Origin: a virus | Strand: one strand, 5' to 3' | Length of the DNA: 38,831 nucleotides | IMG/VR virus record: IMGVR_UViG_3300044293_000159 | Span: 1 to 38,831 of that record | Shown: positions 1 through 38,831 of the stretch, in pieces | Layout of the letters: the number at the start of each line of letters is the position of its first letter | Numbering within the stretch: position 1 is the first letter of the stretch | The notes under the pieces: generated by a model | The model's input: the letters and a program-made list of their open reading frames with translations, nothing else | The model's database searches: none | Told to the model about the DNA's origin: nothing | Made by a program: the position numbers and the translations under genes

Positions 1-31
1 ATTCGAACTCACGACCCTCTGCTCCCAAAGC
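1..31 (-). other. Left attachment-site copy (tRNA-Pro 3' fragment)
   Basis: The first 31 bases are identical to 6882-6912. Read on the minus strand they give an anticodon loop TTTGGGA, the 3' anticodon stem, the variable region and the start of a T-arm, which is tRNA-Pro(UGG). Identity stops two bases into the 5' anticodon stem, so the tRNA 5' half is missing here. The rest of the 3' end would lie left of the window. The integrase gene starts 158 bases inside, as is usual for tRNA-targeting elements. The repeat is seen directly; its role as att is inferred. Confidence 0.85.
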
Positions 32-159
32 ACTTTTTCCTTAGTCCAAGGAGGCCCAAAGACTTCCACCAGCCACGGGGCAAACCATTGCAAATCAACA
101 GGTTAAGCGAAACGATTGTCCACCGATGACCACACCGGTACACTTGGAGCCAGCCAGAA

Positions 160-179
160 ACGGCAACCGAACGGCAACC
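160..179 (+). repeat. Paired ACGGCAACC repeat near the left end
   Basis: Two copies of ACGGCAACC start at 160 and 171, exactly 11 bases apart, just upstream of the integrase start. The same doublet, with identical flanks, occurs at 6780-6799 near the other end of the element. Placement close to both att copies suggests arm-type integrase binding sites. An alternative is a replication iteron, because related pairs lie near 6.06-6.55 kb. Confidence 0.7.
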
Positions 180-189
180 AAGGGAACAG

Positions 190-1617
190 ATGGCCATCAC
201 AGACAAGGACATGCAGCGCAAGCCCACCGACAAGGATCAATGGATCGCTGACGACTGGGGGCGAGGTGATGGCAGGTTTCTCGGCAGGATCACGCCGAGC
301 GGGCGGCGCTGCTTTTACTTCCGCTACACCCTGCCGGACGGCAAGCGCGACACCCTTGCAATCGGCGACTACAGCAAAGACGGGAAAGGTGGGTTGACGG
401 TGGCCGATGCCCGAGCCGTCGCCCTTGGCTGGTCAAAGCTGTACAAGGACACCGCCGTAAGGAAGAACCTGCGCGCGTACTTCGAAGAACAGCGGAAAGC
501 AGAAGAAGCCGCCCGACTGGAGCGCGAGCGTGTGGCAGCAGAGGAAGCGGCACAGCGCGAGCGTGAGGCCAGCGAAGCCGCACGGCGCATGACTGTTAAT
601 CGGTTGTTCGAACGCTGGCAGTCAATCGAACTTCTCCCACGCAAGAACCGGGCGGGCAAGAGTGAAGGCCGCAAGGACGGTGGCCAGCAAATCAAATGGC
701 GGTTTGACCTGCACGTGTTCCCGGAAATCGGGGGCAAGCTGGCCGAAGAAGTCAGGCGAGCTGACGTGATGGCGATCCTTGATCGGCTATCGTCCGAAGG
801 CAAGAGCCGCACACACAATCTGGTGTTGACCGAACTGAGGCAGATGTACAAGTTCGCCCAAGTGCGTGAACTGGTGGCCCATGACCCGACGGCGGGAATC
901 AAGCGCAAGGACGAAGGCGAGCGCAAACGATGGCTGACACCCGAGGAACTGCGCCAACTGCATGACGCCCTGCCCCATTGTGGGCTGAACCTGCGCACCC
1001 AGCTAGCGGTTTCCATTCAACTGTCCACGGCTTGCCGTATTGGCGAACTGGCCAAAGCCAAATGGTCAGACGTTGATATGGACGGGCGCGTGTGGCGCAT
1101 CCCTGCGGAGAACTCCAAGAACGGAAAACCCCATCTGGTTCACCTGTCTAGCTTTGCGATGCGCCACATCGAGCAATTGCACGCGCTGAAGGAAGCCGAC
1201 ACGCCCTACCTGTTCCCGACTTTCGAAGGAAGCGTGAAAAAGGGGAACCGCGTTTGCAAGGGGCACACCCTGCCCACATCTATCAACAAGCAACTGGCAG
1301 ACCGGCAACGTGCCAGCGAATCCACCCGCACCCGGCGCACCCCACACACCACGGCGCTGGCGCTACCCGGCGGGGCTTGGAGCACACACGACCTGCGGCG
1401 CACTGCTGCGACGCTCATGAGCCGCCTGAATATCCGCATCGAGGTCATTCACAAGTGCCTGAATCACTCGCTAGATGACGAGCTAGCCACCATCTACATA
1501 CAAGACGACATGATGGACGAGCGGCGCAACGCCTTTGAGGCCCTTGGGAGCCGCCTGGATTCGATCATGAGCGGTCAGACCGCCACCAACGTGGTGCCAA
1601 TGAAGTCTGTGGCGTAA
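190..1617 (+). CDS. int: P4-type tyrosine integrase
   Basis: This 475-residue tyrosine recombinase should integrate and excise the 6.9-kb element at tRNA-Pro. An N-terminal arm-binding region of the P4-integrase type (about residues 25-95, with a FYFRYTLPDGKR stretch) is followed by a charged coiled coil (about 95-132), a SAM-like core-binding domain (about 135-235) and the catalytic domain (about 245-445). The catalytic residues are visible: Arg283 in ACRIGE, a Lys near 310-313, HxxR at 400-403 (HDLRR), His426 in CLNH, and the nucleophile Tyr436 in ATIYIQ. The start is ATG 190 with AAGGGA just upstream. Length and residue set are normal, so it looks functional. It lies next to one att copy and reads away from it. 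Confidence 0.95.
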   Translation: MAITDKDMQRKPTDKDQWIADDWGRGDGRFLGRITPSGRRCFYFRYTLPDGKRDTLAIGDYSKDGKGGLTVADARAVALGWSKLYKDTAVRKNLRAYFEEQRKAEEAARLERERVAAEEAAQREREASEAARRMTVNRLFERWQSIELLPRKNRAGKSEGRKDGGQQIKWRFDLHVFPEIGGKLAEEVRRADVMAILDRLSSEGKSRTHNLVLTELRQMYKFAQVRELVAHDPTAGIKRKDEGERKRWLTPEELRQLHDALPHCGLNLRTQLAVSIQLSTACRIGELAKAKWSDVDMDGRVWRIPAENSKNGKPHLVHLSSFAMRHIEQLHALKEADTPYLFPTFEGSVKKGNRVCKGHTLPTSINKQLADRQRASESTRTRRTPHTTALALPGGAWSTHDLRRTAATLMSRLNIRIEVIHKCLNHSLDDELATIYIQDDMMDERRNAFEALGSRLDSIMSGQTATNVVPMKSVA

Positions 1618-1726
1618 GTCACCACCTACGCCCGGTAGGTTTTGACCGGGCAACAAGCGGGGCCAGCATGTGCGGGAACACAGCGCCAGCCCCTGACCAC
1701 CACCCACCTGACAGAGAGGTGAACCA

Positions 1727-2005
1727 ATGGCTACCGTACATCCTATTCGTAGTGCAACCGCGTCGCTTCACGAGGGCATCGTGATCGACACAGACACGCC
1801 CGCAGTGATCTTCAACCCTGCGGCTGATGCAGGGGCGCTGATGAGCTTCGCTCATGGGCAACTGTCCATCATGGAAGGCATCCTGTTGCATATGTCGTCC
1901 AAAGATCATGGCGACGACCCTATTGCCGACCCCCTGCTATCGCTAATCCGGCCAGCAATGGCGGCGCTACAGAACGCGGCGGCAAAGTTGAACAATCCCG
2001 CCTGA
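1727..2005 (+). CDS. Small protein of unknown function
   Basis: A 92-residue protein that I do not recognise. It starts at ATG 1727 behind a good ribosome binding site (GAGAGGTGA). It is acidic to neutral with no signal peptide or clear membrane segment. The C-terminal half looks helical (MSFAHGQLSIMEGILLHM, then a leucine- and alanine-rich tail). It follows the integrase by 109 bases in the same direction and is followed at once by a strong terminator, so it probably ends the integrase transcript. A regulatory or accessory role is possible, but nothing in the sequence identifies it. Confidence 0.65.
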   Translation: MATVHPIRSATASLHEGIVIDTDTPAVIFNPAADAGALMSFAHGQLSIMEGILLHMSSKDHGDDPIADPLLSLIRPAMAALQNAAAKLNNPA

Positions 2006-2023
2006 CCCAACCACAACCACCCG

Positions 2024-2056
2024 GCCCCCTTGGGAAACCTTGGGGGCTTTGTCTTT
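2024..2056 (+). terminator. Rho-independent terminator after the integrase unit
   Basis: A stem of GCCCCC with GGGGGC (2024-2047, plus two inner G-C pairs around a GAAA loop) is followed by TTTGTCTTT. It separates the integrase transcript from the AlpA-primase transcript. Confidence 0.85.
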
Positions 2057-2063
2057 GGTGCGG

Positions 2064-2101
2064 CTGTACATCTGTACAGTCCGTGAGAAAGTGTGCAGAA
2101 T
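2064..2101 (+). promoter_or_regulatory. LexA-like palindrome and candidate promoter for the AlpA gene
   Basis: CTGTACATCTGTACAG at 2064-2079 is a perfect inverted repeat (7-base arms, 2-base spacer) that fits CTG-N10-CAG, the LexA operator form of enterobacteria and many betaproteobacteria. Its right arm overlaps a possible -35 (TGTACA, 2073-2078), followed 17 bases later by a possible -10 (CAGAAT, 2096-2101). It lies between the upstream terminator and the AlpA gene. The palindrome is seen directly; repression by LexA and SOS induction are inferred. Another dimeric repressor could also bind it. Confidence 0.6.
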
Positions 2102-2162
2102 AGACCGCGACAGGCCGCGAGGGTCTGTCATTCATTCAAACCAAACCTAGAATGAGTTGGCA

Positions 2163-2639
2163 ATGTTCATTTGCGATCAAGAGCGTGCGGCGTCTTACGC
2201 CAATTACCGAATCCTTCGAAAAGCTGGGGCGGTGGTCTGTTTTGAACCAATGGCGGTGCGCGGTGAGCGAATCACGCAGCGCGAGCTGGCATGGACGACC
2301 ATTAGCGACGGCGCACCCGAAGCGGGCGGCGGCGGCGCATCTGCTGCAACCGGCATCGAGGGCGGCGCACCTGCTGGCGCTGGTTCGGATGACGACGACG
2401 ACGGCGGCGACGCCGACCCCGAGCCAGCCCGACGGCGACCACACACCAACGGAACAGCCCCCGTCAGCGGCGAAACCCTGCTTAGATTGCGCGGCGTACA
2501 AGCCCGCGTGCCACTGAGCAAATCAGCGATCTACAAGCTGATCGCAGAAAACAGATTCCCCCAGCCGATACGACTTAGCGCACGGTGCAGCCTTTGGCGC
2601 GCATCGGAGATTGACGCGTTCGTTTCAAGCCTGGCTTAA
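2163..2639 (+). CDS. alpA: AlpA-family regulator / excisionase with long N-terminal extension
   Basis: About 158 residues from ATG 2163; a TTG start at 2157 is also possible. The last 55 residues match the AlpA family of winged-helix DNA-binding proteins (RLRGVQARVPLSKSAIYKLI, then FPQPIRLS and WRASEIDAFV). AlpA proteins activate or assist excision of P4-like elements. The first 100 residues are unusual: a short N-terminal segment, then a low-complexity run rich in Gly, Ala and Asp (GSDDDDDGGDAD). AlpA proteins are normally about 60-100 residues. The ribosome binding site is weak, so an internal start that gives a short AlpA form cannot be excluded. It sits behind the LexA-like palindrome and probably controls excision and the primase unit. 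Confidence 0.85.
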   Translation: MFICDQERAASYANYRILRKAGAVVCFEPMAVRGERITQRELAWTTISDGAPEAGGGGASAATGIEGGAPAGAGSDDDDDGGDADPEPARRRPHTNGTAPVSGETLLRLRGVQARVPLSKSAIYKLIAENRFPQPIRLSARCSLWRASEIDAFVSSLA

Positions 2640-2650
2640 CGGGGGAAAGC

Positions 2651-2860
2651 ATGACCATTCAGCACGCCAAAACGGCGGGCCTGTGCGCGTCCGTGCGCCA
2701 GTCCCCCGGCAATAGCCTGTTCTCACACACATTCACGGAGCGCCAAAGAAAAACCGCCGGGGCCTTTGGGGGGCACACCGGCGGGGGCTATCAGAAAGCT
2801 ACAGCCGAAGTTTGCCACTCAGCGGCAAACAGCGCCAGCACCGGGAGGGCCGCACGATGA
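2651..2860 (+). CDS. Small ORF coupled to the primase gene
   Basis: A 69-residue ORF that starts at ATG 2651 behind a strong ribosome binding site (GGGGGAAAGC) eleven bases after the AlpA stop. Its stop overlaps the primase start as ATGA (2857-2860), which suggests translational coupling. The protein is basic, rich in Gly, Ser and Ala, and has no recognised domain. The position between an AlpA-type gene and the primase recalls the small regulatory ORFs of P4-like elements, but I see no motif that proves this. It may partly act as a leader that controls primase translation. Confidence 0.55.
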   Translation: MTIQHAKTAGLCASVRQSPGNSLFSHTFTERQRKTAGAFGGHTGGGYQKATAEVCHSAANSASTGRAAR

Positions 2861-5274
2861 GCGACGCCATCCAACGATTCACAGCGGCGATTGTTTCGGC
2901 TGGGCTCACACCACCCGACACCCTCCACCCGGACGGCAAGCTGCACCGATTCAGCGCCAGCGGCAAGCGCGGCGACGATACCGGGTGGTATGTCCTGCAT
3001 CTCGACGGCGTACCGGCTGGGGTGTTTGGCTGCTGGCGGCTGGGCGTCACAGAAACGTGGTGCGACAAGGCCGACAGCGCCATGACGGTGACGGAGCGCG
3101 AAGCCCACCGGCAGCGCATCAAGGCCATGCAAGCTCAGCGCGAAGCCGAACAGGCCGCACGCCAGCGAGAAGCGGCAGCAGAAGCCGCTAGACGCTGGCA
3201 GGACGCGAAACCATGCACCGGACACCCCTACCTATCCGGCAAGGGGATTCAAGCGCATGGCGCGCGATCTGACGCGGCTGGCGGGCTGCTGGTTCCCATG
3301 CGCGACACGGCAGGCACCTTGCACAGCCTCCAGACCATCACGGCAGACGGCGAAAAGCGGTTTCTGCCTGGTGGCCGGGTGAAGGGCTGCTATCACGGCA
3401 TCGGCAAACCGAAGGGCAACAAGGTGATCTTGTGCGAGGGCTTCGCCACGGGTGCAAGCGCACATGAAGCGACCGGCGACGCTGTGGCCGTTGCCTACAA
3501 CGCGGGCAACCTGAAGCCGGTGGCCGTGGCGCTGCGGGAGAAGTACCCGACCCTGAAAATCATTGTTGCAGCCGACGACGACTACAGGACAGAAGGCAAT
3601 CCCGGCATCACGAAAGCCACTGAGGCGGCGCAAGCCGTGGGCGGCTGTGTCGCGGTGCCTGACTTCGGAGCCCACCGACCGGACGGTGCAACCGACTTCA
3701 ACGACCTGCACCAACTGCGCGGGCCTGAAGCGGTGCGGGCCTGCATCGAGGCGGCGCAACAGGTGGGGGCAAGCATGTGGCCCGAGCCGATGCCACTACC
3801 GGACCCACTGCCAGCCGTGCCACGGTTTGAGCCCGAGCTTTTGCCCGAGAGCTTCAGAGCATGGGTGATGGACATTGCCCACCGGATGCAATGCCCGCCG
3901 GACTTCCCGGCAGTGGCGGCGCTGGTGGCTGCATCCAGCCTGATCGGGGCGCGTGCTGTGGTGCAGCCGAAAGCCCGTGACGATTGGCGCGTGGTGCCGA
4001 ACTTGTGGGGCATGACAGTGGGCAGGCCTGGAGTGAAAAAGAGCCCTGCCCTATCCGAAGCCCTACGCCCCCTCAGTCGCCTTCAGCAAGCAGAGTTTGA
4101 GCAATGGCAGGCTGCGCACGACGCATGGGAACTGGATTGCAAGGTCGCCGAACTGGCGAGCGACGCAAATGCCAAGAAGGCAAAAAGCCTGGCGGCGAAA
4201 GACCCAGCGACAGCACGCGCACTTCTAGAGCCCACCGACTTGCCAGCCGAACCCATTGCACGGCGGTACGTCATCAACGATGCAACGGTGGAGAAGCTGG
4301 GCGAACTGATGCAGCAGAACCCCTGGGGCATCCTGTCCTACCGGGACGAGCTTTACGGGCTGCTGACGGGCCTGGACAAGCACGGGCAAGAGGGTTCACG
4401 GGCCTTCTACCTGCAAGCGTATGACGGCAATCAGGGCTACACCTTTGACCGGATCGGGCGCGGAACAGTCCACGTTCCCCGCGTGTGTCTCGCGATGATC
4501 GGCGGCATCCAGCCTGGGCGGGTGCAAGAGTACGTGCGAGGGGCTGTGGCCGGTGGCGGTGCCGATGATGGGTTGTTGCAGCGGTTCGGGCTGGCTGTGT
4601 GGCCTGACACGGCGGGCGACTTCGTACACGTTGACCAGTGGCCGGACTCCGAAGCAAAGCAAGCCGCGTGGGCTGTGTTCGAGCGCCTGGCGACGCTGGA
4701 ACCAGTCAGCGAAGACGAGCCCCATTCATGGCGCTTTGATGCAGCAGCACAGGCCCTGTTCGTTGAATGGCTGGTTCCATTTGAAACCGAGCTTCGCAGC
4801 GACGACCTGCACCCGGCGATGGTTTCGCACCTGTCCAAGTATCGGAAGCTGATCCCGGCGCTGGCGCTGGTTTTCGCCCTGATCGACACACCGGACAGCG
4901 GCGGCGTGATCCATGAGCGTGAATTGATGCGGGCGCTTGCGTGGTGCGACTACCTGAAGCCCCACGCCGAACGGTTGTACGCAGCAGCCGTGATCCCTGA
5001 GACAGCCGCAGCGGATGCTCTGCTGAACAAGATCAAGGCGGGCAAGCTGACCGACCGAAACGGCGTGGTGATGGAGTCATTCGCACCGCGTGACGTGGCG
5101 CAAAAGGGCTGGGCCGGACTGGCAACCCCTGATGCGGTGAGGAAGGCGGCTGACGTGCTGTGTGACTTCGATTGGCTGCGCCTGGACACCGGGCAGAGTG
5201 GGGCAAAGGGTGGGCGACCTGCGGAACGCTACCTAGTCAACCCGGCGGCGCTGACGTGGAGGGCTGCGGCATGA
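2857..5274 (+). CDS. Toprim/DUF3987 primase-helicase
   Basis: An 805-residue replication protein expected to prime and unwind the element's DNA. The N-terminal part includes a coiled coil (about 80-115) and a Toprim-type primase domain (about 140-300) with the conserved Glu (Glu194 in ILCEGFATG) and the acidic cluster at Asp240-Asp242 (VAADDDYR). The C-terminal part is a DUF3987 helicase-like domain (about 330-780) with a P-loop-like GRPGVKKS (389-396) and a DE pair at 497-498 (SYRDELYG). The chosen start is ATG 2857, behind GGGAGG and in an ATGA overlap with the small ORF. It overlaps the next gene by ATGA at 5271. This is the usual core of small betaproteobacterial integrative elements and implies self-replication after excision. 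Confidence 0.9.
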   Translation: MSDAIQRFTAAIVSAGLTPPDTLHPDGKLHRFSASGKRGDDTGWYVLHLDGVPAGVFGCWRLGVTETWCDKADSAMTVTEREAHRQRIKAMQAQREAEQAARQREAAAEAARRWQDAKPCTGHPYLSGKGIQAHGARSDAAGGLLVPMRDTAGTLHSLQTITADGEKRFLPGGRVKGCYHGIGKPKGNKVILCEGFATGASAHEATGDAVAVAYNAGNLKPVAVALREKYPTLKIIVAADDDYRTEGNPGITKATEAAQAVGGCVAVPDFGAHRPDGATDFNDLHQLRGPEAVRACIEAAQQVGASMWPEPMPLPDPLPAVPRFEPELLPESFRAWVMDIAHRMQCPPDFPAVAALVAASSLIGARAVVQPKARDDWRVVPNLWGMTVGRPGVKKSPALSEALRPLSRLQQAEFEQWQAAHDAWELDCKVAELASDANAKKAKSLAAKDPATARALLEPTDLPAEPIARRYVINDATVEKLGELMQQNPWGILSYRDELYGLLTGLDKHGQEGSRAFYLQAYDGNQGYTFDRIGRGTVHVPRVCLAMIGGIQPGRVQEYVRGAVAGGGADDGLLQRFGLAVWPDTAGDFVHVDQWPDSEAKQAAWAVFERLATLEPVSEDEPHSWRFDAAAQALFVEWLVPFETELRSDDLHPAMVSHLSKYRKLIPALALVFALIDTPDSGGVIHERELMRALAWCDYLKPHAERLYAAAVIPETAAADALLNKIKAGKLTDRNGVVMESFAPRDVAQKGWAGLATPDAVRKAADVLCDFDWLRLDTGQSGAKGGRPAERYLVNPAALTWRAAA

Positions 5275-5840
5275 GGTGGCTTGAACGACTCAAGAAAACA
5301 AGCACGGGCACTAAACCCCACCCTACAAAACCTACAGAACCCGGTTTCGTAGGTTTCGTAGGTACCCCTTTAGGGCCCATGCAGGAATCATCGAGTGATC
5401 CAGCGCCAGCGAACGACGAGCGGCACACCATCACGGCAGACCGCGAAGCCATCGAGGAACGGGCGGCAATCATCGAGTTTGACGGCGGGCTATCTCGCAT
5501 CGAGGCCGAAGCCCTGGCAGGCATCACGCCTGATCCTGACCGGCATTGCTGGCCACACACCACGGCGATGAACACAGCCGAGATTGACACGTTCTCGGCA
5601 CGGGTTCACCTGTTCACCCGGCATGGCCTGGACACCACCGAAGCCGAGAAGCTGGCCGACAGCCTGGCGACAAGGGACAGGCAGGCCGATGACCGGCGCG
5701 TGTGCCTGGAATGTCGCAACCTGCGGCGCAGTGGTGGCCTGTGGCGCTGTGGCCAACCGCACCGGGCCGGATGGGCTGGCGCTGATCTTCCCGGCGATCT
5801 GGTCAACCTGCTGCAACGGTGCGAGGGGTTCACATCATGA
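5271..5840 (+). CDS. Unknown protein with a C-terminal CxxC zinc-site motif
   Basis: A 189-residue protein that starts inside the primase stop (ATGA, 5271-5274). The N-terminal 60 residues are Pro- and Thr-rich and probably disordered. Residues about 60-130 contain an acidic helical part with EAEALAGITPDPD. The C-terminus has VCLECRNL followed by WRCGQPH, which looks like a small zinc-binding site. Proteins of this kind often follow DUF3987 genes in proteobacterial elements, but their role is not known to me. Coupling to the primase suggests a part in replication or its control. Its stop overlaps the next start. Confidence 0.75.
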   Translation: MRWLERLKKTSTGTKPHPTKPTEPGFVGFVGTPLGPMQESSSDPAPANDERHTITADREAIEERAAIIEFDGGLSRIEAEALAGITPDPDRHCWPHTTAMNTAEIDTFSARVHLFTRHGLDTTEAEKLADSLATRDRQADDRRVCLECRNLRRSGGLWRCGQPHRAGWAGADLPGDLVNLLQRCEGFTS

Positions 5841-6031
5841 GCATGGCAAGACGATTCCACGGCAAGCCGGTAACGCGGCTGATCGTGTCCGTTCCCGACA
5901 ACGTGGTGGCCGCAGTGGATAGGCTGCTGAGACTGTCCCCACATCACCCGGCGAGAGGCAACCGCGCGGAGTTTGTGCGCCTGGCCATCACCGAGAAGCT
6001 AGCAAGGGACAAGAGGCCATCCGATGATTAA
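5837..6031 (+). CDS. Small ribbon-helix-helix-like DNA-binding protein
   Basis: A 64-residue basic protein that starts in an ATGA overlap (5837-5840) with the preceding gene. The pattern is a short strand (TRLIVSVPDNVV), helix (AAVDRLLRLS) and second helix (GNRAEFVRLAITEKLA). This fits the CopG/Arc ribbon-helix-helix fold of small repressors. It ends the operon and lies directly before the repeat-rich region. It could bind the ACGGYAA repeats or repress the operon; both are inference. Confidence 0.7.
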   Translation: MSMARRFHGKPVTRLIVSVPDNVVAAVDRLLRLSPHHPARGNRAEFVRLAITEKLARDKRPSDD

Positions 6032-6043
6032 TACGCACCTTAA

Positions 6044-6604
6044 CGCGCGCGCGCGAGCCATCAACGGTAAGGACACGGTAAGGCCAGAGCGACGCGGCAG
6101 GCATGGCCCACCAGCCCGATGCCGCCCGCCTGACATCTAAAGTAGTGCGAAGTAGTGACGCCACCCTAGCCCGGTGGCGTCCTTGCTAACAGCGGCGAAA
6201 CAGCGAAAAACAAAGCGGGGGCAAACGGAGCCCGCGCCGACCACATCCTGCACGGCGAGGTGCAACCGCCATAAAGAAAGGCGAAGAAAGGCGGCGCACC
6301 TGCGGCAACGGGAAGGGCGGGTGCAAAGTCGGCACGACCAGCCCGGAAACCGAACGGTAAGCCCACCATGCAGTAACCGCGACTTTCCGGGGGGCGCGTC
6401 AAGTCGCACCGGATCAAGGGCACGGCAAGATCACGGCAAGGTGAAGTTATCGGAGCCCTACGCGCGCGCGCGCGCGAGGGCTTCAGTCTGCATCGGCGCA
6501 GAGTGGGGGCGGGTCGAATCTTGGGGGAGACAAGGCCGGTAACCGCACGGTAAGGCACGCGCGGAAAAAACCACCCACTTGAAAAACAATCAACAAATAA
6601 CAAG
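6044..6604. other. Gene-poor, origin-like region with paired iterons, CG tracts and an AT-rich segment
   Basis: No convincing gene is seen here. Pairs of ACGGYAA-type repeats spaced 11 bases start at 6064/6075, 6422/6433 and 6537/6548 (the last pair shifted by one base), with a single copy at 6354. Alternating CG tracts lie next to two of the pairs (6044-6055, six CG; 6461-6476, eight CG). An AT-rich stretch at 6565-6604 follows the last pair. Iterons one helical turn apart next to an easily melted segment, downstream of a primase operon, look like a replication origin. P4 origins have a comparable iteron layout but a different repeat. Confidence 0.5.
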
Positions 6605-6605
6605 G

Positions 6606-6692
6606 GCTGGCGCTGGTGGCCTGCGATCTGCACATCCCCATGACGGCATGACCTGGCCAAAGTGAGCCGAAGCCACTTCGACCAGCGCCAGC
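6606..6692. repeat. 12-base inverted repeat with 63-base spacer
   Basis: GCTGGCGCTGGT at 6606-6617 is the exact reverse complement of ACCAGCGCCAGC at 6681-6692. It lies between the AT-rich segment and the right-end repeats. It could form a large stem-loop or be a paired protein-binding site. Nothing shows transcription of this stretch. Confidence 0.5.
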
Positions 6693-6779
6693 ACTGCGGG
6701 CCGATTACGGGAGATTCCCGCATTTGCGACACAGGCCGAACGGCGAGCCCCTGCGCTCGATGCAGGTGGCGCACGAGAA

Positions 6780-6799
6780 ACGGCAACCGAACGGCAACC
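6780..6799 (+). repeat. Paired ACGGCAACC repeat near the right end
   Basis: Copies start at 6780 and 6791, again 11 bases apart. A longer block around them (GAAACGGCAACC GAACGGCAACCA) is identical to the block at the left end near 158-180. Both copies have the same orientation. The location about 85 bases inside the right att copy supports a role as integrase arm sites. Confidence 0.7.
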
Positions 6800-6826
6800 A
6801 GCGACGGAAAAATGAGCCCAAACGGA

Positions 6827-6858
6827 AACGGGCTAGCGCCAGACGACGCTAACCCGTT
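6827..6858. terminator. Stem-loop just downstream of the tRNA-Pro 3' end
   Basis: AACGGG-C-TAGCG pairs with CGCTA-A-CCCGTT around an 8-base loop. On the minus strand it lies eight bases past the CCA end of the tRNA fragment and is followed by TTCCGTTT. It could end tRNA transcription after integration, when this copy supplies the tRNA 3' end. The T-tract is imperfect. Confidence 0.5.
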
Positions 6859-6865
6859 GATTTAT

Positions 6866-6912
6866 TGGTCGGGGCGGTGGGATTCGAACTCACGACCCTC
6901 TGCTCCCAAAGC
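6866..6912 (-). other. Right attachment-site copy: 3' fragment of tRNA-Pro(UGG)
   Basis: On the minus strand this gives the anticodon loop TTTGGGA, the 3' anticodon stem, a T-arm (GTTCGAATC) and an acceptor 3' strand CGCCCCG followed by ACCA. The T-stem carries one A-C mismatch. The 5' half is absent: after 6912 the sequence is unrelated to a tRNA. Bases 6882-6912 repeat the window start. It marks the border between the small element and the prophage and should be an att site for both. Confidence 0.85.
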
Positions 6913-6921
6913 TGAAAAACT

Positions 6922-6955
6922 ATCCCGTTCTGATCGAGGTCAGGGCGGGATTTTT
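6922..6955. terminator. Bidirectional terminator at the prophage end
   Basis: A 30-base inverted repeat (6922-6951) forms a 12-base-pair stem, with two G-T pairs, around a 6-base loop. It is flanked by TTTTT on the + side and, on the minus strand, by GTTTTTC. It probably ends the prophage late transcript before the tRNA site and insulates it from the neighbouring element. From here to 7177 I see no gene. Confidence 0.8.
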
Positions 6956-7177
6956 CTAACGATTTCCTCCTGCGCGCACTCAATGTGCAATGGGTGTTTC
7001 GCGAGGTCGTTAGAAGGATTGCCACCATGCGCCTACCCCACAGGCTTTCGCCCTGATCGCGAGGCTGGTGGCTGCGCTATCGGCTCCCGTCATGACCAGG
7101 GCCGCCCTGGCAGTGAATCCCGGCCCACATTTCCGCCCGGGCCGGCCGCGTGACGTCCGCGGGATGAACGGCGGGTG

Positions 7178-7705
7178 TTACTTGATGGGGCTGGCCTGGG
7201 CCAGCATCTGGGTCTTGTTCTCGCTCTGGCGGGTGGTGCCCACCCAGAACGCGAGGCATGCGGCAAACGCTGCCGCCAGCTGGCCGCACATGTAGACGAT
7301 GGTGTCACGGTTCTCGGCAGGGATCGGGAGCCAGAACAGGGCGGCCAGTGTGAGCAGGAAGCCTAGGCCCACGCCGCACGTCAGCAGGGCCGGCATGCGC
7401 GACGGCTGCGCGGTCTGCATCTGGCGGGCGCTGGCTCGGTCTGCGGTCTCGGCCTGGATCTGGGCCTTGGCCTGCTCGGCGATCAGCTCCTGCAGGCGCA
7501 CGGTTCGGTTCGCCTCCATCTGGCGCAGCCGGATCAGGGCGTCAGGGTTGGACGCAAGCGCGGCCTCCACGGCATCGGGCGTCGCCTGCGTGCCGATGGC
7601 CGAGGCGATGATGCTGCCGATGGCTGCGCCAGCCGGGCCGCCGATCAGGGTGCCGAGCATGGGTGCCGCTTTGCCGACGACTTGCCCGAGGTCTTTCCAT
7701 TCCAT
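7178..7705 (-). CDS. 3TM-type holin
   Basis: A 175-residue membrane protein that resembles the three-TM holin family first described for gene-transfer agents. It has an N-terminal Gly/Ala-rich amphipathic segment (about residues 8-42, PMLGTLIGGPAGAAIGSIIA), a charged helical middle (about 50-100), and two clear transmembrane segments (about 105-127 and 137-157). Holins open the inner membrane so that the endolysin can act. The start is ATG 7705 behind AAAGGAG, 13 bases after the peptidase stop. It is the last gene of the prophage late region. Confidence 0.75.
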   Translation of the reverse strand: MEWKDLGQVVGKAAPMLGTLIGGPAGAAIGSIIASAIGTQATPDAVEAALASNPDALIRLRQMEANRTVRLQELIAEQAKAQIQAETADRASARQMQTAQPSRMPALLTCGVGLGFLLTLAALFWLPIPAENRDTIVYMCGQLAAAFAACLAFWVGTTRQSENKTQMLAQASPIK

Positions 7706-7718
7706 GGTGCTGCTCCTT

Positions 7719-8168
7719 TCAGACGAGGCCGTCTCGATAGGTGGTGCCGTTCGGCGTGAAGACGGCGGTGAGCACAGAGCGGCGCGGGTGGGCGTTGAAG
7801 CTCACGTGCACCCAGGTGCCCTCTTGGATGAGCTGGTCGAACTTGATGGACGAGGCGACAAGAGCGCGTGCGACCTGCAGCGGGGTACCGAAGCCGGGGC
7901 AGATGAAGTCGGCGGCCAGGCCGACCATGTGCTGGCTGGTGCGTGAGCCCCCGACAGCACGATTGACCGCCGGGGAGCGGAAGCCGCTGCTGATCACAAC
8001 GGGCCGGCCCAGCAGCTCGCGCACGGACTGCATGCCTGGCGCCAGGAAGTTGCGGATGTTGGCCAGAGACAGCGCGTCCGGGGTGTTGTCCAGCCCTCGG
8101 CGCACCGCGGTGTCGCTGTGCAGGAACTCCGACAGGTAGAAGCTTGGCACGATGCGCTCGTCGTTCAT
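7719..8168 (-). CDS. Peptidase M15 endolysin
   Basis: A 149-residue zinc peptidase of the M15 (D-Ala-D-Ala carboxypeptidase-like) family, expected to cut peptidoglycan cross-links at lysis. The metal ligands are visible: His80 and Asp87 in SQHMVGLAADF and His121 in TWVHVSF. SSGFRSPAVNRAVGG (60-74) is the typical substrate-side region. There is no signal peptide, so release would depend on a holin. The start overlaps the preceding membrane gene as ATGA. It lies between two membrane-protein genes, a normal lysis-cassette layout. Confidence 0.9.
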   Translation of the reverse strand: MNDERIVPSFYLSEFLHSDTAVRRGLDNTPDALSLANIRNFLAPGMQSVRELLGRPVVISSGFRSPAVNRAVGGSRTSQHMVGLAADFICPGFGTPLQVARALVASSIKFDQLIQEGTWVHVSFNAHPRRSVLTAVFTPNGTTYRDGLV

Positions 8169-8359
8169 GGTGTCGTCCCCTTGTCCCGCACGATCTTGTC
8201 GCGCACCAGGATGTAGATCTGGATGGCCGTGTAGACGATGGCCAGCGTGGTGGCCACCTGCTGCAGGGTGATGTTCCCGAGGATCGTCAGGGCCCAGGCC
8301 AGCAGCAGCTTGAGCAGGGCCGGCCCCGAGTCGGCGGTGGGGTCGTGCCGGTCAAGCAT
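8165..8359 (-). CDS. Small membrane protein of the lysis cassette
   Basis: A 64-residue protein with two hydrophobic stretches (LLKLLLAWALTILGNI and VATTLAIVYTAIQIYILV) and a basic C-terminus. The chosen start is ATG 8359, which overlaps the stop of the preceding gene by eight bases; a longer form from 8389 is less likely. The place directly before the endolysin suggests a second holin or an antiholin. No family is recognised with certainty. Confidence 0.65.
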   Translation of the reverse strand: MLDRHDPTADSGPALLKLLLAWALTILGNITLQQVATTLAIVYTAIQIYILVRDKIVRDKGTTP

Positions 8360-8633
8360 TGCCGCCCTCTCGATCCAGCGCGGCCACAACGTCAGGGTTC
8401 GCCGCCAGCCAGGCCTTGAGCTTGTCCAGCGGTGGGATGACGGTGGGCGGCTGCTCGACGGCAGGCTGCAGCGGAGGCTCGCTGAAGTTCACACCGTCGT
8501 ACGTCCAGCCGACCGAAACCAACGGGCCGCACTCGACCCAGCGCAGGGCCGGGTGGAACAGCTCGTGGATGTCTTCATCGGTGTCAAACAACTCGGCCAC
8601 TCGGCCGTCCTCGATGCGTGCGTAGATGGTCAT
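8352..8633 (-). CDS. Small protein downstream of the tail fibre, possible fibre chaperone
   Basis: A 93-residue acidic protein that starts two bases after the tail-fibre stop. It begins MTIYARIEDGRVAELFDTDEDI and has a conserved-looking WTYDGVNFSEP segment, as in many small proteins encoded after phage tail fibres. The C-terminus is Pro-rich and then helical (LDKLKAWLAANPDVVAALD). A role in fibre assembly is inferred from position and this pattern. It is coupled to the lysis genes by overlap. Confidence 0.6.
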   Translation of the reverse strand: MTIYARIEDGRVAELFDTDEDIHELFHPALRWVECGPLVSVGWTYDGVNFSEPPLQPAVEQPPTVIPPLDKLKAWLAANPDVVAALDREGGNA

Positions 8634-8635
8634 GT

Positions 8636-9946
8636 TCAGGCGTACTCGTAGATGATCACAACACCGGCTCGGCCGGACCCACCGTTGGCGACGACGTTGC
8701 CCCCACCGGCGCCACCACCACCGCAGCCGAATCCGCCGCCGTCCCCGCCGAAGTTGCTGGTGGCCACGCCACCGCCACGCCCCCCGCCACCGAACTCGTT
8801 GGAGCCGCCCGTGCCGCCTGCACCCATGAGGAACGCGCCGGACACGTAGCCGCCGAAGCCGGCGCCACCGCCGCCGCCTGGGTTGTTGACCGTTCCGCCT
8901 GTCGCAGACCCGCCTGCGCCGCCGGCTGCAGAGCTCAGCGCGCCGCCGAAGCCGATGGCGCCACCCGTGCCGCCTGTGGCGGACATCAGCGCGCCGAAGG
9001 ACGTTGTGCCGCCGTTGCCGCCTGAGACCCCACCGACACCGCCGGCACCGGCCGCACCGATCGTCACGGCGACAGACGCGCCGATCTCTGCCGCAGTGAA
9101 GAGGCGCATCGCCGTTGCGCCGGCGCCGCCGCCAGCACCGCCCGCGCCAGCGTTCCCGGACACGGAGATGCCCGCGCCACCAGCCCCGCCACCGGCAATG
9201 CGGACCAGCGCGGTGCGCATCCCGGCCGTCGGGGTGTAAGTCGTGCTCGACGTGAGCACCTGCACGCCGATCAAGCGGCCTGTGATGCCGGCGATTGCGG
9301 TGTCCAGCTGTTGCTTCGGGACCGCGTGGAGCGCGCTGGAGGCGTCACCGGCTAGTTCGAGCGCCCCACCCATCGTGCCTCCTGAACGCTGGAGTGCGCC
9401 GTTGATCAGGTCGCGCACCGCCGTGGCCAGCTTGGTGAGCGTGATCGAGCCGTCAGCCACCACGACCTCAAGGCTGCCGCCGTCCGTGATGGACGCGACG
9501 ATCAGGTTTCCAGAGGCATCAAAGCCGATGAACTTGGACGCGCGGTCGGCCTTGGCTGGCAGCTCCTGCAGCGTCTCGCCGACAGGTGCACGCAAGCTGC
9601 GCCCGAACTGGCCAGCGTCCTCCTGCAAGGCCATCCACAGCCGGTCGAGGTCGTCATCGAGGACGGCCGCGGTCAGGTCGCCGTTTTCTTGGTAGTCGGT
9701 TGCCCGGTTGCGGCCGACGTCCCGGTACAGCAGCACGGCGGCCCCCGATGCCGGGGCGGATGAGAACGTGATGGTGCCGCCGAGGCGATTGCCAACGCCA
9801 GACACTGTGAAGCCGGTGGTGACGTCCACGCCAGCCACTTTGACCTTGAGGTCAGATGTGGCCAGGATGGCGAACGGGTATGCAAAGGTGGTCGTGACGC
9901 CGTTGGCGACGTGCTCGACGACGGGCGTCTGACTGGAAATCGGCAT
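8636..9946 (-). CDS. Tail fibre with glycine-rich C-terminal domain (cassette A)
   Basis: A 436-residue fibre. Residues 1-130 resemble the virion-attachment domain of podovirus fibres (VEHVANGVTTTFAYPF, then VLLYRDVGRNRATDYQENGDLTAAVLDDDLDRLW). A helical and shaft region follows (about 130-225). Residues about 240-430 are extremely Gly-rich with repeated GAGG, GGTGG and NPGGGGGAG motifs and end in GRAGVVIIYEYA. Such glycine-rich ends occur on phage receptor-binding tips and can form polyglycine-II sandwiches, as in the gp38 adhesin of phage S16. The receptor here is unknown. It lies between the large terminase and the lysis cassette. Confidence 0.85.
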   Translation of the reverse strand: MPISSQTPVVEHVANGVTTTFAYPFAILATSDLKVKVAGVDVTTGFTVSGVGNRLGGTITFSSAPASGAAVLLYRDVGRNRATDYQENGDLTAAVLDDDLDRLWMALQEDAGQFGRSLRAPVGETLQELPAKADRASKFIGFDASGNLIVASITDGGSLEVVVADGSITLTKLATAVRDLINGALQRSGGTMGGALELAGDASSALHAVPKQQLDTAIAGITGRLIGVQVLTSSTTYTPTAGMRTALVRIAGGGAGGAGISVSGNAGAGGAGGGAGATAMRLFTAAEIGASVAVTIGAAGAGGVGGVSGGNGGTTSFGALMSATGGTGGAIGFGGALSSAAGGAGGSATGGTVNNPGGGGGAGFGGYVSGAFLMGAGGTGGSNEFGGGGRGGGVATSNFGGDGGGFGCGGGGAGGGNVVANGGSGRAGVVIIYEYA

Positions 9947-9974
9947 GCAGGCCTCGCGTGCGCGGGGCCGGTGG

Positions 9975-11615
9975 TCATGCTTCGACCGTCACCTCATAAA
10001 CCCCAGCGCTTGGGCGCCAATCGTGGCCCCGCGCGGGGTCTGGGTTCCCGACCTTCACCCCCCTGCCGATCCGGGTGGGCTGGTCGTTCAGGCACTCGGC
10101 CTCGGCGTCAAGGAAGTCGTCAGGCTGGTCTGTCACAGCCGGGTTCCAGCTGCGCATCTGTTCCTCGACGGCATCGAGCACGGACACATGGGCCCACAGG
10201 TAGCCGGATGACAGCGGGGCATCGAACGCGCCCAGGATCTTGCGGTTCTTGTTCGTGCTGGTGTGGCGCCCCTCGACCCCGCAGCGCAGGCGCCGGGCCT
10301 TGAGCGCGGCCTTGAGCAGGTTGGGGGCATGCGTGCCCACGCCGTTGGTCTCGACGGACACGCGCGGGATGGACAGCTGCTCCACCAGGTCGCAGATCTG
10401 CCAGACCTGGCCGCCGATGATCTTGCCGTTGTCGTCCAGATCGGCCACTTCGCCGGTCAGCGCGGCAGCACGATGCCAGTAGTGGTTGCCGTGCTCGTCC
10501 TGCATGTCCAGGCACAGGGCCGACGTGTCGCTCTTGATCTTCGAGCCGGCCGGGTCCCAGTGGCATGTGGCCGACACGATGCGCACCTTGCCCAGCCACA
10601 TGACGTCCTGCCCGTTCGACGGGCGAAACACCGGCTCCATGTCGTAGGCTTTGATGCGGTCAGGATCCAGGCGGCTGTCGGTGATGGGCTTGGCCTCGAG
10701 CATGTACTGGCTGTCCCAGGCGTTTAGCGTGCGTGTCTCCTTGCGTCGGCGCTCGATCTCGTCGCGCGTGAAACGCTTCGGCCAGGCGCACATGCTGCAG
10801 ATGTCCACGACGCCGCCGGGCGGCTTGAGGAACACCACGGCGTCACCGCGGCGCACGTAGTCCTTGCCCTCCACCGCCATGCGGGCCTGCTTGTGGATGC
10901 CGAGCATCACGTACAGCCCATCGTCGCCGACCTGGTGGGGGAACACATAGCGCCCATCCTTGGGCGGCTCACGCCAGCGTTTGGCGTGCTCGAAAAGCGC
11001 GATCTTGAGCACGGCGGCCCCTCCTGCGATCTGCTCCGGGTAGATGGAGTCGTGGGCGTGCGGCGTGCCGATGTACGTTTTCTGAGCGCCGGGCACCGCG
11101 ATGTGGGTGGACTCGCTGATGCGCTGGCGCAGCTTGAGCCGGGCCTCGGGCGTCTCGATGTTGCCGGGCACCTCGATGTCGTCGAAGTCCACGGCGTCGG
11201 CCCGGGCACCGGTCGCGTTGGACGTCACGCCCACGGCGCGCATGCTGGCGTTTCGCGCATCCCTGGCGCCGAGCACCCAGAAGCGTTTGGCGCCCGGCTT
11301 GCTGGGCAGCATGCCCTGCGTGAGCGGGTGATTGCGCAGCACGTTGATGGTGTCTGCCGTCAGCATGCCGGCGGTGTCGTTGTCGGCAGACCAGACCAGC
11401 GAGCGGTGGTGCCGGTTGCGGTAGAGCTTCCAGGCCTTGAACACCCCGTAGATGGTCGACTTAGCCGCGCCGCGAAACACCATCAGGACCCGCTCTGGGG
11501 CGTCGCAGGTCTCCAGCCACACGCAGATGCGCACGTGCAGGTGCGGGACCTCCCATCCCTGCAGGCGAGCCCACAGGATGAAGAAGGTCAGGAAGCCGAC
11601 TTCACGACTTTCCAC
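9975..11615 (-). CDS. terL: Terminase large subunit (cassette A)
   Basis: A 546-residue DNA-packaging motor. The ATPase has a Walker A of the terminase type, FRGAAKST (47-54), and a Walker B, AVDFDDIE (141-148). The nuclease domain has an acidic site at Asp354 (CHWDPAGSK) and a late FLDAEAECL motif. The best start is GTG 11615, which overlaps the small-subunit stop by 14 bases; the longer open frame to 11711 has no family likeness. The gene lies at the end of the structural genes, before the fibre and lysis genes, unlike phages with the terminase first. It is the only terminase in the window. Confidence 0.9.
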   Translation of the reverse strand: MESREVGFLTFFILWARLQGWEVPHLHVRICVWLETCDAPERVLMVFRGAAKSTIYGVFKAWKLYRNRHHRSLVWSADNDTAGMLTADTINVLRNHPLTQGMLPSKPGAKRFWVLGARDARNASMRAVGVTSNATGARADAVDFDDIEVPGNIETPEARLKLRQRISESTHIAVPGAQKTYIGTPHAHDSIYPEQIAGGAAVLKIALFEHAKRWREPPKDGRYVFPHQVGDDGLYVMLGIHKQARMAVEGKDYVRRGDAVVFLKPPGGVVDICSMCAWPKRFTRDEIERRRKETRTLNAWDSQYMLEAKPITDSRLDPDRIKAYDMEPVFRPSNGQDVMWLGKVRIVSATCHWDPAGSKIKSDTSALCLDMQDEHGNHYWHRAAALTGEVADLDDNGKIIGGQVWQICDLVEQLSIPRVSVETNGVGTHAPNLLKAALKARRLRCGVEGRHTSTNKNRKILGAFDAPLSSGYLWAHVSVLDAVEEQMRSWNPAVTDQPDDFLDAEAECLNDQPTRIGRGVKVGNPDPARGHDWRPSAGVYEVTVEA

Positions 11616-12009
11616 CGTGCACCCGCTTGTCGAAGGCGGCCTTGCTGGTGCCGTTCTGCAGTTCGCGCAGGAGCTTGGCGGCCTCTCGCTCGGCCGCCGC
11701 CACCTCGGCATCCAGCTGCGTCACGGCTGGGTCGGTCTCGCCCTGCCCATCACCCTGCGGGGGCGTGGTCCCGGCACCCGCCATCTGCACCTGGCCGACC
11801 ATCGTCATCACCCTGGTGTAGAGCATGCCGGCGCTGGCCGCCGTCTTGCGCACCCAGTACAGGTCGCCGCGCGTCTGCGCATCCATCTGCCCGATCTTGA
11901 GGCCCTGCCCGGGCCAGCTGCTCGGGTCGGCTTCATCGAGGAACACATCCATGAGCTTCTCGCCCAGGGCCTGCAGCTTCTCAAACTGGTCTTGACGCAT
12001 GGTGGTCAT
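11602..12009 (-). CDS. terS: Probable terminase small subunit (cassette A)
   Basis: A 135-residue protein that directly precedes and overlaps the large terminase gene. Its N-terminal half is helical (FEKLQALGEKLMDVFLDE, then DLYWVRKTAASAGMLYTRV), followed by a Pro/Gly linker and a C-terminal coiled coil (about residues 95-125). This fits a small terminase that oligomerises and selects DNA, but the assignment rests mainly on position and size. The start overlaps the upstream stop as ATGA. Confidence 0.65.
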   Translation of the reverse strand: MTTMRQDQFEKLQALGEKLMDVFLDEADPSSWPGQGLKIGQMDAQTRGDLYWVRKTAASAGMLYTRVMTMVGQVQMAGAGTTPPQGDGQGETDPAVTQLDAEVAAAEREAAKLLRELQNGTSKAAFDKRVHGGKS

Positions 12010-14585
12010 TCTCCCGCGATGGCGGTCAGATCAGGCGCCCGTACGTCGTTGCCATAGGGGTCGAGCCAGAAGTCCTGGCCCCAGTCCTTGCGGGCCTTTC
12101 CCTGGATGCGGCCGAGATAGCCGGGGCTCATGTTCTCCTGCAGCGCATACAGGCCCATGTGGTCGATGGCCGCTTTGGCATACCAGAGGTTGACCAGCGG
12201 CAGGTGGGAGCGTGCGAAGCGTAGGCCCTCGGCGCCCACGTTCATGTCCTTGCCCGCGTTCCACTCGTCGAAGTTGCCCTTAGTGAGCGCGTAAAGGTCA
12301 GCCGCCGTGCCGAAGCCAGGGCCCAGGAAAGACCGGCCGAAGGTGTCCATGGGGCTGCGGTCGTCGGTGGTGTCCTGCAGGATCATGTCGCCGACAAAGC
12401 CGAGCCCGCCGCCTTGGGCGACTGCGCGGCCCCAGAACTTCGGGGTGGTCATGTCCACCGGGTCCTTGCCGCTGACGATCTGGCGCGTCTGGAAAGCGAT
12501 GGCACCCAGCGCGGTGAGGCTCACCATCATGGCGCCGGCGTAGGCCAGGCGGTTGGCGGTCAGCGGCGCGCCTTCCAGGCCTTGCGGCGTCTCAAGCATG
12601 CGGCGCCAGTGGCGCGACATCATGGCGATGGGGAATGACTTGAACTGGGCGACGCTGCGCCACAGCTCCCCGTCGATTGATCCGCGCTGGCTGCCGCCCG
12701 CCGTGACGATGGCGCGCGTGGCCAGATCCGGGTTCAGCACGGCCACTTCGCTCTCGTCGCTGATCAGGCCCAGGTACTTGGCCACCACCTCGCCGGCCCG
12801 CTGGTCTCCGGTCGCGTAGATGGCATCCGGCGTGATGTGCTCGGCGCCACGGTGGGTGACGGGCTGAGCCTGCTGGATGACCTGCCAATCGGCCTCGGTG
12901 AGCCCCTTCGATTCCATGCGCCACCGGTCATAGGCGGTCAGGCTGCCCCAGTCCGTGTGACGCAGGCGGCCCATGCCTTCCATCATGGTGAGGGAGAAAG
13001 CCCGGCGCAGGGTGTCCGTCCACGCGTTCATCAGGCTGAGCTTCATCGTGCTGTTCGACAGCCGGCCAGACCACGACTGCGCCACGTTCTCGGCCGTCCA
13101 GCGCGACAGGTCGCTGATCATGCTCTCGGCGATCATGCCGTGGGCATTCATGAAGGCCTTGGTGTCGTCGGTGGCGGCGGCTCCCAGGTTCTTGAAGGCG
13201 TCCCAGTAGCTCAGCTTGTTGAAGCCCGTGGTGACGAAGTAGGTGCCCAGGTCGGTGATCGACGACAGCACCGCGCCCTGCAGCTTGCCGAAGGTCTCGA
13301 TGTTGCGGATGTGGGTGCCGATCTGGGCCACGCGCGCGGACAACGCCTGCCCGCTGGATCCGTTGAGCACCCGCCAATAGGCGTCGGCGTAGTTGCCGAA
13401 CACACGGCGGTTGGTTCCCCCGTCCGCCTCCTTTGCCAAGTCAAGCTGCAGTCGCATCTGCGCCTCGGGGTTCGGGCCGTAGCGCTCGACCAGGGCGATG
13501 TCCCGAGCAAGGCCGCCAAGGTGCCCCATCATCGCGTCGTACATCGAGCCAGTGCCGAACTGGCGCAGGTACTGCAGGTAGGCGTCGCCGTCCTTGAAGT
13601 GGATCTCGCGCGACTGGCTGCCACGGTTGGCCCGGGCGCCGGTGCCGCGAGCCTGGCCCGGGGCTGCCTTGTTGGCGCCATCGCTGCTGATCGTCTCCCA
13701 GGCACCGCGCAGGATGTCGAGCACCTCGGCGTCCGACAGGCGGGCTCCTGCGTCGTCGACGTAGCGTGAGCGGTCGAGCATTGGGAGAACAGTCTTTGCC
13801 CAGTAGTCTCGAGAGTACTGGGCAGGTGGGTCTCTCACGACGCTCGCTCCGGCCGCAAGCACTTTCCCGCCGGCGGATTCCTGTGCGGCGATCCACTCCT
13901 TTGCCCCTGCCCTCCGGACCTCGGCCTGGTCGTGCGCCTGGGGCAGATAGCCGTAATCCAGCCGGCCCACGTCCCCGCCCGCGCCATTGAACCGCTGGCG
14001 CAGCTGCTCTGTGACCTTGAGCCACGCTTCGGCGCCTGCCTTGGCGATGGGGTTGCCTGTGTTGGCCTTGCCCATCGAGAACACCTCCATGGCCAGGTCG
14101 CGCGTCATCAGCGGGTTCTGCGCGTCGAACAGCGTCATGAGCACGCGGCGGCCTGCACTCGCACCGGTCTGGTTGTCGGCAGCCTCGATCAGGTCGATGA
14201 GCTGGCGCGCGCCGTCGCGCTTGATGCCGTCGATGTAGGCGTTGGTGCGCTCCATGTCGTCCACCAGCGCCTTCGTCCTACCGCTGCCCTGCCGCTGCAT
14301 GTAGTCCTGAACTCGCTGTTCCATCTCTGCGGTCTTGAGCGCCTGCCGCTGAGCGTTGGCCACCTTGCGCGCGGCCTCGTCGGCGAGGTCTTGTGCGGCC
14401 TGCTGGGCAGCCAGCAGCACCCGCTGGTCGGCGGGGTAGCTCTGCCAGTTCGGATCCTGGCGGGCCAGCCGGCGCATGGTGGCCTGCATCCGGTCATCAA
14501 TCGCGCGGGCCTGCGCGTCTGTAAGCGCCTTGCCGCCGGCTGCGATCCGGGCGGCGTTGAGCTGGTTTCGGCATTTCGGGTTCAT
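12006..14585 (-). CDS. Large internal virion / DNA-ejection protein (cassette A)
   Basis: An 859-residue protein, mostly helical. It has a Gln/Ala/Arg-rich coiled N-terminus (about 1-120) and long central helices (about 340-600). Near residues 675-715 a hydrophobic stretch (LAYAGAMMVSLTALGAIAF) is flanked by conserved-looking aromatic and basic segments (WRSVAQFKSFPIAMMSRHWRRML and GRAVAQGGGLGFVGDMI). Large proteins of this kind in BPP-1- and T7-like podoviruses lie inside the capsid and are ejected to form a channel for DNA entry. It follows two other probable ejection proteins and precedes the terminase genes. The start is ATG 14585. Confidence 0.75.
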   Translation of the reverse strand: MNPKCRNQLNAARIAAGGKALTDAQARAIDDRMQATMRRLARQDPNWQSYPADQRVLLAAQQAAQDLADEAARKVANAQRQALKTAEMEQRVQDYMQRQGSGRTKALVDDMERTNAYIDGIKRDGARQLIDLIEAADNQTGASAGRRVLMTLFDAQNPLMTRDLAMEVFSMGKANTGNPIAKAGAEAWLKVTEQLRQRFNGAGGDVGRLDYGYLPQAHDQAEVRRAGAKEWIAAQESAGGKVLAAGASVVRDPPAQYSRDYWAKTVLPMLDRSRYVDDAGARLSDAEVLDILRGAWETISSDGANKAAPGQARGTGARANRGSQSREIHFKDGDAYLQYLRQFGTGSMYDAMMGHLGGLARDIALVERYGPNPEAQMRLQLDLAKEADGGTNRRVFGNYADAYWRVLNGSSGQALSARVAQIGTHIRNIETFGKLQGAVLSSITDLGTYFVTTGFNKLSYWDAFKNLGAAATDDTKAFMNAHGMIAESMISDLSRWTAENVAQSWSGRLSNSTMKLSLMNAWTDTLRRAFSLTMMEGMGRLRHTDWGSLTAYDRWRMESKGLTEADWQVIQQAQPVTHRGAEHITPDAIYATGDQRAGEVVAKYLGLISDESEVAVLNPDLATRAIVTAGGSQRGSIDGELWRSVAQFKSFPIAMMSRHWRRMLETPQGLEGAPLTANRLAYAGAMMVSLTALGAIAFQTRQIVSGKDPVDMTTPKFWGRAVAQGGGLGFVGDMILQDTTDDRSPMDTFGRSFLGPGFGTAADLYALTKGNFDEWNAGKDMNVGAEGLRFARSHLPLVNLWYAKAAIDHMGLYALQENMSPGYLGRIQGKARKDWGQDFWLDPYGNDVRAPDLTAIAGE

Positions 14586-14602
14586 CGTGTACGCTCCGGG
14601 TC

Positions 14603-14842
14603 GTGGAAAACCTGTGGACCGCCCTCAAGACCTTTGCCGCCATCGGCGTGATGACGATGATCATCCCGCTGATGATCGCGGGCGGCTCGGGGTCGTGGCG
14701 TGAGGGCCTGAAGGCCTGGGTGGCCTATCTGAAAATCATGGGCGCCATGGTGGCCATCTTCGGTGGCTTCGGCCTGGTGATGGCCATCGCTGAGCACGGC
14801 TTCGGCGCCTTCTTTGAGTGGCTGTCTCTGCTCACCCATTGA
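14603..14842 (+). CDS. Antisense-strand small membrane protein
   Basis: A 79-residue protein on the + strand, opposite to all neighbouring late genes. It starts at GTG 14603 and its 3' end overlaps the end of the 14832-16805 gene by 11 bases. Two hydrophobic segments are clear (FAAIGVMTMIIPLMIA and IMGAMVAIFGGFGLVMAIA), joined by a short charged loop (SWREGLKAW). Codon third positions are strongly G/C, as in real genes of this region, and it fills an otherwise empty gap. I do not recognise a family. A lysogeny-expressed membrane function such as superinfection exclusion, or a lysis accessory, is possible. Confidence 0.75.
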   Translation: MENLWTALKTFAAIGVMTMIIPLMIAGGSGSWREGLKAWVAYLKIMGAMVAIFGGFGLVMAIAEHGFGAFFEWLSLLTH

Positions 14843-16805
14843 GCAGGAAGCAGGTCGCGGCCACCTGCATCAGCGGGGCGTCGTTGCCGCCCAGGTCGAC
14901 GTCGCTCCCATCCATCGCCTCGCGTTGCACCTCGGCAAGGAAGTCGGCCAGCGGCATCGGCTTGTCCATGCCGTCCATCTGCACGGTGAGGTCGGGGAAT
15001 TGAGCCTGCACCTCGGCGAGGCGCTGGGCTACCAGTCCGGCCTCGGCGGTGCCACCTCGGGCTCCGGAAACTCCAGCGCCCCCCTGCTCTCCTGCTCCTG
15101 ACTGGCCAGGGCCGCCCGCATCCGGTCGCGCCGGCTGGGCTCCCGGCTGGGCCGGTGCGGGTGATGGCTGGGCGTCGGCACGTCCAGCAGGGGCAGCGCC
15201 TGTGCGCGCTTGCGGTGCGTCTTGGCCATTGGTGCGGGCCTCCGGTGTGGTGGTGGCCGCGGCCTCGCGTGCTGCTGCGGCTGTGGGGGTTTCGCGCGTG
15301 GGAGGCGCGTCGATCTGTGCACGCTGGCGGCCGGCCTGCTCTGCCTGCCGGTCCAGCATGTTGAGCGCGTCGAATGCCTGCTGCCCCTGGGCGTTCTCGG
15401 CCATCAGGTTCTCGAGGCGATCGACTCGGGCGCGCACGTCATCGGCCTGGGCGCCGAACTCCTTGCGGGCTTGCGCCATGGCCTGCTTGAAGCTGAGGCG
15501 ATCGGATTGCTGCAACTCGGCAGCACGCGCCTTGATCGCCTCAGGGCTTTCCAGTTCGGCCAGCCGCGCCTGCGCGTCGACCAGCTCGGCCTGCATCTGG
15601 CGCACAGCACCTGGCTCTGCCCTCTTCGCCGCCTGGGCCATCAGGTCGGTGCGTGCGGTCTCCAGGCCCTGCGCAAAGGCGTCGAGGGCGCGGGCCACCT
15701 GCAGGCGCTCCACTGGGATGAGGTCTGTCACGTCGACCCGGCGGCCGGCGCTCAGGTCGTCGACAGCGCGGGCAAAGGCATCGAGGTGCAGGGCTGCGGC
15801 ACGGGCGTCTTCGGCGCTGTGCAGGCCTGCGCTTTCGATGTGCTGCGTCAGCATCTCCACCCGGGCGGCGTCGACCTGCTCGGGCGATGGGCGGACGGGT
15901 TCACCACCTTGCGCTTCCGCGTTTGCCGGGCGCGCCGGGGCTGCCTCATTTTCAGGACGAAAACCGGAAGTTGCCTCTGTGTCGGCCGCTTTTGCCTGGG
16001 CGCGGATCTTGGCGCCGCGCATCGCCCACATGCCGAAGCCGGCCGGGATGATGGTCGACACCGCAAGCCCCACCGGGTCCAGCGGGTCGTACTGGTCGGC
16101 CAGCTTCGTGTAATCGGCCGCCTGCAGGATCTCGCGCGTCGCGGCCTGCTGGCCCATGAACGACAGGGGGCCGCCGGCCGCCACCAGGGCCGCCGTCTGC
16201 AGTCCGGTGTTGCCGGCCACCGGCAGGGCCACGCCGAGCGCCGATGTCAGGCCCACCACCGCGCCCACCTTCGAACGTGTCAGCGGGTCGACGCCCTGGC
16301 GCTGGAGGTCATCCGCCGTGGTCAGCGCCTCATCCAGGCCCACCAGCCCAGCCCCCGCAACCGGCCCGGCCACTGCGGCGCCGGCAACGGCCTTGGTGCC
16401 GAACCGGGTCAGCCCGAAAACCGTCTGCTCGGCCACATGCGAGGTGGTTGGGTCTGGCAGCCACTGCCTGGCGCGTGCGCGGAAGTCGTCGCCCTCGTTG
16501 AACTGCAGGCCCTCGTCGAGCATCTGGCGGCGGGCCTGCGTCTCCTGCTTGCGCTGATCAGGCGTCTGTGCCGAGAACATGCCTGGGCGGGCATCTGTCG
16601 CCGCCATGGTCTGGCCGAACGCGCCGAGCACGTCAGCGATGCCGCCGGCCGTCTCGTTCGCACCAGTGGCAACGCCGCGCGGGGCGGCGGTGAGCGTCTT
16701 CCAGGCTGAGAACTTCGACGCCTGCGGCTGGGGCGTCTGTGGTGGGCGCGCGATCAGGTCATTGACCGCGGCCTCTGTGCCGGCTTGATAGAGGTCGTCG
16801 AGCAT
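14832..16805 (-). CDS. Internal virion protein with Ala/Pro-rich C-terminus (cassette A)
   Basis: A 657-residue protein from ATG 16805, two bases after the preceding stop; a GTG at 16865 would add 20 residues. It has a hydrophobic Ala/Gly-rich part (about 135-260) with several possible membrane-active helices (VAGAAVAGPVAGAGLVGL). A long coiled coil follows (about 350-500), then a Pro/Ala/Gly/Gln-rich low-complexity region (about 510-590) and an acidic end. These traits fit a podovirus ejection protein. No enzyme motif is visible. Confidence 0.7.
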   Translation of the reverse strand: MLDDLYQAGTEAAVNDLIARPPQTPQPQASKFSAWKTLTAAPRGVATGANETAGGIADVLGAFGQTMAATDARPGMFSAQTPDQRKQETQARRQMLDEGLQFNEGDDFRARARQWLPDPTTSHVAEQTVFGLTRFGTKAVAGAAVAGPVAGAGLVGLDEALTTADDLQRQGVDPLTRSKVGAVVGLTSALGVALPVAGNTGLQTAALVAAGGPLSFMGQQAATREILQAADYTKLADQYDPLDPVGLAVSTIIPAGFGMWAMRGAKIRAQAKAADTEATSGFRPENEAAPARPANAEAQGGEPVRPSPEQVDAARVEMLTQHIESAGLHSAEDARAAALHLDAFARAVDDLSAGRRVDVTDLIPVERLQVARALDAFAQGLETARTDLMAQAAKRAEPGAVRQMQAELVDAQARLAELESPEAIKARAAELQQSDRLSFKQAMAQARKEFGAQADDVRARVDRLENLMAENAQGQQAFDALNMLDRQAEQAGRQRAQIDAPPTRETPTAAAAREAAATTTPEARTNGQDAPQARTGAAPAGRADAQPSPAPAQPGAQPARPDAGGPGQSGAGEQGGAGVSGARGGTAEAGLVAQRLAEVQAQFPDLTVQMDGMDKPMPLADFLAEVQREAMDGSDVDLGGNDAPLMQVAATCFLLNG

Positions 16806-16806
16806 G

Positions 16807-18825
16807 TCAGGGCTTCGCAGTGACGGTGATGGGGCGGCCTTGGGCGTTGGTGACGACTCGGCCACCAGCTTGGACGGCGTAGCGCCCGCGGCCGATGCTG
16901 ATCAGCTGGGCGTCGGGAAGCGCGCTTACGAAGGCATCGACGGTGGTCTCCTGACCGCCAACGCGCACGACACCGCCAGGAGCCTGGTTGGTGAAGTCCT
17001 GCGGCTTGAGCGAGCGCAGCCGGGCTTCGAGGTCGCCCTGGCTCATGCCAGCCGGAAGCGGGACCTTCTTGCCGTTGTGCTCGACGATCTCACCGCCTGC
17101 GGCCAAGCGCACCGCACGTGCCGGGTCCACGCTGCCCTCGGCGGCCATGCCAGCGGTGATCAGGTAGGCCGCCTCGCGGACGTCAGCGGCCTGGCGCTCG
17201 TTGGCATAGGCGCCGTCCACCAGCTTGGTGATCTGGCCCTTCCAGCCGCTCTCTGCCGCTGCGTCGACCTTGACGGCCTTGTCCTTGATGGCGGCCTGCC
17301 CCTTGAGGATCAGCTCGGAGGTGTAGCGGCCGGCGGTCGTCTTGCTGCTGCCGTACTGCAGCGCCAGGGACAGGCCCTTGTCCTGCTTGTCGATCTGCGC
17401 AGCCAGGCCGGCCGATGCCTGCGGCCCGAGCTGGGTGCCGATGGTGGCCAGCGCCGTGGCGCGCTGCTGCACGGGCAGAGCGGCCAGCGTCTGCGCGAAC
17501 TGCTGAGCCTCGTCGGCCGTCAGGGGGGAAACGGGGCGCCCATACCGCGTCTCTACGATCTTTGCGGCCTCCAGGCGCTGGCTGACGCTGCGCGCAAACC
17601 CGTCCACGCTGCGCACGTCAATGGCCGGCAGATCGGCGATGACGCCGCGTGACAAACCAGCGCGTAGCGCGTCTTCGGCATAGTCCCGCAGCGTAGCGTC
17701 GTGAACCCGCTGCAGCATGTCGCGCTGCTTGATGAGCGCATCGCTCGCACCTTGCTTTGCAATCTGAGCATTGACCTGATCGAGAGCCGCACGCTGAACC
17801 TGAACCGGTTGAGCGGCGAACCCGCCGATCTGGCGGGCCTGCTGCTGCAGCTGCTTGTACGTGTCGAGGAAAGGCGTGCCAGCCAGTGCCTGGGTGGTGA
17901 TGGCGATCTGGTCTGGGCTGTCTGGGACGCCGGCGGACACCCGGGCCTGAGAAGCCTCGAATGCTGCACGAGCGCGATTCATGGCAGCTTCCGCGCGCGC
18001 CGCTGCCCGTTGCTCGGCGATGGCCTGCCGCTGCAGTATGTTGGTCTCGTAGCCGTCCAGCTGGGCATCGAGCGCGGCACGGCGCTGCGGGTCGATGTCG
18101 GCATAGCCGTCGCCGGCCAGGGCCTGCTTTGCCTTGCGCACGCCGTCCAGGCTGTTGGCCGACCCTCGCACCAAGGTGAATGCCTCGGTATAGGCGGTGT
18201 CCTCGCGGAACTTCTGCTTGCGCAGCGCGATGTCGTCTGGACCCCATCCTGCTGCTGGGCCCATGTTGTCCAGCAATGCGCTGTACTCGGCCACGGCGGC
18301 AGGCCGGTCCTTGACCGCCATGCGCTGGTACTGCTCGCCCAGCGTGATGACGTTGGCCTTGGTGTCTTCACGGTCACGCGTGGTGACGGCTTGTCGCACG
18401 CCGCTCAACCCCTTTCCGGCGCGGCCCTCCAGTTCAACTTGCAACACGCCTGCATATCGCTGATCCAGGCCGGTGGTGGCATCCGACAGGATCGACTGCG
18501 TGCGGGACTGCCATTCCGTCTCGGCGTCCGCCTTGGCAACCTTGCCAGACAGGATGTCCGCGGACAGCTGCTCTTGAGCGGCGTCGAGGTCGTTGTGCTT
18601 CTGGATCCGCACGCGCGCGGCGGTGGTCTGTGCCTCGCGGTCGCGTGCCTCCTTCTCGATCTTCGTCTGCTGCGCCATCTGGTCAATGGCGATGTTGGTG
18701 GCGGTCTGGCCGAGCCGCGCGGCCGCCTCAGAGTCGATCTGGCCGGCACCCGCTGCCGTGACGCGGGGCGCGCGTTCAGGCCGTGCGATGGCCTGCCCGA
18801 AGTTGCCAATGGGAATGGTGGGCAT
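16807..18825 (-). CDS. Internal virion protein, coiled-coil rich (cassette A)
   Basis: A 672-residue, mostly alpha-helical protein. The first 25 residues (MPTIPIGNFGQAIARPE) resemble the N-termini of podovirus internal proteins. The body is Ala-, Gln- and Arg-rich with long coiled coils and few aromatics. The C-terminus turns to beta-type sequence (GGVVRVGGQETTVDAFVSALPDAQLISIGRGRYAVQAGG). It is the first of three large genes in a row, a typical ejectosome set. The exact role is unknown. Confidence 0.7.
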   Translation of the reverse strand: MPTIPIGNFGQAIARPERAPRVTAAGAGQIDSEAAARLGQTATNIAIDQMAQQTKIEKEARDREAQTTAARVRIQKHNDLDAAQEQLSADILSGKVAKADAETEWQSRTQSILSDATTGLDQRYAGVLQVELEGRAGKGLSGVRQAVTTRDREDTKANVITLGEQYQRMAVKDRPAAVAEYSALLDNMGPAAGWGPDDIALRKQKFREDTAYTEAFTLVRGSANSLDGVRKAKQALAGDGYADIDPQRRAALDAQLDGYETNILQRQAIAEQRAAARAEAAMNRARAAFEASQARVSAGVPDSPDQIAITTQALAGTPFLDTYKQLQQQARQIGGFAAQPVQVQRAALDQVNAQIAKQGASDALIKQRDMLQRVHDATLRDYAEDALRAGLSRGVIADLPAIDVRSVDGFARSVSQRLEAAKIVETRYGRPVSPLTADEAQQFAQTLAALPVQQRATALATIGTQLGPQASAGLAAQIDKQDKGLSLALQYGSSKTTAGRYTSELILKGQAAIKDKAVKVDAAAESGWKGQITKLVDGAYANERQAADVREAAYLITAGMAAEGSVDPARAVRLAAGGEIVEHNGKKVPLPAGMSQGDLEARLRSLKPQDFTNQAPGGVVRVGGQETTVDAFVSALPDAQLISIGRGRYAVQAGGRVVTNAQGRPITVTAKP

Positions 18826-18837
18826 GGTCTGGCTTCC

Positions 18838-19371
18838 TCAGCTGTTGACGCGGATTGAACGGTTTGAGATGGGTGCGGGCGCCTGGGTGCCGCTGAAACC
18901 TGGGCCGCTGCTGCGCCAGCCACTCGCAGACATGGCGTTGGCGCCTGACTGCAGCAGCGAATTCATGGCGTTCATGTAGCCGGCCTTGCGCTGTGCCTGG
19001 GCCCGCTTTCCGAGGGCCTCCGATTCGTACTGCAATGCCGACGACTCGCGATCAGCGCCCAGGATGGTCATGAGTGCATCCGACTCGGCGCCGCGCTGGA
19101 TCTCGGTGTTGATGACCAGCGGCGTGCCCGCATCAACCGAGACGCCCGAGCCAGCCAGGGCTGCAGCAGCTTCCGCCGCCTGGCGCCGTGCGGCACGTCG
19201 GATGAGCTCGGCCTGCGCATTTGCCGCGTCCTGTGCTGCGCCCGCTTGCTGTGAGAGCTGCCGCGCCTGCTCGATGGATTCCGATGCCGCGGCCTTGCCT
19301 GCATCGATCTGCGAACCAGCAGAAAACCCAGCTTGGCCGCCCAGAAGCAAACCCGTCCATTTGTTGCACAT
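18838..19371 (-). CDS. Small tail / internal virion protein ending in a GTQAPAPI motif (cassette A)
   Basis: A 177-residue protein. ATG 19371 is preferred: it follows the GNAT stop by two bases and has GGGAG seven bases upstream. The N-terminus has a small hydrophobic Gly-rich segment (WTGLLLGGQAGFSAGS), then an Ala/Gln-rich coiled coil (about 25-75). The end carries GW then GTQAPAPISNRSIRVNS. The same GTQAPAPI motif after GW occurs in the cassette B protein at 30938-31465, so the two are probably counterparts. A role at the head-tail junction or in ejection is inferred. Confidence 0.7.
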   Translation of the reverse strand: MCNKWTGLLLGGQAGFSAGSQIDAGKAAASESIEQARQLSQQAGAAQDAANAQAELIRRAARRQAAEAAAALAGSGVSVDAGTPLVINTEIQRGAESDALMTILGADRESSALQYESEALGKRAQAQRKAGYMNAMNSLLQSGANAMSASGWRSSGPGFSGTQAPAPISNRSIRVNS

Positions 19372-19373
19372 GA

Positions 19374-19826
19374 TCAAACTCCCATCACGTCGAAATTGCC
19401 GCCCGTGCGCCGCGCGCCCATGGCGAGGTAGAACCGCTCGGTTTGCTCGGTGTGCACTCCAGTGCTCACACCCGCCGATCCCTGAGCCACCCCCAGGTCC
19501 CGGCACCACTGCGCATAGGAGCGCACCAGGCTGGCCGCGATGAGCCCGCCTCGCCGGGTTGGTGGCACATAGAGGGCAAGGTCAAATGCCACCAGGGCAT
19601 CGCTGGCCCAGTGTTCGGATGCCGCTGCCACCATGGCGCCGGTGATTGCTCCATCACGCTCGGCCACACGCACGAAGCCGCGCGGGCTGCCGATGAGGGC
19701 GTCGAGCATGCTGCGCACCTTGTCATCGCTCCACGGCATGCGGTTGAACTCGGGCGCCTCGGCCCACATGGCGCGCCCCAGCTGCAGCAGTTCGTCGATG
19801 TCGCCTCGCGTTGCGTCACGGATCAT
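19374..19826 (-). CDS. GNAT-family acetyltransferase (cassette A)
   Basis: A 150-residue protein that starts at ATG 19826, two bases after the nozzle stop, behind GAGGG. It fits the GNAT fold: a strand-helix start (MIRDATRGDIDELLQLG), the acceptor region, a central strand pair (VRVAERDGAITGAMV), the acetyl-CoA loop near YVPPTRRGGLIAASLV (R/Q-x-x-G-x-G/A type), and a C-terminal TEQTERFYLAMGARRTGG. GNAT genes among structural genes occur in several BPP-1-like podoviruses; their target is not known. Cassette B has its own GNAT in a similar place. Confidence 0.85.
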   Translation of the reverse strand: MIRDATRGDIDELLQLGRAMWAEAPEFNRMPWSDDKVRSMLDALIGSPRGFVRVAERDGAITGAMVAAASEHWASDALVAFDLALYVPPTRRGGLIAASLVRSYAQWCRDLGVAQGSAGVSTGVHTEQTERFYLAMGARRTGGNFDVMGV

Positions 19827-19828
19827 GG

Positions 19829-22003
19829 TCAGCCCTCGTTGAATGTGAACTTGCGGATGACGCCCATCAGGTGGCACGGCAGCGGGTCATCATGCTCAAT
19901 GACGGTCTCGGTCTGCCCGCTCGACCACCCGATGTCGCTCACGTCCTTGAAACCGGTGAAAGGCGTGATGGGCTGGTTGAGCACGCCCTCACCCAGCTGA
20001 CGGAAAGGGACCTGCTCACCGTTGATGACCAGGCCCACGGTGTCGCGCACGGCCACGGTGATCTCGTTGACGCGCTGTCGGGCACCAAGGGCCGCGCCTG
20101 CGCCGCCGGTGACTTCGGGGGTCAGCAGCTTGACGCGCAGCTTGATGGGCCTGCCGATCTCGACTGTGGTTGCCGGGCGCTGCAGCGTGATCTGCCCACC
20201 CGTGACGGTCTGCCTGGGCTGAGAGATACCGTCGGCCAGGATGGCCACCTCTTCGCCTTCCAGGTGGCCGAGGCCCGCCCACACTGCGGTAGCGGTCGCT
20301 TGCTCCCCCTTGATTGCGCTGTCGGTGTAGGTGCCCTCGTCGAACAGCTCGAGGTACCGCACCGTCGCCCCGTTGATGGTGCGACGCACGATCAGCATGG
20401 TTCGGTCGCGGTCGCCGTCTGGGATCGTGGCGATGGACTCGACCACGCCGCCCAGGTTGGAGCGGGCCCACCCTGCAACATCCTGATCGCGGTCGAAGGT
20501 GCAGTGCGCGAGCACGCCATCCGATCGGGCCGCCATGATCAGCGTGCCGGGCTCTTTGTGCCATGACAGCGCGGTGATGCCCGGTGCGGTCAGGTGATCC
20601 GCCAGCACCGAAATGTCAGGGGCGCCCCACATCCCGGTGCTCTCGTTGAAGCTGGCCGCGCGCACGCGCTTGCCGGTGCGCTGCACGTAGACCTCTTCCG
20701 AGCCCACGCGAATCGGCCGGACCTGCGCACAGCCGTGATTGCTTCGGGGTTTGGCACGCACGTTCGTGGGGGTGATGGGCTTTTCAACACCGCCATCCAT
20801 GGTGAACTCGCCGCCGAACGACAGCGCCATCAGCACCTCGGAGCTCGACAGGTAGCTGATGGGGTTGAGGTCATCGCTGACCATCTGGAACGCGAAGGCG
20901 TCGGTGTCCGTGGTCCCCAGCAGGAAGTTGAAGTACTCCCCGATGGCCGACCCCCACACGGCCTGCGGGTAGGACGGAGAGCCCGCCACCAACAGGCGCT
21001 GCATGTGGAATGTGCCGGTGCTCGGATAGCCGTCCGCGCTGTTCCAGGCCGGCGACGCCACGGTCCACGACGAAGCGATGGCGGCGGCCGTGGTGTTCAG
21101 CGTGCGCTGAATCGTGCCCGTCATGATGGTGTCTGACGTGAAGCCGGTGAGCTTGACCACGCCGTCATTGATCGTGACCAGCTTGCCGACGTACGACGCG
21201 CGCCAGCCGGCCGCGCTGAGCGTCAACGTGATCGAGTCGCCGATGGGGGTGGCAGCACTCGGTGTGCACGTGGCCTGCGGGCTGAGCGCCAGCACCCACT
21301 GCCCGGCAGCCAGCGCGGCGGCATCGAACGCTGACGTGATCTCCACTGTGGCCACCGTGGCAGACACCACGGCGGTGATCTTCGCTGTGCCGCTGCCTTG
21401 CCAGATCTCACGCCCGACGTCAGCCGCCAGCCACATGGCAGATGCGGCCGTGGCGGTGCGGCCCGTGCCCACGGTGGTAGCCGACAGCGTGACGGCAACA
21501 GACGGTCGGTCCCCGATCTCGTCGAACGGTGGAGGGTTGAATGGGGCCTCATCGAGCACCCACTTGGTATCGCTGAAACGGCGCAGGCGGCGGGGGAAGA
21601 CGGCGGTGTGCCACAGCAGCATCGTGTCGGCGCCCTGGTTGAAGTCCATGGTTTGCACCTGGGCCTCGCTGTAGGGCGTGACGATCTCGTAGGGCACGCC
21701 AGGCGATGACAGGACAAGCCCCGCTGGCGTGTGCACGCGCATGTAGAAGTCGCCGAACTCCAGCCAGTAGGCCTGCGACCGGCTGTAGACGAAGGGGATC
21801 AGGCGGGCGCGCTTGCTGGCCACCTTCGCCGGCCCGCGGTACAGCGTGCCCCACCGCTTGTCGATGCCGCCGTGGATGATCGGCCAGCCGTTCTCGATGA
21901 GTGCAGCGCCGTTCTGGTAGCGCTGCACATCGACGCGCACGCCCATCTTGGGCGTCAGCTCGCCCGCGGTGAAGTTGGTGCTGACAGCTGTGACCTTCGG
22001 CAT
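19829..22003 (-). CDS. Tail nozzle / tail tubular B-like protein (cassette A)
   Basis: A 724-residue protein. The N-terminus (NFTAGELTPKMGVRVDVQRYQNGAALIENG) is typical of podovirus nozzle proteins, which share the GELTP start and form the distal tail tube. The remainder is beta-rich, with repeated Val/Thr/Trp strands expected of a propeller-like body. The start overlaps the adaptor gene stop as TAATG. It would dock on the adaptor ring and carry the fibre. Confidence 0.8.
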   Translation of the reverse strand: MPKVTAVSTNFTAGELTPKMGVRVDVQRYQNGAALIENGWPIIHGGIDKRWGTLYRGPAKVASKRARLIPFVYSRSQAYWLEFGDFYMRVHTPAGLVLSSPGVPYEIVTPYSEAQVQTMDFNQGADTMLLWHTAVFPRRLRRFSDTKWVLDEAPFNPPPFDEIGDRPSVAVTLSATTVGTGRTATAASAMWLAADVGREIWQGSGTAKITAVVSATVATVEITSAFDAAALAAGQWVLALSPQATCTPSAATPIGDSITLTLSAAGWRASYVGKLVTINDGVVKLTGFTSDTIMTGTIQRTLNTTAAAIASSWTVASPAWNSADGYPSTGTFHMQRLLVAGSPSYPQAVWGSAIGEYFNFLLGTTDTDAFAFQMVSDDLNPISYLSSSEVLMALSFGGEFTMDGGVEKPITPTNVRAKPRSNHGCAQVRPIRVGSEEVYVQRTGKRVRAASFNESTGMWGAPDISVLADHLTAPGITALSWHKEPGTLIMAARSDGVLAHCTFDRDQDVAGWARSNLGGVVESIATIPDGDRDRTMLIVRRTINGATVRYLELFDEGTYTDSAIKGEQATATAVWAGLGHLEGEEVAILADGISQPRQTVTGGQITLQRPATTVEIGRPIKLRVKLLTPEVTGGAGAALGARQRVNEITVAVRDTVGLVINGEQVPFRQLGEGVLNQPITPFTGFKDVSDIGWSSGQTETVIEHDDPLPCHLMGVIRKFTFNEG

Positions 22004-22569
22004 TACCAGCCCCCACCCGAGAAGCGCGCCCGGTAGAGCGGGTCATCGTCGATGCTGTCGGGCGTGTCTTCCATGCCGTCGATGGCCTTGGCCCGGCGCA
22101 CTGCGCGCTCAGCGGCACCCGCCAGCGCCTCTGCCTGGGTCGCCGATTCGGTGATGGGAAGAGCCATGAGGGCCGCCATCTTCACGGTCATCGCCGAGAC
22201 CATGCCGGCATCCCAGCCGTCCTCCGGCACATCCGCCACGTACTTGATGCGCAGCACGGTGGTGTCGGCCAGCACGCGCCGTCCCTCGATCTTGAACTCT
22301 TGGCCGTCCACCACATCGAGCATGCGCAAGAAGTCGGCAGGGAGCTGGAACTGGTGCGAGTAGCCGTGCTCTGGCACATCAGCCAGCGGCGCCAGCGTGG
22401 TGCGCTTGATGGCCGCATTCCAGGGGTGCCCGCGCAGGAAGTCTCGCTTGGCGTCCGGGTACAGGTTGGCCGCGATCAATGCGGCCTTGGTCCCCTCGGT
22501 GAACGACGCAATGGGCTTGTCGCCCAGCATGATGAGGGCATTCGAACAGATCGAGATGGGCGAGGCCAT
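22003..22569 (-). CDS. Head-tail adaptor / tail tubular A-like protein (cassette A)
   Basis: A 188-residue protein that starts MASPISICSNALIMLGDKPIASFTEGTKAALIAANLYPDAKR in reading order, a pattern common to tail tubular A-like adaptors (NxAL..LG...I.SF.E.t..A). The segment HPWNAAIKRTTLAPL is also typical. Such proteins form a ring under the portal and carry the nozzle. It is directly upstream of the nozzle gene, with TAATG overlap. ATG 22569 is preceded by GGAGCG. Confidence 0.85.
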   Translation of the reverse strand: MASPISICSNALIMLGDKPIASFTEGTKAALIAANLYPDAKRDFLRGHPWNAAIKRTTLAPLADVPEHGYSHQFQLPADFLRMLDVVDGQEFKIEGRRVLADTTVLRIKYVADVPEDGWDAGMVSAMTVKMAALMALPITESATQAEALAGAAERAVRRAKAIDGMEDTPDSIDDDPLYRARFSGGGW

Positions 22570-22584
22570 GTGTCAGCGCTCCAG

Positions 22585-22608
22585 AAAAAAAGGGGGCCGA
22601 AGCCCCCT
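22585..22608 (-). terminator. Intrinsic terminator between cement and adaptor genes
   Basis: Read on the minus strand, AGGGGGC pairs with GCCCCCT around a TTCG loop and is followed by TTTTTTCT. A second overlapping inverted repeat lies at 22605-22625. It would lower expression of the tail genes relative to the capsid and cement genes. Confidence 0.85.
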
Positions 22609-22646
22609 CAAACCCCGTGAGGGGCCCCTCTTCTCGCTTACCGCGA

Positions 22647-23153
22647 TCAGTTGCCCTGCGCGTAGCTGATGCGCGCAGTCAGCGTGCCGGACGCGGTGGC
22701 AGCGGCAGTCAGCGTGGCCACCACGTCGTACATCACAGCCGGGTCGCTCGACAGGCCCAGGATCTGCCACAGAGGCTTGGCCAGGTTGGCGATGTCGAGC
22801 ACGCCGGACTCGTGCAGGATGTTGTTGCCCGTGGTGATGGCCGTGGCCAGCGAAACGGCCGAGCCGAACAGGTCGGCATCGACAACCGCGCCACCGTCCT
22901 GGGTGGTGCGGTACAGGCCGAAGTCAGCGGCGGCGCCGGTGATCGCATCGCACAGCACGATCAGCTCGCGCATCGAGGCCGACGACGGCACGCTGCCAAG
23001 GATGAACTTCGACGCGATGGAATCGCCGTTGGTGACCTCGACGGTGTCGGCCTGGTCGTACAGGCGGCGGGGGCCGGTGCTGAGCGTGCTCTTGCCCGGG
23101 GGGAGGCTGTCACGCGCGGTGATCAGCGAAGACTTGACGGTAACGACAGCCAT
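22647..23153 (-). CDS. Bbp16-like capsid cement protein (cassette A)
   Basis: A 168-residue protein directly downstream of the major capsid gene, behind AAAGGA. It is beta- and Ala/Thr-rich. It resembles the Bbp16 family of Bordetella phage BPP-1, a trimeric cement protein that sits on the capsid surface (features such as YDQADTVEVTNGDSIASKFILG). Size and gene order fit that family. It ends before a strong terminator, consistent with high expression together with the capsid protein. Cassette B has no visible homologue. Confidence 0.75.
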   Translation of the reverse strand: MAVVTVKSSLITARDSLPPGKSTLSTGPRRLYDQADTVEVTNGDSIASKFILGSVPSSASMRELIVLCDAITGAAADFGLYRTTQDGGAVVDADLFGSAVSLATAITTGNNILHESGVLDIANLAKPLWQILGLSSDPAVMYDVVATLTAAATASGTLTARISYAQGN

Positions 23154-23192
23154 GGCGGTGTCCTTTCAGTTTTCGGTGGTTGCGTCAGGGGC

Positions 23193-24086
23193 TCAGATCA
23201 GGAAATCGATCGTCACGACCTTCTTCTCGTCCTGGCGGCCAGCACCCAGGCTCATGTAGCCGTAGGCCTCGGTCGGGTGGCCGCGCTTCTGCGTGTTCTC
23301 ACCGATGCTGGTCTTGACGTTGATGCCGGTTCCGTAGTGCGCGGCGGACTTGGCCCAGGCCACGGTCTTGCGCTCGGTGGCACCGCCAGCGCCGTTGTCC
23401 AGCTGCTCGTACGGAATCCAGGTGAAGCCACACCAGTTGCCGGCCACCTTGCCATCCTCCAGCATCCGCACGGCCATGAAGTCGGCGCTGGTCAGCGTGG
23501 TGTCGGTCAGGATCTGGGCGACCATGTTGCTGTCGTACAGCATGTAGAGCTGTTCGCCGTTCTCCTGATCGCACTCGTTGGCGCGGAAGATCTTGCGGGC
23601 GTACAGGATCTTGGCCTTGGTGAATGCCGTGCCGCCGGCTGCGATCTTCTGCGTGCTGGGCAGCGAGGCGGTGCCGAAGCTGGTCTCGCCGGTCTTGACG
23701 ATGACGTCATCGATCAGGGCACGGTAGATCGACTTGTCCTTGCGGCGGTTGGCGGCCTGCGTCAGCAGCTCCACGTACTTGTAGGACGGGTCGGCGGCCA
23801 GCTTCGGGATGTCGAAGCCATCGACCACCAGAGTGCGGTCGAAGTCGGCCATGTAGACCACACGGGTGTTGTGATCCAGCTCGGCCGGGTTCTTGTCCTG
23901 ATAGCGGCCGGTGACGGCCTCCATCTCGGTGGTGCCGAGGCTGTTGATGGTGAAGGACGAGCCGTCGATCTGGCCGCGGTCGATCACAGCGCCTTGCAGG
24001 CGGCTGTCGGTCTGCGCGAGGGCCGAGACGAAGGCATCGTGGAACTGCTGCTTGTATGCAGCGGTCGGGGCGCTGGGAAAAGACAT
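23193..24086 (-). CDS. Major capsid protein (cassette A)
   Basis: A 297-residue protein consistent with a BPP-1-type HK97-fold capsid protein (Bbp17-like). The N-terminus (FPSAPTAAYKQQFHDAFVSALAQTDSRLQGAV) and the patterns HNTRVVYMADFDRTLVVDGFD and DSNMVAQILTDTTLTSADF fit the phage capsid family of this group. ATG 24086 follows CAGGAGC. A leader of more than 200 bases separates it from the scaffold gene, with a terminator inside, so separate regulation is likely. It is not related in sequence to the cassette B capsid protein. Confidence 0.85.
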   Translation of the reverse strand: MSFPSAPTAAYKQQFHDAFVSALAQTDSRLQGAVIDRGQIDGSSFTINSLGTTEMEAVTGRYQDKNPAELDHNTRVVYMADFDRTLVVDGFDIPKLAADPSYKYVELLTQAANRRKDKSIYRALIDDVIVKTGETSFGTASLPSTQKIAAGGTAFTKAKILYARKIFRANECDQENGEQLYMLYDSNMVAQILTDTTLTSADFMAVRMLEDGKVAGNWCGFTWIPYEQLDNGAGGATERKTVAWAKSAAHYGTGINVKTSIGENTQKRGHPTEAYGYMSLGAGRQDEKKVVTIDFLI

Positions 24087-24261
24087 GGTGTGCTCCTGAA
24101 AGGTGGCGCCGTTTCAGGGTGTCCGGGCATCCGGGCCTGCTGTCGTGACCTGCCCCGGCTGGGCTTCGGTGACGGGCTGTGCTTGTGAGGGTGTCCGGTT
24201 GCCACACCGGGCCTCGTTCGGGGTCCAATGTGCGCCCGCATGCCGGCAGACTTCCCGACCA

Positions 24262-24289
24262 GAAACGACAAAGCCCGCACTGGGCGGGC
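24262..24289 (-). terminator. Intrinsic terminator between scaffold and capsid genes
   Basis: On the minus strand GCCCGC pairs with GCGGGC (24273-24289) around a 5-base loop and is followed by TTTGTCGTTT. Downstream, to the capsid start at 24086, lie about 175 bases without a gene that may hold a promoter or mRNA leader; I see no clear promoter there. Confidence 0.75.
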
Positions 24290-24319
24290 CTTGGGTGATG
24301 CTGGTGCCGTGAGGCTTGG

Positions 24320-25180
24320 TCAGCGCTGGGTCGGGTAGCGCTTCTCGTACAGGGCATTGATCTTGTCCTGCACTGCCTGGCGGCGTGCCGTGTCTTTGGC
24401 GGGGAGCGAGTCCTTCTCGGCGCGCAGCGTGGCCACCTGGGCCTCGAAGTCCTGGGCCTCGACAGCACCGGCCTGCGTGCCGGCGGGCGTGTCTTCCTGC
24501 ATCTCAGGCGCCAGGGCGGCAGCCAGGCGCAGGAACATCGGGTTGTTGCCCAGCGCAGCGTTGAAGTCGTCGAACGGCACCCCCAGCTTCGCAGCCAGCT
24601 TCTGCCCGGCCTTGAACGACAGGCCAACGTTCTGCTCGAACTCAGCCGGGTCCTTCCACACCTCGCGCAACGCGGCAGCGGCTTCCTCGGCGGCCCGCTC
24701 CGGGGCAGCGGCAGCAGCGCCCTTAGCCTCGGCGGCCATGCCGGCATAGGCGCCCAGCACATGATCCAGCTGCTGCTGCGTGAAGCCGAGCTTGTGGGCG
24801 CCGGCTACGAACTCCTGCAGCTTGGTGTCGCCGGCCAGATCCCAGTCGGCCAGGGCTTCGGCGTGAGCTTCGGGCACGGCCACCTTGTAGCCCGACACAT
24901 CAGCGGGCGGCAGGTCACCGGAGCCGAAGCGCTTCTCGAGATGGCTGCGGCCCTCGTCGATCTTGCGCGCGGTCGCCTGCCAGTCGATTTCCTCGCCGTT
25001 CTTGACCAGGTACTTCTCGGGTGCGCTCCACTCTGCAGGAGCGGCGCCCTGCCCCATCACGGTGGCAGGAGCCGCAGGGGCGGAAGGGGCCGCAGCGGGG
25101 GCTGCAGGCGCGGCTGCAGCAGGAGCAGCTGGTGCGCCACCGCCAGCCCCACCAGCATCGGCGGCGGGCGCTTCATTCAT
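24320..25180 (-). CDS. Capsid scaffolding protein (cassette A)
   Basis: A 286-residue acidic protein from ATG 25180, which overlaps the previous stop by eight bases. The first 65 residues are low-complexity Ala/Gly/Pro. A conserved-type block follows (PEKYLVKNGEEIDWQATARKIDEG, GYKVAVPEAHAEALADWDL), then coiled helices and a basic C-terminus (INALYEKRYPTQR). This layout is typical of podovirus scaffolds, whose C-terminus contacts the capsid protein. It is directly upstream of the capsid gene. Confidence 0.85.
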   Translation of the reverse strand: MNEAPAADAGGAGGGAPAAPAAAAPAAPAAAPSAPAAPATVMGQGAAPAEWSAPEKYLVKNGEEIDWQATARKIDEGRSHLEKRFGSGDLPPADVSGYKVAVPEAHAEALADWDLAGDTKLQEFVAGAHKLGFTQQQLDHVLGAYAGMAAEAKGAAAAAPERAAEEAAAALREVWKDPAEFEQNVGLSFKAGQKLAAKLGVPFDDFNAALGNNPMFLRLAAALAPEMQEDTPAGTQAGAVEAQDFEAQVATLRAEKDSLPAKDTARRQAVQDKINALYEKRYPTQR

Positions 25181-25418
25181 CAATCGGTGCAGGGTCTTCA
25201 GCAGCATCGTTCACTCCATGGGCGCGGTTGATCTGGCGCAGGATGAACTGGACAACCTCCAGTTGTCCCGCCTTGTAATCGGTGGCGCGCGCCGCTTCGA
25301 CGCCACCGGGGGTGTAAGGGTTGCGGCCAAAGCGCGCAATGAGCTGCTCCAGCACCGCCGCCCCATCGGGGTTGTCCTCGAAGAGGCGGCGGTAGGCGTG
25401 GGGGTTGGGCTGGGTCAT
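25173..25418 (-). CDS. Bbp19-like small protein (cassette A)
   Basis: An 81-residue protein that resembles the Bbp19 family of phage BPP-1: FEDNPDGAAVLEQLIARFGRNPYTPGG, then A..TDYKAGQLEVVQFILRQI. Family members lie just before the scaffold gene; the exact role is not established. It starts in an ATGA overlap with a mini-ORF and overlaps the scaffold start. In related phages a portal gene lies just upstream. Here that place is taken by the end of cassette B. Confidence 0.8.
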   Translation of the reverse strand: MTQPNPHAYRRLFEDNPDGAAVLEQLIARFGRNPYTPGGVEAARATDYKAGQLEVVQFILRQINRAHGVNDAAEDPAPIDE

Positions 25419-25486
25419 GGCTCAGCTTGTTTGTGCACGCGCGGCTGGTATTGCCGCGCGTGCAGGTCGTAGTCGGACGGGATCAC
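25415..25486 (-). CDS. Mini-ORF (23 codons) coupled to the Bbp19-like gene
   Basis: GTG 25486 opens a 23-residue ORF with the product start MIPSDYDLHARQYQP. Its stop overlaps the next start as ATGA and its start overlaps the previous stop as GTGA. No family is known to me. It may be a coupling leader, a true micropeptide, or a remnant of a gene lost at the cassette junction. Confidence 0.4.
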   Translation of the reverse strand: MIPSDYDLHARQYQPRVHKQAEP

Positions 25487-25536
25487 AGTGCACGCCGCTC
25501 ATTGAGCCGCTCGATGCGCTGCTCAAGCGACGGCAT
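25483..25536 (-). CDS. Mini-ORF (17 codons) at the cassette junction
   Basis: ATG 25536 lies in a TGATG overlap with the stop of the SGNH-protein gene and opens MPSLEQRIERLNERRAL, a short basic helix. It may be the C-terminal remnant of a lost cassette A gene or only a coupling leader. Its chief value is that it marks the boundary between the two cassettes. Confidence 0.3.
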   Translation of the reverse strand: MPSLEQRIERLNERRAL

Positions 25537-26969
25537 CACGCGAACTCGTTGACCAGCACAGATGCCACGCCGTACCCGTACTGGCCGTATGCAGCGTCTG
25601 TGAGATGGCCGATGGCGTCGTAATAGACAAGGTTTTGAGCCACGCTGTTGTCGTTAGGGCCGAGCGCATCCCAGAACGAGACCATCGGCACGCCAGCGGC
25701 GTATGCCGCGGCAAGGTCTGCTGCGTGGTATGCCTCCTGCGTGTCGAGCGCGGCCGTCGTGCTTCGGGAGCGCGGCCCATCGAGCAGCAGGCAGTCTGTC
25801 GCGCCACCGTTGAGACTCTGCGTGATCATCGTGTTGATCCGCGTCGTGTGGGTTGCGACAGGCACGTCACTGCCAGTTTTCCAATCGTTGATCTGCTCGC
25901 CAGCGATGACCAGATCCGCGCCGGTCAGCGCGTAATACTTCTGGTAGCCATAGTTGCCTGCCGTGGTGAGTTCGTTCGTGTTTTTCCCGTTACCTCCCAC
26001 AGCCATGACCAGCACGCCAGGATTTGCCGAGTTGTAGCAGCGCATCCCAACGAAATAGGACTGCGCCGTCGCGCCCGCCGCGCGCTTGATGTTGATGGTG
26101 TGCAGACCCAACGAGCCAAGGTCGACCTGCTGCGTGTAGTAGCCGGTAGCCTGCGCGCTGGCAAGCGTCGCGAGCGTGGAGCCGCCGATGTCCACAGTCA
26201 TGTCGCCGCCCGACAGGTTGGCAGTGATGTAGTCCACGAACACAGTGTCGATGGGCTCTTGAGAGCGCCAGCTAAGTGCATTGTTCGTGGTGCTGTTCTG
26301 AAAGTGGTTGACGCCTGCGGCGGCGGCGTAGCCAGTACCCCAGCCTGCGCCGAGAGTAAGGTTCGGCTGGAACGCACTGATGTTCGACGCACCAGCAGCG
26401 TTGTCCCCGCAGAACCCGTTTGTATGCGCATGGATGCCGAGACGGCGCAGGCCACGAGCAACGACAGCCGACATGGCCCGGCGCGATCCGTTAGTGAGCG
26501 CAACGAGGTTGTAGCCAAGGGTAGTGCTATCGCCGTTGATGAGAATGAGGCCACGCCCTCCCGCGCGCACACGGTCCAGCATCGTGCGCGTCTTTGGCAG
26601 CGCAGCGCCCAGGCTGGATGCGCTCGGCGGCAGCGTGATCGTGCCCTTCAGCGTGAATGCTCCACTGCCACCGCCAGCGGAGACGGTGGAGCCGTCCTCT
26701 GCCAGCAGCGCCGAGCCGCGAGCAAAAACCCGCTTTGTGTCACCCACGCCATCGGCGACCTCGTAGTACAGGTCACCGGAGATGGCGTTGAGCGAAACAC
26801 TGCCACCGCTGGGGTATGGCCCGTAGGTGCGAGAGCCAGAGTGGTTGCCGTTCACCACAGTCCCGCCCACACTGATCGCAGCAGCCTGGCCGGAACGGTT
26901 TTGCAGGGTGATGGAGTCGTAAGCGCCAAGGGTTACGGTCGTTGTACTGCCAGAGTTCAAGATGGGCAT
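25536..26969 (-). CDS. SGNH/GDSL-type hydrolase tail protein (cassette B)
   Basis: A 477-residue protein. Residues 1-100 look like a beta-rich virion-binding region (GSTTTVTLGAYDSITLQNRSG, YEVADGVGDTKRV). Residues about 138-470 form an SGNH-hydrolase-like domain: block I GDST with Ser148 (ILINGDSTTLGYN), block III with Asn361 (IAGEQINDW), and a late Asp451 and His455 (YYDAIGHLTDAAYG). The Asp-His spacing is one residue longer than the usual DxxH. Such domains on tail proteins deacetylate or de-esterify surface polysaccharide. The substrate is unknown. It is preceded by a terminator and probably forms the tail tip with the fibre at 27035-27856. Confidence 0.8.
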   Translation of the reverse strand: MPILNSGSTTTVTLGAYDSITLQNRSGQAAAISVGGTVVNGNHSGSRTYGPYPSGGSVSLNAISGDLYYEVADGVGDTKRVFARGSALLAEDGSTVSAGGGSGAFTLKGTITLPPSASSLGAALPKTRTMLDRVRAGGRGLILINGDSTTLGYNLVALTNGSRRAMSAVVARGLRRLGIHAHTNGFCGDNAAGASNISAFQPNLTLGAGWGTGYAAAAGVNHFQNSTTNNALSWRSQEPIDTVFVDYITANLSGGDMTVDIGGSTLATLASAQATGYYTQQVDLGSLGLHTINIKRAAGATAQSYFVGMRCYNSANPGVLVMAVGGNGKNTNELTTAGNYGYQKYYALTGADLVIAGEQINDWKTGSDVPVATHTTRINTMITQSLNGGATDCLLLDGPRSRSTTAALDTQEAYHAADLAAAYAAGVPMVSFWDALGPNDNSVAQNLVYYDAIGHLTDAAYGQYGYGVASVLVNEFA

Positions 26970-26984
26970 GTGAGCACCTCAGAA

Positions 26985-27010
26985 AAGAAAAAGGCCCGCC
27001 GAAGCGAGCC
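26985..27010 (-). terminator. Intrinsic terminator between fibre and SGNH genes
   Basis: On the minus strand GGCTCGC pairs with GCGGGCC (one G-U) around a TTCG loop and is followed by TTTTTCTTTT. It lies 16 bases before the SGNH gene start, so that gene needs read-through or its own promoter. Confidence 0.85.
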
Positions 27011-27034
27011 GTGTGGGAATGGGGTGTTTGTGGT

Positions 27035-27856
27035 TCAGTAGCCGAGCGCAATCCAGCGATAGACGCCAGATCCGCGCAGCGTCCCGCTGGAAGAGGACGT
27101 GTACCAACACGTCGCCGTGAAGCCCGTTGTTGTCTGAGATGCGGCGACGAATACCGACGCATTGATGGGCTGAGTGCCGGTACCGATGACTGAGGCGCAA
27201 GCAGTCGGAAAGGCGAGCGGGAACGTCACGTTGACATCGCCTGATGCGCTCGTCGTGACCTCACCCCATTGCAGGATGAGCCCGCCAGGAAGTCGCTGAT
27301 ACCCGCTGGCAGCCAGAGACTGGTTTGAACCAGTGAGTGCGGCGGCAAGCGTGGCGGGGGTCAATGCATTGGCCGCATTGGTGAGAGCGCGAGCTTCTGT
27401 CGCATCAGCGAGTTCAACCGTGCCGCGAGCGGTGGTCGTTGCAGCCGACACGGCTGAGTCAAGTTGAGACTTGCGCACCAGACCGTTTGCCGTCGCCGCA
27501 TCATCCGGTCGCTCCGGCCCGCTGCTGCCGACCGTCAGCCGCGACGAACCGCCAACAACAACATCCACAACATTCGTTGATCGGATGAACTGGATGTAGT
27601 CGTTCGGGTCAAAGTTGATGATTGCCGCGCCGCCGCTGACGTACATCGAGAACGAGTCAATGGAGAACCGGGGCGCTGTCGCAATTCCGGTGAACGTCGG
27701 GTTGTTGAGCGGGGCCTTCTGGTCACGAAGCTGTGCGGCAAATGCGTACATCTGCCGCAGATGGTCATCAAGCTCAGGAAACGGGTTCTCCGCACCGCCA
27801 GGGGGATTGCTCCCCGGCGTCGTGCTGAGACTGGCAAGGCTGGTTGGTACGGCCAT
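27035..27856 (-). CDS. Tail fibre with gp53-like C-terminal domain (cassette B)
   Basis: A 273-residue fibre from ATG 27856 (GAGG upstream); a GTG at 27862 would add two residues. The N-terminus (NPFPELDDHLRQMYAFAAQLRDQ) and the repeat-like segment (TARGTVELADATEARALTNAANALTPATLAAAL) are common in phage fibres. The C-terminus (YQRLPGGLILQWGEV, VTFPLAFPTACASVIGTG, YRWIALGY) matches the gp53-like fold found on many fibres. It follows a terminator. Its partner is probably the SGNH protein encoded next. Confidence 0.85.
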   Translation of the reverse strand: MAVPTSLASLSTTPGSNPPGGAENPFPELDDHLRQMYAFAAQLRDQKAPLNNPTFTGIATAPRFSIDSFSMYVSGGAAIINFDPNDYIQFIRSTNVVDVVVGGSSRLTVGSSGPERPDDAATANGLVRKSQLDSAVSAATTTARGTVELADATEARALTNAANALTPATLAAALTGSNQSLAASGYQRLPGGLILQWGEVTTSASGDVNVTFPLAFPTACASVIGTGTQPINASVFVAASQTTTGFTATCWYTSSSSGTLRGSGVYRWIALGY

Positions 27857-27867
27857 GTGCACCTCAA

Positions 27868-27903
27868 AAAGAAAAAGCCCGCCAGGCGCGAACCTGCGGG
27901 CTT
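27868..27903 (-). terminator. Intrinsic terminator before the cassette B fibre gene
   Basis: On the minus strand AAGCCCGC pairs with GCGGGCTT (three more pairs past a bulge) and is followed by TTTTTCTTTTT. It would end the transcript of the tail and ejection genes from the right. Confidence 0.85.
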
Positions 27904-27931
27904 GTTGGTTCGGGATCGCGGGGCCTAGAAT
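27902..27931 (+). promoter_or_regulatory. Candidate sigma-70 promoter for the antisense ORF at 27961
   Basis: TTGTTG (27902-27907), an 18-base spacer and TAGAAT (27926-27931) lie about 30 bases before the ATG of the small + strand ORF. The match is reasonable but short, and the GC-rich spacer is not ideal. Confidence 0.4.
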
Positions 27932-27960
27932 CGGCCCCTTGGATCAATCAGGGGGTGGGG

Positions 27961-28077
27961 ATGGAAGTCATGTTGGCGAAACTGCTGGCCTTGGCTGGCA
28001 TGGAGTTTCTGTACGCGTTCTGGACGCGCCTCACTGGCTCAGCAGAAGCGGGCTCGCCCGATACAGAAGACCAGTAG
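27961..28077 (+). CDS. Antisense small hydrophobic ORF
   Basis: A 38-residue ORF on the + strand, behind GGGGGTGGGG. It has one hydrophobic helix (MLAKLLALAGMEFLYAFW) and an acidic polar tail (SAEAGSPDTEDQ), so a single-pass membrane peptide is likely. Its 3' end overlaps the end of the 28031-29695 gene on the other strand. The place mirrors that of the membrane gene at 14603-14842 in cassette A: both read toward the 3' end of an internal-virion gene. A candidate promoter lies upstream. Function unknown. Confidence 0.5.
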   Translation: MEVMLAKLLALAGMEFLYAFWTRLTGSAEAGSPDTEDQ

Positions 28078-29695
28078 GAACCTGCGGCGCGGGGTTCATC
28101 AGAGCACGGCCAACGGTTGGCGAATTGAGCGCCTTGCTGATGCCGCCCATGCTGAGCAGTCCGCCGCCAGCCAGTACCGGGTTGGTCCACCCACCTAGCG
28201 CAAGCCCGGTGCCAAGGGCGCTGTTTTGGATCATTGCGCGTGCACTGCCGCCAGTCTGCGGAGTGCGGTCGACAAGAAAGCGTGACCCGATGGCCGACAG
28301 GTCAGCAAGCGGCACCCCTGCCGGGTTGCTGTAAGAGCGGTTCACAGCATTCGGCAGCAGTGCAACAGGCACATCACCTGACACGCGACCGGCCACGCCG
28401 ACCTCTGCGGAATTCAAGAGCGGCTCAACCGTCTTGAACGCCTTGTACATGGCGCGGTTCTGCGTCAGCGCTGCTGCGTCAGCCGGGTTGACAGAGCGAT
28501 TGAACGCACCGATGACGGTCTGCCGTAGGTCGTTCAACTCATTTCGCAGACCGGCAGAGCCCTCCGAGCGACGACGCAAGTAGCTCTGAAACTTGTTCGC
28601 CACATCTCCGGGCACAAACAAGCCGCCCTGCTGGTCTTGCTGCACCTTGGAAAGCAAGTCCTGAATCTCTCGACGCAGCGACTCGCCCTCTTGCTTCGGC
28701 AGCTTCATCGCTTGAGTGTCGAGGTCCGTGATCTTCTGGAACATCTGCCCGTCGACTTGAAGGACGTTGTTGTTCCAGATGCGGTCGAACTCGCTTCCGA
28801 GCCGCTTCTTGGCCTGATCCATCACTTGAGGCGTCAGGCTTTCTTCGGCTGCACCGAACGTGCCTCCCACAGCCTTGTTGAACGCCTTGGTTTGCTGATC
28901 CTTGAGTGCCTGAGCGGGGCGGCCGATCACCGGCAGATCGGAAAGGAATGAGCGAACGCCTTTCACTGCTCGGCTGTCCGTCACATCAGCGGGCGCGAGA
29001 GGGATGCCGTACTTGTCCACTGCCTTGCGAGCGAGCGGGTTGGCCTGCGCGCTCGGCCGAACAAGGTCCGCGACGGCATTGCCAGCCTTGCCTGCCAACT
29101 GGACCATGCCTGGCGTAGCGGCACCGACAACGCCACCGGCCAACGCATCATCTGGGTTGACCATGCCAGCGGTGACGAGTCCATTGATGGCAGCGCCGAC
29201 GCTGCGGGGAATCAGCCCGCCACCGGACGCCCCAGCCGTCTCGACGGCGCGAATTACGTTAGCAACGGCGGGAACTGCCTGAGTGGCGGCAGGCAGGAGC
29301 AAGCGGCCACCTTTGGCGAGCACTCCACCGACGCCAGAGGTGCCCGCAATCTCGGCACCCAACTTCCCGCCCTTGAACGCAAGGGAGTTTGTGTCAGCGC
29401 CCATGCCGCGCAGAGCGTCGTCCATTGCTTGACGACGGTCAGTGCGGCCGATGTACTCGTTTTGCACACCGAACCTGCGGGCGAGCGAATCAACGGGCTC
29501 AAGGATGGTTGCTCCGATGGAGCCTGCGCCACGCACGGCACCGGCAAGCACATCGCCTGCGACACTACTTAAGCCGCCAGACGCCGGACTAGGCTTGGTG
29601 GAATTAGCCTGAATCGCCTTCACGATGTCAGAGTCGCTCATACCATCCGGGAACTCGACCAAGCCTTGCCCCGGCACTTCAATGCGTTGCGGCAT
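28031..29695 (-). CDS. Probable internal virion / ejection protein (cassette B)
   Basis: A 554-residue protein. The N-terminus (PGQGLVEFPDGMSDSDIVKAIQ) is a short motif shared by many phage virion proteins. Residues about 35-220 are Gly/Ala-rich with hydrophobic segments (VGGVLAKGGRLLLPAATQAVPAVANVI), possibly membrane-active. The middle is helical and charged (about 260-420). The C-terminus is again Gly-rich. It starts in a TAATG overlap with the upstream gene. Position after other tail genes and the amphipathic makeup suggest ejection into the host envelope. Confidence 0.65.
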   Translation of the reverse strand: MPQRIEVPGQGLVEFPDGMSDSDIVKAIQANSTKPSPASGGLSSVAGDVLAGAVRGAGSIGATILEPVDSLARRFGVQNEYIGRTDRRQAMDDALRGMGADTNSLAFKGGKLGAEIAGTSGVGGVLAKGGRLLLPAATQAVPAVANVIRAVETAGASGGGLIPRSVGAAINGLVTAGMVNPDDALAGGVVGAATPGMVQLAGKAGNAVADLVRPSAQANPLARKAVDKYGIPLAPADVTDSRAVKGVRSFLSDLPVIGRPAQALKDQQTKAFNKAVGGTFGAAEESLTPQVMDQAKKRLGSEFDRIWNNNVLQVDGQMFQKITDLDTQAMKLPKQEGESLRREIQDLLSKVQQDQQGGLFVPGDVANKFQSYLRRRSEGSAGLRNELNDLRQTVIGAFNRSVNPADAAALTQNRAMYKAFKTVEPLLNSAEVGVAGRVSGDVPVALLPNAVNRSYSNPAGVPLADLSAIGSRFLVDRTPQTGGSARAMIQNSALGTGLALGGWTNPVLAGGGLLSMGGISKALNSPTVGRALMNPAPQVPTGLLYRASPLLLSQ

Positions 29696-30942
29696 TACTC
29701 AATCCTTCCGGTGGCGGGGTTGTAGCGGCGAACCGAGGGTTGCTGAGACCCTTGCCCCTGGGCCTGCCTCCCGGGGTTGCGGATGCTCTCAACGTTGCCT
29801 TGCAGCATGTTGCGCAGCGTGGTGGCTTGCGTCTTGAGCGTGTCGTTCGAGACAAGCAGCGATCCAGCGGATGTCGGGTCTTTCACGACAGACTGCAAGA
29901 TCTCGTAATCGGGGCCGTTCAAGACGCCAAGGTTGTATGCCTCTTTTGCTTGCAGCATCATGTTGTTGTAGAGCGTGCCCATCTTCGCTCGCTCGTTGGG
30001 GCTGACGAACTTTGCCTTGTCCCACTGATCCAACGCGGAGGTGTATGCGTCGACGGCATTGCTCAGCGACTCGATGCCGCTGATCTGCTTCTTCTGGCCT
30101 TCGCCCAGCTTGGAAGTTCCGCCACGCATGGGAGTCATTCCTGGCCCGGCAACCACCGGCAACCCACGCACGACCGATCCCGGCGTGACCTTGGTTGGCA
30201 GTGCGACAAAGTTTCCATCTCCATCCTGCTGGTACGTGACCGCCTGCGACTCGCGCCGGGCGTTGTCCTCTTGGATGCGCAGACCCTTCCAGCCGCGCGC
30301 AGACGCGTCGCGCTCGGCGGGACTCATGGTCTTTTGTCCGTAAGTCGTCACCTTTCCGGTGATCGGGTCAATGCCGCCCATGTACCCGCCAAAGTCGCGC
30401 ACCTCAGGGGCCTTGAACGGGGTCTGTTTGGTATCGCGCACGTTGCCGAACTCATCGAATCCGACCACAGACACCGACCCGTCAGGGTTGCGGATTTCCT
30501 TGTAGTCCTTGATCTGAGTCTTGCCTAGGTTGTCCGCCGTCATGTACGTCTTGACGAAATCCGGAGAGAAGCCAAGCCCCAGCATCTGGCGCGGGCTGGC
30601 CTGGTTCGGCTGCGCATCGAGACGAGGCGAAGTCACCGTGCCGATGGTGTTCATGTACTCGCGCTGACGCTGCTGCTGCTCAAGCGCGGCCCGGCGTGCG
30701 TCCGCATCGGCTTGATAGTTCTGCATCTGCGCATCGAACAGCTTGCCGCGCTGCTGGTTGTACGCCTGTTGCTGCTGCAACTCCTGCCCCTGAGCGAAGC
30801 CCTGTACGCCGCCCATGATCCCCGTGCCGAGCGCATTCAGCGGACCACCGCGACGAGCCCCAGCCAGGCCAGCGCCGACAGCCGACAGCAAACCCATGCC
30901 GGTCGGGGAGTTGAGGAAAGACAGCAGACCGCCTTGTTCAGC
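29695..30942 (-). CDS. Tail / internal virion protein (cassette B)
   Basis: About 415 residues from ATG 30942, which overlaps the previous stop; the longer open frame from 30996 lacks support. It begins with a hydrophobic Gly-rich part (SPTGMGLLSAVGAGLAGARRGG), followed by a Gln/Arg-rich coiled coil (about 50-100), a beta-type middle (NPDGSVSVVGFDEFGNVRDTK) and a helical C-terminus. No enzyme motif is visible. It belongs to a run of coupled genes that probably form the tail and ejection apparatus. Confidence 0.65.
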   Translation of the reverse strand, partial: AEQGGLLSFLNSPTGMGLLSAVGAGLAGARRGGPLNALGTGIMGGVQGFAQGQELQQQQAYNQQRGKLFDAQMQNYQADADARRAALEQQQRQREYMNTIGTVTSPRLDAQPNQASPRQMLGLGFSPDFVKTYMTADNLGKTQIKDYKEIRNPDGSVSVVGFDEFGNVRDTKQTPFKAPEVRDFGGYMGGIDPITGKVTTYGQKTMSPAERDASARGWKGLRIQEDNARRESQAVTYQQDGDGNFVALPTKVTPGSVVRGLPVVAGPGMTPMRGGTSKLGEGQKKQISGIESLSNAVDAYTSALDQWDKAKFVSPNERAKMGTLYNNMMLQAKEAYNLGVLNGPDYEILQSVVKDPTSAGSLLVSNDTLKTQATTLRNMLQGNVESIRNPGRQAQGQGSQQPSVRRYNPATGRIE

Positions 30943-31465
30943 CATAGACGCCTCCGAGCAAGCCTTGTTGACGACGAGCCATGCGCTTTGCCTCAAGCTG
31001 CGCCATCTGCTGGTTGTTGGCGCTCAGCAGGCCGGACAGGTCTTGGTACTGAGGCAGTTGCCCACCCTGCACCGGCTCCTGCTGATTCATGGCCTTGGCC
31101 TGGTTGTACATCTCCATCCCCTGCGTAGCTGGTTTTGCATACTGGCCCACAGTTGACAGCAGACCGCCGCCACCAGCTTCGCCAACACCTGCGGCAATCT
31201 GCGGAGTGGCCCGCACACTCATGTCAGCGATGGGGGCTGGTGCCTGCGTGCCTGCGAAGTTGAGCCAACCACCCGTTGAGCCAGCGGTCGATGCCCCAGC
31301 AGATCCAGCACCTGCCGAGCCTGCGGCAGGCAGCGCATACGGGGCAGCGACCACCAAGGCAGCAGTACCCGCCAACTGAGCGTCAGACATGCCGGTTGCG
31401 TTCTTGAGAGGCTTGCGCAGGAAGCCCATGCCGAAGTCGGCACCGAAATCACGGAAGAAGCTCAT
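30938..31465 (-). CDS. Small virion protein with GTQAPAPI motif (cassette B)
   Basis: A 175-residue Ala/Gly-rich protein with one hydrophobic segment (AQLAGTAALVVAAPYALPAAG, residues about 29-49). The segment GW then GTQAPAPIADMSVR (about 65-87) repeats the end of the cassette A protein at 18838-19371. The C-terminus is Gln-rich and helical (NNQQMAQLEAKRMARRQQ). Start and stop overlap the neighbours. The shared motif suggests a common binding partner or ancestry. Confidence 0.7.
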   Translation of the reverse strand: MSFFRDFGADFGMGFLRKPLKNATGMSDAQLAGTAALVVAAPYALPAAGSAGAGSAGASTAGSTGGWLNFAGTQAPAPIADMSVRATPQIAAGVGEAGGGGLLSTVGQYAKPATQGMEMYNQAKAMNQQEPVQGGQLPQYQDLSGLLSANNQQMAQLEAKRMARRQQGLLGGVYG

Positions 31466-32178
31466 TTCCCGCCTCCGCTCTGGGTCGTGGTGGACCCGCT
31501 CATGTTGTTCAGCCCGCCGCCAACCGCAGCAACTTGCTGCAACGGGTAGTTCTGCTGGTTCTGGAACTGCTGGTACTGGAAGTCGGCCTTGTCCTGCGCG
31601 TTGTTGTAGGCCACGTTGCCAGCGTTGAGCAGTTGATTCGCGCCCGTATAGGCCGAGTTCTGCACGCCCGATTGCAGACCCAGCGCAGCCAGCTTGTTTT
31701 GCTGGTCGGTGTTGTAGGCGCTTCCATACATCGTCGTCGCGATGTCTGCCGCCTGCTTGCCCGCCTGAGTCTGCTGGTACTGCTGCATCTGCTGCAAACC
31801 AGAGTTGCCAAACGACCCGCTGTTGACCATGGCGCTTTCGGTCTGCGGCTTGGTGAACAGGTTGTAGGTGTCTGCGACACTGCGCTGCGCGTTCGCGACC
31901 TGCTGATCCAGATATGGGTTCTGCTGCCCGCCTGCGAGCATCGAGGACAAGGCGCTTTCGGCCTGGCCCTGAATCTGGCTGTTCCCCGCCTGGTTCGCAA
32001 TCTGATCCAGAGCCGAGGTCTGGTACTGGTTCAGGTCAGCAACGCCTTGCCCTTGGTAGCCCTGGTAAGGCGTGTTGGCAAGGTTCGTGACCAGTTGAGA
32101 GTAGGACGACGCCGCGCCCTTGAGTTCATCCGGGATGGTCCGGGATGTTGAAGATTTCGATCCGCCGCCGCCGCTCAT
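31462..32178 (-). CDS. Gln/Asn-rich tail protein (cassette B)
   Basis: A 238-residue protein unusually rich in Gln, Asn, Ser, Ala and Gly, with many Gln pairs (YQQTQAGKQAADI, FQNQQNYPLQQV). It opens with a Gly/Ser run (SGGGGSKSSTSRT) and is otherwise mainly helical, with no Cys. Proteins of this makeup occur between the nozzle and ejection genes of several podoviruses. The role is unknown. It is coupled at both ends (ATGA). Confidence 0.65.
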   Translation of the reverse strand: MSGGGGSKSSTSRTIPDELKGAASSYSQLVTNLANTPYQGYQGQGVADLNQYQTSALDQIANQAGNSQIQGQAESALSSMLAGGQQNPYLDQQVANAQRSVADTYNLFTKPQTESAMVNSGSFGNSGLQQMQQYQQTQAGKQAADIATTMYGSAYNTDQQNKLAALGLQSGVQNSAYTGANQLLNAGNVAYNNAQDKADFQYQQFQNQQNYPLQQVAAVGGGLNNMSGSTTTQSGGGK

Positions 32179-32585
32179 GCTGCAACCCTCATCGTTGTGT
32201 AAACCGGCTCAAAGCCGCAAAGTCGTTCGTACAGCCTCGCTTGTGCAGGCTTGGCGCAACAGCGAATCTCGCTGCACCCATTGCTTTCGGCGATATGTTT
32301 CAGTGAAGCGAAGAACTCCTGAAACCGACCGTGAGGGGCGTAGAGGCTGTACACGTGCAGCACGCGGATGTTTGGTAGCTGGTCAACCTTGACCACACCC
32401 CATCCAGCAATCTCACCGTCACGGTCCATGCGCAGCAAGGTGCGCTCACCACGGCTCAACATCATCTTGAGTTGGTCGCCTGTAATCTCGCCGCCCGACA
32501 CGTCGCAAGCCCTCGACAGCGCGGATGCGCCATCACGCCATGCCCAGTCGATCATGTGAGCCGGGACTGTCAGCAACTCAACCAT
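32175..32585 (-). CDS. GNAT-like acetyltransferase (cassette B)
   Basis: A 136-residue protein from ATG 32585, in a TGATG overlap with the preceding stop; the longer open frame to 32651 is not needed. It has a GNAT-like order: a helical start, TLLRMDRDGEIAGWGVVKV as the central strand pair, a strand VLHVYSLYA, then a helix after HGRFQEFFASLKHIAESNGC, and a C-terminal ARLYERLCGFEPVYTTMRV typical of GNAT ends. The CoA-loop motif is degenerate. Cassette A has a GNAT in a comparable place, but the two sequences differ widely. Confidence 0.7.
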   Translation of the reverse strand: MVELLTVPAHMIDWAWRDGASALSRACDVSGGEITGDQLKMMLSRGERTLLRMDRDGEIAGWGVVKVDQLPNIRVLHVYSLYAPHGRFQEFFASLKHIAESNGCSEIRCCAKPAQARLYERLCGFEPVYTTMRVAA

Positions 32586-32890
32586 CAATTCCCCGTCAGA
32601 AAGCGGCACTGAACCCACGTGCCAGGAGCCCCACCAGCGACGCAGCGCCATCCGTGGACGATGTACTTGGAACCAGCCGATCCGAGCTCCGAAGGCTCGC
32701 TGTTAAGCACAAAGTCACCGCGCGCCCATGTGCCTGTCGTCGGCACCGATGTCAGAGCCGCATGGCTGTAATGCTGCTTGCCCTCGCTGATGCCGTTCAA
32801 CTGCTGCACGATGCGGCGCAGAACAATCGTCAACTGCCGTTGCAGCCCCTTGGCATCGGCGGGAAAGTCGTTTTCCTCGCTGATCCTCAT
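32585..32890 (-). CDS. Small protein between nozzle and GNAT genes (cassette B)
   Basis: A 101-residue protein. The first 45 residues are helical (MRISEENDFPADAKGLQRQLTIVLRRIVQQLNGISEG). The rest is beta-type with a segment (TGTWARGDFVLNSEPSELGSAGSKYIVHGWRCVAGGAPGTWV) like the small beta domains often found on phage fibre or spike proteins. The start overlaps the nozzle stop as ATGA. A minor tail or tip function is possible; no family is certain. Confidence 0.6.
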   Translation of the reverse strand: MRISEENDFPADAKGLQRQLTIVLRRIVQQLNGISEGKQHYSHAALTSVPTTGTWARGDFVLNSEPSELGSAGSKYIVHGWRCVAGGAPGTWVQCRFLTGN

Positions 32891-34329
32891 CGCACACCTG
32901 CCGGGATCAACTTGGGCTGAATGGCCGTGAACTGGCCGGGTCCAGATCCATCAACGCGGAATCGGTGGAAACGGTCGGTCTGGCGAAGCGGGAACTTGGA
33001 GCCGTCAAAGCCAACAGTGAACGTCGTCACAGAGCCCTCTCCGCTGGTGCTCTTTGTCTTCGACGTGCAAGTGACGGTGCCCGGCTTCAGTGCCCACCGC
33101 ACACGCAACTCGCCGCAGAACGACGAGGCGAACTCGTCGCCATAGTCGCCAGTCTCAAACCACCAGTCGCCAGGAACACCCGTCAGCGTCAGCAGTTGAT
33201 GCGACGGACCGAAGATGGCGGGGTTGCTCTTGCTTGCAAGCCAGAACGGCGAATCGTAGGCAATCGCGGGGCCGCTGTCATAGCTGGTGATGAGCGGCGA
33301 CCCGGTGTCATACGTGATGCCCGGCGAAACGTAGTTCACCGCAGCCTCGACCGTGCGTTTCACCCTACCCCACTTCTTGGCCTGCACGTGGTAGACGATG
33401 CAGTCATCACACGCACCTGACGACGATGAGGACGGAAAGAAGATCCAGACCAGACCGTTATCCCTGTCCCACAGCAGCTTCGTGCGATAGCGGAACTCGG
33501 CCGACGAGTTGTCCAGCCACCACTTGCGAACGACGCCCGTAGCGATGGGCACAGGTGCGGTGCCGTCGTACAGATAGATGTTGTCCGAGCCGACGAACAC
33601 GTGACCAGCGGATGTGTCTGCTGCCGCTTCTGGGCCGACGCATCCCACATCAGTGCTGACGCTGCGCCAGTCCCACACGGTAGGCGTGCCAGCGTAGTAG
33701 CCCCGGAACATGGCCCGGTTTTTGTACGCGATGATTTCATCACCGAATCGAACCGCAGCCGTGAAACCGCCAGACCCCTCAGTCAGTCGGCCAGTGGTCG
33801 CCTGAGTCGAGATGTTCGGAGTCCAGTCCGTCTCGTTGAACAGTGCCGAGCACCACCAGCGATCCGGGTTGTTGCCGTAGGTCGCGTCCTCAGTCGAGAA
33901 CGCAACAATGAAGCCCTTGGCCGCAACGATGATCTTTGCCTTCGGCGCGCCAGACACAGCAGAGAACGCGGCTCCATTGCTGCGAATGATCCCCACGCTC
34001 GGGCACGTCGCAAGCACCGCATCACCGAAGCCGACAAACGACCAGCGGTCATCAGATCCAAGCGCGTAAGAGCCGCCGACGCTGTTCCACGTCGTGCCGG
34101 TCGCCTCAAACATGCCCGTCGACGTGCCCGCAAACATGCGAGCGCCGCCCGACAACTGGCGGATCACAGCCGACCCACGCACCTCGGCAGCAAGTGCCGA
34201 CAATCCAGCAGACACAGCAGCAGGAGCCGCACGCATCCCCGACTCATACGGGACGATCCCATCTGCATCGAGAATCGCGCCCTCGGTCGTCGGCTCAACG
34301 TCAGGGGAGAAGCCAAGCAGCGGGATCAC
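32887..34329 (-). CDS. Tail nozzle-like protein (cassette B)
   Basis: A 480-residue beta-rich protein with repeated Trp- and Gly-containing blades (GSDDRWSFVGFGDAVLAT, DRWWCSALFNETDW, AMFRGYYAGTPTVWDWRSV, DNIYLYDGTAPVPI), which suggests a beta-propeller. Nozzle proteins of SU10-like and related podoviruses have such a fold. It starts at GTG 34329 in a GTGA overlap with the adaptor gene. The order adaptor-nozzle mirrors that in cassette A, but it is much shorter (480 against 724 residues) and lacks the GELTP start. Confidence 0.7.
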   Translation of the reverse strand: MIPLLGFSPDVEPTTEGAILDADGIVPYESGMRAAPAAVSAGLSALAAEVRGSAVIRQLSGGARMFAGTSTGMFEATGTTWNSVGGSYALGSDDRWSFVGFGDAVLATCPSVGIIRSNGAAFSAVSGAPKAKIIVAAKGFIVAFSTEDATYGNNPDRWWCSALFNETDWTPNISTQATTGRLTEGSGGFTAAVRFGDEIIAYKNRAMFRGYYAGTPTVWDWRSVSTDVGCVGPEAAADTSAGHVFVGSDNIYLYDGTAPVPIATGVVRKWWLDNSSAEFRYRTKLLWDRDNGLVWIFFPSSSSSGACDDCIVYHVQAKKWGRVKRTVEAAVNYVSPGITYDTGSPLITSYDSGPAIAYDSPFWLASKSNPAIFGPSHQLLTLTGVPGDWWFETGDYGDEFASSFCGELRVRWALKPGTVTCTSKTKSTSGEGSVTTFTVGFDGSKFPLRQTDRFHRFRVDGSGPGQFTAIQPKLIPAGVR

Positions 34330-34913
34330 ACCGGGCTCCCGATGTTCATAGACATAGAACCGCCGCTGTGCTGGCTCATGGCCTCGGACATGTTCAATGC
34401 GTCCTTCGCGGCCACATAGAGCGTGTCATAGGCTTGTGCGGCAGCAACGTCCTTGAGGTACACAGCGGCCTGCTTCAACGACTGGAACAGGTACACGTCA
34501 TAGGCATTCGACAGAAGCCAGTTCGTGTCCGTGTCGTCGGTCAGCGCGGCGAACTTCGCTCGATACAGCAGCGAGTAGGCCCCATCACCACCTTGCAGCA
34601 CCTTCACCTGATTGCCGATGCGCGTGAAGTAGTAGCCGCGTTCGCCACTCGTCTGGAGTTCTTGAAAGCGCTCAAGAGGCACGTAGTCCAGCGGGTAGCC
34701 GTTGACTACGACACGGCGCAGTTCAACCGCATCAGCAGGCACGTCGAAAGCGCCGTCCACCATCGAACCCGATGCGCTGGAATCCATCGCAGGCACGCGC
34801 ACGTCACGACGGATAACAGCCTCAGCCAAGCGCACGAAGGATGCGACGTTGGCGTTAGCCTGGCCGTGCGCCACCCAATCCAGCACATCGGCCTTGAGGG
34901 TTGCGTATGTCAT
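34326..34913 (-). CDS. Head-tail adaptor protein (cassette B)
   Basis: A 195-residue protein with the pattern of SU10-type adaptors: MTYATLKADVLDWVAH, a helix VASFVRLAEAVIRRDVRV, then DVPADAVELRRVVVNGYPLDYVPLERFQEL, and a C-terminal helix pair beginning LLSNAYDVYLFQSLKQAAVYL. It should form the ring between portal and nozzle. Start and stop overlap the neighbours (TGATG, GTGA). Confidence 0.85.
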   Translation of the reverse strand: MTYATLKADVLDWVAHGQANANVASFVRLAEAVIRRDVRVPAMDSSASGSMVDGAFDVPADAVELRRVVVNGYPLDYVPLERFQELQTSGERGYYFTRIGNQVKVLQGGDGAYSLLYRAKFAALTDDTDTNWLLSNAYDVYLFQSLKQAAVYLKDVAAAQAYDTLYVAAKDALNMSEAMSQHSGGSMSMNIGSPV

Positions 34914-35212
34914 CAGTACACACCCCCATGAACCTTGAACTTGCTGTATTCCTCAGCGCATCGGTCGAGCAGCTTGTCGTCGTTGGCAACCAAATCCACG
35001 GTCACGCCGAGGCGGTTTGCGAACTCGGCAATGGCGACCAGAGGCAGCGAGTACAAACACCTGCCGTACATGGCGTGATTAATCTCCGCCTCACGCAGAC
35101 GCTTCACCCGGTCAAGGTTCGCAGTCAGGTCGGCAGTCTCGAAAACGATGGTCTTGCCATCCTCTTGAGTGATGCCGGTGACGTGGTTGATGCCGCGATT
35201 GATGATTTCCAT
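34913..35212 (-). CDS. Small protein after the capsid gene (cassette B)
   Basis: A 99-residue protein of unknown function, with a start of beta type (MEIINRGINHVTGITQEDGKTIVFETADL) and a helical remainder rich in charged residues (LDRVKRLREAEINHAMYG). It follows the terminator after the capsid gene and overlaps the adaptor gene as TGATG. It could be a connector or assembly factor. Confidence 0.65.
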   Translation of the reverse strand: MEIINRGINHVTGITQEDGKTIVFETADLTANLDRVKRLREAEINHAMYGRCLYSLPLVAIAEFANRLGVTVDLVANDDKLLDRCAEEYSKFKVHGGVY

Positions 35213-35242
35213 GTGCAGACCCTTTTCTTTGCCGCGTGGACA

Positions 35243-35266
35243 AAGAAAAAGGCCCCGAAGGGCCTT
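35243..35266 (-). terminator. Intrinsic terminator after the cassette B capsid gene
   Basis: On the minus strand AAGGCCC pairs with GGGCCTT around a TTCG loop and is followed by TTTCTTTG. It separates the highly expressed capsid gene from the tail genes. Confidence 0.9.
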
Positions 35267-35286
35267 GTTGTGGAGCGTCAGTTAGC

Positions 35287-36228
35287 TCAGGAAAGATCTC
35301 GGATCGCGCCGTGGGCTTTTTCGTTGTGAACCTTCAGAGTCCACTCGCAGTTCACCAGGAACTCGTCGGCGTCACCGCGCTTCGCCAGCGGGGTTGCCTT
35401 CATCGAACGCAGAGTGCCCAGCGAGGCGTGCTCAGGGTGGATGACGAACACTTCACGCGAGCGCATGTGGCGGGCGTTGACCACCTTCTGACGACCGTAG
35501 GGGCCGATGTAGACCTCCAGCGTGGCGGTCAGGGTCTTGTCCTCGGCCTTGTCGAAGCGGGTCTGACCGGACAGGAAGCCGTCGAACACCACGCGCTGAG
35601 CCGATGGGATCAGCAGGTACGTGCCGTCGATGTCGGCGCCGTTGTCGAACATCAGCTTGTTCACGTCACGCAGCAGCGTTTCGGTGAAAGCGCGGGTCGT
35701 GCCATCGGTCGGAGCCGTGTTGGTCAGCGGGTTCGGGTCAACGCCGCCAGCGCCCTTGCTGGTGTTGGTGGCGATGAAGCCGAGGAAGCCGCGAGCCTGC
35801 GGAGCCACACCGGCAGCGGCAGCGATGGCCGTGGTGTTTTGCAAGCAGCCGAACTCGATATCCTTCTTCAGGGCGACCATTGCCTTGGTTTCCTGATAGG
35901 CCGACTCGTCCTTGCCGCCAGCCTTTTGCGTGGCGTTCTGGGTGCCGGTGATCGAGATCACGTCTTCGCTGATCTGCGTGCGGTTGCTGTAGCGCGCAAC
36001 GTCAGTGCGGGCAGTCGGCGACGACAGGTTGCCTTGCTCGACCTTGTTGTTTGCGCCAGCGCGGAACGAGTCGTTCAGCCACTCGACAAACACGCCGTCA
36101 ACCTTCTCCTTGCCGATCAGGGCAAGGGTCGGGGTATCCGACACGGACACGTTCCAGATTTTGTCGGCCAGTTGCTCACGGTTGCGCGAGCTGTTCACGG
36201 TGCCGAAGCTGTTGGTGATTTGGGGCAT
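35287..36228 (-). CDS. Major capsid protein, SU10 type (cassette B)
   Basis: A 313-residue protein that fits the SU10-type major capsid family (HK97 fold). Diagnostic patterns are the early NREQLADKIWNVSVSDTPTLALIGK, then EWLNDSFRAG, the segment YSNRTQISEDVISITGTQ, and the C-terminal strands EVYIGPYGRQKVVNARHM and VNCEWTLKVHNEKAHGAI. The length is usual for the family. ATG 36228 lies five bases after the scaffold stop, with AGAGGTAA as ribosome binding site. Its sequence shows no clear likeness to the cassette A capsid protein. Confidence 0.9.
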   Translation of the reverse strand: MPQITNSFGTVNSSRNREQLADKIWNVSVSDTPTLALIGKEKVDGVFVEWLNDSFRAGANNKVEQGNLSSPTARTDVARYSNRTQISEDVISITGTQNATQKAGGKDESAYQETKAMVALKKDIEFGCLQNTTAIAAAAGVAPQARGFLGFIATNTSKGAGGVDPNPLTNTAPTDGTTRAFTETLLRDVNKLMFDNGADIDGTYLLIPSAQRVVFDGFLSGQTRFDKAEDKTLTATLEVYIGPYGRQKVVNARHMRSREVFVIHPEHASLGTLRSMKATPLAKRGDADEFLVNCEWTLKVHNEKAHGAIRDLS

Positions 36229-36233
36229 GGTGA

Positions 36234-37229
36234 TTACCTCTTGGTAGATGCCATCGCCTTGGCGAAGTCGCGCACGCTGATGTTTCCGCGTGCTTTCGCC
36301 ACTCGTTCGATGACTTGTTCAGACTTGGTAGGTGCCGTGCGCTGCGCGGGGGGCGCTTTCTTGGGCGCTTCGGTCACCTTCTTCACGGCTTTGGGCTTCT
36401 CCGCCTGGAGAGCGCGCCACTGCGCCGCGTCGTGCAGGACTTTCAACATCCGGCCATCGACAACCGCGCCAAGTTCTTCCGCCGTGAATCCGTAATCACG
36501 GCCAGCCTTGGACATGGTTTCGAGTGCCTTCTGACGGACTCCAGCGTCCGTGTCGAAGCCCTTGATGTGCTGTGCGAGCGTTTCAGCGGCCTTCTGATTG
36601 GCTTGCTGCCAGTCGATTGCCTGCTGCTGCGCTTGCTGTTGCGCGAATGCCTGCCGCTTCACGCCGATTTCTTTGCCGAGCTTCTCTTCCTGGCCCTGCA
36701 ACTCAAGCACCCGGAGGCGGTGCATCTGGTACGACTGAGGGTCGTCCTGCATGAGTTGCTGCCAGTTCACCTGTCCGTACTGCTGCAACTCCGTGCGGAT
36801 GTTTGCAAGCTGACCGAACTCGGCGGCGAACCGCTCGACCTCTTGAATCTGCTGATACGCAAGCTGCTGGACTTGCTTGCGTTCCTCGGCAACGGCCTGC
36901 GTCTTCTGCCGGTAGTCGGCATCGCGCATGTAGCCCGCTTGAAGCTCCTTCTCGGTGGCTTCAAACGTCTCTCCGCTTGCGGTCGTCCACTTGATGACCC
37001 GATCCTCGGGCGAGTCCGGTTCTTCCGGTTGTTCGTCCTGGCTTTCTTCCTCACCTTCCGCTTCGGACTCATCCTCTGCTTCGGGTTCGGCCTGATCGCC
37101 TTCGGGTTGACCTTCCGATTCGGTCAGTTGCTCGTCATCGGGGCCAGAGTCCTCGCCTTGAGGTTGTTCCGGCTGGTCCGCCTGAGAGAGCATCGACGCG
37201 TAATCGTCAATCGAGAGTGCTTCGGACAT
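36234..37229 (-). CDS. Capsid scaffolding protein (cassette B)
   Basis: A 331-residue protein. Residues about 15-75 are a highly acidic Glu/Asp/Gln/Pro region. WTTASGETFEATEKELQAGYMRDADYRQKTQAV is a pattern common in podovirus scaffolds. A long Gln-rich coiled coil follows (about 110-230), and the C-terminus is basic (RTAPTKSEQVIERVAKARGN onward). Scaffold proteins direct capsid assembly through such basic ends. It is directly upstream of the capsid gene and follows a terminator. Confidence 0.85.
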   Translation of the reverse strand: MSEALSIDDYASMLSQADQPEQPQGEDSGPDDEQLTESEGQPEGDQAEPEAEDESEAEGEEESQDEQPEEPDSPEDRVIKWTTASGETFEATEKELQAGYMRDADYRQKTQAVAEERKQVQQLAYQQIQEVERFAAEFGQLANIRTELQQYGQVNWQQLMQDDPQSYQMHRLRVLELQGQEEKLGKEIGVKRQAFAQQQAQQQAIDWQQANQKAAETLAQHIKGFDTDAGVRQKALETMSKAGRDYGFTAEELGAVVDGRMLKVLHDAAQWRALQAEKPKAVKKVTEAPKKAPPAQRTAPTKSEQVIERVAKARGNISVRDFAKAMASTKR

Positions 37230-37266
37230 TGCTGATCCAAGGTTTGAAGCACCAAGGTGTGACGCC

Positions 37267-37302
37267 CAAAGAAAAAGGGCCTCAGATCGCTCTGAAGCCC
37301 TT
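37267..37302 (-). terminator. Intrinsic terminator before the cassette B scaffold gene
   Basis: On the minus strand AAGGGC-TTCAGAGCGATCTGA-GCCCTT type pairing (six outer and four inner pairs past one mismatch, 37275-37302) is followed by TTTTTCTTT. The scaffold starts 38 bases further on. Confidence 0.85.
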
Positions 37303-37354
37303 GGGGTTGTCCTAACTTGATGCCCTAGAGAACCGCTCTAGGCCGGGTTGAGGC

Positions 37355-37687
37355 TTATTCCGTGGTGCCGTCGCTGTAGAGCGCCTGGCATGGGCCACGT
37401 TTCAGCCGAATCCCGCTGTAAATGCCTGGGTAATGGCCGCCGTCCTCGGCGTCCGGGTGCGTGATTTCGACCAGCACGACGCCGTCGCGCTCTTTCGACC
37501 GGATGAACGTCATCAGATCGACAGGCGCGGGCTGGATTGCAGGAGCCGCGAAAACGGGCTCAGGCGCGATTTCAGGTGCGGCGTGTGCCTGCGCCTCAAC
37601 AGGCTTCGACTGAGCCAGCAGCGCCGCTTCTGAGGCCTTCTCTGCGTTGCTCTTGCGCCCGCGCTTCTTGGGTTGGTCAGCCAGCAT
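37355..37687 (-). CDS. Small protein between portal and scaffold genes (cassette B)
   Basis: A 110-residue protein from ATG 37687, which overlaps the previous stop by 11 bases; a start at 37717 is possible. The N-terminus is basic (QPKKRGRKSNAEKASEAAL), the middle is Ala/Pro-rich and probably disordered, and the C-terminus is a small beta-type domain (RDGVVLVEITHPDAEDGGHYPG, RLKRGPCQALYSDG). The function is unknown. A terminator follows. Confidence 0.6.
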   Translation of the reverse strand: MLADQPKKRGRKSNAEKASEAALLAQSKPVEAQAHAAPEIAPEPVFAAPAIQPAPVDLMTFIRSKERDGVVLVEITHPDAEDGGHYPGIYSGIRLKRGPCQALYSDGTTE

Positions 37688-37988
37688 AGGAACGTGCCTT
37701 CTCTTTGATCGATTCAAGGCGTGCGGCAGTGTGTTCCTCGGCCATCAGCTCGTACCGAGTGACCTCAGCGCCACGCAACTGCAACTCGAAGACGTTGAAG
37801 AACTGGCGCGCCACCTTTTCCATGAGAACGAGCGACTTGATGTCGTCGATCATCTCGACCGGCAGAGCAAACACCTGCTCGCGGATGCCGGTCATCACGC
37901 TTTCCCGCGCCTTCACAAACAGCGGGTCTTCGATGATCCGGCGCGCCTGGTCGGCAATCGCCAGTTGTGCGCGTTGCTGCTCGTTCAC
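37677..37988 (-). CDS. Small helical protein after the portal gene (cassette B)
   Basis: A 103-residue, nearly all-helical protein (RIIEDPLFVKARESVMTGI, then IDDIKSLVLMEKVARQFFNVFELQLRG). It sits where cassette A has the Bbp19-like gene relative to the scaffold, but the sequences are not visibly alike. It overlaps the portal stop as ATGA and is coupled to the next gene. The function is unknown. Confidence 0.65.
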   Translation of the reverse strand: MNEQQRAQLAIADQARRIIEDPLFVKARESVMTGIREQVFALPVEMIDDIKSLVLMEKVARQFFNVFELQLRGAEVTRYELMAEEHTAARLESIKEKARSYAG

Positions 37989-38831
37989 TGTGCAATCTCC
38001 TGTGCGCGGGCCATGTCGTCAGATGTGCGCATCACGGCCTCTTGCTGCCTGATCTGCTGATCGACCATCGCGTTCTGCGCCTTCAACTGCAACTCAAGCT
38101 CTTTCAGGCGCAACTCGGCTTGCTTGATCTGCAATTCAACCTGCGCCTTCTGAGCATCGATGGCCGCTGTCTGCTGCTTGTGCTGAATGTCGGCCTGTTT
38201 CGCCTGCACATCAGCCTGCGCCCGCATCATGTCGGGATTGGGCTGAGGCGGCTTCGGCGGCTGCTGGGTAGGGTCTTGCAGCAGCTTCACGTCCGCGCCC
38301 AACAGCTTGGCAGCGCGGGCAAGGCGCTTGCCGTATTCGTACACCTGAGCCGGGCCAACCACACCCATCGGTGCAGCAACCTGCATGTACTGGCCGAACA
38401 GTTGGAGCATCTGGATTTCTTCCATGCGCTCACCATTCGTGCTGCCGATCTGGATCTTGCAATCCATCTGGTCCGACCACGACGACGGGTCGAACGGAAC
38501 CCACTCATTGCGAAGACGAACCACGTCTTGCACGTTCTGGTGCTGCGTAACCAGGCGCAGAACGATCTTGAAGAATCGCTTGAGCCCGGTGTTCGCCATG
38601 ATGCGCAGCGTCGTTTTCAACCGCTGCTCACTGGCCTGCATGATCTTGCTGACGCCGGTCGCCGTCTTGTTCAGGCTGTCAGCGTCAAGGCCTTGGTTGT
38701 ACTTCGTAATGCCGAGGCGAGTCTCGCGCATCGTGTCGGCGAACTGGATGCCCTGCAACGACTCATTGGCGACTAGGCTGGTCTGCACAGGAGCAAATGC
38801 CACGTTCGCCGGTCCATTGCCGCGAATCAGA
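37985..38831 (-). CDS. Portal protein, C-terminal part, cut by the window edge (cassette B)
   Basis: The frame is open to the right edge, so only about the last 280 residues are seen. The pattern LQGIQFADTMRETRLGITKYNQGLDADSLN followed by KTATGVSKIMQAS is typical of SU10-type podovirus portals. Then come helices (LKTTLRIMANTGLKRFFKIVLRLV), a wing-type segment (WVPFDPSSWSDQMDCKIQIG) and a long Gln/Lys-rich C-terminal coiled coil (about the last 80 residues). Portals form the 12-subunit ring for DNA passage. It is the only portal in the window. Confidence 0.9.
   Translation of the reverse strand, partial: LIRGNGPANVAFAPVQTSLVANESLQGIQFADTMRETRLGITKYNQGLDADSLNKTATGVSKIMQASEQRLKTTLRIMANTGLKRFFKIVLRLVTQHQNVQDVVRLRNEWVPFDPSSWSDQMDCKIQIGSTNGERMEEIQMLQLFGQYMQVAAPMGVVGPAQVYEYGKRLARAAKLLGADVKLLQDPTQQPPKPPQPNPDMMRAQADVQAKQADIQHKQQTAAIDAQKAQVELQIKQAELRLKELELQLKAQNAMVDQQIRQQEAVMRTSDDMARAQEIAQ

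Follow-up and report, generated by a model that had tools for sequence, protein, structure and literature searches.

Results

The window, by which we mean the whole of the 38,831-nt viral contig analysed here, contains two virion gene cassettes, A (7.2–25.4 kb) and B (27.0–38.8 kb), and a 6.9-kb element at its left end that is separate from both. This element lies between two copies of an attachment (att) site. The first copy (1–31, minus strand) covers 31 bp from the 3' half of a tRNA-Pro(TGG) gene, within which the contig starts, and it is an exact direct repeat of 6882–6912. The second copy belongs to a longer stretch of the tRNA-Pro 3' half with the CCA end (6866–6912, minus strand), which forms the left end of prophage A. 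This 47-mer sits in intact tRNA-Pro(tgg) genes of other records (L107, L109, L110, L113, L116, and L117) and adjoins the lysis end of the A-type contigs L111 and L115, as well as that of L114. Just inside each att copy is a 25-bp direct repeat, AGAAACGGCAACCGAACGGCAACCA (156–180, plus strand, and 6776–6800), which is probably an integrase arm site.

The genes of the 6.9-kb element lie on the plus strand and encode a tyrosine integrase (190–1617; PF00589, Arm-DNA-bind_3), an AlpA-like regulator or excisionase (2157–2639; PF05930), and a Toprim primase fused to a DUF3987 helicase-like domain (2812–5274; PF13362 and PF13148, PHROG primase and helicase). Relatives of the integrase were found in 16 of the 401 genomes of the family of Comamonas testosteroni, and a scan of viral contigs found no close ones. 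Flanked by tRNA-Pro att copies and encoding an integrase, an AlpA protein, and a Toprim/DUF3987 primase, the element is similar to P4-like satellites and small integrase-AlpA-primase elements, but no packaging or capsid-size genes were recognised in it.

Cassette A, all on the minus strand, starts with lysis genes (7178–8389), including an endolysin (7719–8168; PHROG endolysin, E 4e-37) and a probable holin (8165–8389; PHROG holin, E 2e-4). These are followed by a tail fibre with a glycine-rich C terminus (8636–9946), a terminase large subunit (9975–11711; PHROG terminase large subunit, E 6e-67) that is 80% identical to that of A-type L004, and internal or ejection virion proteins (12006–18825; genes at 12006–14585, 14832–16865, and 16807–18825) with 63–81% identity to those of L004 and matching order. 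Next come a GNAT acetyltransferase (19374–19877; PHROG acetyltransferase, E 7e-30), a tail nozzle protein (19829–22003; PHROG tail protein, E 1e-185; PDB 8ck1 "Tail Nozzle", E 7e-70), an adaptor or tail tubular protein (22003–22569; PHROG tail protein), and the major capsid protein (23193–24086; PF19821 Phage_capsid_2, E 1.4e-61), which is 88% identical to that of L002 and 86% to that of L003. A protein in the scaffold position (24320–25207; PHROG 3742, of unknown function) has a place ahead of the capsid gene that is conserved in L002–L005. The last certainly A-type gene (25173–25418; PHROG 5977) lies, in A relatives, downstream of the portal, with or without one intervening fibre gene, and DNA homology of the window to L127 stops at 25412.

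Alcaligenes phage Piluca and Acinetobacter phage TPWB-05 have the order portal, two small genes, capsid, tail proteins, GNAT, and internal proteins, which cassette A matches except for the portal, and in TPWB-05 the terminase and lysis genes come last, as in cassette A. These two and Yersinia phage YeP4-6 are the nearest named phages to the A capsid and belong with the Phage_capsid_2/Head-tail_con phages; their capsids are, however, only 44–50% identical to that of A, and the window has no portal at the corresponding place. The A capsid had originally been labelled as BPP-1 type, for which we found no sequence support: no Bordetella phage, judged by organism name, was among the tblastn matches to it at 1e-5, and the only PDB match to its family profile was 9eg4. 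A search for A-type capsids in bacterial genome contigs gave no matches.

No A portal (Head-tail_con, PF12236) was found upstream of the A scaffold and capsid genes or anywhere else in the contig. A PF12236 portal is present in A-type L003, L004, L078, L127, L128, and L129 and in C. testosteroni JL40, and in six of these A-type relatives (L003, L004, L127, L128, L129, and JL40), it lies upstream of the counterpart of 25173–25418, directly or one fibre gene further. The missing A portal is a genuine gap beside cassette A.

Cassette B, likewise on the minus strand, begins with a fibre (fibre 1, 27035–27862; PHROG tail fiber, Gp53-like_C) whose N-terminus is 53–68% identical to those of B-type L012, L021, and L071. 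Four ejection or internal proteins (28031–29695, 29695–30996, 30938–31465, and 31462–32178, together 28031–32178) are syntenic with L012, with a PHROG DNA ejection protein match for two of them. In the GNAT position is a protein (32175–32651) with no PHROG match and 57–61% identity to its counterpart in the closest B-type relatives, and in the nozzle position is another (32887–34329; PHROG virion structural protein, E 6e-44). Beyond these lie the adaptor (34326–34913; PF24175 SU10_adaptor, E 5e-26), the major capsid protein (35287–36228; PF17236 SU10_MCP, E 6e-74; family profile matching the PDB head protein 7z45, E 2e-25), a head scaffolding protein (36234–37229; PHROG head scaffolding, E 1e-46), and the C-terminal 281 residues of the portal (37985–38830; positions 382–593 of the 593 of PF23899 SU10_portal, E 1e-57), which is open at the contig end. 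The terminase is located upstream of the portal in six B-type relatives (L012, L021, L055, L074, L079, and C. testosteroni JL40). Because the window stops within the portal and the relatives' terminase lies just upstream of it, the lack of a B terminase is most likely a contig-edge effect. The original prediction of a portal only in B and a terminase only in A is therefore right about the absent A portal, whereas the B portal is partial and the missing B terminase most likely reflects the contig edge.

The PF17236 capsid, PF23899 portal, PF24175 adaptor, and portal-scaffold-capsid-adaptor order of cassette B are those of an SU10-type (kuravirus-like) module. In SU10 itself, the portal is gp6, the capsid gp9, and the adaptor gp11 (PMC9509320). 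Identity to named phages is low, with the capsid at no more than 36.7% among the matches listed. The nearest relatives of cassette B are metagenomic contigs, and among bacterial genomes, relatives occur mainly in betaproteobacteria.

The presence on one strand of two unlike capsid proteins (PF19821 and PF17236) and of two scaffolds, adaptors, nozzle-position proteins, GNAT-position genes, and fibre regions, as originally described, was confirmed, with all of these genes on the minus strand. It also holds that no integrase or att separates the cassettes: the sole PF00589 match is at 928–1509, the interval contains neither a third copy of the 31-bp att repeat nor a tRNA, and the att pair that does occur in the window (1–31 and 6882–6912) is outside it. 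BLASTP found no resemblance between A proteins and their B counterparts. The GC content is 0.675 in cassette A and 0.610 in cassette B, and leave-one-out codon usage assigned all 11 A genes to one side and 12 of the 13 B genes to the other. PF19821 was found in none of the 43 B-type records of at least 15 kb, with the window as a positive control, and none of seven A-type records, several being short fragments, had both capsid families together. The genome of C. testosteroni JL40 has virion modules of both the A and the B type, each on a contig of its own.

The B-A link is a hybrid fibre gene (25536–26969, minus strand). Its anchor (residues 1 to 74 or 92) is B-type, with 53–62% identity to B-type L071, L079, and L021, while its SGNH-hydrolase-like tip (residues 93–477) is as in A-type L078, being 94% identical in amino acid sequence to the L078 fibre directly behind the A-type portal. 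The gene is in frame, and the fusion falls at a domain boundary. Nucleotide identity of the tip to L078 is stepped, at 67–73% before nt 390, 90–100% from nt 390 to 990, and 79% after, and includes a 149-bp stretch that is identical (26422–26570, minus strand). These steps mark a patch of recent exchange in the tip. An exact search with a 45-base tip pattern matched only L078. More distant members of the tip family occur in contig L130, which we take to be P22-like (56% over the full length), and next to the B-type fibre 2 in L079 (29%).

The A/B switch is most likely inside this fibre gene and not intergenic at 25.5 kb. The cassettes had originally been thought to meet near 25.5 kb, and a junction at 25.4–25.5 kb now takes second place, given that in L078 the tip belongs behind the A portal. 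We also considered whether the 118 bp before 25418 are a remnant of the A portal C terminus and dropped the idea, as no compared portal ends in this way and the peptide is in no fetched locus. Codon usage distinguishes A genes from B genes but was of no help in locating the switch point in the fibre, since the fibres of A-type relatives are also low and the tip does not stand apart.

Discussion

The contig consists of two ordinary temperate short-tailed phages, A and B, linked via a tail-fibre tip, and is not one phage designed with two virions. Phage A, which appears to be integrated as a prophage in tRNA-Pro(TGG), runs from att through lysis, fibre, terminase, internal proteins, nozzle, adaptor, capsid, scaffold, and an optional fibre to the portal. 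Phage B is of the SU10 type and runs from the terminase through portal, scaffold, capsid, adaptor, nozzle, ejection proteins, fibre 1, and fibre 2 to lysis. The tip sits beside the portal in the virion module of A and, in that of B, at the end away from the portal. Since these are opposite module ends, a switch between the phages within the tip would stack the whole B module ahead of A's and lose the A portal from view, with the B terminase past the contig end. The gene orders, the hybrid fibre, the shared tip with its identical run in another A-type phage, and the edge truncation are the directly observed parts of this explanation, and the tip family is mobile between virion types.

As for the cause of the join, we commit ourselves narrowly, at about an even chance, to an assembly chimera, the assembler having passed from B to A across identical tip sequence. 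Phage B's own fibre would then have a near-identical tip, and the B-to-A switch would have been made in silico. Contigs L021 and L078 terminate within their own fibre genes, which suggests that assembly is difficult there, and assembly error is a recognised source of chimeric viral contigs (PMC11727651). Two observations count against a chimera: a host with both phage types exists, making real recombination possible, and no close copy of the window's tip was seen in a B-type phage beyond the window itself. Assemblers also usually break at shared sequence and join wrongly only on occasion. A single in vivo crossover predicts the same contig, and the anatomy speaks equally for a real recombinant molecule, made when phage B and prophage A crossed over once within the fibre tip they share; this we regard as possible if somewhat doubtful. 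Two prophages in the same orientation might have lost the A portal, A early genes and integrase, and B lysis genes between their fibre tips; alternatively, a circular B genome might have inserted whole in the A fibre gene, leaving the A portal beyond B and nothing missing. Prophage A appears to be integrated, since its lysis genes adjoin the tRNA-Pro att just as those of L111 and L115 do, and that site holds a second element in tandem. The coexistence of both modules in JL40, albeit on separate contigs, and the in-frame fusion at a domain boundary also favour recombination, as do the exchange of pieces of ~400–500 bp between temperate phages and prophages by homologous recombination (PMC3945230) and the existence of tandem and nested prophages (PMC8112680). 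The window is similar to mosaic, tandem, and nested prophages in having two temperate phages joined at shared sequence, but its join is known from one contig alone, is seen in no relative, and may be an assembly product. The GC content and codon usage of the cassettes have not converged, and no trace of the tRNA-Pro core was found in the fetched B-type relatives, which leaves unsupported an arrangement we considered, with an A and a B prophage in tandem at a single tRNA. The original reading as a recombinant of two prophages thus survives as one of two live readings, now placed at the fibre tip, but an assembly chimera is at least as likely.

It is improbable that the whole fibre is phage B's and that an illegitimate join lies in the 118 bp that separate the fibre stop from the gene at 25173–25418. 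These 118 bp match none of the compared A or B relatives, the GC change is nearest 25.4–25.5 kb, and the fibre's codon usage is B-like, though that of A-type phages' fibres is too; the reading needs the coincidence of a 94% A-like tip exactly where A-type phages have a fibre. Still less probable is a genuine mosaic phage that retains both virion modules and can build mixed or alternative particles, as the original prediction allowed. Both modules have intact reading frames on one strand, and, with the most complete B-type record at 39.8 kb, a combined genome of roughly 45–50 kb is imaginable. However, the A portal is absent beside its module, the contig ends before B is complete, the compositions differ, and no relative has both capsid types. 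The lack of BLASTP likeness between A and B counterparts makes it unlikely that their adaptors or portals are interchangeable. It would be equally surprising to find a real prophage of fibre-tip crossover origin with two complete, unrelated virion modules and one early-gene set that expresses both capsid types on induction.

If the join is an assembly product, the contig illustrates how two phages can be welded into one record by a mobile fibre tip that different phages share without a mismatch over more than 100 bp, and finding an additional, unrelated capsid gene in a viral contig should prompt inspection of its fibre genes. If the join is real, prophages with unrelated virions have a simple route to fusion, in which the tip lies at opposite ends of the two maps and one crossover stacks both modules. 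Either way, one SGNH-hydrolase-like fibre-tip family is shared by two or more short-tailed virion types that are unrelated, those of A-type L078 and P22-like L130, and is joined in the window to the anchor of a third, the B type.

Results

The window, which IMG/VR classes as linear and probably a fragment (38,831 bases), comprises three blocks. The first (1-6912), read on the plus strand, is a small integrative element; the other two are read on the minus strand and consist of the late half of phage A (6912 to about 25.4 kb) and a virion module from another phage, B (about 26.7-38.8 kb). The two unlike virion cassettes described in the original prediction are real sequence, with an A capsid protein of family PF19821 and an SU10-type capsid, portal, and adaptor in B; the family profile of the B capsid matches the PDB head protein 7z45. 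As a finding this is mostly ordinary; its instructive side is that unrelated phages are linked by a mobile fibre tip.

The left block is bounded by a 31-bp exact repeat (1-31 and 6882-6912) that comes from the 3' half of a tRNA-Pro gene; a 47-mer spanning the second att copy also sits within intact tRNA-Pro(tgg) genes on other contigs. Just inside each copy lies a 25-bp repeat (156-180 and 6776-6800), probably the integrase arm sites. Between the repeats are genes for a tyrosine integrase, a regulator resembling AlpA, and a Toprim/DUF3987 primase. The block is apparently a complete, small element (6.9 kb), and it belongs to neither virion cassette. Integrase relatives were found in 16 of 401 genomes from the family of Comamonas testosteroni, and in one of these genomes relatives of the integrase, AlpA, and primase lie together in a stretch of about 8 kb. 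The element adjoins prophage A in the same tRNA-Pro site.

The terminase, internal proteins, nozzle, adaptor, and GNAT of A were assigned by PHROGs, and its gene order and identity (49-86%) agree with a 36-kb relative contig, L004. The lysis end of A abuts the tRNA-Pro core at 6866-6912 without an intact tRNA, as in the A-type contigs L111 and L115, so A is most probably a prophage in its integrated state and the window holds its late end. A phage contig without an A-type capsid match, L114 (IMGVR_UViG_3300036944_000710), shares this lysis end and tRNA-Pro att (79% DNA, 862 bp), so this lysis/att module apparently moves independently. In contigs L112 and L116 (IMGVR_UViG_3300017650_000161), two copies of the same core flank another prophage, of about 32.5 kb; one end has an intact tRNA-Pro, and beside the other is an integrase with 36% identity to that of the window.

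The original prediction had noted only one portal, in B, and one terminase, in A. Half of this puzzle is a contig edge and half is the join. The B portal is cut off by the contig end, and six B-type contigs (L012, L021, L055, L074, L079, and one from C. testosteroni JL40) carry a terminase relative upstream of the portal; the B terminase is missing because the contig stops before its place. The B-type phage of L079 (39.8 kb) also has lysis genes and an integrase relative. For the A portal, the reference point is the last certainly A-type gene (25173-25418, minus strand). The closest relatives are two contigs from one metagenome, L127 and L002 (88% DNA at this gene). The homologue of the gene follows a portal and one fibre-position gene in four relatives (L003, L004, L128, L129) and directly follows the portal in L127 and JL40. 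Here the fibre-position gene is kept, but the place of the portal is taken by ejection proteins of B and its fibre 1. The approximately 118 bp between gene 25173-25418 and the fibre (25419-25535), with no counterpart among the relatives compared, contain an 11-bp inverted repeat, GCACGCGCGGC/GCCGCGCGTGC. In both virion types the nozzle gene is immediately followed by a GNAT-like gene (19374-19877 in A, 32175-32651 in B), and the B-type contig L042 has an A-like GNAT.

The fibre gene at 25536-26969 (minus strand) is a hybrid of a B-type anchor and a tip. The anchor (first 74-92 residues) has 53-62% identity to fibre 2 of the B-type contigs L021, L071, and L079, and over residues 93-477 there is a weak match, short of the Pfam cut-off, to GDSL/SGNH hydrolases. 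Residues 93-349 share 94% identity with a fibre in L078 that has an anchor of another kind and an A-type portal as its next upstream gene. DNA identity to L078 across the tip runs at 67-73%, then at 90-100% for about 600 bp, a stretch with a run of 149 identical bases (26422-26570), then at 79%. This profile is that of a recently exchanged piece, similar in size to the pieces reported for temperate-phage mosaics (median 404-494 bp; PMC3945230). The same SGNH-like tip occurs at full length (56% amino acid identity) in L130 (8763-10160), a podovirus contig whose capsid and portal look P22-like from their translations; its anchor there looks like the B-type one. In L079, next to fibre 2, is a more distant copy (29%). 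Found in A-type, apparently P22-like, and B-type contigs, the tip family is shared by unrelated virion types.

Discussion

In A's module the tip is found at the portal end, in B's at the far end, and with these opposite positions one switch between the phages, from B to A within the tip, would yield the whole arrangement: a single strand with the B module before A's, the A portal and B lysis genes gone, and the fibre in frame. Such a switch would account for all that is seen, and the suggestion of one design for two virions becomes unneeded.

We give about an even chance that the switch is an assembly join. GC falls from 0.675 in A to 0.610 in B, and codon usage sets all 11 A genes apart from 12 of 13 B genes. 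Among B-type records at least 15 kb long, none of 43 has both capsid families, nor does any of seven A-type records, several of them short. Contigs L021 and L078 stop within their fibre genes, which suggests that these genes are hard to assemble. A crossover in a real molecule is the more tentative possibility, somewhat short of an even chance. Co-residence of the two kinds of module is real, since JL40 carries both in one genome, on separate contigs (L097, G049:C69; L098, G049:C67). Among the 401 genomes, the A-type capsid was found in one and the B-type capsid in seven.
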